64,000 bases of DNA from Lutibacter oceani (GTDB lineage Bacteria > Bacteroidota > Bacteroidia > Flavobacteriales > Flavobacteriaceae): the NCBI RefSeq assembly GCF_003384935.1, contig NZ_QTTQ01000009.1, positions 1 through 64,000 of the forward strand, read 5' to 3'. Positions 1 to 64,000 of this stretch are shown here, piece after piece. Each line of letters starts with the position of its first letter. The stretch's first letter is position 1. The notes beneath the pieces are model-generated. The model was not told the DNA's origin. It did not search any database and saw nothing but the letters and a program-made list of their open reading frames with translations. Made by a program: the position numbers and the translations under genes.

Positions 1-33
1 TTTTTCACCAACACCTTTCCTTATTAGCGGATG

Positions 34-66
34 CAAATGTAATACCTTTTTTACCCCTTTAACAAA
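34..66 (-). promoter_or_regulatory. Leftward Bacteroidetes-type promoter
   Basis: Read on the minus strand, TTTG (66-63) is followed after 21 nt by TACATTTG (41-34). This matches the Bacteroidetes -33/-7 consensus TTTG-N19-21-TAnnTTTG. Transcription would leave the window to the left, so the gene it serves is not visible. The rest of positions 1-218 holds no open frame that I can support. Confidence 0.6.
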
Positions 67-218
67 CTTTTTTGTGCCTTTTTTTTAATTATTTTTTGAG
101 ACTAAAATCAATTGACTGAATTATAACTCTTTATACAACTAAAAAAATGACTTTGAAGTTACTTTCTCTAAAAAGGACGACTAATATAAAGTATATTCAT
201 CAAATTTGCAATAGCTAA

Positions 219-944
219 TTAATCTTTTTTTGAAGATTTTAATTGTGGTTTTGGCACATCAATTATACTTGACCCTAATTCTATATAGTCAAAATTTAAT
301 TTTGAAGGCTGTTCAACTAATGAACCATCAACAAAAGAACGCTGTAAAATATCTTCAATAAGATAGTCTAATTTATTTTCAACAGGGTTGTATTCATCTT
401 TTAAAGACAGTTTAAACAAGCTTGCAGTTGTGTTATACCAAAAAGCTTTCCACCCACTTCTAAAATCTTTAACCAAATTAAATGCAGTTTCACCAGTTTG
501 CCTATGTATTAGTTTAATTAGTATTTCACCTTCGGTACGTGTTAATTTTTTAAGTTGATCCGTAAATTCACCTTCTAAATATTTCTGTATTCTTTTTGTA
601 TAAATCTTTTTTTGCCTTTTGGTTTTAATACCAACTAACCTTTCATTCAAAACTTCAATCCTTTCTGCTGCCAATTTTGCATATGGATATGCTTTTAATG
701 TTTTTTTTCTATACCAATAATACACCCTTTTATCATAATCTGATTGAAATTTCAATTTTTTTAATAATAAAACTTCATCAAGATGAATTAATAAGGTGTC
801 TCCTTCAAAAATTATATATTGTTCTGATAATGGAATAGAATCAACAGGCCTTTCTCCTTGTGAAAAAAGAAAGGTGCTACTACATATTATATATAAGATT
901 AAAATATTTTTAAGATTTTTTTTCATAAATGTATTTTCATTCAA
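219..944 (-). CDS. DUF4294 family secreted protein
   Basis: This 241-residue protein has a hydrophobic N-terminal segment (about residues 8-28, ending SQG) that looks like a cleavable Sec signal, so a periplasmic or envelope location is likely. The mature part is basic and helical, with YYWYRKKTLKAYPYAK followed by a conserved KxxxxxRQTGETAFNLVK...GWKAFWYNTTA block. I recognise this as DUF4294, a Bacteroidetes family of unknown function. The ATG at 944 gives six residues before a second in-frame Met (926) that starts a more typical MKKNLKN signal peptide, so either start is possible. It is transcribed away from the M42 peptidase gene. Confidence 0.75.
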   Translation of the reverse strand: MNENTFMKKNLKNILILYIICSSTFLFSQGERPVDSIPLSEQYIIFEGDTLLIHLDEVLLLKKLKFQSDYDKRVYYWYRKKTLKAYPYAKLAAERIEVLNERLVGIKTKRQKKIYTKRIQKYLEGEFTDQLKKLTRTEGEILIKLIHRQTGETAFNLVKDFRSGWKAFWYNTTASLFKLSLKDEYNPVENKLDYLIEDILQRSFVDGSLVEQPSKLNFDYIELGSSIIDVPKPQLKSSKKD

Positions 945-972
945 TCAAAAATAATTCCAAAATTACAACTTT

Positions 973-980
973 CAAATGTA
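973..980 (-). promoter_or_regulatory. -7 element for the DUF4294 gene
   Basis: The minus strand reads TACATTTG, matching TAnnTTTG, about 30 nt before the DUF4294 start. No clear TTTG lies at the expected -33 distance. Confidence 0.4.
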
Positions 981-1040
981 CTTTTTAGTATCCAAAACTT
1001 AAAATGATTATTTTATTTATTAGCTTAAACAACATTTTAG

Positions 1041-1048
1041 TATCTTCG
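1041..1048 (+). promoter_or_regulatory. -7 element for the M42 peptidase gene
   Basis: TATCTTCG matches the common Bacteroidetes -7 variant TAnnTTYG and lies 20 nt before the ATG at 1069. That implies a short leader. Confidence 0.45.
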
Positions 1049-1068
1049 TTTCTTAAAGAAAAATTAAA

Positions 1069-2154
1069 ATGAGTAAAAATATATTGAATAAAAAATCGAT
1101 TTCTTTTTTAGAAAAATATTTAAACAACGCATCTCCAACTGGCTACGAAAGTGAAGGCCAAAAAATATGGATGGATTATTTGAAACCTTATGTTGACACC
1201 TTTATAACGGATAGCTATGGAACTGCTGTTGGTGTAATTAATCCTGACGCAAAATTTAAAGTGGTAATTGAAGGACATGCAGATGAAATATCATGGTATG
1301 TTAATTACATAACTCCCGAAGGTTTAATATATGTAATTAGAAATGGTGGTAGTGACCATCAAATTGCACCTTCAAAAATTGTTAACATTCATACTGATAA
1401 AGGTATTGTAAAAGGTGTTTTTGGGTGGCCAGCTATTCATACACGATTAAGAGATAAAGAAGAAGTTCCTAAATTAGATAACATTTTTATAGATGTTGGT
1501 TGTAAAAAGAAAGAAGAAGTTGAAAAACTAGGTGTACATGTTGGTTGTGTTATTACTTATCCCGACACTTTCTTCATTTTAAATAAAAACAACTTTGTTT
1601 GCAGAGCTTTGGATAATAGAATGGGTGGATTTATGATTGCCGAAGTTGCACGTTTATTGAAAGAGAATAAGAAAGAATTACCTTTTGGTTTATACATTAC
1701 AAATTCAGTTCAGGAAGAAATTGGGTTGCGTGGAGCAGAAATGATTACTCAAACTATTAAGCCTAATATAGCAATAGTTACAGATGTTTGTCATGATACC
1801 ACTACTCCAATGATTGACAAAAAGAAAGAAGGTGAAACTATTTCTGGTGATGGCCCGGTAATAAGTTATGCTCCAGCTGTACAAAATAATTTGAGAGATT
1901 TAATAGTAAAAACTGCTAAAGAAAATAAAATTCCATTTCAGCGTTTAGCTTCTTCAAGAGCTACTGGAACAGATACAGATGCATTTGCCTATAGTAATGG
2001 TGGTGTACCTTCAGCATTAATTTCTTTAGCGTTAAGATATATGCATACTACAGTAGAAATGGTACATAAAAATGATGTTGAAAATGTAATACGTTTAATT
2101 TATGAAACATTACTTGATATAAAAGAAGGAGAAACTTTTAGCTATTTTAAATAA
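1069..2154 (+). CDS. M42 family metallo-aminopeptidase
   Basis: This cytoplasmic peptidase of 361 residues matches the usual M42 length and should remove N-terminal residues from peptides with a two-metal centre. The ligand set is visible: His70/Asp72 in EGHADE, Asp182 in RALDNRMGG, the Glu216-Glu217 pair in SVQEEIGLRGA, Asp239 in VTDVCHD, and His326 in RYMHTTVE near the C terminus. The FrvX/glutamyl-aminopeptidase type of M42 fits best; exact substrate preference cannot be read. The start is supported by the -7 element 20 nt upstream and the MSKNILNKKS N terminus. The Nudix gene follows 28 nt downstream and may be cotranscribed. Confidence 0.88.
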   Translation: MSKNILNKKSISFLEKYLNNASPTGYESEGQKIWMDYLKPYVDTFITDSYGTAVGVINPDAKFKVVIEGHADEISWYVNYITPEGLIYVIRNGGSDHQIAPSKIVNIHTDKGIVKGVFGWPAIHTRLRDKEEVPKLDNIFIDVGCKKKEEVEKLGVHVGCVITYPDTFFILNKNNFVCRALDNRMGGFMIAEVARLLKENKKELPFGLYITNSVQEEIGLRGAEMITQTIKPNIAIVTDVCHDTTTPMIDKKKEGETISGDGPVISYAPAVQNNLRDLIVKTAKENKIPFQRLASSRATGTDTDAFAYSNGGVPSALISLALRYMHTTVEMVHKNDVENVIRLIYETLLDIKEGETFSYFK

Positions 2155-2182
2155 TATAACAGAGAATGCTGTCTTTTTTGGT

Positions 2183-2728
2183 ATGGATGAATATATTGAT
2201 TTACTAAATGAAAACGGTAAAAAAACTGGGCAAACCTGTTTAAAGTCTGAAGCGCATAAAAAAGGGTTATTTCATGCTAGTGTTCATATTTGGATTTTTG
2301 ACAAGCATAAAAATGTATTGATTCAAAAAAGAGCAACAAATAAAGACACGTTTCCAAACTTATGGGATGTTTCTGTTGCTGGGCATATTTCTGCTGGTGA
2401 AAAACCAATAATTTCAGCTATAAGGGAAATTCAAGAAGAAGTAGGAATTATTATTTCTGAACATGATTTAGCGTTTATTGGCACTTCAAAAAAGAAAGTA
2501 AAACACCATGCTAATTTAATTGATTATGAATTACACAATATATATATGTGTAAAACTAATTTTAAAATTACTTCCTTAAAAATTCAACACGAAGAAGTTT
2601 CAGAATTAAAATTAATTCATATTGATAAATTAATTAAAGAAATTAATACTGAAAACAATCATTTTGTTCCACACGGAAATGACTATTATAACTTTGTTTT
2701 AAATAAAATTAAACAACACAACTGCTGA
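2183..2728 (+). CDS. Nudix hydrolase, IPP-isomerase-like subgroup
   Basis: The Nudix box GX5EX7REUXEEXGU is intact: Gly67, Glu73, then REIQEEVGI at residues 81-89. This implies a Mg-dependent hydrolase of a nucleoside diphosphate linked to another moiety. The N terminus (MDEYIDLLNENGKKTG...HKKGLFHASVHIWIF) resembles the YfcD/isopentenyl-diphosphate-isomerase-like branch. It lacks the length and metal-site features I would need to call an isomerase. The protein has 181 residues, and the gene lies between the M42 gene (28 nt) and the first DUF294 gene (12 nt). Confidence 0.8.
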   Translation: MDEYIDLLNENGKKTGQTCLKSEAHKKGLFHASVHIWIFDKHKNVLIQKRATNKDTFPNLWDVSVAGHISAGEKPIISAIREIQEEVGIIISEHDLAFIGTSKKKVKHHANLIDYELHNIYMCKTNFKITSLKIQHEEVSELKLIHIDKLIKEINTENNHFVPHGNDYYNFVLNKIKQHNC

Positions 2729-2740
2729 TAAAATATTAAT

Positions 2741-4657
2741 ATGAAGAATACAATTGCAGAAAGAATTCTTGATTTTTTAAAAGGTTACCCTCCATTTAAT
2801 CTTATTCCAAAAATAACTTTATTAGAAATTGCAAAAAATGTTGAAATTCATTATTTTGAAAAAGACCAAATAATATTTAGCCAAAATGACAATCCGCATG
2901 AACATTTTTATATGGTATATGAAGGAGCTGTTAGACTGTATAGATTTGCAGAAGATAAAAAACATGTATTAGATATTTGTGATGAAGGTGATTTATTTGG
3001 TTTAAGACCCTTAATAATGAAAGAAAATTATTTAATGGGTGCTGCTGCAAATGAAGAAACTATACTTTATAGTATACCAATTAATATTTTTAATGATATT
3101 ATTTTAAATTTCCCAAAAGTAAGTCAGTTTTTAATTGCCAGTTTTGCAACAAATACAAGAGATCCTTTTTCGGAAAAACACAAAGGAAAATTATTTGCAA
3201 ATATTGAAGCAATAAAAAAAGTAGAAAATAATTTTATAGAAGCTCAATCAGCTAAATATACTCGTAACCCCATAACTTGCCCTCCAAGTATTTCTGTTCA
3301 GGAAGCTGCAATAATAATGACAAAAAATGTAATCAATTCAATTGTAGTTACTAAAAATAAAATTCCTATTGGGATAATTACTGACAAGGATATGAGAACA
3401 AAAATTGGTACAGGTCTTTTTAAAATTACGGATAAAGCAGCATCAATTATGACACAACCTGTAATTACTTTTCCAGAAAACATTACAGTTGCAGAAGCTC
3501 AAATTGCCCGTTTAAAACATAAAGTTTCCCATTTATGTATTACAAAAGATGGTACAAATACTTCAGAATTAGTTGGTATTTTATCTGAACATGATTTAAA
3601 TTTAATTCAAGGTAATAACCCTTTATTACTAATTAAGGAAATAAAATTAGCAAAGGATGCAGAAACCTTAAAATATATAAGATCAAAAGCTGCTGAATTA
3701 ACAAAAGGGTATATCGAGCAAGAAATACCTATTTATTTTGTAACTAAAGTTATTTCAGAAATAAATACGGCTATTACTAAAAGAGCCATCGAATTATCTA
3801 TTAAAGAAATTGGCAGAAAACCACCAGTTGCATATTCTTGGTTTGCGGTAGGAAGCCAAGGCAGAAAAGAACAATTATTGATGACAGATCAAGACAATGC
3901 ATTGGTTTTTGAAAATGTTGAAGAAGAACAATATGAATCGGTGAAATCTTATTTTTTAAACCTTGCAACCAAAGTAACTGAAAAATTAAACATTGTTGGT
4001 TTTGATTATTGTCCTGCAAATATTATGGCTAGCAATCCAAAATGGTGCTCATCAATTGATGAATGGAAACAACAATTTAAAGAATGGATTAAAGATCCTA
4101 TTCCTGAAAAAATTTTATTAAGCATTATCTTTTTTGATTTTGAGCTCATTTATGGCAACCAGGAATTATATGATGAAATGGCAAAAAGTGTTTTAAAATA
4201 TATCCGAAAAAATCAAATATTTTTAAGCTTTTTAGGGAAAGTAACTTTAGATAATCCTCCTCCTTTAGGCTTTTTTAAACAGTTTTTGGTTGAACAAGAT
4301 GGTGAAAATAAAGATAATTTTGATATTAAATCTAGAGCCATTAGACCTTTAGTTGATGCCGCCAGAATTTTTTCGTTATACCATGGACTTCAAATTAATA
4401 ATACAATTGCCCGCTATGAGAAATTAATGGAAGTTGAGCCTCAAAACAAAGACTTATTTGAATCTTGTTCAAATTCATTTAAAATTTTATTACAATTTAG
4501 AACATCACAGGGGTTAACAAATAATGATACAGGTAGATATGTTGATATTAACAACCTCAGCAAAGCCGATAGGTTAAAACTAAAAAGTTGCTTTAACCCT
4601 ATTAAAAATGTACAAGAAGCTCTAAAACTTAGATTTAAAACTTCTCAAATAAGCTAA
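2741..4657 (+). CDS. cNMP-binding/CBS/DUF294 nucleotidyltransferase-like protein (copy 1)
   Basis: This soluble signalling protein of 638 residues has an N-terminal cyclic-nucleotide-binding domain (about 15-140), a CBS pair (about 165-290) and a DUF294 nucleotidyltransferase-like domain with GSQGRKEQ at 371-378 and TDQDNA with Asp384/Asp386. A C-terminal DUF294_C substrate-binding helical domain runs from about 490 to 625. The fold resembles the GlnD uridylyltransferase head, so transfer of a nucleotide to a protein or small molecule is possible but unproven. There is no HTH, so it is not a CRP-type transcription factor. The exonuclease gene follows after 2 nt. The pair is repeated directly downstream and sits beside the acyl-CoA synthetase locus. 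Confidence 0.85.
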   Translation: MKNTIAERILDFLKGYPPFNLIPKITLLEIAKNVEIHYFEKDQIIFSQNDNPHEHFYMVYEGAVRLYRFAEDKKHVLDICDEGDLFGLRPLIMKENYLMGAAANEETILYSIPINIFNDIILNFPKVSQFLIASFATNTRDPFSEKHKGKLFANIEAIKKVENNFIEAQSAKYTRNPITCPPSISVQEAAIIMTKNVINSIVVTKNKIPIGIITDKDMRTKIGTGLFKITDKAASIMTQPVITFPENITVAEAQIARLKHKVSHLCITKDGTNTSELVGILSEHDLNLIQGNNPLLLIKEIKLAKDAETLKYIRSKAAELTKGYIEQEIPIYFVTKVISEINTAITKRAIELSIKEIGRKPPVAYSWFAVGSQGRKEQLLMTDQDNALVFENVEEEQYESVKSYFLNLATKVTEKLNIVGFDYCPANIMASNPKWCSSIDEWKQQFKEWIKDPIPEKILLSIIFFDFELIYGNQELYDEMAKSVLKYIRKNQIFLSFLGKVTLDNPPPLGFFKQFLVEQDGENKDNFDIKSRAIRPLVDAARIFSLYHGLQINNTIARYEKLMEVEPQNKDLFESCSNSFKILLQFRTSQGLTNNDTGRYVDINNLSKADRLKLKSCFNPIKNVQEALKLRFKTSQIS

Positions 4658-4659
4658 TT

Positions 4660-5328
4660 ATGTTTCGTCTTTTTAAAAGAAAATCCTATCCTGAATTTTG
4701 GAAACAACATATTGAAAAAGTTTCAAAAAGTAAAAATTATACAAACTACGAAACAATACGATTTGTGGCATTAGATACTGAAACTACAGGATTTGATTAT
4801 GATAATGACAGAATACTTTGCATTGGAGCCATAGCAATTAAAAACAACAAAATTAAGGTAAATGATTCATTTGAAGTATATATAAAACAAGATGTTTTTA
4901 ATAAAGAAACAGTAAAAATACATGGTATCAGGAGAAATGGAAATGAAGTTAAAGTAAGTGAAGAAGAAGCCCTCATAAAATTTATTGAATATTTAGATGA
5001 TGCTATTATAATTGCACATCATACAAAATTTGATATTACAATGATTAATGAAGCTTTAAAACGTATAAATGTTGGTCCATTAAGATCTAAACAACTCGAC
5101 ACCAATTTTATTCATAAAAAAATTGCAACAGAAAATCAATTTAAAAAGTTATTCAGTTTAGATGAACTCTGTAAAATTTACAATGTAAAAATGCACGACA
5201 GACATACAGCTTCGGGTGATGCGTTAATAACTGCGTATTTGTTTTTAAAATTAACTACTAAATATAAAAAAAATAACGCCTTAAATTTAACAGAATTAAT
5301 TAGAACAAATTACTATTTATCATCCTAA
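4660..5328 (+). CDS. DnaQ-like 3'-5' exonuclease (copy 1)
   Basis: This DEDDh-type exonuclease has 222 residues. Exo I is visible as ALDTETTG (Asp39, Glu41), Exo II as AHHTKFDITMINEALKR, and Exo III as HDRHTASGDA with the general-base His and final Asp. It is related to DNA polymerase III epsilon but lacks the polymerase-binding tail context. It starts 2 nt after copy 1 of the DUF294 gene, so the two are almost certainly cotranslated. Substrate (DNA, RNA or a signalling nucleotide) is unknown. Its constant partnership with a nucleotidyltransferase suggests an add/remove pair, which is my inference. Confidence 0.85.
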   Translation: MFRLFKRKSYPEFWKQHIEKVSKSKNYTNYETIRFVALDTETTGFDYDNDRILCIGAIAIKNNKIKVNDSFEVYIKQDVFNKETVKIHGIRRNGNEVKVSEEEALIKFIEYLDDAIIIAHHTKFDITMINEALKRINVGPLRSKQLDTNFIHKKIATENQFKKLFSLDELCKIYNVKMHDRHTASGDALITAYLFLKLTTKYKKNNALNLTELIRTNYYLSS

Positions 5329-5389
5329 AACAGCTTTTAAAAGTAAATAATATTTTGTATTTTTAGAGTTTATCCTAGTTTAATTTTCT

Positions 5390-7309
5390 ATGAAAAACAC
5401 TATTGCAGAACGCATATTTGATTTTTTAAAAGACTTCCCTCCTTTTGATGTTTTAAATAAAGAACAACTTTTTAAAATCTCTTCAAACGTAAAAGTAATT
5501 TACATTGAAAATGAGTCGTTTGTTTTTAAACAAACTGAGGCACCTCACGAAAGCTTTTATGTAGTTAAGGACGGTGCAATTGGTTTGTACAGAACTATGG
5601 AAAACGATCAGATTTTAGTTGATATTTGTGATGAAGGTGATATTTTTGGGTTACGCCCTTTAGTGCAAAATGATAATTATTTAATGAGTGCAAAAGCAAC
5701 TGAAGAATCAATTTTATATGCTATTTCTGTTGAAATATTAAAAGAAATTATACAAACAAATGACAAAGTAAATAAATTTTTAATTGCAAGTTTTTCAACA
5801 AATATTAAAACTCCATACGCGCAACAAAACTATGGACAACTTTTTGCAAATGAAGAAATAATACAAGCAAACAACACAGGTTTATCAGACATACAAACAG
5901 CTCAATACAGTAAAAACCCTATAAGTTGTTCAAAAACTACAACTATTAAAGAAGCTGCCATAATAATGAGTACAAAACGAGTAGGTTCTATTTTAATTGT
6001 TGAAAATAAAAATCCAATTGGTATAATTACAGATAAAGATTTAAGATTAAAAATTGCAACTGGCTTAATTTCAATCTCTGAAAAAGTTTCTGAAATAATG
6101 TCATCACCAGTAATTACTTTTCCAGAAAAAATAACTATTGCAGAAGCACAAATTGCAATGATAAAGCATAAAATTACACATTTATGCATTACAAAAGATG
6201 GCACTCCAAACTCCGAGTTAATTGGGCTACTTTCTGAACATGATATTGTGGTTTTACATGGCAATAATCCATCCGTTTTAATTAAAGAATTAAAACGTGC
6301 AAAAAATGTAAATACATTAAAATATATACGGGAAAAAACATCAAATTTATTAACCGGATATATTGATCAAAAAATACCAATTGTGTTTATTTCGAATATT
6401 ATATCCGAAATAACCAATGCAATAACAATAAAAGCAATTGAACTATCAATTGAAGAAATGGAAACTCAACCACCTGTAAAATTTGGCTGGTTAGCATTGG
6501 GAAGCCAAGGTAGAAAAGAGCAACTACTAATAACCGATCAAGATAATGCCTTGGTTTTTGAAGATGTACCTAAAGAAAAATATGAAGAAACTAAAACTTA
6601 CTTCTTAAAATTATCAAAAATAATAACCGAAAAATTAAATGCTGTAGGTTATGAATATTGCCCTGCAGATATGATGGCGAGCAACCCAAAATGGTGTTTA
6701 TCATTATCTGAATGGAAAAATCAATTTAACACCTGGGTTACAAAGCCAACAGAAAAAGCCATTATGATGTGTACCATATTTTTTGACTATAATTTAGTTT
6801 ATGGAGATGCTAAATTAGTAGATAAAATGTCTGAAAGCATTTTTAAATCAATAAATTCATTTGAAATATTTTTAAATTTTTTAGGCAGAAATGCTTTAAT
6901 AAACCCTCCGCCACTTGGTTTTTTTAGACAATTTTTAGTTGAAAATAATGGAGAACATAAAGATCAGTTTGATATAAAAAGCAGGGCATTAATGCCAATA
7001 ATTGATGCTGCCCGATTAATTTCATTATCGCATAATTTAAAAGGAGAAAACAATACTATATCAAGATTTCAGAAAATAATTCAGGTTGAACCTCAGAACA
7101 AAGATTTATACTTGTCTTGTATTGACGCTTTTAAAATTGTGCTTCGTTTTAGAACCGAACAGGGAATAAAAAACAATGATTCTGGCAGGTATATAGATTT
7201 AAATACATTAACAAAATCTGAAAAATTAAGGCTTAAAGGATGTTTTAAACCCATAAAAGATATTCAGGATATGTTAAATATTCGATATAATTTATCTCAA
7301 ATGATGTAA
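5390..7309 (+). CDS. cNMP-binding/CBS/DUF294 nucleotidyltransferase-like protein (copy 2)
   Basis: This 639-residue paralogue of the gene at 2741 has the same domain order and the same start (MKNTIAERI.DFLK). GSQGRKEQ again falls at 371 and TDQDNA about 13 residues later. Both copies retain the nucleotidyltransferase aspartates, so neither looks like a dead pseudo-enzyme. The copies are clearly diverged along their whole length, so the duplication is old rather than a recent tandem error. The stop codon overlaps the start of the second exonuclease gene (TAATG). Confidence 0.85.
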   Translation: MKNTIAERIFDFLKDFPPFDVLNKEQLFKISSNVKVIYIENESFVFKQTEAPHESFYVVKDGAIGLYRTMENDQILVDICDEGDIFGLRPLVQNDNYLMSAKATEESILYAISVEILKEIIQTNDKVNKFLIASFSTNIKTPYAQQNYGQLFANEEIIQANNTGLSDIQTAQYSKNPISCSKTTTIKEAAIIMSTKRVGSILIVENKNPIGIITDKDLRLKIATGLISISEKVSEIMSSPVITFPEKITIAEAQIAMIKHKITHLCITKDGTPNSELIGLLSEHDIVVLHGNNPSVLIKELKRAKNVNTLKYIREKTSNLLTGYIDQKIPIVFISNIISEITNAITIKAIELSIEEMETQPPVKFGWLALGSQGRKEQLLITDQDNALVFEDVPKEKYEETKTYFLKLSKIITEKLNAVGYEYCPADMMASNPKWCLSLSEWKNQFNTWVTKPTEKAIMMCTIFFDYNLVYGDAKLVDKMSESIFKSINSFEIFLNFLGRNALINPPPLGFFRQFLVENNGEHKDQFDIKSRALMPIIDAARLISLSHNLKGENNTISRFQKIIQVEPQNKDLYLSCIDAFKIVLRFRTEQGIKNNDSGRYIDLNTLTKSEKLRLKGCFKPIKDIQDMLNIRYNLSQMM

Positions 7310-7971
7310 TGCTCAATTTTTTTAAACATAAAAAATACCCTAATTTTTGGAAAGAATATTTAAAAACATTCAAAACCAAACAATCTAAAAATATTAATAC
7401 CACCCGATTTATTGTTTTTGATACTGAAACTACTGGCTTAGACCTTGTAAAAGACAGAATTCTTTCTATAGGAGCAATTATTGTTATTGATAATACTCTA
7501 GATGTTTCTGATAGTTTTGAATTATACCTAAAACAAGATGAATTTAATGCAGTAACAGTTGAAATTCACGGAATTTTAAAAGTTGGTAAACTCATAAAAT
7601 ATAATGAAAATGAAGCCTTAGAAAAATTTATAAATTATATTGGAAACTCCGTTTTAGTTGCTCATCATACAGCTTTTGACATAGAAATGATAAATGCAGC
7701 ACTTAAAAGGATGAATTTACCTAAACTAAAAAATAAAAGTATTGATACAGGTATTTTATATAAAAAACTAGAAAACAAAAAGGATAATCATTTTAATTTA
7801 GACGTATTATGTAAAGAATTTAACATCCCCAAACACGACAGACATACAGCTTCTGGTGATGCTTATATTACAGCACTATTATTTCTTAAAATAATTTCGA
7901 AATTAAAAAAGGAACGAACTGTTCATTATTCGGATTTGTTTAGAAATCAAAATAGTAAAGGGTTGTTATAA
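7309..7971 (+). CDS. DnaQ-like 3'-5' exonuclease (copy 2)
   Basis: This 220-residue paralogue of the gene at 4660 keeps FDTETTG, AHHTAFDIEMINAALKR and HDRHTASGDA, so the DEDDh active site is complete. The ATG overlaps the upstream stop as TAATG, which indicates translational coupling. The C terminus ends just before a bidirectional terminator shared with the convergent acyl-CoA synthetase gene. Confidence 0.85.
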   Translation: MLNFFKHKKYPNFWKEYLKTFKTKQSKNINTTRFIVFDTETTGLDLVKDRILSIGAIIVIDNTLDVSDSFELYLKQDEFNAVTVEIHGILKVGKLIKYNENEALEKFINYIGNSVLVAHHTAFDIEMINAALKRMNLPKLKNKSIDTGILYKKLENKKDNHFNLDVLCKEFNIPKHDRHTASGDAYITALLFLKIISKLKKERTVHYSDLFRNQNSKGLL

Positions 7972-8013
7972 AAAAAGGTTGTCAAAAAACTTAACTTTTT
8001 AAACAACCTTTTT
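7972..8013. terminator. Bidirectional terminator hairpin
   Basis: AAAAAGGTTGT (7972-7982) pairs perfectly with ACAACCTTTTT (8003-8013) across a 20-nt loop. The arms supply a U-run in either direction. It lies between convergent genes ending at 7971 and 8033. Confidence 0.7.
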
Positions 8014-8032
8014 ACTAAAAACAAAAATTATT

Positions 8033-11000
8033 CTACTTAACCAATGATCCTTCCATTATAGCTGCAACCACATCTGGATTTAATAATGTTGAAATATCTC
8101 CTAAATTTGAAGTTTCATTTTCAGCTATTTTTCTTAAAATTCTTCTCATTATTTTACCAGAACGTGTTTTTGGTAATCCTGGAACGAACTGAATTTTATC
8201 TAATTTAGCAATTGGCCCAATAGTACGTGCAATTAATTCATTAATTTCATTTCTTAATAAATCTTCATTTGCTGGTTTTTCATAAACAATAACATAGGCA
8301 TATAGCGCATTTCCTTTAATATTATGAGGATAACCCACAATAGCGGATTCTACAACATTATTATGCTCGTTTATAATATTTTCAATTGGAGCCGTTCCTA
8401 AATTATGACCTGAAACAATTACAACATCATCTACCCTACCCGTAATTCTATAGTTCCCTTCCAAATCTCTAAACGAGCCATCTCCTGTAAAATATTTGTC
8501 TTTAAAAGCCGAAAAATAGGTTTCTTTATACCTTTTATGATCTCCATAAATAGTTCTTGCCATAGATGGCCAAGGATATTTAATACACAATCTACCTTCT
8601 GCTGGATTAGTATTTAACTCCTCACCTTTTTCATCTACTAAACAAGGCTGAATTCCCGGTAATGGTCGGGTAGCAAAAGTTGGTTTTGTAGGTGTAACTC
8701 CACCTAAAGGAGAAATCATAATACCACCTGTTTCTGTTTGCCACCAGGTATCAACAATTGGAGATTTTTGTTTTCCAATTTTTTCATCATACCAGTGCCA
8801 GGCTTCTTCATTAATAGGTTCTCCAACGGTACCCAACACTTTAATAGAACTTAAATCGTGTTTTTCAATTAATTCATTTGGTTGAGCAGCCAATGCTCTA
8901 ATTGCAGTTGGCGCAGTATAAAACTGGTTTACTTTATACTTTTCAACAATTTGCCAAAAACGTCCATAATCCGGATATGAAGGAATTCCTTCAAACATTA
9001 GTGTAGTTGCTCCAGCAGCTAAAGGACCATAAACAATATATGAATGTCCCGTAATCCAACCAATATCTGCAGTACAGAAATAAACATCGCCATGTTGATA
9101 TTGGAACACATTTTTAAAACTATATGCCGTATGAATCATATAACCTGCGCAGGTATGTACCATACCTTTTGGTTTTCCAGTAGAACCTGAAGTATATAAT
9201 ATAAATAGCATATCTTCAGCATCCATTTCCACTGCCGGACAATTTGCATTTACTTTTGCTAATTCTTCGTGCCACCAAACATCACGTCCGGCTTTCATTG
9301 TAACTTCAGAATTTATTCTATTTAATACTATTGAAGTTTCTATTGTTGGTGTAGATTCTAATGCTTCATCTGCAATGGCCTTTAAATCCACTGCTTTTTT
9401 ACCTCTATAAACCCCATCTGTTGTTAATAGTACTTTACATGCTGCATCGTTTATTCTTGTTGAAAGTGCAACTGATGAAAATCCTGCAAATACAACTGAA
9501 TGTACAGCACCAATTCTTGCACAAGCCAAAACGGCAATTGCTAATTCTGGTACCATTGGCATATACACACAAACCCTATCTCCTTTTACTACATTGTTAT
9601 TTTTTAGCACATTTGCAAACTTGCTAACTTCTGCATGTAATTCGTTATAGGTTAAAACTCTATTTGCTTCGTTTGGATCATTTGGTTCCCAAATAATTGC
9701 TGCATCATTTCCTCGTTTTTCTAAATGGCGATCTAAACAGTTTTCAGTAATATTTAATTTAGCACCTTTAAACCATTCGAATTTCGGAGTTTCCCAATCG
9801 TACTCAACAACAGTATCCCATTTTTTACGCCATGTAAAAGTTTCCGCAATTTGAGCCCAAAAACCTTCAGGGTCATTAACACTATGCTGGTATGATTTAT
9901 AATATTTTATAAATGAATTAATTTGTAAATCATCTAATGTTTCTTTTTCTTCCTCAGTTGCGTGTTCATAAACTCCAATTTTATTTAATTTTAATTCATG
10001 AATTATTTCAGAAATAATTTCAGGGTCATCTATTGTTGATGGGATTGTATACTCAACACCATCAGCTATATTTCTTAATAACTTTCTAAGAATTTTCCCT
10101 GAACGTGTTTTTGGTAATCTTTTAACAATCAACACTTTTCGTAATGAAGCTACTGGCCCAATTACATTTCTCACTTCTTGAACAATGTTATATTCCAATT
10201 CAAAATTTGAAACATAATCACCAGATTTAAGAACAACTAAAGCTAATGGCACTTGCCCTTTTAACTGATTTTCAATTCCAAAAACAGCACATTCAGCAAC
10301 CGAGGGATTTGATGCAACAATTTCTTCCATTTCAGCTGTTGATAGTCTATGCCCCGCAACATTAATAACATCATCAACACGACCAGTTATAAAAACGTAA
10401 CCATCTTCATCTTTATAACCTCCATCTCCTGAAAAATAATATCCAGGAAACTTTTTTAAATAACCTTCCTTAAAACGTTCCGTATTTTCCCAAATATCTA
10501 ACAAATTACCCGGAGGCATTGGCAATTTAACTGCCACAAATCCTTCTTCATTCGGACCAACTTGTTCTCCTTCTCCATTTAAAATTTGAATATCATAACC
10601 ACTTACTGGTTTTGTTGCTGAACCAGGTTTTACCGGTAATGCTTCAATACCCATCATATTAGATAACATTGGCCAGCCAGATTCAGTTTGCCACCAATGG
10701 TCAACTACAGGTATTTGTAATTTATCTTCTAACCATTTTAAAGTAGCCACATCACATCGTTCACCAGCTAAAAATTGATATTTCAAACAACTTAAATCGT
10801 ATTGTTTCATCAATTTACCTTCAGGATCTTCTTTTTTAATTGCTCTAATTGCTGTTGGAGCAGTAAACATAACTTTTACATTATTTTCACTTATAATTCT
10901 CCAAAATGTACTTGCATCTGGGGTTTTAATTGGTTTTCCTTCAAAAATTATAGTAGTATTTCTATTTAATAAGGGTCCGTAAACAATATAACTATGCCCT

Positions 11001-11857
11001 ACAACCCAACCAACATCGGATGCTGCCCAATACACATCGCCTTCTTCTACTCCATAAATATTTTTCATTGAATATTTTAATGCGGTTGCATAACCTCCAC
11101 TGTCTCTTAAGATACCTTTTGGTTTTCCTGTAGTGCCTGAAGTATATAAAATATACAAAGGATCTGTTGATGCAACTTCTACACACTCAGCTGGTTTCGA
11201 TTTTTCAACCAACTCTCTATACCCTACAAAACGGTGAGTTTTGTTCATTAATGCACCTAATCTTCTTTGAAATACAACTACTTTATCTGGTTTGTGAGTT
11301 GCTTTTTCTATAGCCTCATCAACCAAAGGTTTGTATGCAATTAGCCTATCAACCTCAATCCCTGAAGTTGCAGTTATTATTACTTTTGGTTTGCAGTCAT
11401 CTATTCTAATCGCCAATTCATGTGGTGCAAAACCGCCAAAAACTACCGAGTGTATTGCTCCAATTCTTGCACAAGCCAGCATACTAAACGCTGCATGTGG
11501 AATCATTGGCATATAAATAATTACTGTATCTCCTTTTTTAACACCTAAATCACGTAACCCACCAGCTAAACGTTCAACTTCACTTTTAACTTCATTATAA
11601 CTGTATTTAATTTTACGCTGAGTTACCGGTGAATCATAAATTATTGCTGTTTGATCTCCATATCCGTCTTCAATATGCTTATCAAGTGCTAAATAACATA
11701 CGTTTAACTTTCCGTCAGCAAACCAACGATCAAACCCATTTTTATCTTTTGATAAAATAGTAGTTGGTTTTTTAAACCATTTTATATTACTGGCTTGTTC
11801 TTTCCAAAATTTTTCAGGATTTTCAATACTGCTATTATAATGTTTTTGGTAACTCAT
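8033..11857 (-). CDS. acs: Fused propionyl-CoA/acetyl-CoA synthetase (two complete ligase units)
   Basis: This AMP-forming acyl-CoA ligase of 1274 residues is twice the usual length of about 640. Unit 1 (about 1-630) resembles PrpE: RDSGGYATALKYSM, FEGKPIKTPDASTFWRII, LAGER near 362, HWWQTESGW. Unit 2 (about 646-1274) resembles Acs: YTSGSTGKPKGMVHT, TVGEP near 1009, DTWWQTETGG, SGHNLGTAPIE. Both keep the P-loop-like TSG(T/S)TGKPKG motif and the catalytic C-terminal lysine of KTRSGK (Lys588 and Lys1235). In the family, Ala instead of Val at the GER/GEP position enlarges the acyl pocket toward propionate; unit 1 has Ala and unit 2 Val. The linker (about 630-650) reads through in frame without an internal start. 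The gene lies 53 nt after the response regulator gene. Confidence 0.9.
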   Translation of the reverse strand: MSYQKHYNSSIENPEKFWKEQASNIKWFKKPTTILSKDKNGFDRWFADGKLNVCYLALDKHIEDGYGDQTAIIYDSPVTQRKIKYSYNEVKSEVERLAGGLRDLGVKKGDTVIIYMPMIPHAAFSMLACARIGAIHSVVFGGFAPHELAIRIDDCKPKVIITATSGIEVDRLIAYKPLVDEAIEKATHKPDKVVVFQRRLGALMNKTHRFVGYRELVEKSKPAECVEVASTDPLYILYTSGTTGKPKGILRDSGGYATALKYSMKNIYGVEEGDVYWAASDVGWVVGHSYIVYGPLLNRNTTIIFEGKPIKTPDASTFWRIISENNVKVMFTAPTAIRAIKKEDPEGKLMKQYDLSCLKYQFLAGERCDVATLKWLEDKLQIPVVDHWWQTESGWPMLSNMMGIEALPVKPGSATKPVSGYDIQILNGEGEQVGPNEEGFVAVKLPMPPGNLLDIWENTERFKEGYLKKFPGYYFSGDGGYKDEDGYVFITGRVDDVINVAGHRLSTAEMEEIVASNPSVAECAVFGIENQLKGQVPLALVVLKSGDYVSNFELEYNIVQEVRNVIGPVASLRKVLIVKRLPKTRSGKILRKLLRNIADGVEYTIPSTIDDPEIISEIIHELKLNKIGVYEHATEEEKETLDDLQINSFIKYYKSYQHSVNDPEGFWAQIAETFTWRKKWDTVVEYDWETPKFEWFKGAKLNITENCLDRHLEKRGNDAAIIWEPNDPNEANRVLTYNELHAEVSKFANVLKNNNVVKGDRVCVYMPMVPELAIAVLACARIGAVHSVVFAGFSSVALSTRINDAACKVLLTTDGVYRGKKAVDLKAIADEALESTPTIETSIVLNRINSEVTMKAGRDVWWHEELAKVNANCPAVEMDAEDMLFILYTSGSTGKPKGMVHTCAGYMIHTAYSFKNVFQYQHGDVYFCTADIGWITGHSYIVYGPLAAGATTLMFEGIPSYPDYGRFWQIVEKYKVNQFYTAPTAIRALAAQPNELIEKHDLSSIKVLGTVGEPINEEAWHWYDEKIGKQKSPIVDTWWQTETGGIMISPLGGVTPTKPTFATRPLPGIQPCLVDEKGEELNTNPAEGRLCIKYPWPSMARTIYGDHKRYKETYFSAFKDKYFTGDGSFRDLEGNYRITGRVDDVVIVSGHNLGTAPIENIINEHNNVVESAIVGYPHNIKGNALYAYVIVYEKPANEDLLRNEINELIARTIGPIAKLDKIQFVPGLPKTRSGKIMRRILRKIAENETSNLGDISTLLNPDVVAAIMEGSLVK

Positions 11858-11910
11858 ATTATATATTTTTAGTTGTTATTTAACCCAAACTATGTTTGAA
11901 TTTAATTTTT

Positions 11911-12273
11911 TTATTTTAACAATTCTAATACTTCTTTAACTAGCTTTTTGGTTGAAAATGGTTTTGAAATATACTTATCTGCACCCAACTGCAACCCCAA
12001 TTCTATATCAGAAATTTTATTCTTTGCTGATAGAAATATTACTTTAATTTCATTCAATTCTTCATTTGATTTTAAATATTTCAGAACTTGATACCCATCA
12101 ACATTAGGCATCATTATATCCAATAAAATAATATCTGGCAATTTAGCATCTGCTATCTCAATTGCTTCAGCTCCATCTCTGGCTATAAAAACCTTAAAGT
12201 TTTCTTTTTTAAAAATGTATTCTAATGACATTACTATATTAGGCTCGTCATCTACTATTAAAATCTTTTTCAT
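11911..12273 (-). CDS. Receiver-only response regulator
   Basis: The 120 residues make up one CheY-like receiver and nothing else. The acidic pair is Asp8-Asp9, the phospho-acceptor is Asp52 (LLDIMMP), with Ser82 and Lys104 (SKPFS) completing the switch. There is no DNA-binding or enzymatic output domain, unlike the LuxR-type CrbR partner of CrbS in Vibrio. The start lies 1 nt after the kinase stop, so the two are cotranslated. It probably relays phosphate or acts through protein contact. Confidence 0.9.
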   Translation of the reverse strand: MKKILIVDDEPNIVMSLEYIFKKENFKVFIARDGAEAIEIADAKLPDIILLDIMMPNVDGYQVLKYLKSNEELNEIKVIFLSAKNKISDIELGLQLGADKYISKPFSTKKLVKEVLELLK

Positions 12274-12274
12274 T

Positions 12275-14905
12275 TCAATTTATATTTATTGGTAATGTAA
12301 ATGTTACTCTAGCTCCTTGTGGCTTTATATTTTCGGCCCAAATTTTACCATTATGACTTTTTATAATTTGTTTACTAATAGCCAAACCGAGACCACTACC
12401 TACTGGTTTTAAAATAGTTTGATTTTTAGCTTGATAAAATTTATTAAATATTGATTTTAAATCATCTTCTTCAATTCCCCTACCGTTATCTTCAACTAAG
12501 ACCTCCAATTTATCATTACTTATTACATTAAAAATGTACACTTTACCATTGTTTTTATTAGAAAATTTTATTGCGTTTGATAATAAATTAATTATTACTT
12601 GTTGAATTCTATCGGCATCATATACAGCTTTTATATCTTGAACTCCTTCAGAATTTATATATACTTGGTTATTAAGTGCCAACTGCCTAACTGCATCAAC
12701 AGATTTTTGAATGGTATTTTTTATAGAATTTTCAACCAGTTCTAATTTTTCTTTTCCTGTTGAAAGTTTTTCTAGGTCTAAAATGTTATTTATTAATCTA
12801 CTTACGCGTTCACTCTCACTTACAATACTATTCAAAAATTTCCTTTTTGTTTCATTTTCAATATCATCATTATCTAACAAAATTTCTGATAACGCTCTAA
12901 TTGAAGTAATTGGTGTTTTTAATTCATGAGCAACCGTATCTAAAAAATCATCTTTTTGTTTATCACGCTCCTGTAATTCTTTGTTAGATTCTTTTGCTTT
13001 TTGCGTTTCATCTAAAATATTTAAAACCTCAGGTAAACTAATTTCTACTTCTTTAATTACTGAAGAAATTAAAATTCTAGAAGAAGCACTACCAATACTT
13101 CCTGTTAATAGTTTTTCTGAAAAATTAACTAAACGCGCATCGGCAAATTGTGTTTTCTTGTCAATATCATACTTCATAAAGAATAAATTTAACGCTCGTT
13201 CTGTTCTTTTTTCACCTAAAAATCGAGTTAAAACTTTTCTTATATCCTTAACATAAGCTTCGCCTTTCCAAACATATGCATTTTCATGTAATGATGCATA
13301 TTTACTATTATCAACAAACATTTCGGCAAAATTTCGTTCTCGATAATTCCCTACAATATTTACAGAAATTAGTATGTAAACAATAATATTAAAAAACATA
13401 CTCCAGAAAAAAGCATGAGGAACTGGTTCAAAAATTTGTAAACCTAAAAGCTCGTATGGTTTTAATAAATTAATACCAAACAAACCTTCATTAATAAAAG
13501 AGGTTGAAAATAATTGTGAATCAATAGTAAATGGAATAATTAAAGTATAAACGGTAACTAAAAACCCAATAATTATTCCGTAAATTGCTCCTTTTGAAGA
13601 ACCTCTTCTCCAAAATAAACCACCAAAAAAAGAAGGTGCTAATTGCGCAATAATAACAAAAGATATTAAACCAATTGAAACTAAAGATCGGTCTAATGTA
13701 AAACTTCTATAGAAAAAATATGCAACAATAATTAGTATAAATATTGCCAACCTTCTAATGGTTTTAATAGACTCTGTATTTTCATCAGACTCACCTTTAC
13801 TAAATTTCCCTAAAAACCCATAAGGAATAATTAAATTATTACTCAGCATTGTTGATAAAGCTAGTGTAGAAATTACTACCATTGATATTGCAGCAGAAAA
13901 CCCTCCTAAAAAAACTAAAAGTGCTAAAAACTCATGTCCATTTTGTAATGGTAACATTAACGTAAATAAATCAGCATCTACCTGATCATTTTGAAAAATA
14001 ATATTACCTCCCCAGGCAATAAATATTACAAAAATGTTGAATAATAATAGATATAATGGAAATAGCCAAGTAACCTTTTTTAAATATTTTTCACGCTCAT
14101 TTTCTACCACCGTAACTTGAAATTGCCTTGGTAAAAGCATAATGGCAATCATTGATAATAAGCTTAAGAAAAACCAATTAAAGCCGCCTTCAACTCCATC
14201 AATTTTTTGTTGAATATCAAAATTTGGTAATATGGATGCTTTCACATAAATATCAGTTGGTCCGTTAAACAAATAAAAAGTAACATAAATACCAATAATT
14301 AAAAAGAATATTAATTTAATAACAGATTCTAATGCAATTGCAGTAATAATTCCTTTATGTTTTTCTGATGCATCAGTATGTTGAGTGCCAAAAAAAGCAG
14401 CAAATAAAGCTAATAATATTGCTATGTAAAAAGTGGTATCATTAATAATTGAATTTGAAACTATATTATGATTTGTAATTACATTAAATGTTTCAGAAAT
14501 AGCCTTTAATTGTAAAGAGATATAAGGCACAATTGCTAGTACGCATACAAATGTAACCAATGCTCCTAAAAACCTATTATTTCCATACCGTAATGAAATA
14601 AAATCAGCTAATGAAGATATTTTATTACCCTTTGAAATTCTAATAATCTTTCTCATTAAAAGAATCCAAGTAGGAATAATAATAATGGGACCTAAATAAA
14701 TGGTTAAAAATTTTAAACCTGAGGTAGCAGCTAACCCAACACTTCCGTAATATGTCCAAGCCGTACAATAAACAGCCAAAGACAAAGTGTAAACATATGG
14801 ATTATTAACCCAATTACTTTTAGAATTTTTCTCAGCCCAATAAGCAACATAAAAAATTACAGCGAGGTAAACTATTATTACCATTATTACTAAAAAACTA
14901 CTCAT
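12275..14905 (-). CDS. Sodium:solute symporter-histidine kinase fusion, CrbS type
   Basis: This inner-membrane sensor has 876 residues. Residues 1 to about 530 form a multi-helix SLC5/SSS transporter module. A STAC-like segment follows (about 545-620, with RFLGEKRTERALN and FSEKLLTGSIGSASSRILISS). The cytoplasmic kinase then has an H-box His660 in HELKTPI, N-box NLLSNAIKFSN, G1 EDNGRGIEEDD and G2 GSGLGLAISKQI. No fused receiver is present; the receiver is the next gene. CrbS-family kinases control acetyl-CoA synthetase in Vibrio, and here acs lies two genes downstream. The transporter part may sense acetate or another carboxylate; that is inference. Confidence 0.88.
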   Translation of the reverse strand: MSSFLVIMVIIVYLAVIFYVAYWAEKNSKSNWVNNPYVYTLSLAVYCTAWTYYGSVGLAATSGLKFLTIYLGPIIIIPTWILLMRKIIRISKGNKISSLADFISLRYGNNRFLGALVTFVCVLAIVPYISLQLKAISETFNVITNHNIVSNSIINDTTFYIAILLALFAAFFGTQHTDASEKHKGIITAIALESVIKLIFFLIIGIYVTFYLFNGPTDIYVKASILPNFDIQQKIDGVEGGFNWFFLSLLSMIAIMLLPRQFQVTVVENEREKYLKKVTWLFPLYLLLFNIFVIFIAWGGNIIFQNDQVDADLFTLMLPLQNGHEFLALLVFLGGFSAAISMVVISTLALSTMLSNNLIIPYGFLGKFSKGESDENTESIKTIRRLAIFILIIVAYFFYRSFTLDRSLVSIGLISFVIIAQLAPSFFGGLFWRRGSSKGAIYGIIIGFLVTVYTLIIPFTIDSQLFSTSFINEGLFGINLLKPYELLGLQIFEPVPHAFFWSMFFNIIVYILISVNIVGNYRERNFAEMFVDNSKYASLHENAYVWKGEAYVKDIRKVLTRFLGEKRTERALNLFFMKYDIDKKTQFADARLVNFSEKLLTGSIGSASSRILISSVIKEVEISLPEVLNILDETQKAKESNKELQERDKQKDDFLDTVAHELKTPITSIRALSEILLDNDDIENETKRKFLNSIVSESERVSRLINNILDLEKLSTGKEKLELVENSIKNTIQKSVDAVRQLALNNQVYINSEGVQDIKAVYDADRIQQVIINLLSNAIKFSNKNNGKVYIFNVISNDKLEVLVEDNGRGIEEDDLKSIFNKFYQAKNQTILKPVGSGLGLAISKQIIKSHNGKIWAENIKPQGARVTFTLPININ

Positions 14906-15092
14906 AATATTTTTTTAGAATTACATATGAAATAATAATACTACCTAACCAAACAAAAAATATATAAAAGTACATAATAGGAAAACCAAGTATTGTTTTA
15001 CTACTATTAAAAAGTAATATTAAAGGAATATTAAATAAACACAGTAATATTATAGAAAGTACAATTAATTTTTGTTGATGTCTTTTTTTCAC
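14898..15092 (-). CDS. Small two-helix membrane protein, DUF3311-like
   Basis: This 64-residue protein has two hydrophobic segments (about 9-28 and 36-58) and a GFPIMYFYIFFVWLGSII motif. The motif resembles DUF3311/YhdT-type small subunits encoded beside sodium:solute symporters. Its end overlaps the start of the symporter-kinase gene by 8 nt. It is therefore a good candidate for a subunit of that sensor's transporter module. The family match is by eye and only moderate. Confidence 0.65.
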   Translation of the reverse strand: MKKRHQQKLIVLSIILLCLFNIPLILLFNSSKTILGFPIMYFYIFFVWLGSIIISYVILKKYYE

Positions 15093-15120
15093 GATTTATA
15101 AATTAGTTCTAAATATAATA

Positions 15121-15150
15121 AAAACAGCACTATTAAAAGTGCTGTTTTTT
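15121..15150 (-). terminator. Terminator after the symporter gene
   Basis: AAAACAGCAC (15121-15130) pairs with GTGCTGTTTT (15139-15148), and on the minus strand the hairpin is followed by U residues. It separates the porin/DUF4212/symporter transcript from the downstream kinase/regulator/ligase genes, at least partly. Confidence 0.65.
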
Positions 15151-15164
15151 AGACTAACTATTTT

Positions 15165-16862
15165 CTAATGAGCACTTGCTTCGCCTGCTCCTGACGGAAT
15201 TCTTATATGTTCAACTATTTCTTGTACCTCTTGTGGTGGTGCAGGTGTAAGTCTTGACACAACCAAAGAAATAATAAAGTTTACAACCATTGCAACGGTA
15301 CCAAAACCTTCTGGAGAAATTCCAAACCACCAGTTTTCAGCAGTATCTACTTCAGGATCACCTATCCAATGTAATTTATATTTTGCCATATAAAAGAACA
15401 TAAGAGTTAAACCTACAATCATTCCCGAGATAGCACCTTCTTTGTTCATTCGTTTATCAAAAATTCCTAATAAAATTGCTGGAAAGAATGATGCTGCCGC
15501 TAAACCAAAAGCCAATGCAACAACAGCAGCTACAAATCCCGGCGGATTAATACCGAAGTATCCCGCTATTAAAACAGCTACAAATGCACTTAAACGCGCA
15601 GCTATTAATTCTCCTTTTTCAGAAATATCTGGCTTAATTATTTTCTTAAATAAGTCATGAGATATTGATGAAGCAATTACCAACAATAAACCTGCTGCAG
15701 TTGATAACGCAGCTGCTAAACCACCTGCACCAACTAATGCAATTACCCAATTTGGTAACTGAGCAATTTCAGGATTTGCTAACACCATAATATCACGGTC
15801 AATAGTTAATTCATTTGCTGCTTTATCCGCAACATATTGTACTACTCCATCTCCATTTTTATCATCAAACTTTAATAAACCCGTTTTTTCCCAATTTCCA
15901 AACCATTCTGGTAATTCTGCATATTCTGCATTACTTACTGTTTCAATTAGTTTTGTTCTCGCAAAAACTGCTACCGCAGGTACAGTTGTATATAGGATTG
16001 CAATAAATAACAATGCCCAACCTGCTGATACACGTGCATCTTTTACTTTAGGTACAGTAAAAAAACGTACAATAACGTGTGGTAAACCAGCTGTTCCAAC
16101 CATTAAAGCAACAGTAATTGCAAAAACATCAATCATAGATTTACTACCAGAAGTATATTCGTGAAATCCTAACTGTTGTTGTAAACCATCTAACTTATCT
16201 AACAAGTATACACCGTCTTCACCTGATCCTCCAAAACCTAATTGCGGAATTGGATTTCCTGTCATTTGAAATGATATAAAAATTGCAGGTACCATAAACG
16301 CAAAAATTAATACACAATACTGTGCTACTTGCGTATAGGTAATCCCTTTCATTCCACCTAAAACAGCGTAAAATAAAACTATTGCCATTCCAATATAAAC
16401 ACCTGTGTTAATATCTACTTCAAGGTAACGAGAAAACACAATTCCAACTCCACGCATTTGTCCGGCAACATAAGTAAACGAAACAATTAAAGCTGCAATA
16501 ACTGCAACCACACGTGCAGTATTTGAATAATATCTATCTCCAATAAAATCTGGCACTGTAAATTTTCCAAATTTTCTTAAATAAGGTGCTAATAAAAGTG
16601 CCAAAAGCACATAACCACCAGTCCACCCCATAAGGTAAACAGATCCATCATATCCTGTAAAAGATACAATACCTGCTAATGAAATAAATGATGCTGCCGA
16701 CATCCAGTCTGCAGCTGTAGCCATTCCATTCATAATTGGAGGAACTCCTCCACCAGCTACATAAAATTCTTTTGAAGATCCTGCTCTAGCCCAAATTGCA
16801 ATTCCTATATACAATGCAAATGTAATTCCAACAAGTATCCATGTCCATGTTAATATTCCCAT
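15165..16862 (-). CDS. Sodium:solute symporter, ActP-like (VC_2705 subfamily)
   Basis: This inner-membrane carrier has 565 residues, many hydrophobic helices and a WAR-type first loop (ARAGSSKEFYVAGGGVPPIMNGMATAADWMSAASFISLAG), the SSS signature region. The insert around LDKLDGLQQQLGF...DKNGDGVVQYVADK and the adjacent DUF4212 gene place it in the VC_2705 subfamily, related to acetate permease ActP. It likely imports acetate, propionate or similar monocarboxylates for the ligase encoded downstream. The start (MGILTWTWILVG) lies 26 nt after the DUF4212 gene. Confidence 0.88.
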   Translation of the reverse strand: MGILTWTWILVGITFALYIGIAIWARAGSSKEFYVAGGGVPPIMNGMATAADWMSAASFISLAGIVSFTGYDGSVYLMGWTGGYVLLALLLAPYLRKFGKFTVPDFIGDRYYSNTARVVAVIAALIVSFTYVAGQMRGVGIVFSRYLEVDINTGVYIGMAIVLFYAVLGGMKGITYTQVAQYCVLIFAFMVPAIFISFQMTGNPIPQLGFGGSGEDGVYLLDKLDGLQQQLGFHEYTSGSKSMIDVFAITVALMVGTAGLPHVIVRFFTVPKVKDARVSAGWALLFIAILYTTVPAVAVFARTKLIETVSNAEYAELPEWFGNWEKTGLLKFDDKNGDGVVQYVADKAANELTIDRDIMVLANPEIAQLPNWVIALVGAGGLAAALSTAAGLLLVIASSISHDLFKKIIKPDISEKGELIAARLSAFVAVLIAGYFGINPPGFVAAVVALAFGLAAASFFPAILLGIFDKRMNKEGAISGMIVGLTLMFFYMAKYKLHWIGDPEVDTAENWWFGISPEGFGTVAMVVNFIISLVVSRLTPAPPQEVQEIVEHIRIPSGAGEASAH

Positions 16863-16888
16863 GATTTAATTATTTTTTTTAAGATTAA

Positions 16889-17143
16889 TTATTCGTCCAC
16901 TCCATATTTTTTATCTAATTTATTCATCAATTTTACATAGACGAATATTAAGATAACAAACACATACATTGAACCTTGTTGCGCAAACCAAAAGCCAAGT
17001 TTAAAACCAGCTAGTTTTATTTCATTTAATTGGTCTACTAATAAAATTCCAAAAACGTAGGAAACAATAAACCATATAGATAGCAAAATTGCTAGATACT
17101 TAAGATTTTCTTTCCAATATGCTTTCATTTTTTCTTTTGACAT
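16889..17143 (-). CDS. DUF4212 symporter small subunit
   Basis: The 84 residues contain two membrane helices (about 12-34 and 47-68), the characteristic KAYWKENLKYLAILLSIWFIVS N terminus, and FKLGFWFAQQGSMYVFVILIFVYV. This is the DUF4212 putative solute:sodium symporter small subunit, which normally pairs with VC_2705-type symporters exactly as here. It lies between the porin (19 nt) and symporter genes. Confidence 0.88.
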   Translation of the reverse strand: MSKEKMKAYWKENLKYLAILLSIWFIVSYVFGILLVDQLNEIKLAGFKLGFWFAQQGSMYVFVILIFVYVKLMNKLDKKYGVDE

Positions 17144-17162
17144 AATTATTAGTTTTAGTTGT

Positions 17163-18386
17163 TTAAAAATAAATCATACCTTGTAAGGTAATTGTTCCTG
17201 TTTTGGAAGGACCTGTCTTTTTATTTAGGTATTCCAATGTTACTTTTGAATTATGACCACTCATATAAACATTAGTTCCAATACCAAAAACATTTAGATT
17301 ATCAGCCAATGCATCATAACTATTACTTCCATAAGAAACATAAGGTTGAAATCTAGTTTTTGTTTTATCACCTGCAAAAACATAACCTAAATGGGTGTAC
17401 AACATACTTCCTGTTCCATAAGCACTGTATTTATAATTTTTGCCATAATCATTTGATTGATATGTAGCATAGGCTGTTATTGCGCTACCATCATCTGCTA
17501 ATGGTGCATCATAAAAAACATCAACAGCAAAAATAGAAACATCTTCACCTATTAAATTACCAGAAAGATCAGCTATTACAGATCCGCTTGGATGCAAAAA
17601 GAATCCAGCTCCAATGTTGAATACTTTTTTAGTTCCTAAATAAGTCCCTACTTTAAATGGTAAAAAATTTGATTCTTCATCTAAAAGATTATATTCAAAA
17701 TAAGCAGCATAAGCTTTACCTGCGTCTTTTGATCCAATTAACCTTTTTCCACCATAAACTGCATCTCCACCGTTTGTAGGTGTTCGCGTATCCAATCCAT
17801 TTGTAATTGCATCATTAATTGCAACTCTATACTGTAATCTACCAAATTTACCTTTGGCAAAAACCCCAAGATGACGTGCAAACTGATCAGACAAACCTAT
17901 GGTTGACCATGATTGCCTATTATTATCTAATGTCATCATATTTAATGTACTCTGATTATTCAATCTTGAAATACCATTAAAATAATGCAACCCTCCACCA
18001 ACTGCATGACTATCACCTAAACTCCATTGTCCCCATACATCATGCATAAATAGTTGAGCTCCTTCATCTTTTCCTACAGGCGACATAGTGCCGCTATTTA
18101 AACTATTTAAACCAAAATGAGTTAGAATTAGAAATTTTTTGTTAATCTGAGAAAACATTAAAACCCTTGCTCTTCTTAAATTAAAGTTTAAATTACTTGC
18201 ATCCGATGCAACATTATCATTATATGTTGCTTGAACTTGCGCCCATGAAATTACTCTAAAATACTTACTTCCATCTTCATTTATTTTTACTTTTAATCCA
18301 CCACCATAATCTGGTGAACCTTGAGAGAACAAAAATTGAGAAGAAAATAAAGTAATACTAAAGAGTAGTAAAGTTACTTTTTTCAT
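17163..18386 (-). CDS. Outer-membrane porin-like beta-barrel protein
   Basis: This 407-residue protein has a Sec signal peptide (MKKVTLLLFSITLFSSQFLFSQG) followed by alternating aromatic/hydrophobic beta strands. These include FRVISWAQVQATYND, NFNLRRARVLMFSQI and a C-terminal strand ending MIYF, as expected for an outer-membrane barrel. The LRRARV motif is typical of phosphate-selective/OprO-type porins in Bacteroidetes. As first gene of the porin-DUF4212-symporter unit it probably admits the carboxylate taken up by the symporter. A perfect 22-bp palindrome lies 33 nt before its start. Confidence 0.8.
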   Translation of the reverse strand: MKKVTLLLFSITLFSSQFLFSQGSPDYGGGLKVKINEDGSKYFRVISWAQVQATYNDNVASDASNLNFNLRRARVLMFSQINKKFLILTHFGLNSLNSGTMSPVGKDEGAQLFMHDVWGQWSLGDSHAVGGGLHYFNGISRLNNQSTLNMMTLDNNRQSWSTIGLSDQFARHLGVFAKGKFGRLQYRVAINDAITNGLDTRTPTNGGDAVYGGKRLIGSKDAGKAYAAYFEYNLLDEESNFLPFKVGTYLGTKKVFNIGAGFFLHPSGSVIADLSGNLIGEDVSIFAVDVFYDAPLADDGSAITAYATYQSNDYGKNYKYSAYGTGSMLYTHLGYVFAGDKTKTRFQPYVSYGSNSYDALADNLNVFGIGTNVYMSGHNSKVTLEYLNKKTGPSKTGTITLQGMIYF

Positions 18387-18418
18387 AAATTATAAATTTG
18401 GTTAGTTAATTATTTGTT

Positions 18419-18440
18419 GTCAAAAAATTAATTTTTTGAC
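18419..18440. promoter_or_regulatory. 22-bp perfect palindrome upstream of the porin gene
   Basis: GTCAAAAAATT is followed immediately by its exact inverse complement, giving a gapless 22-bp palindrome 33 nt before the porin ATG. There is no T-run or loop as expected for a terminator, so an operator for a dimeric regulator is the likelier reading. Confidence 0.45.
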
Positions 18441-18506
18441 CATTACAATATGAAAAGAAATCTCTTTGAAATAAAAATCAATATATATATTTGCTAATTA
18501 GTATAG

Positions 18507-18926
18507 TTATTCTTTAAAACGCTCCCACCTAATCAACATAAATTTATCTCCCAACTCTGTAACAATAACACCTGCACCAATTAAATTTTTATTTTCAGAA
18601 AAATACTTAGCCAATTCTTGTGCGTTTAATATTTTATAAGTTGAATGATATTCAAAACTATAGGGGCGTTTAATATTATACTTTTTAACCCAATTTATAA
18701 TACTTACATGAGAAATTCCTAAAATTCTTTCAATTTCTCTATAACTCAATCCTTCCAAATATAATTGCAGTGCTTTATTAACATAATATGAATCTATTTG
18801 CTTTCCAATTTTATTTACTGTAAAGTAATAACCACATTTTTTACACTTATAACGTTGCCTTTCTTTAACAATTCCACTTTTAACATATTGATTTGAAGAG
18901 CAGTTTGGACAAAATTGAATATTCAT
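18507..18926 (-). CDS. InsA-like zinc-ribbon/HTH protein, probably a domesticated regulator
   Basis: This 139-residue protein has a zinc ribbon (Cys6/Cys9 and Cys28/Cys31, with RYKCKKCGYYF) followed by a helix-turn-helix (about 55-80, GLSYREIERILGISHVSIINWVKKY). That is the layout of IS1/IS1595 InsA proteins. No InsB/DDE transposase frame, inverted repeats or target duplication surrounds it. The C terminus (about 95-139, AQELAKYFSENK...GVIVTELGDKFMLIRWERFKE) is not transposase-like. It is encoded as the promoter-distal neighbour of the carboxylate locus and may regulate it; this is inference. Confidence 0.7.
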   Translation of the reverse strand: MNIQFCPNCSSNQYVKSGIVKERQRYKCKKCGYYFTVNKIGKQIDSYYVNKALQLYLEGLSYREIERILGISHVSIINWVKKYNIKRPYSFEYHSTYKILNAQELAKYFSENKNLIGAGVIVTELGDKFMLIRWERFKE

Positions 18927-19179
18927 ATATATTATTTTTGCATAAATATACTAATTTAGCATTATTTATAAAATTAAAAACTAACTATTTAAGAAATATT
19001 AAGGTAATTTACAGAAGTAATACTAGTTTGAGTAATTATATTAATAACATTTAATTATTAATATGATAAAATTAAACCTTGTATTTTAATGATTTTATTT
19101 TTTTCAACAATTAATTTAATCCATTATCATAAATACAACGTTTTCGCAAATAGCTTTACATTTTCACTATAATTTTAGT

Positions 19180-19187
19180 TATTTTTG
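19180..19187 (+). promoter_or_regulatory. -7 element for gltB
   Basis: TATTTTTG matches TAnnTTTG and lies 26 nt before the gltB ATG. The preceding 250 nt, divergent from the HTH gene, hold no other signal I can support. Confidence 0.4.
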
Positions 19188-19213
19188 TGATTATTTTTTA
19201 AACTAAACTCAAT

Positions 19214-22200
19214 ATGATTAAACAAGGTCTTTACCTTCCAGAATTTGAAAGAGACAATTGCGGCGCAGGATTCATTTGTAATCTAAAAGGCCAAAAATCC
19301 AATAAAATAATTCACGATGCTTTAGAAATTCTAATAAAGCTAGAACACAGAGGTGCGGTAAGTTCCGATGGTAAAACAGGTGATGGAGCTGGAATATTAA
19401 TTGACATTCCACATGAGTTTTTTGTTAAAAACACTTCTTTTGATTTACCTGATGCAAGAGAATATGCTGTCGGAATGACGTTTTTACCCCAAAGTGACAA
19501 CCAACTTAACTATTGCAAAAAAGTTTTAGAGGCTGAAGTAGAAAAACAAGGCTTAGAAGTTTTAGGATGGAGAAAAGTACCCGTTAACAAAGCTCATCTT
19601 GGCTATGTAGCTTCAAAAATTGAACCAGCAATTGAACAAATTTTTATTGGTAAAAATGGTAACAAATTAACCGAATATCAATTTAATGCTAAACTTTTTG
19701 CTGCCCGAAAAATTTCTGAACACACCATAGTAAATTCAAAATTATCAGATAGAGATAAATTTTATTTTCCAAGTTTATCTGCAACAACAATTATTTACAA
19801 AGGATTGTTAATGCCAGAAGATATAAGAAATTATTATACAGACCTTTCAAATCCTGATGTAGTAACTCGTTTAGCCTTAGTTCATCAACGTTTCTCCACA
19901 AACACATTCCCGTCATGGGATTTGGCACAACCTTTTAAATATATGTGTCACAATGGTGAAATAAATACTTTACGTGGAAATGTAAACCGCATGAAAGCGC
20001 GTGAAGAGTTAATGGCTAGTGATATTTTTGGTGATGATATTAAAAAATTATTCCCAATAATACTTGAAGGAAAATCAGATTCAGCATCAATGGATATGGT
20101 TGTTGAAATGTTGCTAATGACTGGTCGCTCTTTACCTGAAGTAATGATGATGATGGTTCCTGAAGCTTGGGAAAAAGATGGAACAATGAGCGATGAAAAA
20201 AAGGCTTTTTATGAATACAATGCTTGTATTATGGAGCCATGGGATGGACCTGCATCAGTACCATTTACTGATGGTAACTATATTGGTGCATTGTTAGACA
20301 GAAATGGGTTAAGACCCTCAAGATATACTGTTACAAAAAACGGAAATGTTGTCATGTCCTCAGAAACAGGAGTGTTAGATATTAAACCAGAAAATGTTGT
20401 AAGTCATGGTCGTTTAGAACCTGGAAAAATGTTTTTGGTTGATATGAATGCCGGAAGAATTATTAATGATGAGGAAATTAAAAAAGAAGTTGTCTCTAAA
20501 AGACCTTACCGAAAATGGTTAAATAAAAACTTACTAGGTTTAAAGGAGGTTCCTTATACAGGGAATACCTGTCCTATTGAGGAAACGAGTCTTATAAACA
20601 GACAAAAGATTTTTGGTTATACTACTGAAGAAATTAATAATATTATTAGCCCAATGGCAACTTCTGGTAAAGAAGGAATCGGTTCTATGGGTAATGATAC
20701 TCCTTTAGCAGTTTTATCAGATCAACCACAGTTATTATATAACTATTTTAAACAATTATTTGCACAGGTTACAAACCCTCCTTTAGATGGTATTAGAGAA
20801 GAAGTTGTAACTGATTTTAGTTTACCAATAGGTGGAGATGTAAATATTTTTGATATTTCCGAAAAACAATGTCAAAAATTGAAAATTCAAAATCCTGTAA
20901 TTTCGAATGAAGATTTAGATAAAATTAGAGAAGTTGATCATCCAGATTTTAAAGCTGTATCTGTTGATGCTTTATATGATATTACAAAAGGATTAAACGG
21001 TATTGAAGCTGCTTTAAAAGCAATGGTTAAAGAAGTTTCTAAAGCAGTTACAGAAGGATGTAATATTGTTATTTTATCAGACAGACATGTAAATAAAACT
21101 TATGCTCCAATACCAATGTTATTGGCTTGTTCATACATTAACACACAACTTAGCAAATTAAAACAACGCTCACAATTTGGAATTGTAATAGAATCTGCTG
21201 AACCACGTGAACCACACCATTTTGCATGTTTATTTGGATATGGAGCAAGTGCTATTAATCCTTATATGATTAATGAAATCATTCAGGATCAAGTTAGACA
21301 AGATGTAATTAAAGATATTTCTGAAGAAAAAGCCATTGAAAACTTCAACAAGGCAATAGCAAAAGGAGTATTAAAGATTATGAATAAAATTGGAATCTCT
21401 ACACTACTTTCATACAGAGCTTCTCAAATTTTTGAAATTTTAGGTTTAAAAAGCGAATTTACTGATGAATATTTTCCAAATACACCTTCTAGAATTGAAG
21501 GTATTGGATTATATGAAATTGAAAAAGAAATTTTCTTACGCCATAGAAGTGCATTCCCAAGAACTAAAATCGCTGGAAGTCAAAGTTTAAAAATTGGTGG
21601 AGATTATAGATGGAGAAGAAATGCTGAAAGACACATGTTTAACCCAACAACTGTTGCTAAATTACAACAAGCGGTTAGATCAAATAGTTATGAAACTTAT
21701 GGCGTTTACGCAAAAACAGTAAACGAACAAAGTAAAAGTTTAATGACACTTAGAGGAATGTTAGAGTTTAATAACTTTGATCCTATTCCTCTTGAAGAAG
21801 TAGAACCTTGGACAGAAATTGTAAAACGTTTCAAAACAGGTGCTATGTCATATGGGTCAATTAGTGCAGAAGCACATGAAAACTTGGCTATTGCAATGAA
21901 CAGAATTGGTGGAAAAAGTAATTCTGGTGAAGGTGGAGAAGATAAAAGACGTTTTAGAAAAGATTTAAATGGAGATAGCCGAAATAGTGCTATAAAACAA
22001 GTTGCATCTGGTAGATTTGGAGTTTCAACTAATTACTTAACTAATGCACAGGAAATACAAATTAAAATGGCTCAAGGTGCTAAACCTGGTGAAGGAGGAC
22101 AATTGCCAGGAGAAAAAGTATTGCCTTGGATTGCTGAGACTCGAAATTCAACTCCTTATGTAGGGTTAATTTCACCTCCTCCACACCATGATATTTATTC

Positions 22201-23719
22201 AATTGAAGATTTAGCCCAACTTATTTACGATTTAAAAAATGCAAATAGAGAAGCTAGAATTAATGTAAAATTAGTTTCAAAAGTTGGAGTTGGAACCATC
22301 GCCGCCGGAGTTGCTAAAGCGAAGGCTGATGTAATTTTGGTTTCTGGTTATGATGGTGGTACGGGAGCTTCTCCTTTAACATCATTAAAACATTGTGGAT
22401 TACCTTGGGAACTTGGTATTGCTGAAGCACAGCAAACTTTGGTTTTAAACGGCTTAAGAAGTAGAGTTGTTTTAGAATGCGACGGACAATTAAAAACCGG
22501 ACGTGATGTTGCCATAGCAGCATTGTTAGGTGCTGAAGAATTTGGTTTTGCAACTGCACCTTTAGTAGCTTCCGGTTGTGTTATGATGCGTGCTTGCCAC
22601 TTAAACACTTGTCCGGTTGGTATTGCAACACAAGACCCTGAATTACGTAAGAACTTTAAAGGAACACCTGAACACGTAATTAATTTTATGTATTTCATTG
22701 CAAAAGAATTACGTGAAATAATGGCTCAATTAGGCTTTAGAACTATAAATGAAATGGTTGGTCAATCTCAAAAGCTTAATACTAATAAAGCCATTGAACA
22801 TTATAAAGCTAAAGGATTAGATTTATCTTCAATATTACATAAACCAGAGACTCAAAAACCTTTATATAATACTGAAACTCAAGACCACGGTTTAGATGAA
22901 GTTTTAGATTTTGAAATAATTCGTTGGGCACATCCTGCAATTTATAGAAAGGAAAAAATGGAATATGAATTTCCTATAAAAAACACAGACAGAAGTGTTG
23001 GTGCAATTTTAAGTAACGAACTTTCCAAAATTTATGGAGACATTGGTTTACCTGAAGACACTTTAAAGTTAAAGTTTAAAGGTTCTGCCGGCCAAAGTTT
23101 TGGAGCATTTGCTACCAAAGGTTTAACAATGCAAGTTAATGGAAATACAAATGATTATTTAGGTAAAGGTTTATCTGGAGCAAAATTAATTATTAAAACT
23201 CCAGAAGAAGCAACTTTTGCTTCAGAAGATAATATTATTGTTGGTAATGTTTCATTATATGGAGCTATAAATGGAGAAGCTTATATAAATGGAATAGCTG
23301 GTGAACGTTTTTGTGTTAGAAACTCTGGAGCAACTGCTGTTGTTGAAGGTGTTGGAGATCACGGATGTGAATATATGACTGGTGGAAAAGTAGTGGTTTT
23401 AGGAAAAACCGGAAGAAACTTTGCAGCTGGTATGAGTGGCGGAATTGCATATGTATATGATGAGCATAAAAAATTCCAAAATGGCCTTTGTAATATGGAA
23501 ATGATTGAGTTTGAAACTATTTCAAAAGATGATGAAAATGAGTTGAAACAACTTATTAAAAATCATTTTAAATATACAAATAGTGAATTGGCTTATAAAA
23601 TGTTAGACAATTGGGAACAACATCTTAAAAACTTTGTAAAAGTAATGCCTACAGATTATAAAAAAGCATTGATTAGATTGGAAAATGAAAAATTAATTAA
23701 CGAAGAAACTACTGCTTAA
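19214..23719 (+). CDS. gltB: Glutamate synthase large subunit
   Basis: The 1501 residues match full-length bacterial GltB. The protein converts glutamine and 2-oxoglutarate to two glutamates with electrons passed from GltD. The short N-terminal propeptide ends at Cys16 (RDNCGAGF), the glutaminase nucleophile exposed after processing. The FMN/synthase domain includes [17 protein letters not shown] and the 3Fe-4S cysteines near 1122-1133 ([15 protein letters not shown]). The C-terminal GXGXG-type beta-helix contains [17 protein letters not shown]. gltD follows after 2 nt. Nothing is missing. Confidence 0.97.
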
Positions 23720-23721
23720 TT

Positions 23722-25182
23722 ATGGGAAAAGTTACTGGATTTAAAGAATTTGAAAGACAAGATGAAGCAAACGTTTCAGTTAAAAAAAGAGTTCAAAACT
23801 ATAAAGAATTTACAATTCCATTAAAAACTGAGGACATTGAAAAGCAAGGTTCTCGCTGTATGGATTGTGGAATTCCTTTTTGCCATAGTGGTTGTCCTTT
23901 AGGAAATTTAATTCCTGATTTTAATGATATGGTGCATAAAGGTGAATGGAAAAAAGCATTAGAAATTTTACATTCAACAAATAATTTCCCTGAATTTACT
24001 GGAAGGTTATGCCCTGCTCCTTGTGAACAATCTTGTGTTTTAGGTATTATTAATCCGCCTATCTCAATAGAACAATTAGAAAAATCTATTATTGAAAAAG
24101 GGTTTTCTGAAGGATGGATTACAGCAATACCACCTGAAAAAAGAACAGGTAAAAAAATTGCGGTAGTCGGCTCCGGACCTGCAGGTTTAGCAACAGCACA
24201 GCAATTAAATAGAGCTGGTCATTCTGTTACCGTTTTTGAACGTGATGACGCTATTGGTGGACTATTACGTTACGGTATTCCTAATTTTAAATTAGAAAAA
24301 GAAATAATAGATAGAAGAATTGCTATTTTAGAAGAAGAAGGTATAGAATTTAAAACCAATGTAAATGTTGGTGTTAATTATGCTGTTGAAGAATTAAACA
24401 ATTTTGATGCGTTAGTTTTATGTGGTGGAGCTACTCAACGTAGAACATTACCTATAAAAGGTGCAGATAGTAAAGGGGTTGTACAAGCAATGGATTTTTT
24501 AACCCAGCAAACAAAAGTGGTTTTTGGTCAGGAAGTTAAAAACCAAGTTTTGGCTACAGATAAAAATGTAATTGTAATTGGAGGTGGAGATACTGGTTCT
24601 GATTGTATTGGTACTTCAAATCGTCATGGTGCAAAATCGGTAACTAATTTTGAGATTATGCCAAAACCACCTAAGGACAGAAGTGAATCTACACCTTGGC
24701 CTTATTGGCCTTTAAAACTGAAAACATCATCTTCACATGAAGAAGGATGTAACAGAAACTGGCTAATTTCAACAAAGGAATTTGTAACCGATGCAAAAGG
24801 TAATTTAACAGCCCTAAAAACTGTTGAAGTAGAATGGATTTATAAACAAGGTGAAAGACCAACGTTAAATGAAATTCCTGGTACTGAAAAAACTTGGCCT
24901 TGTGAATTGGTTTTATTAGCTCTTGGTTTTACCGGACCTGAAAGTACACTCAGTGAAAAATTAGGAATTGAAACTGACTTTAGAAGCAATTATAAAGCTT
25001 CTGCAACTGAATATCAAACAAATGTTCCACACATTTTTACAGCTGGAGATATGCGCAGAGGACAAAGTTTAATAGTTTGGGCAATTTCTGAAGGACGAGA
25101 AGCTGCAAGAAAAGTAGATGAGTACTTAATGGGTTATAGTAATTTACCAACAAAAGGTGAAGGAGATTTACCTCCAATGTAG
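23722..25182 (+). CDS. gltD: Glutamate synthase small subunit
   Basis: This flavoprotein of 486 residues delivers NAD(P)H electrons to GltB. The N terminus carries the Fe-S cysteines (Cys46, Cys49, Cys54, Cys58 in CMDCGIPFCHSGC, and a second CPAPCEQSC cluster near 97-105). The FAD fold starts at VVGSGPAGLATAQQL and the NAD(P)H fold at VIGGGDTGSDCIGT. The C-terminal FTAGDMRRGQSLIVWAISEGR motif closes the FAD site. Its start lies 2 nt after gltB. Confidence 0.97.
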   Translation: MGKVTGFKEFERQDEANVSVKKRVQNYKEFTIPLKTEDIEKQGSRCMDCGIPFCHSGCPLGNLIPDFNDMVHKGEWKKALEILHSTNNFPEFTGRLCPAPCEQSCVLGIINPPISIEQLEKSIIEKGFSEGWITAIPPEKRTGKKIAVVGSGPAGLATAQQLNRAGHSVTVFERDDAIGGLLRYGIPNFKLEKEIIDRRIAILEEEGIEFKTNVNVGVNYAVEELNNFDALVLCGGATQRRTLPIKGADSKGVVQAMDFLTQQTKVVFGQEVKNQVLATDKNVIVIGGGDTGSDCIGTSNRHGAKSVTNFEIMPKPPKDRSESTPWPYWPLKLKTSSSHEEGCNRNWLISTKEFVTDAKGNLTALKTVEVEWIYKQGERPTLNEIPGTEKTWPCELVLLALGFTGPESTLSEKLGIETDFRSNYKASATEYQTNVPHIFTAGDMRRGQSLIVWAISEGREAARKVDEYLMGYSNLPTKGEGDLPPM

Positions 25183-25233
25183 TTTATACTATTAACATAA
25201 ATTATTCTCAATAAATGAGAAATTATTAAAACC

Positions 25234-25265
25234 ATCTTTAGTTACTAAAGATAGTTTTTCTTTTT
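25234..25265 (+). terminator. Terminator after gltBD
   Basis: ATCTTTAG (25234-25241) and CTAAAGAT (25245-25252) form an 8-bp stem with a 3-nt loop, followed by a T-rich tail. Confidence 0.6.
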
Positions 25266-25312
25266 GTAAATTTAATGTTTCAATTTTGAAATAATTATAT
25301 TATGAAACGAGC

Positions 25313-25396
25313 ATGTTAAAAATTTTATCAAATTATAAAATGACAGATAGCGAACAGTATGTGACCGTTTTAAAACAAATAATTTTAGACACATGA
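25313..25396 (+). CDS. Possible 27-residue leader ORF coupled to the aminotransferase gene
   Basis: An ATG at 25313 (or 25340) opens a frame ending at a TGA that overlaps the aminotransferase start as ATGA. The peptide (MLKILSNYK...LKQIILDT) has ordinary composition for this genome. The overlap would couple translation of the two. It could equally be chance in AT-rich leader DNA. Confidence 0.25.
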   Translation: MLKILSNYKMTDSEQYVTVLKQIILDT

Positions 25397-26559
25397 AAAG
25401 CAGAAAATTATTAATGATACCAGGCCCTATTGAATTTGAACCTGAAGTACTTCAAGCAATGGGAGCAGCAACTACGAGCCATGTTGCTCCTAATTTTATT
25501 AACTCCTTTGGAAATAGTTTAGAATTAATGCGAAAAGTGTGGCAAAGTAAAAATGGCCAGCCCTTTATTATTGCAGGTTCCGGAACTTTGGCAATGGATA
25601 TGGCTGCAGCCAATTTAATTGAGCCAAATGATAATATATTAGTGATTTCAACTGGTTATTTTGGAGAACGATATGCAAATATTTGTAAACGCTATGGTGC
25701 AAATGTTACTATTTTAACAACTGATGTTGGAGGTGTAGTATCCTTAGAAACTATTGAAAAAGAACTTTCCAAGGTAAATTATAAGCTTTTAACTTTAACT
25801 CATGTTGACACTTCAACGGGAGTTTTAGTTAACCCTGAACCAATTGCCAAACTTGCTCAAAAATATAACACCTTGTCTATTTTGGATGGAGTTTGTTCCG
25901 TTGCAGGAGAAGAAATAAAACAAGATGAATGGGGAATAGATGTAGTTTTAACAGCTTCTCAAAAAGCAATTGGAGTCCCTCCTGGATTAGCATTATTAAT
26001 TGCATCAAAAAAAGCAATTGAAATTTTTAAAAACAGAAAAACACCTGTACAAAATTACTATGCAGACTTTACTAATTGGCTACCAATTATGCAAGCCTAT
26101 GAAAATAGAACCCCTTCATATTTTGGTACACCACCAGTAAATTTAATAGCAGCTTTAGAAGTAAGTTTGCAACAAATTATTTCAGAAGGAATGGAAAATA
26201 GATTTATGCGTCACAAAAAAATTGCAACTGCATTTCGTGAAGCAATGTTAACCTTAGGCATGGAATTATTACCTATCAGTAAAAATTACGCTGCAAATAC
26301 ACTTACTGCAGTATATTACCCTAAAAGAATAGATGCCAATGCTTTCCTAAAACACATTGGAAATAATAATGTTATTGTAGCTGGCGGTTTATTACCATCA
26401 CATAAAACCCAATATTTTAGAGTAGGACATATGGGCTGCGTTAATAATAATGATCTTATTGCAACTATCGTAGCTATTGAAGCTAGCCTAATTGCTTGTA
26501 AATATAAATTTGAAATAGGGGCTGGAATTAAAACGGCTTTAAATATTTTAAACACTTAA
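25393..26559 (+). CDS. Alanine-glyoxylate/serine-pyruvate-type aminotransferase
   Basis: This class V PLP-dependent aminotransferase has 388 residues. Visible features are MIPGPIEFEPEVLQAMG at the N terminus, GSGTLAMDMAAANLI for phosphate binding, HVDTSTGVLVNP, and the PLP lysine Lys191 in TASQKAIGVPPGLALL. The family makes glycine or serine from glyoxylate or hydroxypyruvate; the amino donor cannot be fixed from sequence. It stands alone, with a small ORF overlapping its start. Confidence 0.85.
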   Translation: MKSRKLLMIPGPIEFEPEVLQAMGAATTSHVAPNFINSFGNSLELMRKVWQSKNGQPFIIAGSGTLAMDMAAANLIEPNDNILVISTGYFGERYANICKRYGANVTILTTDVGGVVSLETIEKELSKVNYKLLTLTHVDTSTGVLVNPEPIAKLAQKYNTLSILDGVCSVAGEEIKQDEWGIDVVLTASQKAIGVPPGLALLIASKKAIEIFKNRKTPVQNYYADFTNWLPIMQAYENRTPSYFGTPPVNLIAALEVSLQQIISEGMENRFMRHKKIATAFREAMLTLGMELLPISKNYAANTLTAVYYPKRIDANAFLKHIGNNNVIVAGGLLPSHKTQYFRVGHMGCVNNNDLIATIVAIEASLIACKYKFEIGAGIKTALNILNT

Positions 26560-26617
26560 TTAAATAGTATTTAGTTGATTAATGCTACATAAAAAATGCA
26601 TAACAAATATGCCTTTA

Positions 26618-26631
26618 ATGACTTTAATCAT
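26618..26631 (+). promoter_or_regulatory. CRP/FNR-like box: OB-fold lipoprotein
   Basis: ATGACTTTAATCAT fits WTGA-N6-TCAW and ends 57 nt before the lipoprotein ATG. It is the leftmost member of the series that continues from 32 to 50 kb. Confidence 0.55.
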
Positions 26632-26687
26632 TATTTTTTTAATGAAACACTTTTAAATTAGTTGCCACATTATAAAAAATAAATAAA

Positions 26688-27218
26688 ATGAAAAATATTT
26701 TTTTAGCAATAGCAATCTGTTTATTAATAATCTCTTGTAAAACAGAAAACAAAAAAGTTGAGAATAACACTAAAAAAAATGAAGTTGAAATTGTTGAAAC
26801 TCCACTTTTAACATTAGGTGAATTTGATACAAAAGCTGGCGAATTTGTTGGTAAAGAAATACAAGTTAAAGGTATAGTTGACCACGTTTGTAAACACGGA
26901 GGCAAAAAAATATTATTAGTAACCGATGAAGGAGATGCACATGTTTTTTCAGAAGAAAGGTTTGATGAAGCGTTAATGGGAAGTGAAATTAAAGTAACAG
27001 GTATTGTTTTAGAAGAAAGAATAGATGAAGCTTACTGCTTAAAAATGGAAGAAGATAATATTAAAAGTCATTCTGAAGGGGTTTCAAATCAAGAACAATT
27101 CGAAAATAAAAAGAAACACATACAACAGTTAAGAGATCAAATGAAGGAAAAAGGAGTTGATTATATTTCAAATTATTCCTTACAATATGTTTCATTGGAA
27201 AATATAGATGCAGAGTAA
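26688..27218 (+). CDS. OB-fold lipoprotein
   Basis: This 176-residue protein has a lipoprotein signal (MKNIFLAIAICLLIISC, acylated Cys17). The mature part has a small OB-like beta fold (about 50-125, KEIQVKGIVDHVCKHGGKKILLVTDEGDAHVF) resembling tRNA_anti-like domains. A helical tail follows. A Cys-Lys-His-Gly-Gly-Lys segment (CKHGGKK) could bind metal or nucleotide, but I do not recognise a named function. The PepSY-associated protein is encoded 8 nt downstream, so they probably act together in the envelope. Confidence 0.65.
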   Translation: MKNIFLAIAICLLIISCKTENKKVENNTKKNEVEIVETPLLTLGEFDTKAGEFVGKEIQVKGIVDHVCKHGGKKILLVTDEGDAHVFSEERFDEALMGSEIKVTGIVLEERIDEAYCLKMEEDNIKSHSEGVSNQEQFENKKKHIQQLRDQMKEKGVDYISNYSLQYVSLENIDAE

Positions 27219-27226
27219 AATAAAAT

Positions 27227-27784
27227 ATGAAACAATTGCGAAAATGGAGTAGAATTCTCCATAGAGACATTGGTTTCTTTTTTATAGGAACAACCTTAAT
27301 TTATGCTATATCTGGAATTGCTTTAAATCATATGGCCGATTGGAATCCCAATTATTCCGTTGAAATAAATCAATTTACAACTTCATTAAATTTAGAAAAA
27401 GGTACTACTTCAAAAGAAAACGTATTAAATTTATTAGATAAAATTGATAACAGAAATAATTATAAAAGTCATTATTATCCAGACAATAGAAATATTAAAA
27501 TTTTCCTAAAAGGTGGTTCTTCAGTAGTTGTAAATATTCATAATGGAAACGGAATAGCTGAATACTTAAAAAAAAGGCCCCTAATATTTGAAACCAACTA
27601 CTTACATTATAATCCCAATAGAATTTGGACGTGGTTTTCAGATATCTTTGCAGGTGCATTAATATTGTTTGTTGTTACTTCTTTCTTTATTACAAAAGGG
27701 AAAAAAGGGATTATTGGTCGTGGCGGAATTTATATGTTATTGGGAATAATAATTCCAATATTGTTTTTGATATTTTATATGTAG
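27227..27784 (+). CDS. PepSY-associated TM helix protein
   Basis: The 185 residues begin with KWSRILHRDIGFFFIGTTLIYAISGIALNH, the first helix with paired His residues typical of PepSY_TM proteins. A periplasmic loop follows, then two helices near 136-155 and 165-185. Relatives occur beside metal, heme or siderophore reductases. It forms an operon with the upstream OB-fold lipoprotein. Confidence 0.75.
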   Translation: MKQLRKWSRILHRDIGFFFIGTTLIYAISGIALNHMADWNPNYSVEINQFTTSLNLEKGTTSKENVLNLLDKIDNRNNYKSHYYPDNRNIKIFLKGGSSVVVNIHNGNGIAEYLKKRPLIFETNYLHYNPNRIWTWFSDIFAGALILFVVTSFFITKGKKGIIGRGGIYMLLGIIIPILFLIFYM

Positions 27785-27825
27785 ACAATAATAAAAAATC
27801 AAGTTAAAAAGTATATTTTACTTCA

Positions 27826-27896
27826 ACCTGAACTCGATCCAGGTTCTCATATACATTGCAAATTAATATGATCAGATTCTGAAATAAATTCAGAAT
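27826..27896. other. Two small intergenic hairpins
   Basis: ACCTG/CAGGT (27826-27830, 27840-27844) and ATTCTGAA/TTCAGAAT (27876-27883, 27889-27896) lie between two convergent genes. They resemble degraded intergenic repeats of Flavobacteriia and may end transcription, but no long T-run follows. Confidence 0.3.
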
Positions 27897-27928
27897 GAGC
27901 ATTTTTGCAGCTTTATCGTACTATTTTA

Positions 27929-28978
27929 TTATTTGTTTAATAACATAAAATCCGTTAAAACCATTGCAGCTAATGCCTCTACAATTGGCACTGCTCTTGG
28001 AACCACACAAGGATCATGACGACCTTTTCCGTGCATTTCAACAATATTACCATCTTTATCAATAGTTTCTTGGGCTTGCATAATAGTTGCAACAGGTTTA
28101 AAAGCAACACGAAAATAAATATCCATTCCGTTGCTTATGCCACCTTGAATTCCTCCAGAAAGATTTGTTTTAGTTGTTCCATCAGCATTAAAAATATCGT
28201 TATGCTCACTACCTTTCATTTTAGCACCACAAAATCCGCTTCCATATTCAAACCCTTTTACCGCATTTATTGAAAGCATTGCTTTCCCTAATTGGGCGTG
28301 TAATTTATCAAAAATAGGTTCTCCCAATCCAATTGGCACATTTTGAATAACACAAGTTACAGTTCCTCCAATAGTATCTCCTTGTTTTCTAATAGCATCA
28401 ATTTTTTTAATCATTTTTTCTGCTACTTCGCTATCTGGGCAACGAACAATATTGCTTTCAGTTTTAGAAAAATCCAAATCCTGATATGGTTTTTCTAAAA
28501 ACAAATCTCCTACAGAAGATGTATATGCATTTATTTTTATTGACGGTATTGCCTGCTTAGCAATGGCTCCTCCAACTACCCAATTGGCAGTTTCTCTTGC
28601 TGAAGTTCTACCTCCACCTCTGTAATCTCTGTTTCCATACTTTTTATCATATGTATAATCAGCATGAGAAGGACGGAAAGAATCTTTTATATGTGAATAA
28701 TCATTTGAACGTTGATGAACATTTTCAATAATAAACCCAATTGAAGCACCTGTTGTTTTACCTTCAAAAATTCCAGACAGAAATTTTACCTCATCTGGTT
28801 CTTTACGTTGAGTTACAATTTTAGACTGACCAGGTTTTCTTCTATCCATATCCTTTTGAATAGCATCAAAATCTAGCTCAATTCCTGCAGGACAGCCATC
28901 AATTACACCTCCAATTGCCGGACCGTGAGACTCTCCAAAGGTTGTTATTGTAAATATTTTTCCGAATGAATTAGACAT
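27929..28978 (-). CDS. aroC: Chorismate synthase
   Basis: This 349-residue enzyme takes the last shikimate step, EPSP to chorismate, with reduced FMN. All signatures are present: [18 protein letters not shown] near the N terminus, [26 protein letters not shown], and the C-terminal [18 protein letters not shown]. The start [19 protein letters not shown] is the family norm, and a -7 element lies 18 nt upstream. It is a single-gene unit. Confidence 0.97.
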
Positions 28979-28995
28979 ATCAATAAATTAAGTCA

Positions 28996-29003
28996 CAAAT
29001 GTA
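28996..29003 (-). promoter_or_regulatory. -7 element for aroC
   Basis: The minus strand reads TACATTTG (TAnnTTTG) 18 nt before the aroC start, implying a very short leader. Confidence 0.45.
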
Positions 29004-29048
29004 AAAAAAAGAATCCTATTGATGGTTGATTTGTTCTTTGAAATAAAT

Positions 29049-29801
29049 TTAAAAAAACCAGAGTTTTATTGCCATAATAACAATTACAACTATTAAAAAC
29101 CTACGAACTAAACCGTCTCCTTTTTTAACAGACCATCTGCTGGCCAACCAACCTCCCAAAGCATTTCCAATTGCTAATGTTAAACCAATTCTCCAACTAA
29201 TTTTATCATTATATGCAAAAACTAAAACTGCTGAAAATGTATAAATTAAAACAACTGTTACTTTAACTGCGTTACTTTTAACCAACGATAAATTATTTAC
29301 TGAAGACAATATTAACAACATAATAAAACCAACCCCAGCTTGTATAAATCCTCCATAAATACCAACAAAAAAGAATAGAATAATACTTATCCATAATTTT
29401 TTACCTTCAATTTTCTCTATTGCATTTAATTGTTTTCTTTTTGATTGTAATATCATATAAACAACAATTACGACCATTATTACGGCTAAAATTTTATTAA
29501 ATGTTTCGCCTTTTATGTCAACAGCAATTTGGGCTCCTATAATTGAACCAATCAATGCTGAAATTCCTAAATAAATGCTAAATGGAAATGTAATGATTCC
29601 TTTACTTTTAAATCCGGCAGTTGTAAATATATTTTGAAAAAGAATTGCTATTCTATTTGTTCCATTGGCAATATTTGGAGGTAATCCTAAAAAAATAAGT
29701 ATTGGAAGTGTTAAAAGTGAACCTCCACCAGCAAGTGTATTTATAGCTCCTGCTATAAAACCAACACCAATTAAAACAATAATTTCTACTATAGGGTTCA
29801 T
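29049..29801 (-). CDS. TauE/SafE family permease
   Basis: This 250-residue inner-membrane protein has about eight hydrophobic helices. Paired motifs of the sulfite-exporter/TauE-SafE family are visible: GFIAGAINTLAGGGSLLTLPILIFLGLPPNIANGTNR near the N terminus and GFIQAGVGFIMLLILS midway. The family moves sulfonates, sulfite or other anions; no neighbour fixes the substrate. It is divergent from the tRNA gene. Confidence 0.85.
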   Translation of the reverse strand: MNPIVEIIVLIGVGFIAGAINTLAGGGSLLTLPILIFLGLPPNIANGTNRIAILFQNIFTTAGFKSKGIITFPFSIYLGISALIGSIIGAQIAVDIKGETFNKILAVIMVVIVVYMILQSKRKQLNAIEKIEGKKLWISIILFFFVGIYGGFIQAGVGFIMLLILSSVNNLSLVKSNAVKVTVVLIYTFSAVLVFAYNDKISWRIGLTLAIGNALGGWLASRWSVKKGDGLVRRFLIVVIVIMAIKLWFF

Positions 29802-29817
29802 TATTTTTTTTGAAATA

Positions 29818-29825
29818 CAAATGTA
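29818..29825 (-). promoter_or_regulatory. -7 element for the TauE/SafE gene
   Basis: The minus strand reads TACATTTG 17 nt before the start codon. Confidence 0.4.
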
Positions 29826-29858
29826 CTTTAAAAATTAGTAAAAAAAAGTTGAAAAAAG

Positions 29859-29890
29859 TTTGAGCATAACAAAAAAGGGTTTTATATTTG
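29859..29890 (+). promoter_or_regulatory. Promoter of tRNA-Ser
   Basis: TTTG (29859-29862), a 20-nt spacer and TATATTTG (29883-29890) match the Bacteroidetes consensus. It ends 11 nt before the tRNA. Confidence 0.75.
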
Positions 29891-29901
29891 CCCTCGCTAA
29901 A

Positions 29902-29986
29902 GGAGAAATGGCAGAGTGGTCGAATGCGGCAGTCTTGAAAACTGTTGAGGGTCACACCTCCGGGGGTTCGAATCCCTCTTTCTCCG
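29902..29986 (+). tRNA. tRNA-Ser(UGA)
   Basis: A class II tRNA with acceptor stem GGAGAAA/TTTCTCC, anticodon loop CTTGAAA carrying TGA at 29936-29938, a long variable arm and the T-loop GGTTCGAATCC. It reads UCA codons. CCA is not encoded (GCAA follows). Confidence 0.95.
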
Positions 29987-29989
29987 CAA

Positions 29990-30029
29990 AAAGCCTTGTA
30001 ATCTATTGATTTACAAGGCTTTATTTTTT
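29990..30029 (+). terminator. Terminator of tRNA-Ser
   Basis: AAAGCCTTGTAA (29990-30001) pairs with TTACAAGGCTTT (30011-30022), with a 9-nt loop and a T-run after it. Confidence 0.8.
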
Positions 30030-30225
30030 AGAGCAACTTATAGATAAACTAGCTATAATTTAAATACTGTTTATCGGCACTTTATAAGCAATTAGGTTTA
30101 CTATTATACTAAATAATTTTTGTGAATTCATGTCCTCATTATACTATTACACCCATACACATCTATATAGGGAAGGGGTTAATTTTAGTAAATCAAATTT
30201 TCACAAAGTTTAAACGGTATAATTA

Positions 30226-30486
30226 TTAATGATCTGTTTTTCGGTTTAACTCAAATAATATTCCCTTGATTGAAGCTATCGTTATTACCAAAAAAACAAC
30301 TCCAATAACACAAAGGATTATAACTATTGTTAACCCTTTTAGATGTTCTGAATATGGAATATTTGGATTTCTTCCTTCAACGAGATGTGCTATGCCAAAT
30401 AATAACGTGAATGAACTAATAATAGCTGAAATGATAGTTATAATTATATTGACTAAAATTGGTGCTTTTAATGTTGGAAAATTCAT
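30226..30486 (-). CDS. Small two-helix membrane protein
   Basis: The 86 residues contain two strong hydrophobic segments (about 10-36 and 50-73) and polar ends (ELNRKTDH). I do not recognise a family. An opposite-strand frame overlaps it, but that one has a weaker, non-membrane composition, so I prefer this strand. It lies in a sparsely coding stretch after the tRNA gene. Confidence 0.45.
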   Translation of the reverse strand: MNFPTLKAPILVNIIITIISAIISSFTLLFGIAHLVEGRNPNIPYSEHLKGLTIVIILCVIGVVFLVITIASIKGILFELNRKTDH

Positions 30487-30820
30487 AATTTCCTTAATTA
30501 AAGTTGATAAAGAGATATTTATAAATACTAACTATTCAATTGATAGTTATAACGTTGGGCGTCTTGAGGAGATTGAATATTAAATTTATGACATTTTTTA
30601 ATCAAAAAAAAACAATTTGTGATTTTTTCAGTGAAGATAATTTCGACAAGTAAATTATTGTAAACAAATATTTAGACACCGCAAACAAGCCCGTCATCTT
30701 TTATAGCTGTAAAATGGATAGAAGCTATAATTTGGTGAACTATTCTAAAGTAAGAATGGGATTTTTGAACCTAAATAGGCTTGTGATTGTTTTTTTGGAG
30801 CTGTTTTTTGTTATAAAAAA
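30487..30820. other. Non-coding stretch with a possible structured RNA
   Basis: These 334 nt hold no convincing gene. From 30685 to 30784 an outer stem (ACAAGCC with GGCTTGT) encloses an inner stem (TTATAGCT 30701-30708 with AGCTATAA 30723-30730). A T-run follows near 30789. It may be a small RNA or a terminator-like structure; evidence is pairing only. Confidence 0.25.
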
Positions 30821-32014
30821 TTAAACATTGAAATTTTCAGCAACAATTTTCTTTATTTTTTTGTTAAGGGATTTCATAGCATTATAGCTGGTGTGTTCTA
30901 AAACGATAACTACCAAATCATCTTCCAGGTATTGTGTAAGTCCTGTGCTAAAACCATTCCATTTACCATAATGATATATATTTTTTTGTCCCTTAGTATT
31001 AATACGAAAACCAAAACCATATGGAAATTTTCTTCCATAAACAGTTTCTCCCTCTGAATGCATAAGTTCTAACGATTCTTTAGAAAGTAGTTTCCCATTA
31101 TTTAGCCCAAGAGTCCACTTAAACAAATCCTCAATGGTAGCATATACATTTTTATCTCCAACAACAGCGTCATTTACTGTATTGTTAATTTTTAAATGTC
31201 TCCATCCTCTATATAATCTATACCCATCTAATTGATTTTTTTTAACACTATCATTTTCAAAACTGTATACATAGGTATTTTTCATCTGTAGTGGTTCAAA
31301 AAAATTTCTTTTTAAAAAAGTACCAAAACTGGTACTCGTAACTTTTTCAACAATAGAAGCCAGCACAAAATAACCTGTGTTGGAATAATCAAAATTACGT
31401 CCTGGTTTAAAATACCGCTGCACATTACTTGATTCTAGCAGTTCCATCATTTCGCTATTTGAAGGTGCTTTTTCTTGTTGCCATTTATGCTCGGCAATCC
31501 AAAAATATTTTGGCAATCCAGCTGTATGATTTAGAAGATTTTTAATAGTCACATTTTCATAAGGAAAGTTTGGAAAATAAGTGTTTACTGTATCTGTAAG
31601 CTGAATTTGATTTCTTTCATTCAATAACATAATGGCTGCTGCAGTGAATTGTTTACTTACTGAAGCTAATTGAAACATAGATACTTCATTAAGTGGCTCC
31701 TTCTTTTTAAAATCTGCGTAACCTATTTGATTGTTATAAATGATTTTTCCATTTTTAGCTACCAGTATGGCCCCATGAAAATCATGTCTTTTATTAATAC
31801 GTTTTAATAGTGAATCCAATTTATGGCGCACCTCTTTTGTTGCCTCTTCAGGATATTTTTCTATTAAAATTGCAGGTTCTTCTTTAGGCGAAACAGTAAT
31901 AGGTGTTGCTGTTAAAACAACTTCATTTTTTGAGGCTTCTAACTTACCGCTGAGAAAAAAACCACTCAAAACAACTATGAGGGTTATGGCTATTATTTTA
32001 ATATTTTTTTTCAA
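30821..32014 (-). CDS. Class C beta-lactamase-family serine hydrolase
   Basis: This 397-residue exported protein has an N-terminal hydrophobic anchor/signal (about 5-24). The penicillin-binding/AmpC fold residues are visible: SVSKQF (Ser/Lys of SxxK), YSNTGYF (YxN), and HYGKWNG in place of KTG. The family includes D-amino-acid peptidases, esterases and beta-lactamases; a peptidase or esterase is likelier than resistance here, but I cannot decide. Upstream lies the 453-nt gap before hsp20. Confidence 0.8.
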   Translation of the reverse strand: MKKNIKIIAITLIVVLSGFFLSGKLEASKNEVVLTATPITVSPKEEPAILIEKYPEEATKEVRHKLDSLLKRINKRHDFHGAILVAKNGKIIYNNQIGYADFKKKEPLNEVSMFQLASVSKQFTAAAIMLLNERNQIQLTDTVNTYFPNFPYENVTIKNLLNHTAGLPKYFWIAEHKWQQEKAPSNSEMMELLESSNVQRYFKPGRNFDYSNTGYFVLASIVEKVTSTSFGTFLKRNFFEPLQMKNTYVYSFENDSVKKNQLDGYRLYRGWRHLKINNTVNDAVVGDKNVYATIEDLFKWTLGLNNGKLLSKESLELMHSEGETVYGRKFPYGFGFRINTKGQKNIYHYGKWNGFSTGLTQYLEDDLVVIVLEHTSYNAMKSLNKKIKKIVAENFNV

Positions 32015-32281
32015 ATGGGGTTTTAAAAATTCAGGAGCAAATTAACATTCATTTCTGTATTTTCAAAACGCTAATCTTAATTTTATGTTAGTTTTAGGAT
32101 TTAAGAGGGGCTATTTTACATTTTCCAAATAAAAAACTTCAGCGTTATAATGAAGTTTCTTTTAAATATTTTAGCGAAAAACATTGAATTATGAATCTAA
32201 ATATATTCCTAAGTCACCAACAAATCAGTAATCCCATGTAATAAAATGTGGAGAAAAAATCAGTTTAGTTTTTCGTTAATA

Positions 32282-32295
32282 TTGATGAATATCAA
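32282..32295 (+). promoter_or_regulatory. CRP/FNR-like box, distal site before hsp20
   Basis: TTGATGAATATCAA is an exact match to the classical FNR consensus TTGAT-N4-ATCAA. It is 173 nt before the hsp20 start, so it may be an auxiliary site. Confidence 0.45.
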
Positions 32296-32390
32296 TTATT
32301 CAGATTATTAAAAATAATATTCATAATAAAGGTATTTAAATCTGCCTATTTTACTGCTTTTAATGGTTAATCTAATATAAATTATCCAAA

Positions 32391-32404
32391 TTGAGGGAAA
32401 TCAT
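32391..32404 (+). promoter_or_regulatory. CRP/FNR-like box, proximal site before hsp20
   Basis: TTGAGGGAAATCAT ends 64 nt before the hsp20 ATG. The half-sites TTGAG/ATCAT recur before the BON, dodecin and methyltransferase genes. Confidence 0.55.
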
Positions 32405-32467
32405 TTATATCTCCTATATCAAATATTAATTTAGAGGTATAAAAAGTTTAACTTAAAAATTAAAATT

Positions 32468-32908
32468 ATGTCATTAGTAAAATTTAGAAAAAGTCCTTGG
32501 GAAAATCTTCTATCAACAGATTTGTTGGATTTTAACCCGAATAGTTTATTTAATGAACGCATGTGGTTAAGAAGATTGGAAGAACCTGCATTAAACATTA
32601 AAGAAAAAAAAGATCTTTTTGAAATTGAATTAGCAGCTCCTGGATATTCAAAAAAAGATTTTAATGTTACAATTGATGATGGTTGTTTAAACATTTCAGC
32701 AAAAAGAAGTGAAACCAAGAAAGAAAAAGATGAAAACTATACTCGCAAAGAATTTAGCTATGAATCTTTTGAAAGATCTTTAGAATTACCTGAAAGTGTT
32801 GAAGACGAAAAAGTAAAAGCTGTTTATGAAAATGGTATTTTAAAATTTAGCCTTGCTAAAAAAGAAGCAGCAAAAAAACACAAACCAAAAGTAATTGAAA
32901 TTATTTAA
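32468..32908 (+). CDS. Small heat-shock protein (Hsp20/alpha-crystallin)
   Basis: This ATP-independent holdase chaperone has 146 residues. The alpha-crystallin domain spans about 42-135. It includes FEIELAAPGYSKKDFNVTIDDGCLNISA and the conserved YENGILKFSLAKKE near the end. The tail KVIEII carries the IxI-type oligomerisation motif. Its own box lies 64 nt upstream and a strong terminator downstream, so it is a single-gene transcript. Confidence 0.93.
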   Translation: MSLVKFRKSPWENLLSTDLLDFNPNSLFNERMWLRRLEEPALNIKEKKDLFEIELAAPGYSKKDFNVTIDDGCLNISAKRSETKKEKDENYTRKEFSYESFERSLELPESVEDEKVKAVYENGILKFSLAKKEAAKKHKPKVIEII

Positions 32909-32966
32909 AAAATTTGTTATTTAAAAGTTCTACGTTAGCTTTTGAAAAAGATTAATTTAAAATTAT

Positions 32967-33022
32967 ACGTTATTCTAAATATTTTAATTTGAATGTTCAG
33001 TATTTAGAATAACGTGTTTTTT
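32967..33022 (+). terminator. Strong terminator after hsp20
   Basis: ACGTTATTCTAAATA (32967-32981) pairs perfectly with its inverse at 33001-33015, then a T-run. The stem has 15 bp and the loop 19 nt. Confidence 0.8.
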
Positions 33023-33072
33023 AATTATAAAAGGACTATATTAAATGTGCTAGTTAGTGTATTATAATTTAA

Positions 33073-33726
33073 CTAATCAACGACTTCTAATTGATTTTCT
33101 ACATCATAAACTCCAGGAGCATAATAAGCTGTTTTTCTGGCTTCTTCTTTTTCTGCATACGAATGTACTTTGCCTCTTAATTTCACTTTGTGCCCATCAA
33201 CTTCTACCTTAATGCTATTTGCATCTAAATCTGCTAATCTTTCAAAAGCTTTGGTAATTTTCTTTTTAATTTCAGAAGGTTCAATAGCTTGTTTTAAGGT
33301 AATATTATTAACTACTTTTTTTACACCAAGTAAATTTTCTACTGCTTTTCTTGCTGCTTCTTTTTGATAAAACCATTGAAGTTCTCCAGAAAGATATACC
33401 CAACCATCACGTACTTCAATTTCAACTTTCTCTTGTGGTACTGATGCATTCCATTCTAAGGCATTTACAACAGCTTTTGCAATTTCTTTATCAGTTTTTT
33501 TATAAGCAGCTCCGTATTTTACTTCTACATCATCTGCAACTGCCTTAACTCCAATTACACTTTTTACAGCTTTTTCAGCGGCTACTTTTTTAGCATAACT
33601 GTCCACAACACCCGTAAGTGTTACTACCCCTTTGTCTACAATAATACCAATTTGTGTTTCATCAATATTTGGTTGCCACATTAATTCATCAAGAACGTCC
33701 TCTTTTATTTCGCTATCTGTTTTCAT
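33073..33726 (-). CDS. Triple-BON-domain protein (OsmY-like)
   Basis: The 217 residues consist of three BON repeats (about 5-70, 78-145 and 150-215), each with a GVVTLTG/GWVYLSG/HKVKLRG turn and a VxGVxxVxN ending. BON domains bind phospholipid membranes, and OsmY-type proteins are induced by osmotic and stationary stress. No signal peptide is evident (MKTDSEIKEDVLDELMW), so this one may be cytoplasmic. A CRP/FNR-like box lies 70 nt upstream. Confidence 0.88.
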   Translation of the reverse strand: MKTDSEIKEDVLDELMWQPNIDETQIGIIVDKGVVTLTGVVDSYAKKVAAEKAVKSVIGVKAVADDVEVKYGAAYKKTDKEIAKAVVNALEWNASVPQEKVEIEVRDGWVYLSGELQWFYQKEAARKAVENLLGVKKVVNNITLKQAIEPSEIKKKITKAFERLADLDANSIKVEVDGHKVKLRGKVHSYAEKEEARKTAYYAPGVYDVENQLEVVD

Positions 33727-33795
33727 AATAAAATAGATTTTAATTAAACAATAATTTATTTTATGTAAAACTAATTACTTATTAAAGCAGTTGAA

Positions 33796-33809
33796 ATGAT
33801 TTATCTCAA
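33796..33809 (-). promoter_or_regulatory. CRP/FNR-like box: BON gene
   Basis: On the minus strand it reads TTGAGATAAATCAT, with the same half-sites as the hsp20 proximal box, 69 nt before the BON start. Confidence 0.55.
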
Positions 33810-33897
33810 TTCAAAAAATTAACATCTAAAATTCTTTATGCTTATTTAGATTTATTGGAAAAACTTGAAATTTATTGGTGTTAAAAACTCATTTGAA

Positions 33898-33911
33898 ATG
33901 ATATTCATCAA
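33898..33911. promoter_or_regulatory. CRP/FNR-like box, distal site
   Basis: ATGATATTCATCAA fits the pattern but is 171 nt from the BON start and directly behind the patatin gene. Its role is uncertain; a distal site comparable to 32282 is possible. Confidence 0.35.
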
Positions 33912-33925
33912 ATTATAAAAAAGGT

Positions 33926-34720
33926 TTAGTAGTTTTCTTGTTTTAAAAATTGAACACCTTTTTTACTTTCCAAAATTTCTATAGCTTCTTTATATCCCAA
34001 TTGAAATATTTCATCTATATTTTTTAAATAAAAAATACTGTAGTTACTCAAATTTTTAGGTGAAATAATTAAATCACAAGCTTCAAACTTTGAGGAAAAT
34101 TCATTTGCATTTTTTATTTTTAAAGCTCTTTCCAAAATGTTGTACGAGTGTTTTAATATTAAATTTTCAACAACATCATCAAATGGGTTTACATTTACTC
34201 CAATTATCTTATCACAAAGTGTTTTAATAATATCTACGGGAAAATTATTTAAGGTTCCCCCATCTATATAATAATCCTGATCAATTTTTACAGGAGTAAA
34301 TAAACCTGGAAATGCTGCAGAAGCCAAAATTGGTTTTATAAGTTCTCCTTCACTAAAAACTTTTAATTCTCCATTTAATAAATTTGTTGCAGTTATAAAT
34401 AGATTTTTCTTTAAGTTTTTAAAGTTATCTATTGGTAAATATCTTAAAAAGATTTCATAAAATTTTTCAGTATCAATAAATCCAGGTTTATTAACCGCAT
34501 ATTTATCAAAACTAAATATTTGTATACTATTAAAAAAATCTAGCATTTCGCTCCAGCTACACCCATTCGCATATAAAGCACCAACTATTGCTCCTGAACT
34601 TGTACCGGCTATATGAGACGCAGATATCTTATACTCCTCCAATGCTTTTATTACTCCTATATGAGCAATACCTCTAGCGCCTCCTCCGGAAAGTACCAAT
34701 CCTATATTCATTTTATACAT
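33926..34720 (-). CDS. Patatin-like phospholipase
   Basis: This lipid acyl hydrolase has 264 residues and a Ser-Asp dyad. The oxyanion hole is GGGARG (about 11-16), the nucleophile is in GTSSG (about 40-44) and the Asp is in DGG near 172-175. The bacterial RssA/YchK type fits. An in-frame Met at 34711 (MNIGLVLSGGG) is the more usual start. Its own CRP/FNR-like box lies upstream. Confidence 0.88.
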   Translation of the reverse strand: MYKMNIGLVLSGGGARGIAHIGVIKALEEYKISASHIAGTSSGAIVGALYANGCSWSEMLDFFNSIQIFSFDKYAVNKPGFIDTEKFYEIFLRYLPIDNFKNLKKNLFITATNLLNGELKVFSEGELIKPILASAAFPGLFTPVKIDQDYYIDGGTLNNFPVDIIKTLCDKIIGVNVNPFDDVVENLILKHSYNILERALKIKNANEFSSKFEACDLIISPKNLSNYSIFYLKNIDEIFQLGYKEAIEILESKKGVQFLKQENY

Positions 34721-34810
34721 TATTAATTACTAATTTAATGAATAACATTCAGAATTTAAATGATGCTTATTACAAGTAATTAATAAAAAAAATGTTTAAA
34801 CATAAAAATA

Positions 34811-34824
34811 ATGATTATGGTCAT
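34811..34824 (-). promoter_or_regulatory. CRP/FNR-like box: patatin gene
   Basis: On the minus strand it reads ATGACCATAATCAT, 90 nt before the annotated start or 99 nt before the Met at 34711. It is slightly farther than the others. Confidence 0.45.
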
Positions 34825-34863
34825 TTTTAAGCATTTCAACTTATATTTTTAGATATAAAAACA

Positions 34864-35721
34864 CTAGTTTTTTGTGGTTGATTTTGCAGGCTCAAGTAAA
34901 TTAAAAAATTGATCTAATTTTGGTAATATAATTATTTCAGTTCTTCTATTTTTAGCACGTCCTTCTTTAGTTTCATTAGTATCTTTAGGAATATATTCTG
35001 AGCGTCCTCCAGCAGTCATTCTTTCTGGTTTTACACTAAATTCAGTTTGCATTAACCTTACAATTGAAGTGGCTCTTTTTACGCTTAAATCCCAATTATC
35101 CAACAAACACTCTGTATAAATTGGAACATTGTCTGTATGTCCTTCAACCAAAATATCTAATTCTTTATGGTCATTAACAATTTTTGCTATTTTTCCAATT
35201 ACCTCTTTAGCTCTTGCGCTTAATTTATAGCTTCCAGATTTAAATAGCATTTTATCTGAAACAGATACATATACTACACCTTTTTTTACTTCAATATAAA
35301 TGTCTTCATCATCAAAATTATCTAAGGATCTTTTTAAATTCATTACCAGTACTAAGTTTAATGAATCTTTTCTTTGCATTGAAGTTGTTAGGTTTATAAT
35401 ATATTTATTTTGTTCATTTAAAGCTTCTAAAGATTTTTTAATGCTTTCTGCACCTGATTTACTAACTATTGATAAATCAGAAAGGCGGTCTAACAAATTA
35501 GTATTGGTACTTTTAAAATAATCTAATTGGTTTTCTAATTTTGATAACTTATTTTTTTCATTTGATAAATTAGTCTCTAAAATTAGCTGTTCACTTTTAC
35601 ACGAGCTCAATTCATTTTCAAATTGATCTTTTTGATTTTCTAATTCGGTATATTTTTTTTGACTTACACAAGATGTTAGTACTATCAAAAAAAATAACAT
35701 TATACGTTTTAAAGTTTTCAT
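34864..35721 (-). CDS. OmpA-family peptidoglycan-binding lipoprotein
   Basis: The 285 residues start with a lipoprotein signal (MKTLKRIMLFFLIVLTSC). A coiled coil follows (about 22-80, ENQKDQFENELSSCKSE...). The C-terminal OmpA domain (about 165-275) has LVEGHTDNVPI, WDLSVKRATSIVRLM and GRAKNRRTEIIILP, the residues that bind diaminopimelate of peptidoglycan. It tethers an envelope layer to the wall. A perfect CRP/FNR-like palindrome lies 64 nt upstream. Confidence 0.9.
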   Translation of the reverse strand: MKTLKRIMLFFLIVLTSCVSQKKYTELENQKDQFENELSSCKSEQLILETNLSNEKNKLSKLENQLDYFKSTNTNLLDRLSDLSIVSKSGAESIKKSLEALNEQNKYIINLTTSMQRKDSLNLVLVMNLKRSLDNFDDEDIYIEVKKGVVYVSVSDKMLFKSGSYKLSARAKEVIGKIAKIVNDHKELDILVEGHTDNVPIYTECLLDNWDLSVKRATSIVRLMQTEFSVKPERMTAGGRSEYIPKDTNETKEGRAKNRRTEIIILPKLDQFFNLLEPAKSTTKN

Positions 35722-35785
35722 TTTATATTTTTTATAAATTCAACAGTTTATTATACAAAGTGAAAACTATTTTTAGTGTTTTAAA

Positions 35786-35799
35786 ATGACTGCAGTCAT
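35786..35799 (-). promoter_or_regulatory. CRP/FNR-like box: OmpA lipoprotein gene
   Basis: ATGACTGCAGTCAT is a perfect palindrome, extended to 18 bp by flanking A/T. It lies 64 nt before the start on the minus strand. Confidence 0.6.
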
Positions 35800-35842
35800 T
35801 TAATAAACTGATTATTATTACTTTATTAAAAAAATGCAAGGT

Positions 35843-37138
35843 TTAGTTTAAAATTATAAAACCTACAATTCCTGCAATAAGAATAAAACTATAGCCTATA
35901 ATTACATATTTTTTTAAATCTTTACTGCCTATCCAAATTGCAATTCCAATTTTCATAATTGTATTTGAAAGTGTTGCTAATAAGATAGCATTTTGAGCAG
36001 TTAAAAAATTAATAGTTGAGCCACCTAATTTAGAAACTGAAATTGCAATAGCATCAATATCTGTTAAAGCACTTAAAGTACTTGAAATATAAATCCCTTT
36101 AGCCCCATAAGTAGCACTTGCATAACTTATAAGCATTAATATTCCTATATAAAAAATTCCAAAAAAAACTGCATTTTTAATATTTAAAGGATCTTCTAAT
36201 AATTTCATTTTTTCATTAAAATTTGGTTTTGAAACTTGCTTTTTATAAAAGAAAAATGTGGTTCCTAAAGCAGTTAAAAACACTATTAATAAAGGAAGTA
36301 GTAGCCCATTTAACATTTTTGAATTAAAAATATATACCCATAAAAACATTCTGATAACCATAATGGTTGCAGCAGCAAAAATACCAACAGCGTAATTTTG
36401 TGAAAGCGATGGGTTTTCTTTACTTTTTTTTGAAAATGTTAAGGTTATAACCGTACTAGATACAAAGCCTCCAAATAAACTAGTTAATAATATGCCTTTA
36501 TTGGCTCCTAAAAACTTCATTAAAACATATCCTACAAAACCAATACCTGATGTTAACACAATTATCCAACCTATTTCTCTTGGGTTAATAATATTGTAAG
36601 GACCAAAATAATTGTTTGGTAAAAAAGGTAAAATTAAAAGTGCAATTACTACAAAACGAACAAAAGCATATAATTCCTTTTGTGTTAGTTGCCCAATAAT
36701 TGTTCTTAATTTAACTTTAAGAGACAATAAAACTACTGTAATAACAGTAAGAGCCAAACTTGCATTAATATTACCTACTAATATTAATGCACCTAATAAA
36801 AAAGTTAAAATTGTGGCAAATTCGGTAGTACCTCCAATACTTCCTTTTTGTGATGTTACCCAATAGGAGACTGCTACAATGAATACAACACTAAAAAAAC
36901 CTGCAATAAAAATCCAATATGTAAAAATAATACCCATTAATGCCGTTAAAAACCCTAATAAGGCAACTAATGTAAAAGTGCGAACACCCGCAAATATTTC
37001 TATCTTTTCAGAAAATTGTGAGAATTCACGTTCTAAACCTAAAACAAGACCAACACCAATAGTTACTAACATTCTTATTAGAAAATCAAGCTGAGTAAGT
37101 TCAAAATTTTCAAGTTGTAAAATAAAATTATCATCCAC
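35843..37138 (-). CDS. MgtC/SapB-DUF4010 membrane protein
   Basis: This polytopic inner-membrane protein has 431 residues. The N-terminal part (about 15-145) is MgtC-like, with RMLVTIGVGLVLGLEREFSQFSE and GVRTFTLVALLGFL. The remainder is the DUF4010 helix bundle, with ILPFLPNNYFGPYNIINPREIGWIIVLTSGIGFVGYVLMKFLGANKG split by short loops. The family is linked to magnesium or low-pH stress, with no defined transport activity. It is the last gene of the 13-gene leftward operon, 60 nt after the previous gene. Confidence 0.82.
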   Translation of the reverse strand: MDDNFILQLENFELTQLDFLIRMLVTIGVGLVLGLEREFSQFSEKIEIFAGVRTFTLVALLGFLTALMGIIFTYWIFIAGFFSVVFIVAVSYWVTSQKGSIGGTTEFATILTFLLGALILVGNINASLALTVITVVLLSLKVKLRTIIGQLTQKELYAFVRFVVIALLILPFLPNNYFGPYNIINPREIGWIIVLTSGIGFVGYVLMKFLGANKGILLTSLFGGFVSSTVITLTFSKKSKENPSLSQNYAVGIFAAATIMVIRMFLWVYIFNSKMLNGLLLPLLIVFLTALGTTFFFYKKQVSKPNFNEKMKLLEDPLNIKNAVFFGIFYIGILMLISYASATYGAKGIYISSTLSALTDIDAIAISVSKLGGSTINFLTAQNAILLATLSNTIMKIGIAIWIGSKDLKKYVIIGYSFILIAGIVGFIILN

Positions 37139-37198
37139 TGAAGTAGCTTTAGGTTACACAAACTTTAAAATTTAACTATTTAAAAGTGTTAAAAAAAA

Positions 37199-37585
37199 TT
37201 ACATATACTTTGAAAGAAAACGATAAAATTCTTTTTTTAGATCGGTATATATTCGTCTTTGAGTATCCATATGATTTCTAAATTCAATATGTTTTTTAAC
37301 TAAAGGCTGATCGAGCACATCCTCTCCTTTTTTAAAATGTGCAGCAATGTTGGTTTCGTGTGCAATAATATCTTCCTGAAACTTATCAATAATGCTTTCC
37401 TGAATAAAAAACTGATTTTGATAATGTTCTAATTGCGCCAACACCTTTTTATCAGTCCACCTGTTTACAAGTTCACTTAATCTATTTTTAAAAGATTTTA
37501 TTTCATCCTCCCAAAAAAAGAGTTCTCGTCTCCATTGTTTGTGCTCAAAATACAAATCTGAATTATAAATAATTGCTGTTTCCAT
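37199..37585 (-). CDS. Helical hypothetical protein, paralogue of the 149-residue protein
   Basis: The 128 residues are almost entirely helical and charged. No signal peptide is present. The W-x-x-EL-x-F-W-x-DEI-x-x-F motif near residues 18-32 recalls W-x-SDL-x-F-Y-x-DDL-x-F-L in the 149-residue protein at 43767, and the overall length and helix pattern agree. I do not recognise a function. It is 17 nt after ftsH. Confidence 0.6.
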   Translation of the reverse strand: METAIIYNSDLYFEHKQWRRELFFWEDEIKSFKNRLSELVNRWTDKKVLAQLEHYQNQFFIQESIIDKFQEDIIAHETNIAAHFKKGEDVLDQPLVKKHIEFRNHMDTQRRIYTDLKKEFYRFLSKYM

Positions 37586-37602
37586 AATATTGATTTTTTA
37601 TG

Positions 37603-39555
37603 TTAATCTTTTATATTTAGTGGTAATTCCTTGGTTCGTTTTCCTAATATTTTTTCGAGATCTTCCAAATAAACAACTTCTTTTTTTAATAATAATTTTG
37701 CCAAAAGGAGTAACTCATTTTTATGTTCTTCTAATACATTTTTTGCTCTTTTATAAGATTTGGTAATTAAATCCTGCACTTCCTTATCTATTAATTTTGC
37801 CATATTTTCACTGTAAGGTTTTCCTAAAAAGCGTTCATTTTCACCTGTAGAATCGTAAAAACTTAAAGGACCAAGCTCTTCATCTAACCCATAAAAAGCA
37901 ACCATATTATATGCCTGTTTGGTCACTTTTTCCAAATCATCTAAAGCACCAGAAGAAACTTCATTAAAAACAATTTCTTCTGCTGCCCTGCCACCAAGTA
38001 ATGCACAAATTTGATCTAAAAATTGCGGTTTAGTTATAATTTGATGTTCTTCAGGAAGATACCAAGCTGAACCCAGTGATTTTCCTCTTGGAATTATTGA
38101 AACTTTTACTAATGAATCTACATTTTCCAAATACCAACTAACTACTGCATGACCTGCTTCATGATTTGCTATAATTTGTTTTTCTGCAATGGAAATTATT
38201 TTGCCTTTACGTTCCAATCCACCAACCACTCTATCTCTTGCTTCCATAAAATCTTCTTGATCAACATGTTCCTTTTTTTTACGGGCAGCAATTAAAGCAG
38301 CTTCATTACATATATTAGCAATATCTGCTCCTGAAAAACCTGGACTTAACGAGGCTAATAAATCTACATCAACATTTTTGGATTTTTTTATAGGTTTTAA
38401 ATGCACTTCAAAAATCTCAATGCGCTCTTGTTTATTAGGTAATTCTAAATAAATATGACGGTCAAATCTTCCTGGACGCAACAAGGCTTTATCTAAAATA
38501 TCTGCCCTGTTGGTGGCTGCCAATACAATAACACCTGTATTAGTTCCAAAACCATCTAATTCTGTTAATAACTGATTTAAAGTATTCTCTCTTTCATCAT
38601 TTGCATGAAAAGCATTTGCCTTGCTACGTGTACGCCCAACAGCATCTATTTCATCAATAAAAATAATACTTGGTGCTTTCTCTTTGGCTTGTTTAAATAA
38701 ATCTCTTACACGAGAGGCTCCAACACCAACAAACATTTCTACAAATTCTGAACCTGATAATGAAAAAAAAGGAACTTTAGCTTCACCTGCAACTGCTTTT
38801 GCCATTAAAGTTTTACCTGTGCCCGTAGGGCCAACAAGCATTACTCCTTTTGGTATTTTTGCACCTAATTTAGTATACGTTTCTGGGTTTTTAAGAAAAT
38901 CTACAATTTCTTCAACTTCTTTTTTAGCTTCTCTCAAACCAGCTACATCTTTAAAAGTTACTTTACTTTTAATGTCTTTGTCAATTAATTTTGCAGTAGT
39001 TTTTCCAAAATTAAATACAGAACTTCCAATGGTGCTTTTTCCCATTCCTTTAAACATAAATATCCAAAATAAAATTAGAATTCCAAATGGTAATAACCAT
39101 GTTAAAACACTTGTCCAATCAGCTCTATTCTGATATATTACTTCAACCTTTTCATCTTGTAAAAAATTTTGTTGTGCTTGTTGTAACTTATCTTCAAAGC
39201 TATCAACAGAACCTATTTGAAGAGTATAATGTGGTCCTACTTTTGAAGCTAAAGCATTTTTTGAAATTTCAATATATTTCGGATCGTTAAGCTTTTCCGA
39301 TTTAATGTAGATTTCTGCTATTTCTTTATTTACAACTATAATTTGCGCAACATCATGCGTACTTAACATTGTTTTTTCAAATTTTAACCAACTAATTTCT
39401 TTAGTTTTAACAAGTGGATTTATAACTATTAACAGCAGCATTAATAGTATAAATAAAATATACATCCAATTAGGATTAAAACCAATTGAAGGCTTTTTCG
39501 GGTTTTTATTTTCCGATATTTTATTGTTTTCGCTATTTTTTAAATTTTCAATCAT
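37603..39555 (-). CDS. ftsH: ATP-dependent zinc metalloprotease FtsH
   Basis: This membrane AAA+ protease has 650 residues and degrades misfolded or unassembled membrane proteins. Two N-terminal helices (about 30-48 and 148-168) bracket a periplasmic domain. The AAA module follows, with Walker A GPTGTGKT near 242, Walker [12 protein letters not shown] and the [13 protein letters not shown]. The zinc site is HEAGH near 464. Its position in a stress operon suggests an accessory copy next to a housekeeping ftsH elsewhere, which cannot be confirmed here. The start overlaps the AhpD-like gene by 4 nt. Confidence 0.93.
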
Positions 39556-39902
39556 TTTTCAATAACAGTGTATTGATTTAATGCTTCTAATGCTTGGCAA
39601 CCATAAACCATGGACTGTTCTCCTCCCATAAATATTGCTACCTCTATAGTTTCCATAATTTCTGAACTAGTAGCTCCAGCTTTTAATGCATCATTTACAT
39701 GAAAGGCAATACAACCATTACATTTCACAGAAATTGCTATACCCAAAGCAATTAATTCTTTTGTTTTTTCAGTTAACACTCCATCTTTTATAATTTTCAT
39801 ATGAAGCTTATTAAAACTACTCATTGTTGAAGGCATATATTGTTCTAATTCTTCCTTCAACTTTTCCAAATCGTTATAATATTTACAATAATCCTTAGTC
39901 AT
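39552..39902 (-). CDS. Carboxymuconolactone decarboxylase-family (AhpD-like) protein
   Basis: The 116 residues form one CMD domain. The redox motif CNGC followed by IAFHV gives the AhpD-type Cys-x-x-Cys-x3-His centre, so thiol peroxidase or disulfide reductase activity is likelier than decarboxylation. The end overlaps ftsH by 4 nt and the Arsc-like gene lies 19 nt upstream. Confidence 0.88.
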   Translation of the reverse strand: MTKDYCKYYNDLEKLKEELEQYMPSTMSSFNKLHMKIIKDGVLTEKTKELIALGIAISVKCNGCIAFHVNDALKAGATSSEIMETIEVAIFMGGEQSMVYGCQALEALNQYTVIEK

Positions 39903-39921
39903 GACTTAAACTTTTAGGTGG

Positions 39922-40287
39922 TTAAATTTTAATTATATCTGAAGGAGTTTCAACTAAAATGATTTTATCACCTCTTAATGCAATAGGTTGCTTCATTATT
40001 TCAGGGTTCTTTTTAATCATTTTTATCCAATCTTCTGAAGAAAATTTATGATATTCAAATTTTGATTTATATGATGGATGTTCTTGGTTTACTAAATCTT
40101 TAATTTCAATTTTTAATTTTGCAGCCAGTTCAGCTATTTGAGTTCCTGTTAATGGGGTTTTTAAAATATCTATTTCTTGTATTGGTAAACCTTCTGCCTT
40201 CGCATAGGCTAAAGCTTGTTTTGCTCTTGAAGAATTTGAGCTATAAAACAAGGTTATTTGTCTTTCTGATGTTGCTATTTCTCCCAT
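39922..40287 (-). CDS. ArsC/Spx-fold protein lacking the catalytic cysteine
   Basis: The 121 residues fit the ArsC thioredoxin-like family: an IDILKTPLTGTQIAELAAKL segment and a C-terminal IMKQPIALRGDKIILVETP that matches the family's RPI block. The active-site loop reads YSSNSSRAKQ where arsenate reductases have Cys, and no cysteine occurs anywhere in the protein. Arsenate reduction is therefore not expected. A binding or regulatory role is possible. Confidence 0.75.
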   Translation of the reverse strand: MGEIATSERQITLFYSSNSSRAKQALAYAKAEGLPIQEIDILKTPLTGTQIAELAAKLKIEIKDLVNQEHPSYKSKFEYHKFSSEDWIKMIKKNPEIMKQPIALRGDKIILVETPSDIIKI

Positions 40288-40314
40288 AATTATAAATTTA
40301 AGTCACTCTTTAAA

Positions 40315-40530
40315 TTATTTATTTTTTGAATGTGTTTCTAAATGATGTTTTAATAATTGCTTTAAACTTTCCAAATAATCCTGCATTAATTTTTTATTAA
40401 TATTAGGTTGATTCTTAGAAGGAATTGTGATAGGATTCTCATCTAAAAACCGGTATAATTCTGGATATTCTGTTTCAATTTTATAAGTTAATGCTGTTAT
40501 TTCATTTTCTATTTCCTGTATACTTTTCAT
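40315..40530 (-). CDS. Small helical hypothetical protein
   Basis: The 71 residues are charged and helical, with MKSIQEIENEITALTYKI followed by PELYRFLDENPITIP and a Lys-rich end. I do not recognise a named family. The 27-nt gaps on both sides and a good ATG support a real gene of the operon. Confidence 0.6.
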   Translation of the reverse strand: MKSIQEIENEITALTYKIETEYPELYRFLDENPITIPSKNQPNINKKLMQDYLESLKQLLKHHLETHSKNK

Positions 40531-40557
40531 TAGAATTAATTTAATTTAAACACTTCT

Positions 40558-41775
40558 TTATTCATATCTTAGAGCATCTATTGGATTTAATTTTGCAGCT
40601 TTACGTGCTGGAAAATACCCAAAAGCAATACCCACCAATGCTGAAAATCCAAAACCAATAAGTATGGAATACATGGCTGTTGGAATATAGAAGTCTGTTA
40701 TTTTATAAATAATTTGATTTCCAACAACACCCAATAAAACACCAAATAAACCTCCCACTAAACTCAATGTAATTGCTTCAATTAAAAACTGAATTAAAAT
40801 ATCACTTTCTCTAGCTCCAATAGCCAGTCGGGTACCTATTTCTCTGGTACGCTCAGTTACCGAAACCAGCATAATATTCATAATTCCAATACCTCCAACA
40901 AGCAAGGATATACTTGCTATTGCTCCTAAAAGTATTGTAAGTATACCTGTAATATTTCCCGTTATTTCCTGAAGTTCAACCTGAGTAGTAATTTCAAAAT
41001 CATTTTCTTCTCCTTCTAAAATTCTGTGAGATTCTCTTAGTAATTCGGCAGCCTCAATCTTAGCTTCTGAAATACAATTTTCATTTAATGCGCTTGCCAT
41101 AATCATATCATAACCTCTGCGTCTACCATGCAAGCGATTTTGAACTGTAGTATAAGGAGCTATAATTAAATCATCTTGATCTTGTCCCATAGCACCTTGC
41201 CCTTCCTCTTTTAACAAGCCAACAACAGTAAACGGAATTTTATCAATTCTAATTTTTCGCCCAATTGGATCCAGATTTACAAATAACTCTTCCCTATTGG
41301 TTTCTCCAATTACACAAACCTTACTTGCATTTTTTACATCTTCTTCTTTAAAAAAATCTCCAGAATACAATTCTCTGCTCAATACATCAAAATATTCATT
41401 AGACACTCCATAAATTGCAGTAGATTTATATCCATTTGGCCCAATAGCTTGTGCTCCAACAACAATAATAGGTGACAATTTTGAAATAAAAACAGCATTT
41501 TTTTGTAAAATATCAAAATCTCTTTTATCTATTGGTTTTCCCATTCTAACATTTGAACCTCCTCTGTGCTCCATTTTAGTATAAATCATTAATAAATTTG
41601 ACCCTAAACCTGAAATTTGATCTTGTACTTGTTTTGTAGCTCCTTCACCTGCAGAAATAGTCATAATTACTGCTCCAACACCTATTATAATTCCAAGTAT
41701 TGTTAGTAAACTTCTAGATCGGTTTTTATTAATGGCTTTTAATGCCACTTTAAAAGTTTTTAATAACTGATGCAT
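40558..41775 (-). CDS. MacB-type ABC transporter permease
   Basis: This 405-residue permease has a first helix after NKNRSRSLLTILGIIIGVGAVIMTISAGEGA, a large periplasmic MacB domain (about 45-280) and three C-terminal helices, with SVTERTREIGTRLAIGARESDI as the FtsX/MacB coupling motif. It lacks the fused ATPase; that is the preceding gene. With the HlyD-like adaptor it forms a tripartite exporter; the TolC-like channel is not in the window. The substrate is unknown. Confidence 0.9.
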   Translation of the reverse strand: MHQLLKTFKVALKAINKNRSRSLLTILGIIIGVGAVIMTISAGEGATKQVQDQISGLGSNLLMIYTKMEHRGGSNVRMGKPIDKRDFDILQKNAVFISKLSPIIVVGAQAIGPNGYKSTAIYGVSNEYFDVLSRELYSGDFFKEEDVKNASKVCVIGETNREELFVNLDPIGRKIRIDKIPFTVVGLLKEEGQGAMGQDQDDLIIAPYTTVQNRLHGRRRGYDMIMASALNENCISEAKIEAAELLRESHRILEGEENDFEITTQVELQEITGNITGILTILLGAIASISLLVGGIGIMNIMLVSVTERTREIGTRLAIGARESDILIQFLIEAITLSLVGGLFGVLLGVVGNQIIYKITDFYIPTAMYSILIGFGFSALVGIAFGYFPARKAAKLNPIDALRYE

Positions 41776-41785
41776 AATTTTATGC

Positions 41786-42529
41786 TTAACTAGTTAATTC
41801 TAAATCTAATAATGCCTGCTCTTTAGTACTCCTGTTTTTTATAAATTCGTCAGTTAAAACCTTGCCATCACGCAAATAAATCATTCGTTTTGCAAACTGT
41901 GCAATTTCAGGTTCATGAGTAATCATTACAATGGTTTTTCCTTTATTATTAAGTTTTACAAAAAGATCAGCAACATCTATACTTGCCTTACTATCTAAAT
42001 TTCCAGTTGCTTCATCAGAAAGAATAAGTGCCGGATCATTTACTAAAGCTCTTGCAATTGCAACTCTTTGTTGTTCTCCTCCCGAAAGCTGGTTAGTTCT
42101 ATGGTAAATTCTATCAGCCAATCCTACCAATTCCAAAGCTTGCCGCGCTATTTCTTTTGAATTAGAAAACCTCCCAGTTCTATCATAAACCAATGGCAAC
42201 TCTACATTTTCCAAAGCAGTTGTTCTAGACAATAAATTGTAACTTTGAAATATAAATCCTATTTTTTGATTTCTTATATCAGCTAATTGATTCTTATTCA
42301 GCATATTTACATGAACATTATCTAAATAGTAATCTCCTGAAGTAGGTTTATCTAAACATCCTAAAATATTTAAAAGCGTAGATTTACCAGATCCTGAAGC
42401 TCCCATAATAGCTACAAATTCCCCCTCTACAATAATTAAATCTATATCTGTAAGTGCATGTACTTCTATTTCACCATTTTTAAATACACGACTTACTTTT
42501 TTTGTTTCTATGACTTTTTTTGCAGTCAT
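41786..42529 (-). CDS. ABC transporter ATP-binding protein (MacB/LolD type)
   Basis: The 247 residues have Walker A GASGSGKST, Q-loop FIFQSYNLL, signature LSGGEQQRVAIARAL, Walker B LILSDEATGNLD and the switch His in MITHEPE. The family energises mechanotransmission by MacB permeases. It lies 10 nt before the permease and 5 nt after the adaptor gene. Confidence 0.93.
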   Translation of the reverse strand: MTAKKVIETKKVSRVFKNGEIEVHALTDIDLIIVEGEFVAIMGASGSGKSTLLNILGCLDKPTSGDYYLDNVHVNMLNKNQLADIRNQKIGFIFQSYNLLSRTTALENVELPLVYDRTGRFSNSKEIARQALELVGLADRIYHRTNQLSGGEQQRVAIARALVNDPALILSDEATGNLDSKASIDVADLFVKLNNKGKTIVMITHEPEIAQFAKRMIYLRDGKVLTDEFIKNRSTKEQALLDLELTS

Positions 42530-42534
42530 ATTTT

Positions 42535-43770
42535 TTACTTTTTAGATTTAATTCCATTTATAACATTAAAATCTTCTTTTATTTCTGAACCATTCAAAAC
42601 ACTTTTAATTTCAGATTTTAAACCCGTTTTAATACCTGTTTCAATAAATTTAAAATCAAGTTTACCATTTGAATTTTTAAAGAATAAGATATTTACATTT
42701 GGCGGCAACATTTTTTTAAAATTAGCTGGAGTGTACAATTCATCATTATCTATTGATAAATTAAATTTTTGGTAAACACTATCTTTAAGTAATGTTTTAG
42801 ATTTTTCCTTTAACAAAGTTTTTAGTTGTTTCAACATAACTTCATTAGGTCTAAACCGTAATGCTGAGTTATTAACTAACAATACATTTTTAGCAGAATT
42901 TATAATAAACTCCAAATTAGCTGTCATACCAGGTAATAATAAGCCTTTTTCATTATCAACATCTACAACCACCTGATAATTAACAACATTACTTATTTCA
43001 ATTGGTTGAAGCCTTATCTGACTAACAATACCGTAAAATTCCTTTTCGGAATATGTTTGTACAGAAAATCGAACTTTCATACTATCACTTATAAAACCAA
43101 TATCGCTTTCATCAACATCAGCCAAAATTTGCATTTTAGAGAGATCCTCAGCTATAATAAACATTTTTGGGGTAGAAAATGATGCTGCTACTGTTTGTCC
43201 TTCCTCAACACTTCGTTCAGTAATTGTACCATTTATGGGTGATGTTATATGAGCATAACCAATATTTACTTTTATACTATTAACAGCTGCTTCTGCAGCC
43301 TTTTTTGCTCCAATTGCCTGATTGTAAACATATTCAGAGTTAGCAAACTCTTTTTCAGAAATTACTCCTTTTTCAAATAACCCTTTATTACGATTATATT
43401 CCGTTTTTAAGTGATTTAATTGTGTTTCACTTACAGCTAAATTTGCTTGTGCACTAATTAAGCTGGTGTTTAGCAATTTTAAATCCATTTCAGCTAACAA
43501 CTGCCCTGCTTTTACTTTATCATTATAATCAACATAGATTTTTTTAATGGTTCCTGATATTTGCGTACCAACTTCAACGGTATTTATGGCTTCTAAAGTT
43601 CCAGTGCTGGAAACAATAGCCTCAATAGAGCCTCTTTCCAATTTTGTAAATACAAAGTCAATATTTTTAGCATCTAATTTTGGTTTAGAAATAAAATAGA
43701 TAACTACTGCAATACATAAAATGCCTAAAAAAATCCATTTATTTTTTTTCATTAAAACACAATTAATCAA
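42535..43770 (-). CDS. HlyD/MacA-like periplasmic adaptor
   Basis: This 411-residue protein has an N-terminal membrane anchor (about 8-28). The lipoyl/barrel-sandwich half (VEVGTQISGTIKKIYVDYNDKVKAGQLLAEMD), a helical hairpin (about 100-165), the second half HITSPINGTITERSVEEGQTVAAS and beta-barrel parts follow. An unusual extended region (about 315-370) interrupts the C-terminal domain. It overlaps the upstream gene by 4 nt. Confidence 0.88.
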   Translation of the reverse strand: MINCVLMKKNKWIFLGILCIAVVIYFISKPKLDAKNIDFVFTKLERGSIEAIVSSTGTLEAINTVEVGTQISGTIKKIYVDYNDKVKAGQLLAEMDLKLLNTSLISAQANLAVSETQLNHLKTEYNRNKGLFEKGVISEKEFANSEYVYNQAIGAKKAAEAAVNSIKVNIGYAHITSPINGTITERSVEEGQTVAASFSTPKMFIIAEDLSKMQILADVDESDIGFISDSMKVRFSVQTYSEKEFYGIVSQIRLQPIEISNVVNYQVVVDVDNEKGLLLPGMTANLEFIINSAKNVLLVNNSALRFRPNEVMLKQLKTLLKEKSKTLLKDSVYQKFNLSIDNDELYTPANFKKMLPPNVNILFFKNSNGKLDFKFIETGIKTGLKSEIKSVLNGSEIKEDFNVINGIKSKK

Positions 43771-44216
43771 CTATTTAACTGACGTACCATTTCTTCACTT
43801 TCAATTACATGTTCAGTTATAGTAAAAATATTTTTTCTGTTTTTTCTAAAATCTTTAATAAATTTTGAAATATCATCTTCCAAGGTTTGATGCTCTGTTC
43901 TAAATTGATGTGAATCATATTTAAAAGGATCATCAATTAAACCTGCTAAATGTGATAGATGTTTATTCACTTTTTCAAGTAAATTAGAACATTGCTTTGT
44001 TATTTTAACCAAACTCAATTCAATTTCCCTCACTTTAACAATATTTTCTTCTTTTGAAAGCCAAATGAAGTATTTATCTATTAGATGATCTAAAAATTTT
44101 AAGTCATCCTGATAAAATAAAAGATCTGATTTCCAATGTTCTGTTAGGACATACAAATCTTGCCAGTCGGCATCAAAAATATATGTTCCATTAGGTCGGT
44201 TTCTTAAATCACTCAT
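43767..44216 (-). CDS. Helical hypothetical protein, paralogue of the 128-residue protein
   Basis: The 149 residues are helical, with W-x-SDL-x-F-Y-x-DDL-x-F-L near 28-42 as in the 128-residue protein at 37199. There is no signal peptide. It lies between the lipoyl-domain gene (41 nt) and the adaptor gene (4-nt overlap). I do not recognise a function. Confidence 0.6.
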   Translation of the reverse strand: MSDLRNRPNGTYIFDADWQDLYVLTEHWKSDLLFYQDDLKFLDHLIDKYFIWLSKEENIVKVREIELSLVKITKQCSNLLEKVNKHLSHLAGLIDDPFKYDSHQFRTEHQTLEDDISKFIKDFRKNRKNIFTITEHVIESEEMVRQLNS

Positions 44217-44257
44217 TTTGCTTTAATTTAATTGTTGATAAACTTTAATACGGTTAT

Positions 44258-44509
44258 TTATACGTTTTTTTCAGTTGCAGTTGCAATTACCTGACCTCCT
44301 TTAGCAGTTTCACCTCGTTTTACTTTAACTTCATAAAGTACTCCAGAAAAAGGTGCTGGTACTTCATAAGCAACTTTATCCGTTTGCACTTCAAGTAATA
44401 ATTCATCTTTCTCAAAAGTATCACCTGAATCTTTATTCCAAAAAACAATTAAACTTTCTACAGTTTCTCCCAATTCTTTTGGAAGTACTATTTCTCTTAA
44501 ATCACCCAC
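44258..44509 (-). CDS. Free-standing lipoyl (biotinyl) domain protein
   Basis: The 83 residues are a single lipoyl domain and nothing more. The attachment lysine is Lys45 in QTDKVAYEV, with the second-half GVLYEVKVKRGETAKGGQVIA. In 2-oxoacid dehydrogenases the lipoyl domain normally sits at the N terminus of E2. Here no E2 catalytic domain or E3 follows; E1beta lies 11 nt upstream. It may serve an E2 encoded elsewhere or act as a separate swinging arm. Confidence 0.85.
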   Translation of the reverse strand: MGDLREIVLPKELGETVESLIVFWNKDSGDTFEKDELLLEVQTDKVAYEVPAPFSGVLYEVKVKRGETAKGGQVIATATEKNV

Positions 44510-44520
44510 TTTATTTTAAT

Positions 44521-45552
44521 TTAAACACTAACTAATTTTTCCACTGCATTTACTATTTTTTCTGAGTTTGGAATTACATTTTTTTCAAGTACTCGGCTAT
44601 AAGGTATTGGCACGTCTGGAATTGCTAAACGACCAATAGGAGCATTTAAATAATTAAATCCTTCAGAAGCTACAATGGCACTAATTTCTGCTGTGATTCC
44701 ATAGGATAAGTAATCTTCATCAACCACTAATAAATGATGTGTTTTTGCAACCGAATTTAAAATAGTTTCTTTATCAATTGGTTTTATAGATCTTAAATCT
44801 ACAACCTCTGCATTTATTCCTTTTTTAGCCAAAATATCTGCAGCTTTCAATGCTTCAACTGTCATCATTTGAACACCAACAATGGTAACATCTTCACCAC
44901 TTTTTACAATTTTAGATTTATTTAAAGGCACTTCGTAAGCTTGTTCTGGCACTTCTCCAAATGAAGCGTCTAACTGATCCATCCAACCAAGTCCTTGAAG
45001 CGTTTTATGAAACATAAACACTACAGGATTATTATCTCTAATTGCAGCAATTAGCATCCCTTTTATGTCGTACGGAAATGTAGGAGCTACAACTTTTAAA
45101 CCTGGTAAATGACCAAAACTTGCATATAATGTTTGAGAATGTTGAGCGGCATCACTATAACCTCCACCAACAGCTGTAAGCAACACTATTGGCAGTTTTA
45201 CATTACCTCCACTCATATAATGAATTTTTGCCATATGATTGTAAATTTGATCCATAGCAACACCATGAAAATCTACAAACATTAATTCCACTACTGGTCT
45301 TAACCCTTCTGCTGCAGCACCAATTGCTGCTCCAATAAAGCCTGTCTCTGAAATTGGAGTGTCCATCACTCTTTCTTTTCCAAATAGGTCGTATAAACCA
45401 GATGTAGAACCAAATATTCCTCCATACTTTCCAATATCTTCCCCCATTATAAATATGCTGTCATCAATATCCATTTCTTGCTTTAAAGCCTGAGCCATAG
45501 CCTTGCTTCCAGTAAGTTTTTTTATTTTTTCTAGTGTTTTTTCCATTTTCAT
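44521..45552 (-). CDS. 2-oxoacid dehydrogenase E1 beta subunit
   Basis: The 343 residues carry the transketolase pyrimidine domain (GEDIGKYGGIFGSTSGLYDLFGKERVMDTPISETGF near the start) and the C-terminal domain with EVVDLRSIKPID. It forms the heterotetramer with E1alpha. The branch resembles acetoin or branched-chain enzymes as much as pyruvate dehydrogenase, so the substrate is open. It lies 32 nt after E1alpha and 11 nt before the lipoyl domain. Confidence 0.88.
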   Translation of the reverse strand: MKMEKTLEKIKKLTGSKAMAQALKQEMDIDDSIFIMGEDIGKYGGIFGSTSGLYDLFGKERVMDTPISETGFIGAAIGAAAEGLRPVVELMFVDFHGVAMDQIYNHMAKIHYMSGGNVKLPIVLLTAVGGGYSDAAQHSQTLYASFGHLPGLKVVAPTFPYDIKGMLIAAIRDNNPVVFMFHKTLQGLGWMDQLDASFGEVPEQAYEVPLNKSKIVKSGEDVTIVGVQMMTVEALKAADILAKKGINAEVVDLRSIKPIDKETILNSVAKTHHLLVVDEDYLSYGITAEISAIVASEGFNYLNAPIGRLAIPDVPIPYSRVLEKNVIPNSEKIVNAVEKLVSV

Positions 45553-45584
45553 ATTGTTTTAACTTATGCTGTAAATAATAAAAT

Positions 45585-46574
45585 TTAACAGAACACATCT
45601 TCCAGTGCTTCTGCTGGTTCAGGATATTTGCTATGTTTAGCAAATTCATAAGCAGTATTAACTTCTTTAATAATTAAACTATCAACAGTATCTAACTCTT
45701 CAATTGTTACATAGTTTGCTTTTATTAACCTTTTTCTCAGTTTACTAATTGGATCTTTCTTTATTAAACTAGGTACTTCTTTTTTGTTTCTATACAACTC
45801 TGGATCACCTTGAAAATGCCCCAAATAACGATCTGTTTTAATTTCAATAATAGAAGGTCCTTCATCATTTCTGGCTCTTTCAACAGCTTCTTTACTTACT
45901 TTGTACATTTCAACGGGATCATTATTTTTAACATAATATCCATTAATATCATAAGCCTTTGCTCTTGTACAGTTAAACGGTACACTTGTAGAATTTTCTT
46001 TGGCTACAGAAATTGCCCAGGAATTATCTTCTACAACAACAATAAAGGGTAATTTCCAAAGTGCAGCTAAATTTAACGATTCGTGAAAAGCTCCAGTATT
46101 TGCAGCCCCTTCTCCAATAAAAGCAACTGCAACCCAATTAGTATTTCTTTTTTTATTTGCTAAAGCAGCACCAACCGCATGTGGTATTCCAGCACCAACA
46201 ATTCCACCACAAGAGAACTTAACTTTTGGATCAAATAAATGCATATGGCCGCCTTTACCTTTGCTAAGCCCCGTTTTTTTTCCATAAATTTCTGCAGTCA
46301 TTTTATTTAAATCTACCCCTTTTGCAATAGCTTCATGATGAGGCCTATGTGTTGCTGTAACTGTATCATTTTTAGTTAAATGGACAATCATTCCTGCTGC
46401 AGCAGGTTCTTGCCCGTTTGAAAGGTGCATTTCACCTGGAACTGGTCCAGATCCAATATTAAAAATAGGTTGCTTTCCTTCTAAATATTCTTTTTCCATT
46501 CGCTCTTCAAAACAACGTGATGTCTTCATTACACGATACATCCAAAGCAAATCTTTTTTTCTAATGTTATCCAT
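45585..46574 (-). CDS. 2-oxoacid dehydrogenase E1 alpha subunit
   Basis: The 329 residues bind thiamine diphosphate through the GEGAAN...ESLNLAALWKLPFIVVVEDN motif. HRPHHEAIAKGVDLNKMTAEIYGKK and GGHMHLF place it in the PDH/acetoin E1alpha family. It decarboxylates a 2-oxoacid or acetoin and passes the acyl group to a lipoyl domain. It is the first gene of the 13-gene operon, with a CRP/FNR-like box 49 nt upstream. Confidence 0.88.
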   Translation of the reverse strand: MDNIRKKDLLWMYRVMKTSRCFEERMEKEYLEGKQPIFNIGSGPVPGEMHLSNGQEPAAAGMIVHLTKNDTVTATHRPHHEAIAKGVDLNKMTAEIYGKKTGLSKGKGGHMHLFDPKVKFSCGGIVGAGIPHAVGAALANKKRNTNWVAVAFIGEGAANTGAFHESLNLAALWKLPFIVVVEDNSWAISVAKENSTSVPFNCTRAKAYDINGYYVKNNDPVEMYKVSKEAVERARNDEGPSIIEIKTDRYLGHFQGDPELYRNKKEVPSLIKKDPISKLRKRLIKANYVTIEELDTVDSLIIKEVNTAYEFAKHSKYPEPAEALEDVFC

Positions 46575-46623
46575 GATACTTTATTTTAATATTTAAAATT
46601 AGTACTGCTTTCAACGCTATAAA

Positions 46624-46637
46624 ATGACCACAGTCAA
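46624..46637 (-). promoter_or_regulatory. CRP/FNR-like box: E1alpha operon
   Basis: ATGACCACAGTCAA (minus: TTGACTGTGGTCAT) lies 49 nt before the E1alpha start and would control the whole leftward operon. Confidence 0.55.
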
Positions 46638-46654
46638 TTATAAACATTCACTAA

Positions 46655-46668
46655 ATGAGAGATATCAT
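46655..46668 (+). promoter_or_regulatory. CRP/FNR-like box: universal stress protein gene
   Basis: ATGAGAGATATCAT ends 56 nt before the rightward usp start. It is separate from the box for the divergent E1alpha operon. Confidence 0.55.
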
Positions 46669-46723
46669 TTAAAAAACAGTATAAGAATTCTAATTTTATT
46701 ACCTCTAATTAATTAAAGCCATC

Positions 46724-47566
46724 ATGGAAACAATTATACATGCAACAGATTTCTCAAAAAATGCTTCAATAGCATTAAAATATGCACATGCTTTATATAA
46801 AAAACTAAATGCAAGTTTATGGGTAATTCATATTTATGATGCAACATCAATGAGTTCTGATTTATCTGAAACCTATTTTTTACCAAAAAAAGAGCTTAGA
46901 AAAAAAAAGAATGATACTATTAAAGAACATTGTATCAATATTTTAGGTGACGACTTTGAAAAAGATAATATTAAAATTGCTTCCATTGAAAATTCGTCCG
47001 TTTTAAAAGGAATTATTAAAAAAGCTAAAGATTTAAATGCTTCGCTAATTGTTACCGGAATGCAAGGAAAAAGTGCCTTCAAAGACTTTTTTATGGGTAA
47101 TACTACAAAGCAACTTATTGAGAAAGCACCTTGTGCAGTTTTGGCAATTCCAGCCAACTCCAGGCTAAGAGAACTTAAAACAATTGTGTATGCATCGGAT
47201 TTTGAAGAGGAGGATATTAGTGCAATTTCTAATTTAGCTAATATTGCAAAATTTTTTAATGCTAAAATTAAAATAGTTCATATTTCTTCTGAAAAAGAAA
47301 AAAATGGTGAAACTGAAATGGAATGGTTTAAAGAGATGGTTTTACAAAATGTAAGCTATAAAAATTTAGAATTTGCCATTTTTACTTCAAATGATATTTT
47401 TAATTTTCTGAAAATTTATTTGGAAGAAGTTGAAGCAGATATGGTAGCCATGCTTGAAAGAGAAAAAAAAGGTTTCACTAAAAAACTATTTCATGAAGAC
47501 TTGGTAAAAAAAATGGAACACCAAAGTACAATTCCTTTATTAAGTTTTAATGAAATAAACTATTAA
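46724..47566 (+). CDS. Tandem universal stress protein (UspA)
   Basis: The 280 residues contain two UspA domains (about 1-145 and 148-280). Domain 1 has the ATP-binding GMQGKS...GNTTKQLIEKAPCAVLAIP pattern (G-2x-G-9x-G-N/T). Domain 2 has lost it (MVAMLEREKKGFTKKLFHED), a common division in tandem Usp proteins. Universal stress proteins rise under energy or oxygen limitation. It is divergent from the E1alpha operon. Confidence 0.9.
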   Translation: METIIHATDFSKNASIALKYAHALYKKLNASLWVIHIYDATSMSSDLSETYFLPKKELRKKKNDTIKEHCINILGDDFEKDNIKIASIENSSVLKGIIKKAKDLNASLIVTGMQGKSAFKDFFMGNTTKQLIEKAPCAVLAIPANSRLRELKTIVYASDFEEEDISAISNLANIAKFFNAKIKIVHISSEKEKNGETEMEWFKEMVLQNVSYKNLEFAIFTSNDIFNFLKIYLEEVEADMVAMLEREKKGFTKKLFHEDLVKKMEHQSTIPLLSFNEINY

Positions 47567-47617
47567 TAAATTTAAACTGTACGTTAGGTAAAATTCAACA
47601 CAAAAAGAAGCTTCAAT

Positions 47618-48247
47618 TTAATATTTTTTAATCAAATTTTCCATTTCTAGTTGTTCAATAATACTATCAACATAATCTTTTACTGTTGATGTTATTTTTT
47701 GCGGATTCACCAAATCCAAAGCTCCTACCCAAACCAACAATTTGTTTTCTGCTCCGTTAAGGTTATATATAGAAGTTTCAACATGGTAAACATTGTAGGT
47801 ATCATAATAGCGTGGCGTGTAATAAATATCTTGATATCTATAATAGTACCGTCCAAAACGAGACCATCTGTATCCAACTGTATAGTAACCATCATCATAA
47901 CTTATTTTTTCATCAACACCTTTAACAGCTGTAATAACAACAGCATCAAATCCTTCTTTTGAAATTTCATTTATCATTTCATCAATTTCGGCTTCACTTT
48001 TTTTAGAACTGGTAAAAGTATCGTCTAAAACAGTATTGCTTTCTATTGCATTTATGTTTCTTTGAACAAAAGCATTTTTTAAATCTTCTTCAAAAATTTT
48101 ACGAGCTGTTAAGTTGTCAGTCATTCCAATTATTAAAACTTTTTCAGGTTTAAAAGTGGTTATTTCAGGGTTCCTCCAACTATCAACAAATCTAGTTGTA
48201 GAACAAGAAATTAAAACTAGAAATACAATTATTATTATTTTCCTCAT
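47618..48247 (-). CDS. DUF4136-like lipoprotein
   Basis: The 209 residues begin with a lipoprotein signal (MRKIIIIVFLVLISC). The fold-like pattern CSTTRFVDSWRNPE...KVLIIGMTDNLTARKIFEEDL and a Tyr-rich stretch (about 120-155) fit DUF4136 or related envelope lipoproteins. Function is unknown. A CRP/FNR-like box lies 74 nt upstream; the gene is convergent with usp. Confidence 0.7.
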   Translation of the reverse strand: MRKIIIIVFLVLISCSTTRFVDSWRNPEITTFKPEKVLIIGMTDNLTARKIFEEDLKNAFVQRNINAIESNTVLDDTFTSSKKSEAEIDEMINEISKEGFDAVVITAVKGVDEKISYDDGYYTVGYRWSRFGRYYYRYQDIYYTPRYYDTYNVYHVETSIYNLNGAENKLLVWVGALDLVNPQKITSTVKDYVDSIIEQLEMENLIKKY

Positions 48248-48321
48248 GATTCAAAAATTTTAGTGCTTTAAAGTTAAAAAGCATCCATTTTATTTAGTAT
48301 GATTTGTATCAGCTAAAAAGA

Positions 48322-48335
48322 ATGATTTACATCAA
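48322..48335 (-). promoter_or_regulatory. CRP/FNR-like box: DUF4136-like gene
   Basis: ATGATTTACATCAA (minus: TTGATGTAAATCAT) lies 74 nt before the leftward lipoprotein start. Confidence 0.5.
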
Positions 48336-48390
48336 TTTACACAAATAATTTACCTTAAATAATTAAGTTCCGTTTTATAAAAAAACAGCA

Positions 48391-48404
48391 TTGATGTGTG
48401 TCAT
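48391..48404 (+). promoter_or_regulatory. CRP/FNR-like box: BaeRF gene
   Basis: TTGATGTGTGTCAT ends 47 nt before the ATG at 48452. It overlaps an upstream in-frame ATG at 48398, which argues against that start. Confidence 0.5.
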
Positions 48405-48451
48405 TTTTAATAATTGCTTCTATTATTAAATTCGTTATAAAAATAAAAGTT

Positions 48452-49621
48452 ATGTATATCTCAAACAACCATCCGTTACCAATTAAAACTTTTAAAACTT
48501 TAGCAAATAATCATAACCTACATTGTGTATCAATATACCTGCCAATGGATAAAGGAGGTAAGGAACAAAATGAACATTTAGCACAATCCAAATTAAGCCA
48601 ATGCATAAGAGAAGTACATGATACATTATTACAACATGGAATAAATGATAAAGAGATAACAAGTTATCTTATGCCTATACAAGCATTAATTGCAGATTCC
48701 GAATTGTGGAGGAATCCATCTGATGGCTTGGCTCTTTTTTTAGATAAAAATGGATTAAAATACTATTCATTACCAATTCCTTTTGAAAATTTCACTTTTG
48801 TTGCCGACCATTTTTATTTAAAACCGTTGCTTCCTTTATATCATGATGATGGCATTTTTTATTTGTTAGAATTAAGTGAAGATTACGTAAAATTATTTAA
48901 AGGTTCTAGATATAGTTTTAATGATCTTTATTTTGAAGATTATACTCCAAACCAATTAGAAAAAGTAGTTGGTTTTGATTATAAACCAAAAATGTTTCAA
49001 TTTAGAAGTGGACAAAATGCCTTTAGCTCTGGTTCTTTTCACGGTCATGGTGAAGGTAAAGATGATAAAAAAAAGGAGCTTACATTATTTTTTAAAGCTA
49101 TAGATATAGGTGTTAATATTGCAATTAAAAATAAAAAAGCACCTTTAATAATTGCTTGTGTAAGTGAATTATTTAATACTTATAAAAAAGCAAATACGTA
49201 TCCTAACCTTTTTAACAAATATATTCCTGGTGATCCTCAATTTAAAAATAAAAAGAAATTACACGAAGAATCATGGAAAATGTTAGAGGGATATTTTGAG
49301 AAAACTAAAAAGGACAAGTTATATCAGTTTTCAGAATTGTATAATACACCTAAAATATCATATCAGGTTAATGAAATTGTACCTGCAGCATTAAATGGAA
49401 AAATAGATACTCTTTTTGTACAAAAGGACAAGGATATTTATGGCATTTTTAATAAAGAAAATAATCATTTAACTCTTAATTCTAAAAAGGACCTTTATAA
49501 TGGATCTTTAACAAATTTAACATCCTTAAAAACTTTTGTTCAGGGAGGAAACGTTTACATTTTAGAACCTGATAAAATGCCTATAAAAGGACATCCTTTA
49601 AATGCCATATTCAGGTATTAA
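48452..49621 (+). CDS. BaeRF-family (bacterial eRF1-like) protein
   Basis: This protein of 389 residues (407 from an ATG at 48398) resembles the bacterial archaeo-eukaryotic-release-factor-like families. Supporting features are CVSIYLPMDKGGKEQNEHLAQSKLSQCIREV near the N terminus, PLPIPFENFTFVADHFYLKPLLP, and a middle domain with LLELSEDYVKLFKGSRY. I chose 48452 (MYISNNHPL) because the longer version adds a hydrophobic stretch not expected in this soluble family and its start lies inside the CRP/FNR-like box. A ribosome-linked stress role is inferred from the family only. Confidence 0.75.
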   Translation: MYISNNHPLPIKTFKTLANNHNLHCVSIYLPMDKGGKEQNEHLAQSKLSQCIREVHDTLLQHGINDKEITSYLMPIQALIADSELWRNPSDGLALFLDKNGLKYYSLPIPFENFTFVADHFYLKPLLPLYHDDGIFYLLELSEDYVKLFKGSRYSFNDLYFEDYTPNQLEKVVGFDYKPKMFQFRSGQNAFSSGSFHGHGEGKDDKKKELTLFFKAIDIGVNIAIKNKKAPLIIACVSELFNTYKKANTYPNLFNKYIPGDPQFKNKKKLHEESWKMLEGYFEKTKKDKLYQFSELYNTPKISYQVNEIVPAALNGKIDTLFVQKDKDIYGIFNKENNHLTLNSKKDLYNGSLTNLTSLKTFVQGGNVYILEPDKMPIKGHPLNAIFRY

Positions 49622-49631
49622 AAATAGTGAA

Positions 49632-49645
49632 TTGAGCAATATCAT
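49632..49645 (+). promoter_or_regulatory. CRP/FNR-like box: dodecin gene
   Basis: TTGAGCAATATCAT ends 60 nt before the dodecin ATG. Confidence 0.55.
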
Positions 49646-49704
49646 TTCTTACAAGTATTAGAACTTATAAATTCATTAAATATTAATAGTAAAACAAAAA
49701 AATT

Positions 49705-49911
49705 ATGTCTGTCTTAAAAGTTATTGAAATCTTAGGAAATTCAACAGTGAGTTTTGAAGATGCTGTACAAAATGTTATTAATGATACAGCAAAATCAGTT
49801 AAAAATATAAAATCTGTATATCTTAAAGATATGCAAGTTACTGTGCAAAACAATAAAATAAAAGAATACCGGGTAAACACAAAAGTTACTTTTGGTGTTA
49901 TAGATGATTAG
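49705..49911 (+). CDS. Dodecin (flavin-binding storage protein)
   Basis: The 68 residues match the dodecin length and pattern: KVIEILGNSTVSFEDAVQNVINDTAKSVKNI then YRVNTKVTFGVID. Dodecins form hollow dodecamers that hold FMN or riboflavin and protect cells from free flavins. The aromatic flavin-stacking Trp of some archaeal dodecins is absent, so binding mode may differ. It has its own box and terminator. Confidence 0.85.
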   Translation: MSVLKVIEILGNSTVSFEDAVQNVINDTAKSVKNIKSVYLKDMQVTVQNNKIKEYRVNTKVTFGVIDD

Positions 49912-49962
49912 CACTTTTTAATTAGTAATTAGAGGTTAGTAGTTAGTAGTTAGTTGAATGAG

Positions 49963-50024
49963 TGAGGTATTTTTCAAAAGGTAAAATAGTTATCTAATAA
50001 TTATTTGAAAGTACCTCATTTTTC
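49963..50024 (+). terminator. Terminator after dodecin
   Basis: TGAGGTA (49963-49969) pairs with TACCTCA (50012-50018), with further pairing inside (TTCAAA/TTTGAA), then TTTTTC. Confidence 0.6.
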
Positions 50025-50083
50025 TATTGACTTTTTAATAAATATTATTTTCTGAAATAAATTATCTTAGAAAGTACTTCATC

Positions 50084-50097
50084 TTGAGAATTATCAT
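50084..50097 (+). promoter_or_regulatory. CRP/FNR-like box: methyltransferase gene
   Basis: TTGAGAATTATCAT ends 56 nt before the start at 50153. This is the rightmost box of the series. Confidence 0.55.
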
Positions 50098-50152
50098 TGC
50101 ATAAAATTTATTTGTAATAAACCTTTGCTATACTTAATAAACATAAAATATC

Positions 50153-50791
50153 ATGATAAAATCTGAAATATTTAACAATCACGTAAAATCGTATGAAGCT
50201 TGGTATAAAAAACACAATGAAGTATATCTTTCAGAAGTAAAAGCTATTGAAGAACAACTTTTTAAACTTCCTGAAAACATAAAAGGAATTGAAGTTGGTG
50301 TTGGTACTGGTAGGTTTGCAGAAGTATTGGGAATTAAAGAAGGTATTGAACCTTCTCTTGAAATGGCTACAGTTGCAGCAGAACGAGGTATTGAAGCTGT
50401 GCAAGGAACTGCTGAAAATATGCCTTATGGAGATTTACAATTTGATTTTGTATTATTTGTAACCATTTGCCATTTAAACAATATTAAAGAAGCATTAAAG
50501 GAAACACATAGGGTTTTAAAAAATAAGGGGAGTATTATTATTGGTTTTATTGATAAAGATCAAAAAATTGGTAAAGCATATCAGGAAAAACGTAAAAAAA
50601 GTACATTTTTTAAATATGCCAATTTTTATACGGTCAACCAAATTACAAAAGAACTTAAAGATGCTGGATTTAAAAATTTAGAGTTTAACCAAACTTTATT
50701 TGGAGCATTAGACGAAATTAAAGAAGTTCAAATTCCTAAAACCGGTTTTGGTGAAGGATCTTTTGTTGTTGTAAAAGCCCTTAAAAAATAA
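50153..50791 (+). CDS. Class I SAM-dependent methyltransferase
   Basis: The 212 residues have motif I as GIEVGVGTGRFAEVLG (about 45-60), acidic IEPSLEMA, DFVLFVTICHLNNIKEALKETHRVLKNKG and IGFIDK. The type resembles UbiE/Methyltransf_11. The substrate is unknown. A CRP/FNR-like box 56 nt upstream groups it with the stress genes rather than with the housekeeping genes to the right. Confidence 0.85.
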   Translation: MIKSEIFNNHVKSYEAWYKKHNEVYLSEVKAIEEQLFKLPENIKGIEVGVGTGRFAEVLGIKEGIEPSLEMATVAAERGIEAVQGTAENMPYGDLQFDFVLFVTICHLNNIKEALKETHRVLKNKGSIIIGFIDKDQKIGKAYQEKRKKSTFFKYANFYTVNQITKELKDAGFKNLEFNQTLFGALDEIKEVQIPKTGFGEGSFVVVKALKK

Positions 50792-50810
50792 TTTTATTAT
50801 TAATTTTTTA

Positions 50811-51386
50811 TTAATCTTTTTTCCAACCAGACAAACCTGCTGAAACAACAAATTTCATAAGTTCGCTTGAATTTACAGCTAAGGGTTTTACACGCTCTTT
50901 TGGCACTATAAAAAGTTCTCCTGAGAAATTATAAGAATGTGGAAAATAAACAACTACCTTCCCTTTTTCTTTTAAAATATCCAAATTTTCTTCGGTAATA
51001 AAACCTAATTTTTCCAAATCGGTATTTAAATTTACTTGTACCAAAACTGGCTGATTAAACTTTTTTTCTTTTCCAACAAATGCAGAAAATAAATCGTTAA
51101 AAGCTGAATAAACAAAATTTAATAAAGGAATACTTTCAATAATTTTTTTAAAAATCACTTTTAAAGGATCGGCAATAATAGTGCGCCCAATAAAACCAAC
51201 AATTATTAAAAAAAGTAATAATGTTAACACCCCTAAACCTGGAATTTCAACATTAAAGAATTTAACTAACAGTTTTTGTGAAATACCATCTAAAAAGGTA
51301 AAAGCGGCATAAATAATATAACCTGTAATAGTAAGTGGAGCAATATATAATAAACCTTGTAATAGGTAATTGACTAATTTTTTCAT
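50811..51386 (-). CDS. DUF502 family membrane protein
   Basis: The 191 residues have two N-terminal membrane helices (about 9-31 and 47-70) and the DUF502 blocks GLLYIAPLTITGYIIYAAFTFLDG, IPLLNFVYSAFNDLFSAF, and VVYFPHSYNFSGELFIVPKERV. Function is unknown in the family. It is convergent with the methyltransferase gene. Confidence 0.88.
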   Translation of the reverse strand: MKKLVNYLLQGLLYIAPLTITGYIIYAAFTFLDGISQKLLVKFFNVEIPGLGVLTLLLFLIIVGFIGRTIIADPLKVIFKKIIESIPLLNFVYSAFNDLFSAFVGKEKKFNQPVLVQVNLNTDLEKLGFITEENLDILKEKGKVVVYFPHSYNFSGELFIVPKERVKPLAVNSSELMKFVVSAGLSGWKKD

Positions 51387-51510
51387 AATATTAAATCTTT
51401 TAAATACATCTTAAATTTAACTATAAATAGTTTAAAAATTTAAATTAAAACTCCTTAAAATTTTATTAACTAGCTGTTTCAATTATTTTTATTTGATAAA
51501 AGATTATTAG

Positions 51511-51518
51511 TAACTTCG
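51511..51518 (+). promoter_or_regulatory. -7 element for the pseudouridine synthase gene
   Basis: TAACTTCG (TAnnTTYG) places the expected transcription start near 51525. That lies after the TTG at 51523 and before the GTG at 51538, favouring the GTG start. Confidence 0.45.
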
Positions 51519-51537
51519 CATTTTGAAAAACATCCTT

Positions 51538-52368
51538 GTGGAAAAAACAAACGAAAATTCGATTAATTTAAACAAATACATTAGCAGCACTGGTATTTGT
51601 TCCAGAAGAGAAGCTGAAAAATTAATTGTAGATGGTAAAGTAACTATTAACGGAAAACCTACGCAATTAGGAAACAGGGTATTTGAAGGTGATGTTGTTA
51701 AAATTAATGGAAAACCTTTACAAGCAAAACCAAAAACATTATACATTGCTTTTAATAAACCTATTGGTATTGTTTGTACCACAGATTCTAAAGAGCGAAA
51801 AAATATTGTAAAATACATCAATCATCCAGAACGTTTGTTCCCTATTGGAAGGCTTGATAAGCCTTCAGAAGGGTTGATTTTTTTAACGAATGACGGGGAT
51901 ATTGTAAACAAAATTTTACGTGCTGGAAACAACCATGAAAAAGAATATATTGTTACTGTTAAACAGCAAATTACTCCAGAATTTATTCAAAAAATGAGTA
52001 ATGGAATTCCAATTTTAGGAACCATCACAAAAAAATGCAGTGTTGAAAAAATTAATAATTTTACTTTTAAAATTATTTTAACACAAGGTTTAAACCGCCA
52101 AATAAGAAGAATGTGTGAGTACCTGGATTATGAAGTTTCTAAACTTCAACGCACTCGAATTATGAATGTAGATTTAGGTAATTTAAAAATTGGTGAATGG
52201 CGGGAATTAACTAGTTCAGAATTAGATAAAATAAATAAAATGGTTTCTGATTCTTCAAAAACTGAAGAAGCTTCAAAAGATATTAGGAAAAAAAAGCCTG
52301 TAAATAAGAAATTTATTTCCAGAAATAAAACAAATTCATTTGCTTCAAAAAGAAAAAAACGAAAATAA
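51538..52368 (+). CDS. rluF: RluF-type 23S rRNA pseudouridine synthase
   Basis: About 276 residues from GTG at 51538; a TTG at 51523 would add five. An S4 domain comes first ([33 protein letters not shown]), then the RsuA-family catalytic domain with the essential Asp in [17 protein letters not shown] and [16 protein letters not shown]. RluF modifies U2604 of E. coli 23S rRNA; RluB-type specificity is not excluded. A Lys/Arg-rich tail (about 245-276) extends the family length. Confidence 0.85.
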
Positions 52369-52411
52369 CACTTTCCAACTTTTTACTTTTAACTTTAAAA
52401 CTTATTATAAC

Positions 52412-52419
52412 TATCTTTG
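52412..52419 (+). promoter_or_regulatory. -7 element directly before tgt
   Basis: TATCTTTG fits TAnnTTTG and ends only 6 nt before the ATG at 52426. The transcript would begin at or next to the start codon, so tgt may be leaderless. Confidence 0.5.
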
Positions 52420-52425
52420 CCGACT

Positions 52426-53556
52426 ATGCAATTTGAATTAAAAACTAAAGATGCTCAAAGCAAGGCAAGAGCTGGCGTAATAACTACCGATCACGGCACT
52501 ATTGAAACTCCTATTTTTATGCCAGTAGGTACTGTTGGTACGGTTAAAGGTGTGCACCAAACAGAACTAAAAAATGAAATAAATCCTGATATTATTTTAG
52601 GGAACACCTACCATTTATACCTACGCCCACAAACCACAATTTTAGAACAAGCTGGTGGTTTGCATAAATTTATGAATTGGGATCGGAATATTTTAACTGA
52701 TAGTGGTGGTTATCAAGTTTATTCACTTTCCGGAAGAAGAAAAATTAACGAAGAGGGTGTGAAATTTAAAAGTCATATTGATGGCTCTTACCACACTTTT
52801 ACACCTGAAAATGTGATGGAGATTCAACGTACAATTGGTGCGGATATAATTATGGCTTTTGACGAATGTACGCCTTACCCTTGCAACTATAATTATGCAA
52901 AAAGATCTATGCATATGACCCATCGTTGGTTAAAGCGTTGCATAACACATTTAGATAAAACACCATACAAATACGATTATAGTCAAGCTTTTTTTCCAAT
53001 TGTACAAGGTAGTACTTATAAAGATTTAAGAAAACAATCTGCGGAGTTTATTGCTTCTGTTGGTGCAGAAGGAAATGCTATTGGAGGTCTATCTGTAGGT
53101 GAACCTGCGGAAGAAATGTATGAAATGACTGAAGTTGTAACTGCAATTTTGCCTGAAGACAAACCGCGTTATTTAATGGGTGTTGGTACACCAATAAATA
53201 TTTTAGAAAATATTGCCCTAGGTATTGATATGTTCGATTGTGTAATGCCAACCCGAAATGCAAGAAACGGAATGTTATTTACAGCACATGGATCAATAAA
53301 TATTAAAAATAAAAAATGGGAAAATGATTTTTCAGCAATTGATGAAATGGGAATTACATTTGTTGATACAATGTATTCAAAAGCCTATTTGCGCCATTTA
53401 TTTGTTTCTAAAGAACTATTAGGTAAACAAATAGCTTCCATACATAATTTAGGCTTTTATTTATGGTTGGTTCGTGAAGCAAGAAAGCATATATTAGCAG
53501 GAGATTTTACTGAATGGAAAAACCGAATGGTAAATCAAATGAATAAGAGATTGTAA
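52426..53556 (+). CDS. tgt: tRNA-guanine (queuine) transglycosylase
   Basis: The 376 residues from MQFELKTKD catalyse base exchange at tRNA position 34. The nucleophile and substrate motifs are present: LTDSGGYQVYSLSG, GGLSVGEP, DCVMPTRNARNG. The zinc loop differs: bacterial enzymes have Cys-x-Cys-x2-Cys before YSRAYLRHL, but here the stretch (about 307-326) reads DEMGITFVDTMYSKAYLRHLF with no cysteine. Only the later His (IHNLGFY) remains. An upstream in-frame TTG would add three residues but overlaps the -7 element, so I chose ATG. Confidence 0.92.
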   Translation: MQFELKTKDAQSKARAGVITTDHGTIETPIFMPVGTVGTVKGVHQTELKNEINPDIILGNTYHLYLRPQTTILEQAGGLHKFMNWDRNILTDSGGYQVYSLSGRRKINEEGVKFKSHIDGSYHTFTPENVMEIQRTIGADIIMAFDECTPYPCNYNYAKRSMHMTHRWLKRCITHLDKTPYKYDYSQAFFPIVQGSTYKDLRKQSAEFIASVGAEGNAIGGLSVGEPAEEMYEMTEVVTAILPEDKPRYLMGVGTPINILENIALGIDMFDCVMPTRNARNGMLFTAHGSINIKNKKWENDFSAIDEMGITFVDTMYSKAYLRHLFVSKELLGKQIASIHNLGFYLWLVREARKHILAGDFTEWKNRMVNQMNKRL

Positions 53557-53595
53557 CGAAACATTATTTGTAAAACAAAAACACAAAAACTGAAA

Positions 53596-54684
53596 TTGAG
53601 AATAATAGACAAATATATCCTTAAAAAGTTTTTATCTTCTTTTGCACTAGTACTTATTTTACTTTTACCAATTGCAATGGCAATTGATGTTTCTGAAAAG
53701 ATAGATAAATTTTTAAGACATGTAGATTTGTCCGTTGGAGAAATTATAAATGACTATTATGTTCATTTTGTTGTAATTTTCGGAAATACATTTATGCCTT
53801 TGGCATTGTTTATTGCAGTTATTTTTTTTACTTCTAAAATTGCTGGAAATACTGAGATTATTGCAATTCACTCTGCAAAAATATCCTTTACTCGATTTTT
53901 AAAACCTTATTTTATTGGTGCTACAATAGTAACAATTTTTGCTCTTGTCATGAATCATTTTGTTGTTCCAAATAGTAATAAAATTTTTAATGAATTTAGT
54001 AATAAGTATTTAAAAAAGAAAAACTATACACAAGACCTTTTAAATAATATTAATTTACAATTAGGCCCTAACGATTACATTTATTTAAAAAGTTTCAATT
54101 CAAAAACGAACCAAGGACATAAATTTTCTTACGAAAAATTTGAAGGAACTAAATTAAAATATAAGTTAATGGCTGAGAATATTCGTTGGATTGAAAAAGA
54201 TACTATTTTCAGATTAAATACATACAAAAAAAGATTTCTGTTAGAAGGTAAAGATTCCATTGAATCTGGCATAAAATTAGATACTTTAATGTCTTTTGAA
54301 CCTAAAGATTTAATAAATGTTGATGATTTAGCTAAAGAAATGACATCCAATCAATTAGTTGAATATATTGATAAAGCCGAAAATAGAGGAATTGGTAATT
54401 TAAACACGTATCTTGTTGAACTTTACAAAAGAACTAGCTTACCTATTTCAACCTACATACTTACTTTTATAGCAGTTTCTTTGGCGGCTAAAAAACGCAG
54501 AGGTGGTATGGGGGTTAATTTGGCAATTGGAATTACACTTATGTTTATTTATGTATTTTTCTTGAAAATTGCCGAAGTTTTAGGTGCTGGAGCTGAAACA
54601 AATGCACTTGTAATGGTATGGCTTCCTAACATATTTTTTGGAGCTTTAGCAGTATACTTATATTTAAGAAATGCCAAAAACTAA
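53596..54684 (+). CDS. LptF/LptG-family permease
   Basis: The 362 residues begin at TTG with MRIIDKYILKKFLSSFALVL, the standard N terminus of LptF/G. There are three N-terminal helices, a periplasmic beta-jellyroll (about 125-265) and three C-terminal helices (from LPISTYILTFIAVSLAAKKRRGG). The protein is part of the LptB2FG extractor that lifts lipopolysaccharide from the inner membrane. The end overlaps the EamA gene by 14 nt. Confidence 0.88.
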   Translation: MRIIDKYILKKFLSSFALVLILLLPIAMAIDVSEKIDKFLRHVDLSVGEIINDYYVHFVVIFGNTFMPLALFIAVIFFTSKIAGNTEIIAIHSAKISFTRFLKPYFIGATIVTIFALVMNHFVVPNSNKIFNEFSNKYLKKKNYTQDLLNNINLQLGPNDYIYLKSFNSKTNQGHKFSYEKFEGTKLKYKLMAENIRWIEKDTIFRLNTYKKRFLLEGKDSIESGIKLDTLMSFEPKDLINVDDLAKEMTSNQLVEYIDKAENRGIGNLNTYLVELYKRTSLPISTYILTFIAVSLAAKKRRGGMGVNLAIGITLMFIYVFFLKIAEVLGAGAETNALVMVWLPNIFFGALAVYLYLRNAKN

Positions 54685-55555
54685 ATTAAATAATTACCTA
54701 CACCTTCACCTTTTGGTGTTTATTTGGGGTTTTACAGCAATTTTAGGTGCACTCATAAATATTGATGCTATACCTTTAGTTTGGTATAGAATGCTTTTTG
54801 CAGTGATTTTAGTTTTTATTTATTTTTTATTTAAAAAGAAGAATTTAAAAATTTCAAAAAAAGCATTTGTAAAATTTTTTATTAGTGGCATTTTAATAGC
54901 ATTACATTGGATTGCCTTTTTTTCAGCAATAAAAGTATCTAATGTATCTATTGCATTGGTAGCTATGAGTACAGGAGCCTTATTTACCTCCTTAATTGAG
55001 CCTTTATTTTTTAAAAGACGACTCATTTTTTTAGAATTAATATTTGGTCTTATTGTAATTTCCGGATTGTATATTATTTTTAATGTTGAAAGTGAACATA
55101 CCTTGGGAATAATATATGCACTTATTGCTTCTTTTTTGTCTGCATTATTTACCGTATTAAACGGACTTTTTATAAAACAGTATAATGCTGAAACAATTTC
55201 GTTTTATCAATTATTTTTTGGGGTGGCATTTATAACAATTTATATTTATTTTACAACTGGATTTACCATTGAAGATTTTTCGTTAACCACCTCTGATATT
55301 ATATATTTATTAATATTAAGCAGTTTTTGTACTGCCTATGCCTTTATTGCTTCAGTTAAAATAATGAAATATTTAACACCATATACAGTTATGCTAACAA
55401 TAAATTTAGAACCTGTTTATGGAATTATTTTAGCAGTGATAATTTTTGGTGAAAAAGAAAAAATGAGCCCCCAATTTTACATTGGGGCACTGGTTATTTT
55501 AATAACCGTAATTGTAAATGGAATATTAAAAAATAAAAAAAAGAGTGTAACTTAA
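54671..55555 (+). CDS. EamA-family (DMT) transporter
   Basis: The 294 residues form ten hydrophobic helices in two EamA repeats (about 5-135 and 145-285), with [11 protein letters not shown] and [18 protein letters not shown] as the matching segments. The family exports metabolites or takes up small solutes; the substrate is unknown. Its start overlaps the LptF/G gene by 14 nt. Confidence 0.85.
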
Positions 55556-55577
55556 CAATCAAAAATACAGAAGTTGT

Positions 55578-55585
55578 TATATTTG
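55578..55585 (+). promoter_or_regulatory. -7 element for accA
   Basis: TATATTTG (TAnnTTTG) lies 23 nt before the accA start. Confidence 0.4.
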
Positions 55586-55608
55586 TTGTTACATCTAAAC
55601 TTAATAAT

Positions 55609-56562
55609 ATGGAATATTTAGATTTTGAACTACCAATTAAAGAACTAGAAGAACAATTAGATAAATGTGAACTAATTGGTAAGGAAAGTGAAGTTGATAT
55701 GACTGAAAGTTGTAAAAACATTGAAAAAAAACTGCTAAAAACTAAAAAAGATATTTATAAAAACTTAACAGCCTGGCAAAGAGTTCAGCTATCACGACAT
55801 CCAAATAGGCCGTACACTTTAGATCATATAAATTTTCTTACCAATGGTACTTTTATGGAACTTCATGGAGACAGAACTGTAAAAGATGACAAAGCAATGG
55901 TTGGTGGATTAGGTAAAATTGGAGATCAATCATTTATGTTTATTGGTCAACAAAAAGGTTACAATACTAAAACACGTCAATATAGAAACTTTGGAATGTC
56001 TAACCCTGAAGGCTATAGAAAAGCATTAAGGTTAATGAAAATGGCCGAAAAATTCGGAGTTCCAGTAATTACCTTATTAGACACACCTGGGGCTTATCCT
56101 GGATTAGAAGCTGAGGAGCGTGGACAAGGTGAAGCTATTGCTCGAAATATTTTTGAAATGACTCGCTTAAAAACACCTATTATTACTATTGTAATTGGTG
56201 AAGGTGCATCTGGAGGTGCATTAGGAATTGGTGTTGGAGATAGAGTTTATATGATGGAAAATACTTGGTATTCAGTTATTTCACCTGAATCTTGTTCCTC
56301 AATTTTATGGAGAAGTTGGGAACACAAAGAGGAAGCAGCAGAAGCTTTAAAATTAACTGCTGTTGATATGAAAAAACAAAAATTAATTGATGGTATTATT
56401 AAAGAACCTCTTGGTGGAGCACATTACGATCGTGAAGGAGCTTTTAAAGAAGTTGAAAAAACCATTATTAGTGCATATAGTGAATTAAAAGATTTAACAC
56501 CTAAAGATCTGGTTAAAAAAAGAATGGATAAATACGCCGAAATGGGCGAATTTAAGGCATAA
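55609..56562 (+). CDS. accA: Acetyl-CoA carboxylase carboxyltransferase alpha subunit
   Basis: The 317 residues match full-length AccA. It moves carboxyl groups from biotin to acetyl-CoA together with AccD, making malonyl-CoA for fatty acids. [69 protein letters not shown] and [15 protein letters not shown] are all present. A strong terminator follows. Confidence 0.97.
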
Positions 56563-56572
56563 AATAATTATT

Positions 56573-56602
56573 AAAACCTCTCAAATTTGAGAGGTTTTTT
56601 TT
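56573..56602 (+). terminator. Terminator after accA
   Basis: AACCTCTCAAA runs directly into its inverse TTTGAGAGGTT, followed by eight T residues. Confidence 0.8.
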
Positions 56603-56616
56603 ATTAATTTTATGCT

Positions 56617-58143
56617 ATGTATATACTTTCTTCAATCCAAATGGCTAAAGCAGATAAAGCCACTATTGAAATTAGCGGAATAACTTCAACTGAATTAATG
56701 GAACATGCAGCAACAAAATGCTTTCATTGGTTACATACTCGTTTACAAGGCCAAAAAGTTAAAATACACGTTTTTTGTGGAATTGGTAATAATGGTGGTG
56801 ATGGATTAGTAATTGCGAGACACCTACATCAACACGGATACAATGTTAATTGTTATGTTGTAAATTTTAGTGAAAAAAGAACGGAAGAGTTTTTAGTAAA
56901 TTACAATAGATTAAAGGAAATTGGAGAATGGCCAACTGTAATAAATAATGAAAATGATTTTCCTGATGTGGCTTTTGAAGATATTGTAATAGATGCAATT
57001 TTTGGAAATGGTTTAACAAGGGAACCAGAAGGTTTTACAAAAAAACTAATTGAATATATTAATAATACTAAAGTTTTTACACTTGCTATAGATTTTCCTT
57101 CAGGATTGTATAGCAACTCCTCAGTAACTGATAAAAATGCTGTTTTAAAAGCAGGTCACACACTTACTTTTCAAACACCAAAACTAGCTTTTTTATTACC
57201 TGAAAATAAGGATTTTATAAATACCTGGGAAGTAATAGATATAGGATTGGATGCTGATTTTATTGAGGGCCTTAAACCTCAGAATAATTATATTACAAAA
57301 AATGAAATACTACCAATGTATAAGCCAAGAAATAAATGGTCGCACAAAGGTACTTATGGTCATTCACTTATTATTGGAGGAAGTTTTGGTAAAATTGGCG
57401 CTGTTACTTTGGCCTCAAAAGCTGCTTTAAAAATTGGAAGTGGATTGGTTTCTGCATATGTTCCAAAATGTGGCTATAATATTATCCAAATTTCTGTACC
57501 TGAAGCTATGGTTGAAGTTGATAATGATGCTGCTTTAGAGTATTATAATTTTAAAACTAAAGCTACTGTAATAGGCATCGGTCCAGGAATGGGAACCGTT
57601 GAAAAAACAGCATTGGGTTTTGAACTTTTTATAAAAGAAAACAAACTTCCATTAGTTATTGATGCAGATGCTATTAACTTACTATCTCAAAATAAATTAT
57701 TACTTAAATATTTACCAAAAAATACAGTTTTAACTCCACATCCTAAAGAGCTGGAAAGACTTGTTGGTACTTGGAAAAATGACTTTGAAAAACTTGAAAA
57801 AATCACAAAATTATCTCAAGATTATAATCTAATAATTGTATTAAAAGGAACGCACACAGTTGTAGTTAATGGGACATCAAAATACTTTAATTCAACTGGT
57901 AACCCTGCTTTGGCAACTGCAGGAAGTGGGGATGTTTTAACTGGGATAATTACAGGATTAATTGCTCAAGGTTACAAACCAGTTAATGCAGCTATTTTTG
58001 GAGTTTATTTACACGGTAAAACCGCTGATATAGCAATTCAAAATACAGCGCATGAAACTTTTACAGCATCTACAATTTTAGATTATTTACCGAAAGCAAT
58101 TTTAGATTTATTTGAAGAAGAAGTTGAAAATCCTGAGGAATAA
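56617..58143 (+). CDS. nnr: Bifunctional NAD(P)H-hydrate epimerase/ADP-dependent dehydratase
   Basis: The 508 residues repair damaged NADHX/NADPHX. The N-terminal YjeF_N epimerase domain (about 1-215) has FCGIGNNGGDGLVIARHL and an Asp in DAIFGNGL. The C-terminal ribokinase-like dehydratase (about 225-500) has GTYGHSLIIGGSFGKIGA, GPGMG, HPKE and TAGSGDVLTGIITG. The fusion is the normal bacterial arrangement. Confidence 0.93.
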   Translation: MYILSSIQMAKADKATIEISGITSTELMEHAATKCFHWLHTRLQGQKVKIHVFCGIGNNGGDGLVIARHLHQHGYNVNCYVVNFSEKRTEEFLVNYNRLKEIGEWPTVINNENDFPDVAFEDIVIDAIFGNGLTREPEGFTKKLIEYINNTKVFTLAIDFPSGLYSNSSVTDKNAVLKAGHTLTFQTPKLAFLLPENKDFINTWEVIDIGLDADFIEGLKPQNNYITKNEILPMYKPRNKWSHKGTYGHSLIIGGSFGKIGAVTLASKAALKIGSGLVSAYVPKCGYNIIQISVPEAMVEVDNDAALEYYNFKTKATVIGIGPGMGTVEKTALGFELFIKENKLPLVIDADAINLLSQNKLLLKYLPKNTVLTPHPKELERLVGTWKNDFEKLEKITKLSQDYNLIIVLKGTHTVVVNGTSKYFNSTGNPALATAGSGDVLTGIITGLIAQGYKPVNAAIFGVYLHGKTADIAIQNTAHETFTASTILDYLPKAILDLFEEEVENPEE

Positions 58144-58157
58144 TCTTAAACAAATAT

Positions 58158-58198
58158 AAAGAGGTTGTATAAAATGTGAAATTTTATACAACCTCTTT
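58158..58198. terminator. Bidirectional terminator
   Basis: An 18-bp perfect stem (58158-58175 with 58181-58198, arms AAAGAGGTTG.../...CAACCTCTTT) with a 5-nt loop separates convergent genes. Confidence 0.85.
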
Positions 58199-58218
58199 AT
58201 TATTAAAATATTTTTATC

Positions 58219-59229
58219 TTAAAGCCCTAACTCCTCAAATAATTCTCTAAGTTTTGGATTTGAAGGTCTATCAGCATCAGCATCTACAATATTTCCATTA
58301 GTATCTAATAAAATAAATCTTGGAATTGCATTTATTCCGTATTCAGTAATAAATTCAGATTCAAAATTATTATCTGCAAATAACTGAATTCCTTTTAAAT
58401 CCATATCCTTCACCATAGTTCTCCAAGTTTCGTAAGCTTCTTGCTTATCTACAGATATACTAACAAACGCTATATTTTTATCATGAAAATCTTGTTCTAA
58501 AATCTTTAAGGCAGGAATTTCATCTTTACAAGGTTTACACCAGGTTGCCCAAATATCTAAGTAAACATATTTGCCCTTTAAATCTGATAATGAAGTCTTT
58601 CCTCCATTATAATTTTCATAATTATTAAAGACAGGAGATTGTTTTCCTTTTGCAAAACGCACTAAATTATCATGCATCTTTTCATAATTGGTTTCCAAAT
58701 ACTTAAAAAACATAGAATCGTTATTAGCATCCATTTCAACAATTAACGAATCTAAATTTGGAGCTTCTTCTTTATGTTTGTTAATTATAGCTTTTGCATT
58801 TAAAATTCTCTCATCGTAAGCAGGCTTATCTAACTCAAAATATGTTTTAGGGTTTGCATAATCACTCATAAAAAACAAGCGCTTATTTTCTAAAAAATTA
58901 TTAGTTTCTGCTCCATTCCCTTCAAATTTTATTCCTTCATTAATTTTTTCACCTTTAAACTCTATAGTTAAATTATATCCATTTCTAAGAAAAACTGTTG
59001 CTCTATCATTTCCGTTTGAAATTAAATGTATTCCATCAGTAACTTTAAGAGTGTCAGAAAAACTTCCATCTTTATTTACAGTAATTTCTTTAGAAAAGCC
59101 ATTACCTAAAATTTGTAATTTCTCAACAACTTCTGTTTTTAATTTCCCCTTAATGGTAACAAAATCATTAGATTCAGATTTACAAGAAACTATTATTAGG
59201 ACTAAAAAAAGCCAAATTATTTTTTTCAT
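58219..59229 (-). CDS. TlpA-like thioredoxin lipoprotein (copy B)
   Basis: The 336 residues start with a lipoprotein signal (MKKIIWLFLVLIIVSC). A DUF4369-like N-terminal beta domain (about 20-125) is followed by a helical linker and an AhpC/TSA-type thioredoxin domain (about 200-336) with the redox motif WATWCKPC. It should reduce or exchange disulfides in the envelope. Copy A lies 19 nt upstream in the same orientation with the same layout. Confidence 0.88.
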   Translation of the reverse strand: MKKIIWLFLVLIIVSCKSESNDFVTIKGKLKTEVVEKLQILGNGFSKEITVNKDGSFSDTLKVTDGIHLISNGNDRATVFLRNGYNLTIEFKGEKINEGIKFEGNGAETNNFLENKRLFFMSDYANPKTYFELDKPAYDERILNAKAIINKHKEEAPNLDSLIVEMDANNDSMFFKYLETNYEKMHDNLVRFAKGKQSPVFNNYENYNGGKTSLSDLKGKYVYLDIWATWCKPCKDEIPALKILEQDFHDKNIAFVSISVDKQEAYETWRTMVKDMDLKGIQLFADNNFESEFITEYGINAIPRFILLDTNGNIVDADADRPSNPKLRELFEELGL

Positions 59230-59248
59230 TTGTTATTTAATTTTTTTA

Positions 59249-60622
59249 TTAAATATTGTTTTCATCAAACATTTCAATTAATTTTTTTTCTGATGGTCTT
59301 GGAGCATTAGAACTAACAATATTTCCATTCGGATCAATTAAAATAAAACGTGGAATTCCTTTAATTAAATACCCTTTAACAAAATCAGATTCCCAATTTT
59401 TATCAGAAAACAATTGAATACCCTTTAATTCTTTTTCCGAAACCATTGCTTTCCATTTATCGTGATCTTTTTCAACATCTACTGAAATACTTACAAATTC
59501 AATATTTTTTCCATGGTATTTTGCTTCAACTTCTTTCAAAAATGGAATTTCAGCTTTACAAGGTCCACACCAAGTTGCCCAAACATCAACATAAACAAAC
59601 TTCCCTTTTAAATCATCTAAAGAAGTAGTTCCTCCTTTAAAATTTTCATATCCTTCAAATTTTGGAGAAACCATACCTTTTGCTACAGTTTTTAACTTGT
59701 TATAGCTTTCAGTAATTTCTTTTTTATTTTCTTCATTTGTTGAAGCTGCCATAAATGCACTATAAAAATCTTCTAATTCATTAGTGTAAGTAATTCCATA
59801 TTTGGAATTTACATATACCAATTTATTTTTAATAGTTTCATTTGTAATTTTAGCAGCTGTTTTAAGAAATGCAACATCTTCTGAAACAGACTCATTTTCA
59901 GCTAGTTTTGCAGCTTCTTTTTGGTAATGTGAATTCACTAAATTCTCATAAACTGATGAAGCCAAAAAATCTTCTTCATTATCATAAGTTATAGTTTCCA
60001 ATTCATTTAAAAATCCTTCAGATACTTTAAAATCTTTCTTTTTAGCATAGTGCCCATGGTATAATTCATATTTATCAACCATACTTAGGTATGCATAATT
60101 AATATTTCTCTTTTCCTTTGCTTTAAAATCTTCTGAAACTCCTGAACTAGCATTCAATAACGCTTCAGATGAACTCTTAATTTCACTAATTTTAGTTTTA
60201 TATGCATCTTCTTCTAATAAATAAATACCAATTCCTTCTCCCATTAATTCTGCTTCCTTTTTGCTTTTAGCGGCTAAATAGTTGTTTATTTCGGACCCTA
60301 TACCAGAAAATGTTAGCGTATTCTCAAAATCATTTGCATCGTAATTAATTTCTATATTATCTCCCTTATTTAAATTAACAGAAGCTCTGTTTTTACCATC
60401 ATAAATAATATATACACCTTCTTTAACAGTTAACGTATCAACAAAACTACCATCTTCTGCAACTTCAATAGTTTTTTTAATTGAACGATCTAAGCTATTA
60501 AATGTAAATTCACCAGCACTTATATTTGCTATTTTACCAGATAATATTGCATAGTCAATTGTAGTTTCTTGTTTACAAGATATTATTGTTAAAATGGCAA
60601 TAAATAGTCCTATTTTTCTCAT
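59249..60622 (-). CDS. TlpA-like thioredoxin lipoprotein (copy A)
   Basis: The 457 residues have a lipoprotein signal (MRKIGLFIAILTIISC), a DUF4369-like domain (about 20-120), a longer helical middle section (about 125-320) than copy B, and the thioredoxin domain with WATWCGPC. The active-site dipeptide Gly-Pro versus Lys-Pro in copy B may tune redox potential. The two genes are separated by 19 nt and form an operon. Confidence 0.88.
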   Translation of the reverse strand: MRKIGLFIAILTIISCKQETTIDYAILSGKIANISAGEFTFNSLDRSIKKTIEVAEDGSFVDTLTVKEGVYIIYDGKNRASVNLNKGDNIEINYDANDFENTLTFSGIGSEINNYLAAKSKKEAELMGEGIGIYLLEEDAYKTKISEIKSSSEALLNASSGVSEDFKAKEKRNINYAYLSMVDKYELYHGHYAKKKDFKVSEGFLNELETITYDNEEDFLASSVYENLVNSHYQKEAAKLAENESVSEDVAFLKTAAKITNETIKNKLVYVNSKYGITYTNELEDFYSAFMAASTNEENKKEITESYNKLKTVAKGMVSPKFEGYENFKGGTTSLDDLKGKFVYVDVWATWCGPCKAEIPFLKEVEAKYHGKNIEFVSISVDVEKDHDKWKAMVSEKELKGIQLFSDKNWESDFVKGYLIKGIPRFILIDPNGNIVSSNAPRPSEKKLIEMFDENNI

Positions 60623-60651
60623 GATTTTAATTTATTTAAAATTTAATTTTT

Positions 60652-60659
60652 CAAAGATA
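60652..60659 (-). promoter_or_regulatory. -7 element for the thioredoxin lipoprotein operon
   Basis: The minus strand reads TATCTTTG (TAnnTTTG), 29 nt before the copy A start. Confidence 0.4.
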
Positions 60660-60755
60660 AAACTAATTATTCAATTTATTTCCTATCATATTACTTTAAC
60701 AAATTATTTGCATATATGAAATGGTTTATTCAATTTTACTATCCAAATAATATAT

Positions 60756-62264
60756 ATGAACAACATACATTATATAGATCAAAAAATATTAGATTTTGAA
60801 GTCTTAAACGATATAATTAATACGGATAAACAGTTAAAACTTTCCAAAATATCTATAGAGAATATAAATAACTGTCGCCTTTATTTAGACAAAAAAATTA
60901 AAAAAAATAATGATCCCATTTATGGTATAAATACAGGGTTTGGATCTTTATGTAATGTGAAAATTGATACTAATAATTTACGCGAATTACAAGAAAACTT
61001 AGTAATGAGCCACGCTTGCGGTACTGGTAGTGAAGTACCAAAAGAGATTGTTAAATTAATGCTTTTACTTAAAATTCAATCGTTAAGTTATGGACATTCA
61101 GGAGTGCAACTTGAAACGGTTGAGAGGTTAATTGAATTTTATAATAATAATATTATACCCGTTGTATTTACACAAGGTTCTCTTGGTGCATCTGGAGATT
61201 TAGCTCCTTTAGCACATTTATCTTTACCTCTAATTGGCGAAGGGGAAGTTTATTATAATAATGAAAAAATTTCAAGTTCAGAATTACTAAAAAAATTCAA
61301 TTGGAAAAAAATTGAATTAAAATCTAAAGAAGGACTCGCTTTATTAAATGGAACTCAATTTATGAGTGCTTACGGAGTCCATTTAATTTTAAAATCGTAT
61401 AAACTTTCTTATTTAGCAGATTTAATTGGAACACTTTCTTTAGAAGCATTTGATGGAAGAATTTCACCATTTAATGAATTAATTCATTTTATTAGACCTC
61501 ATAATGGACAAATTAAAACTGCTGAAAGAATACAAGAATTTTTAGAAGAAAGTGAATTAATTTGCCAATATAAAGAACATGTTCAGGATCCATATTCATT
61601 TAGATGTATGCCACAGGTTCATGGTGCAAGTAAAGATGCTTTAGCATATTGTAAAAAAACCTTTTTAACAGAAATTAATTCTGTTACCGACAATCCAAAT
61701 ATTTTTATTGAAGCAGATAAAATTATTTCTGGAGGTAATTTTCACGGACAGCCTTTGGCTCTGGCATTCGATTTTTTAAGTATTGCAATGGCAGAATTGG
61801 GTAATATTTCTGAAAGAAGGACTTTTCAATTGGTTTCAGGGTTAAGAGGTTTACCTCCATTTTTAGTCAAAAATCCTGGTTTAAACAGTGGTTTTATGAT
61901 TCCACAATACACAGCAGCAAGTATTGTTAGCCAAAATAAACAATTGGCAACTCCAGCTTCTGTAGATTCTATTGTATCCAGTAACGGACAAGAAGACCAT
62001 GTAAGTATGGGTGCAAATGGTGCTACTAAAGCTAAACAAATTGTGGATAATATTGAAACTATTTTAGCAATTGAACTTTTAAATGCATCTCAAGCATTAC
62101 ATTTTAGAACTCCTTTAAAAACATCACCTTTTTTAGAATCGCTTTTAACAATGTATAGAAGTGAAGTTCCTTTTATTGAAAATGATAGAGTTTTAAGTTA
62201 TGAAATTAATAAAACAGTTTCTTTTATAAGCACTTTAGATATTGATACTAAAGAATTATTTTAA
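60756..62264 (+). CDS. hutH: Histidine ammonia-lyase
   Basis: The 502 residues convert histidine to urocanate with the self-made MIO cofactor formed from Ala145-Ser146-Gly147 (GASGDLAPLAHLSLPLIGEG). YGINTGFGSLCNV, QDPYSFRCMPQVHGASKD and SVTDNPNIF confirm the family. No other hut gene is adjacent in the window; a terminator follows at once, so it is a single-gene unit. Confidence 0.93.
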   Translation: MNNIHYIDQKILDFEVLNDIINTDKQLKLSKISIENINNCRLYLDKKIKKNNDPIYGINTGFGSLCNVKIDTNNLRELQENLVMSHACGTGSEVPKEIVKLMLLLKIQSLSYGHSGVQLETVERLIEFYNNNIIPVVFTQGSLGASGDLAPLAHLSLPLIGEGEVYYNNEKISSSELLKKFNWKKIELKSKEGLALLNGTQFMSAYGVHLILKSYKLSYLADLIGTLSLEAFDGRISPFNELIHFIRPHNGQIKTAERIQEFLEESELICQYKEHVQDPYSFRCMPQVHGASKDALAYCKKTFLTEINSVTDNPNIFIEADKIISGGNFHGQPLALAFDFLSIAMAELGNISERRTFQLVSGLRGLPPFLVKNPGLNSGFMIPQYTAASIVSQNKQLATPASVDSIVSSNGQEDHVSMGANGATKAKQIVDNIETILAIELLNASQALHFRTPLKTSPFLESLLTMYRSEVPFIENDRVLSYEINKTVSFISTLDIDTKELF

Positions 62265-62266
62265 CT

Positions 62267-62296
62267 AAAAAAGAGGGGTTTAAACCCCTCTTTTTT
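62267..62296. terminator. Terminator after hutH
   Basis: AGAGGGGTTT runs directly into its inverse AAACCCCTCT, with A and T runs on the outside, so it can act in both directions. Confidence 0.85.
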
Positions 62297-62337
62297 AATT
62301 AAATTAACTCCTGAAATTTTATTTAGTTTTCCAAAAA

Positions 62338-64000
62338 CTATTCGGTAATATTTTCCAAATCAAACATGAAAGCATAGGTTAAAGCGGTTCTTTTATATCG
62401 TTCAAAACGCCCTGAAGCTCCACCATGACCGGTATCCATATTACAATCCATAATTAATAAATTATCATCTGTTTTCAATTCTCTAAGTTTTGCAGTCCAT
62501 TTTGCAGGTTCCCAATATTGTACCTGACTATCCCAGTATCCTGTTGTAACTAAAATATTTGGATAGTCCTTTGCTTCAACATTATCATAAGGAGAATATG
62601 ATTTCATATAATCATAATATTCTTTATCCTTCGGATTTCCCCATTCATCAAATTCAAAAGTAGTTAACGGAATAGTTTCATCTAACATCGTTGAAACTAC
62701 ATCCACAAAAGGCACAGCAGCTACTACCCCATTCCATAATTCTGGTTTCATATTTAAAACGGCTCCCATTAATAACCCACCTGCACTTCCTCCGTATGCG
62801 TACATATGTTTACTACTTGTATAACCTTCTTTTACCAAAAATTCACCAACATTTATAAAGTCAGTAAATGTATTTTTCTTTTTTAATAATTTTCCGTCTT
62901 CATACCAATATCTTCCCATTTCCTGACCTCCTCTAATATGAGCAATTGCGTAAATAAATCCTCTATCTAACAAACTTAACCTTGTTGAACTAAAAGTTGG
63001 CTCAGAACTACTTCCATAAGAACCGTATGAATATAGTAATAATGGTGTATTTGCATTTTTTTCAATTCCTTTTTTATATACTAACGAAACAGGTATTTTT
63101 GTACCGTCATTTGCAGTTGCATATAAACGTTCTGAGATATAATTATTGGGAGAAAAATTTGGATCAATAACTTCTTCTTGCTTAAGAAGTTCTTGTTTTT
63201 TCGTTTCCATATTTATTTCAAAAGTGCTACTTGGTGTAGTTAATGATGAATAACGATATCGTAAAACATCAGTATTAAAATCTAAATTTGATGTTGGATT
63301 TGCTAAATAAGCTGGATCATTAAATTCGAGATAATATTCGTCTCCATCCCATTTTTTAATTCTAATTGCTGTTAATCCATTTATTCTTTCGGTAATTACT
63401 AAATGATTCTGAAAAATATCAAATCCTTCAAATAAAACAGCGTCTCTATGCGGAATAACATCTACCCAATTTTCTTTAGTTGTTTTTGAAATTGGCGTTT
63501 TTACTAATTTAAAATTCTTTGCATTTAAATTTGTTCGTATATAAAAATTATCGCCAAAATGATCCACATAATATAATAAACCCTTTTCTCTAGGCTGAAT
63601 TATTGTCCAATTACCATTAGGATTGTCAGCATCTATATAACTATATTCTGTGGAAAGCGTGTGATAGCTGACCGTCATTATATACTTTTTAGATTTTGAT
63701 TTAAAAACACCACAACTAAATGTATCATCTTTTTCTTCAAAAACTAATACATCTTCAGACTGATCAGTACCTAAAATATGTTTGTAAACTTTATCTGTTC
63801 TTAATGTAACAGGATCTTTTTTAGTATAAAAAACAGTTTTATTATCATTTGCCCAAATAGCTCCGCCGCTAGTATTAGAAAGAACATCTGACATTAATTT
63901 TCCTGTTTTTAAATTTTTAAAATAAATAGAATATCTACGTCTTGAAACTGTATCTATTCCATACGCTAATAACGAGTTATCAGGACTTACTGAACGCCCG
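62338..64000 (-). CDS. ptrB: S9A peptidase, oligopeptidase B-like (5' end beyond the window)
   Basis: The frame stays open past an internal Met at 63894 to the window edge (SPDNSLLAYGIDTVSRRRYS precedes it), so the N terminus and part of the beta-propeller lie outside. The visible part holds propeller repeats and then the alpha/beta-hydrolase domain: nucleophile in YGGSAGGLLMG, Asp near ILVTTGYWDSQV and His in DTGHGGASGRF. Oligopeptidase B cleaves short peptides after basic residues. It is convergent with hutH. Confidence 0.9.
   Translation of the reverse strand, partial: GRSVSPDNSLLAYGIDTVSRRRYSIYFKNLKTGKLMSDVLSNTSGGAIWANDNKTVFYTKKDPVTLRTDKVYKHILGTDQSEDVLVFEEKDDTFSCGVFKSKSKKYIMTVSYHTLSTEYSYIDADNPNGNWTIIQPREKGLLYYVDHFGDNFYIRTNLNAKNFKLVKTPISKTTKENWVDVIPHRDAVLFEGFDIFQNHLVITERINGLTAIRIKKWDGDEYYLEFNDPAYLANPTSNLDFNTDVLRYRYSSLTTPSSTFEINMETKKQELLKQEEVIDPNFSPNNYISERLYATANDGTKIPVSLVYKKGIEKNANTPLLLYSYGSYGSSSEPTFSSTRLSLLDRGFIYAIAHIRGGQEMGRYWYEDGKLLKKKNTFTDFINVGEFLVKEGYTSSKHMYAYGGSAGGLLMGAVLNMKPELWNGVVAAVPFVDVVSTMLDETIPLTTFEFDEWGNPKDKEYYDYMKSYSPYDNVEAKDYPNILVTTGYWDSQVQYWEPAKWTAKLRELKTDDNLLIMDCNMDTGHGGASGRFERYKRTALTYAFMFDLENITE

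Follow-up and report, generated by a model that had tools for sequence, protein, structure and literature searches.

The window analysed here is a stretch of 64,000 nucleotides of the Lutibacter oceani genome (contig NZ_QTTQ01000009.1, positions 1 to 64,000). Palindromes of the form WTGA-N6-TCAW precede a series of genes in its middle part. The lipoprotein gene starting at 26688 is preceded by the operator ATGACTTTAATCAT (26618-26631, + strand), with the -7 box TAAATTAG at 26654-26661 after a gap of 22 nt. Two operators lie upstream of the Hsp20 gene (32468-32908, +). The proximal one, TTGAGGGAAATCAT (32391-32404, +), has the same gap of 22 to its -7 box TAATTTAG at 32427-32434. The distal one, TTGATGAATATCAA (32282-32295, +), is located about 109 bp upstream of it, and a copy of it is also present in many Lutibacter. 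This distal site fits the textbook FNR box, as the original prediction of one exact FNR consensus stated. The gene of a BON-domain protein (33073-33726, -) likewise has two operators, TTGAGATAAATCAT on the minus strand (33796-33809, -), with a gap of 22 to TAGTTTTA, and a distal one (33898-33911, -). The operator ATGACTGCAGTCAT (35786-35799, -) of an OmpA-family protein gene (34864-35721, -) stands at a gap of 22 from TCACTTTG, whereas that of a patatin-like phospholipase gene (33926-34720, -), at 34811-34824 (-), lacks a -7-like box at this distance (score 3/6).

Further along the window, the operators of a dehydrogenase E1 alpha component (46624-46637, -; gene 45585-46574, -) and of a universal stress protein, Usp (46655-46668, +; gene 46724-47566, +), are both followed by TAATTTTA at gap 22. 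The operator at 46624 may control an extended series of minus-strand genes, E1alpha-E1beta-lipoyl-HlyD-ABC-MacB, if gene order is taken as a guide to the extent of the operon. The gene originally named a DUF4136-like lipoprotein (47618-48247, -), which has no Pfam match, is preceded by a close pair of operators, 23 bp apart. The operator listed originally (48322-48335, -) has no -7-like box at gap 22 (score 2/6). It is a 14th, degenerate operator absent from that list, CTGATACAAATCAT (48299-48312, -), that fits the class II position for the promoter of this gene, with a gap of 22 to TAACTTTA and a box score of 5/6. On the plus strand follow the operators of a BaeRF family 7 protein (48391-48404; gene 48452-49621), of a small gene originally named as a putative dodecin (49632-49645; gene 49705-49911) and of a methyltransferase (50084-50097; gene 50153-50791), at gap 22 from TAAATTCG, TAAATTCA and AACCTTTG, respectively.

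The motif matches 24 times in the window, compared to 10.8 +/- 3.1 times in shuffled sequence, and none of 100 shuffles reached 24. The 13-fold repeat described originally is a selection from these matches. It is a sound one: all 13 coordinates recur, and they are exactly the intergenic matches, the other 11 falling inside called genes (12088, 18054, 27360, 28715, 28856, 31607, 34001, 38149, 43905, 50550 and 61474). The cluster holds 13 sites in 4517 bp of intergenic DNA. The window flanks, reported to be free of comparable boxes, indeed have no intergenic site in 1756 + 899 intergenic bp. The start-proximal placement was also confirmed, with distances from operator centre to start codon of 54-98 nt for the 11 proximal sites and about 179 nt for 32282 and 33898. 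Genes were called as open reading frames of at least 60 or at least 90 codons with ATG starts, so that intergenic space and distances are approximate. From the same genome, 800 kb were sampled as 40 stretches in near-even steps, set after the regulator positions were known. The motif is not equally frequent inside genes: coding matches are at chance (130 observed, 132.6 expected), and intergenic matches are raised (27 against 9.75 expected), although far less than in the window cluster. Three of the sampled stretches, L089, L094 and L100, hold a regulator; leaving out L089, 18 intergenic sites are counted.

The palindrome TGA-N6-TCA, intergenic and close to starts, is a feature of Crp/Fnr class II operators, and the promoter geometry strongly supports this assignment. 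A sigma-A -7 box (TAnnTTTG) is found 22 nt beyond the operator at most sites, the exceptions being patatin and 48322. The box score over 11 window sites has a mean of 2.06 over offsets and peaks at gap 22 with 4.45/6, a value reached in none of 1000 shuffles. It amounts to 4.6 at the same gap over five sites of a second cluster. In relatives, TAnnTT occurs at 22 in 79 of 113 sites, the next offset accounting for 8, and a gap-22 box was found at 36 of 52 sites of other genera. A composite scan of 944 kb of the 3.38-Mb genome for operator, gap and box between genes returned 35 hits, compared to 2, 3 and 0 for control cores. When the transcription start is placed according to the -7 box position given in the available part of PMC9723704, the operator is centred at -41.5, where class II activators bind. 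Tandem boxes in Lutibacter are often 22 bp (two helical turns) apart. This is a trait of Lutibacter, as none of the distances listed for ten tandem pairs in other genera is 22 bp.

The box had been expected before orthologues of the same genes, and for several of them this is the case in Lutibacter. Operators precede the orthologues of HSP20 (12/12), BON (4/4), the DUF4136-like gene (4/4) and Usp (5/6), but only one of four patatin orthologues and neither of the two methyltransferase orthologues checked. For hsp20, the conservation stops at the genus. Among loci of other genera, a site occurs at 3 of 19 from regulator-positive genomes, in each case lacking a -7 box at 22, and at 0 of 11 from regulator-negative genomes. 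This near-absence rules out hsp20 as a family-wide target. An Hsp20 gene shares the 20-kb stretch with the regulator in 5 of 18 stretches from other genera.

No protein with an HTH_Crp match (E 0.001) is encoded in the window, as originally noted. The genome has seven HTH_Crp genes, of which three are receiver fusions (L003 by Pfam, L002 and L004 by alignment). L003, a receiver-cNMP-HTH_Crp fusion (G000:C2:24707-25759; L089:4704-5759), overlaps a PAS histidine kinase gene and is the most likely candidate for the activator of the window operators. The second cluster, which contains this fusion regulator, the kinase, a Usp gene and a hibernation-factor-type gene, is the densest of the 40 sampled stretches (8 intergenic sites). 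In the Lutibacter genome G019, which holds an L003-type regulator, both clusters are merged; HSP20-BaeRF-Usp-HlyD-ABC adjoins a Mla-type transporter, the kinase, the regulator and Usp, and 13 sites were counted over 20 kb. In G035, G028, G020, G012, G025 and G033, a fusion regulator (in two pieces in G012) is found directly upstream of an Hsp20 gene, whose product is 44-50% identical to the window Hsp20. The stretches of relatives and L160-L163 are no random sample, having been selected for regulators, Hsp20, BaeRF or known clusters. The 18 stretches of other genera were taken from genomes with good regulator matches. In these, an operator lies between fusion regulator and Usp gene in 15 of 18, and the 20 kb include cbb3 genes in 8 and FNR in 6.

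Co-occurrence points in the same direction. Among 36 same-genus relatives, the L003 type is present in 18 of 20 with an HSP20 of at least 61% identity and in 4 of 16 without (p 1e-4, uncorrected for ancestry). The group without the L003 type includes genomes with other fusion types. The excess of TTGANNNNNATCATTT over control is also larger with the L003 type (median 5.28 vs 2.73 per Mb). Several genomes show a site excess despite having no L003-type regulator (G017, 17 vs 3; G006, 19 vs 6; G033, 21 vs 8), and G015, which is 62% complete, has hsp20 operators and no such regulator. The regulator gene itself is preceded by an operator in 0 of 11 Lutibacter and the kinase gene in 4 of 11. In CRP, the cyclic-nucleotide pocket is marked by a motif of the GE ... 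RxSA type. In the alignment, the fusion regulator has FGF...PYQESA where 4cyd has FGE...PRTSSA, so the cAMP-pocket motif is not matched. Overall, 66 of 149 sampled family genomes, L. oceani included, have a receiver-Crp fusion.

The PAS part of the kinase has FixL as its best PDB match (1d06; 4.1e-11, and 4e-15 for L288). At E 1e-5, 14 PDB entries match it; one is a multi-sensor kinase, and the rest are FixL, DosP or further haem-PAS proteins. In FixL, the haem His and the distal Arg have established roles. The kinases of other genera have the His in 18/18 and the Arg in 15/18. When Lutibacter kinases are grouped by 50% identity to that of L. oceani, the 13 at or above this value have the His in 12, L. 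flavus being the one without it, and the Arg in none; the L. oceani kinase itself has the His. The His is found in one of the ten more distant kinases and the Arg in none. Since the 13 nearest kinases lack the Arg and that of L. flavus the His, haem sensing is uncertain in Lutibacter. An oxygen or redox signal, as proposed originally, would be in line with the FixL-like PAS domain and with the cbb3 oxidase and FNR genes in the neighbourhoods of relatives.

Taken together, it is fairly probable that the boxes are class II operators of a Crp/Fnr-family activator, most likely L003 with its PAS kinase, in a FixL-FixJ-FixK-like arrangement in which FixJ and FixK are merged into one protein. In response to low oxygen, or to a redox or gas signal related to it, the PAS histidine kinase would become active and phosphorylate the fusion regulator, which would then bind the operators. 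A dimer centred at -41.5 would overlap the position that the -33 element normally takes and recruit sigma-A RNA polymerase to the TAnnTTTG box, and additional upstream boxes would strengthen this recruitment. Protective genes (Hsp20, Usp, BON, BaeRF, lipid transport) would thus be switched on. The two paralogues and the FNR-like protein could share sites. The idea of a single stress regulon proved too narrow, as cbb3 oxidase genes and genes of the sulfur/anaerobic-respiration type at other places in the genome are preceded by the same operator.

Two other readings concern the boxes themselves. Operators overlapping a promoter can repress, and the boxes could be repressor sites. This is very improbable, since an operator that replaces the -33 element and stands 22 nt from the -7 box has the layout of a class II activator; we infer activation from it. 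That the boxes are chance palindromes of an AT-rich genome is hardly credible. Such palindromes do exist, as 11 of the 24 window matches lie inside genes and the in-gene density in the sample is that of chance, but intergenic enrichment, spacing and conservation refute chance for the 13 sites taken together. Individually, those of patatin and the methyltransferase may be chance palindromes.

The identity of the regulator allows more competition. The stand-alone FNR-like protein (L094:18205-18891) could be the main or only regulator, with the fusion regulators acting elsewhere. It is present in all 36 same-genus relatives, and its recognition helix shows, by eye, the same E..R pattern. The fnr gene, next to a cbb3-linked ATPase gene, has a conserved symmetric box at 26 of 30 loci read (three of the four other loci are cut short by a contig end), and the gap of this box towards ccoI is 21 in 26/26. 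As the operators of other genera are mostly symmetric ATGA..TCAT like that of fnr/ccoI (56/67), operator letters cannot separate the fusion regulator from FNR. Nevertheless, this reading is unlikely. The TTGANNNNNATCATTT excess tends to be smaller in FNR genomes without the L003 type and is absent in G007, G009 and G036, although a 404-codon frame of G009, scored as lacking the type, matches the Crp part at 38%. In L. oceani, symmetric ATGA..TCAT accounts for 7/7 hand-picked respiratory-type sites vs 5/21 stress-cluster sites. Neither set includes ten sampled sites in front of other genes or L094:18922, where a hairpin-like TTGA..TCAA directly follows fnr. In Lutibacter, the gap to the -7 box is 21 for ccoI and ccoN and 22 for hsp20. 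The FNR-like protein may share operators with the fusion regulator. L001 carries three cysteines in addition to a CxxC pair close to its start and scores 91.7/228 bits with the Fnr model, below the cut-off; the fusion regulators begin with a receiver domain, not an N-terminal Fe-S cysteine cluster. Over 60 genomes, the symmetric FNR-type pattern shows an uneven, mostly small excess. Two fingerprints were tried and abandoned. Asymmetric TTGA..TCAT for the fusion and symmetric ATGA..TCAT for FNR fails across genera, and gap 21 vs 22 holds in Lutibacter, but in two other genera the gaps of four cco boxes are 22, 22, 22 and 21. It is rather improbable that the window genes are governed mainly by another Crp/Fnr paralogue, either a fusion (L002/L004) or a single-domain protein (L005-L007). 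The genome offers seven HTH_Crp genes to choose from, an L004-type fusion is directly upstream of Hsp20 in several Lutibacter, and class II boxes lie before the L004 kinase and behind it in L. oceani. However, the neighbourhood of L002 has no site, and the merged cluster of G019 carries the L003 type.

The preferred reading, L003 with its kinase, resembles the rhizobial FixL-FixJ-FixK and hFixL-FxkR-FixK systems with FnrN, as far as the available part of PMC7888657 describes them: a FixL-related PAS kinase, a receiver and a Crp/Fnr DNA-binding part. The TGA-N6-TCA anaerobox is common to rhizobial regulators and an FNR protein, TTGAT-N4-ATCAA, also the form of the FNR box that site 32282 fits, being given for FixK/FnrN, and cbb3 is among the rhizobial targets (PMC7888657). 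Here, cbb3 genes lie near the regulator in 8/18 other-genus stretches. In contrast, receiver, cNMP and HTH_Crp domains form one protein in Lutibacter, without a separate FixJ switching on fixK, and because of this the system is not classed as a FixLJ-FixK member. Furthermore, the promoters have Bacteroidetes sigma-A -7 geometry, the putative targets are of stress type, and the kinase lacks the FixL Arg, all of this being read from sequence. E. coli FNR/CRP class II promoters have the same operator core and a centre at -41.5; in Lutibacter, the promoter element is TAnnTTTG at gap 22 and the favoured regulator has a receiver domain. The mycobacterial DosR/DevR dormancy regulon places Hsp20- and Usp-type genes under two-component control. 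The targets are alike, but DosR belongs to the LuxR type and has another box, and homology of the systems is not claimed. The Myxococcus NmpRSTU oxygen-utilisation regulon (PMC11841059) shares two-component control, oxygen depletion and a Usp target, and differs in its NtrC-like regulator; Crp is unmentioned in the available part of that text.

Literature searches found no paper on a receiver-Crp fusion in Bacteroidetes and little on oxygen-type transcription control in Flavobacteriaceae. In the available part of PMC8510549, those Crp/Fnr homologues that a Flavobacteriales MAG encodes are regarded as likely MalR homologues. The fusion, common in the family and without a description found in these searches, can now be linked to a stress regulon. 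A candidate regulator, an operator whose geometry relative to the promoter is exact, and a testable target list have been obtained. Tentatively, and with the chances slightly against it, low-oxygen survival in Flavobacteriaceae might depend on a compressed FixL-type pathway (PAS kinase and receiver-Crp/Fnr activator), clustered in several genera with cbb3 oxidase, Usp and FNR. Lutibacter would have extended it to a large protective Hsp20/Usp/BON/BaeRF regulon, with a sensor drifted from the FixL oxygen pocket. The 22-nt spacing from operator to -7 box is a new observation, which places Crp/Fnr class II geometry on an unusual Bacteroidetes promoter.

Judged from the sequence, the operator set (WTGA-N6-TCAW) marks a genuine and well-formed regulon of the Crp/Fnr class II type. 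Regulons of this kind are already known, and a fused FixJ/FixK-like regulator with such a regulon is new as far as the literature searched goes. Promoter geometry, a broader target set and a candidate regulator are added to the regulon of the original prediction. All 13 operators listed there are present, and they are exactly the intergenic subset of the 24 window matches. The genome (3.38 Mb in 16 contigs, with the window at the start of contig C1) holds 751 matches, versus 435 for the reversed pattern. Forty 20-kb stretches (800 kb in total) were sampled in near-even steps through C1-C3; the steps were set once the regulator locations were known, so the sampling was not blind in this respect. 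Inside genes, the motif occurs at chance level (130 matches, 132.6 expected under a first-order model, 800 kb), and the proposed intergenic enrichment is borne out, with 26 sites (27 in the strung-together count) versus 9.75 ± 3.3 expected in 83.5 kb. Four control cores gave no comparable intergenic excess in the same sample. In the window cluster (13 sites in 4.5 kb), intergenic sites are roughly nine times as dense as in the sample. No intergenic sites occur in 27 of the 40 stretches; the densest, L089, holds eight intergenic sites, and 18 are left once it is removed.

Across 139 sites from L. oceani and Lutibacter relatives, the gene-oriented consensus approximates aaTTGA[T/G]nnnnATCATTT (T at the first operator place in 93 and at the last in 122). 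A Bacteroidetes sigma-A type -7 box (TAnnTTTG) lies downstream at one preferred distance. With a gap of 22 nt between operator and box, the 11 proximal window sites reach a mean score of 4.45 of 6, versus an offset average of 2.06, and none of 1000 shuffles reached this score. TAnnTT stands there in 7/11 sites, and five of six letters are matched in 8/11. The misfits are the patatin site (3 of 6) and the listed site of the DUF4136-like gene, 48322 (2 of 6). A degenerate 14th operator (48299-48312) lies 23 bp from 48322 and, in contrast to it, has the class II position relative to this gene. Of 113 sites in relatives, 79 carry TAnnTT at gap 22 (8 at the next best offset). PMC9723704 places the -7 box at -12 to -5; with a gap of 22, the 14-mer would thus span -48 to -35, centred at -41.5. 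A combined model (operator, gap 21-23, TAnnTT) gave 35 intergenic matches in 944 kb of the genome, 31 with gap 22, and three control cores gave 2, 3 and 0. Full WTGA-N6-TCAW is missing from 7 of 30 Hsp20 loci; some of the seven are truncated at contig ends or belong to other families. Neighbouring operators in Lutibacter relatives (stretches L140-L159 and L164-L177) are exactly 22 bp, or two helical turns, apart in 30 of 76 pairs. The gap is 22 for the proximal HSP20 operators in all 18 genomes measured, versus 21 for all 26 Lutibacter ccoI boxes; symmetric boxes on the ccoN side have gap 21 in 15/18.

Conservation was assessed in fetched Lutibacter stretches (orthologues of at least 50% identity, operator core at -115 to -45). 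The expected conservation held for HSP20 (12/12), BON (4/4), the DUF4136-like gene (4/4) and Usp (5/6) but failed for patatin (1/4) and methyltransferase (0/2). OmpA and E1alpha, with few loci, gave 1/1 each. BaeRF orthologues, whose window member has an 84% match to Lutibacter flavus DSM 27993, carry the core in 2/6, or in 4/6 within 250 nt. The window lipoprotein has no orthologue among these stretches. In the second operator-rich cluster, which surrounds the regulator gene L003 outside the window, operators precede orthologues of Usp (10/11), MlaE-like (5/7), lipoprotein (4/4), PepSY-like (4/4), hibernation-factor type (3/5) and kinase (4/11) genes, and none of 11 Lutibacter orthologues of the regulator gene. 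The background rate is 47/375 for genes unrelated to the reference set. Among presumed inner genes, ABC (0/4), ArsC (0/3) and E1beta (0/1) orthologues lack operators; HlyD (1/4) and a 149-residue protein (2/4) have them where gene order differs.

Seven genes of the genome carry HTH_Crp_2. Three (L002, L003, L004) are receiver-cNMP-HTH_Crp fusions, each adjoined by a PAS-kinase-like gene. L003 is located in L089, the stretch richest in intergenic sites, where an overlapping PAS kinase gene precedes it and a Usp, a ribosome-hibernation-type protein, an L,D-transpeptidase and a Mla-type transporter (named by eye) are also encoded. At least 95% of 43 aligned fusions share receiver Asp52 and recognition-helix E317 and R321, which we take to be functional residues. 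Of 149 genomes sampled from the family, 66 encode a full-length fusion, L. oceani and one more Lutibacter among them; at E 1e-40, none was found in the 23 genomes from other families in the order. In the relative G019, a single locus with 13 sites combines genes of the window type with the L003 cluster. Six Lutibacter have a fusion directly before an Hsp20 gene (L004-like in all five classified); these Hsp20s are another paralogue, 44-50% identical to that of the window. In G012, the fusion before Hsp20 is split into two pieces. Stretch L161 contains the L002 fusion, which has kinase-regulator-Usp order, yet no full operator within its 20 kb. Two window proteins with cyclic-nucleotide-binding domains (2741-4657, 5390-7309) lie outside the operator set; they have no HTH_Crp match and a weak likeness to CBS-containing families.

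In 18 chosen stretches from other genera, 67 intergenic sites were found in 39.6 kb (reversed-core control, 9), with densities of 0.20 per kb coding versus 1.69 intergenic and a -7 box at gap 22 in 36 of 52 sites. Kinase-regulator-Usp order is kept in 17/18, and 15/18 have an operator in the interval that separates the regulator from Usp; ccoI or ccoNO is present in 8/18 and an FNR homologue in 6/18. L288 and L293 have the order cbb3 genes, kinase, fusion regulator, Usp and FNR, with operators in between; in L288, the cbb3 model passed and the Fnr model matched below cut-off. As a separate observation, G047, from another family, has 29 matches to AATGAYNNNNRTCATT versus 2 for the control, the top count of 60 genomes.

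The fusion regulator L003 is probably the main activator. That the FNR-like protein holds this role instead seems unlikely, although it is present in 36/36 same-genus relatives and its gene adjoins a conserved symmetric box in 26 of 30 loci read. Asymmetric TTGANNNNNATCATTT has a median excess per Mb of 5.28 where the L003 type is present (23 genomes, including L. oceani) versus 2.73 where it is absent (14 genomes; Mann-Whitney p 1.9e-4, ignoring ancestry). Three genomes counted as lacking it have no excess (pattern vs control: G007, 7 vs 6; G009, 11 vs 15; G036, 16 vs 16). On the other side, G017 (17 vs 3), G006 (19 vs 6) and G033 (21 vs 8) have an excess without L003. Joint use of the boxes by the fusion regulator and the FNR-like protein is quite possible; box sharing by rhizobial FixK and FnrN, as described in PMC7888657, would be a model for it.

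The signal would best be read as low oxygen or a related redox cue, given the FixL-like PAS and the operators before ccoI/ccoN and redox-type genes. The PAS part of the L. oceani kinase has FixL as its best PDB match (4.1e-11), as has that of the L288 homologue (4e-15, DosP next). The FixL His is present in 12 of 13 Lutibacter kinases at least 50% identical to the L. oceani one, in 18/18 from other genera and in 1/10 more distant Lutibacter kinases; for the FixL Arg, the counts are 0/13, 15/18 and 0/10. The Lutibacter sensor may have changed from FixL-type sensing. In L. oceani, operators also precede the ccoI and ccoN region (cbb3 model above cut-off), a sulfide:quinone reductase gene (model above cut-off) and, with models below cut-off, genes for a PhsA-like molybdoenzyme and rhodanese-like, DsrO-like and weakly multihaem-cytochrome-like proteins. 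Two adjoining small genes in stretch L162 (18657-19094, with no NCBIfam match, and 19198-19584) each have a class II operator in front.
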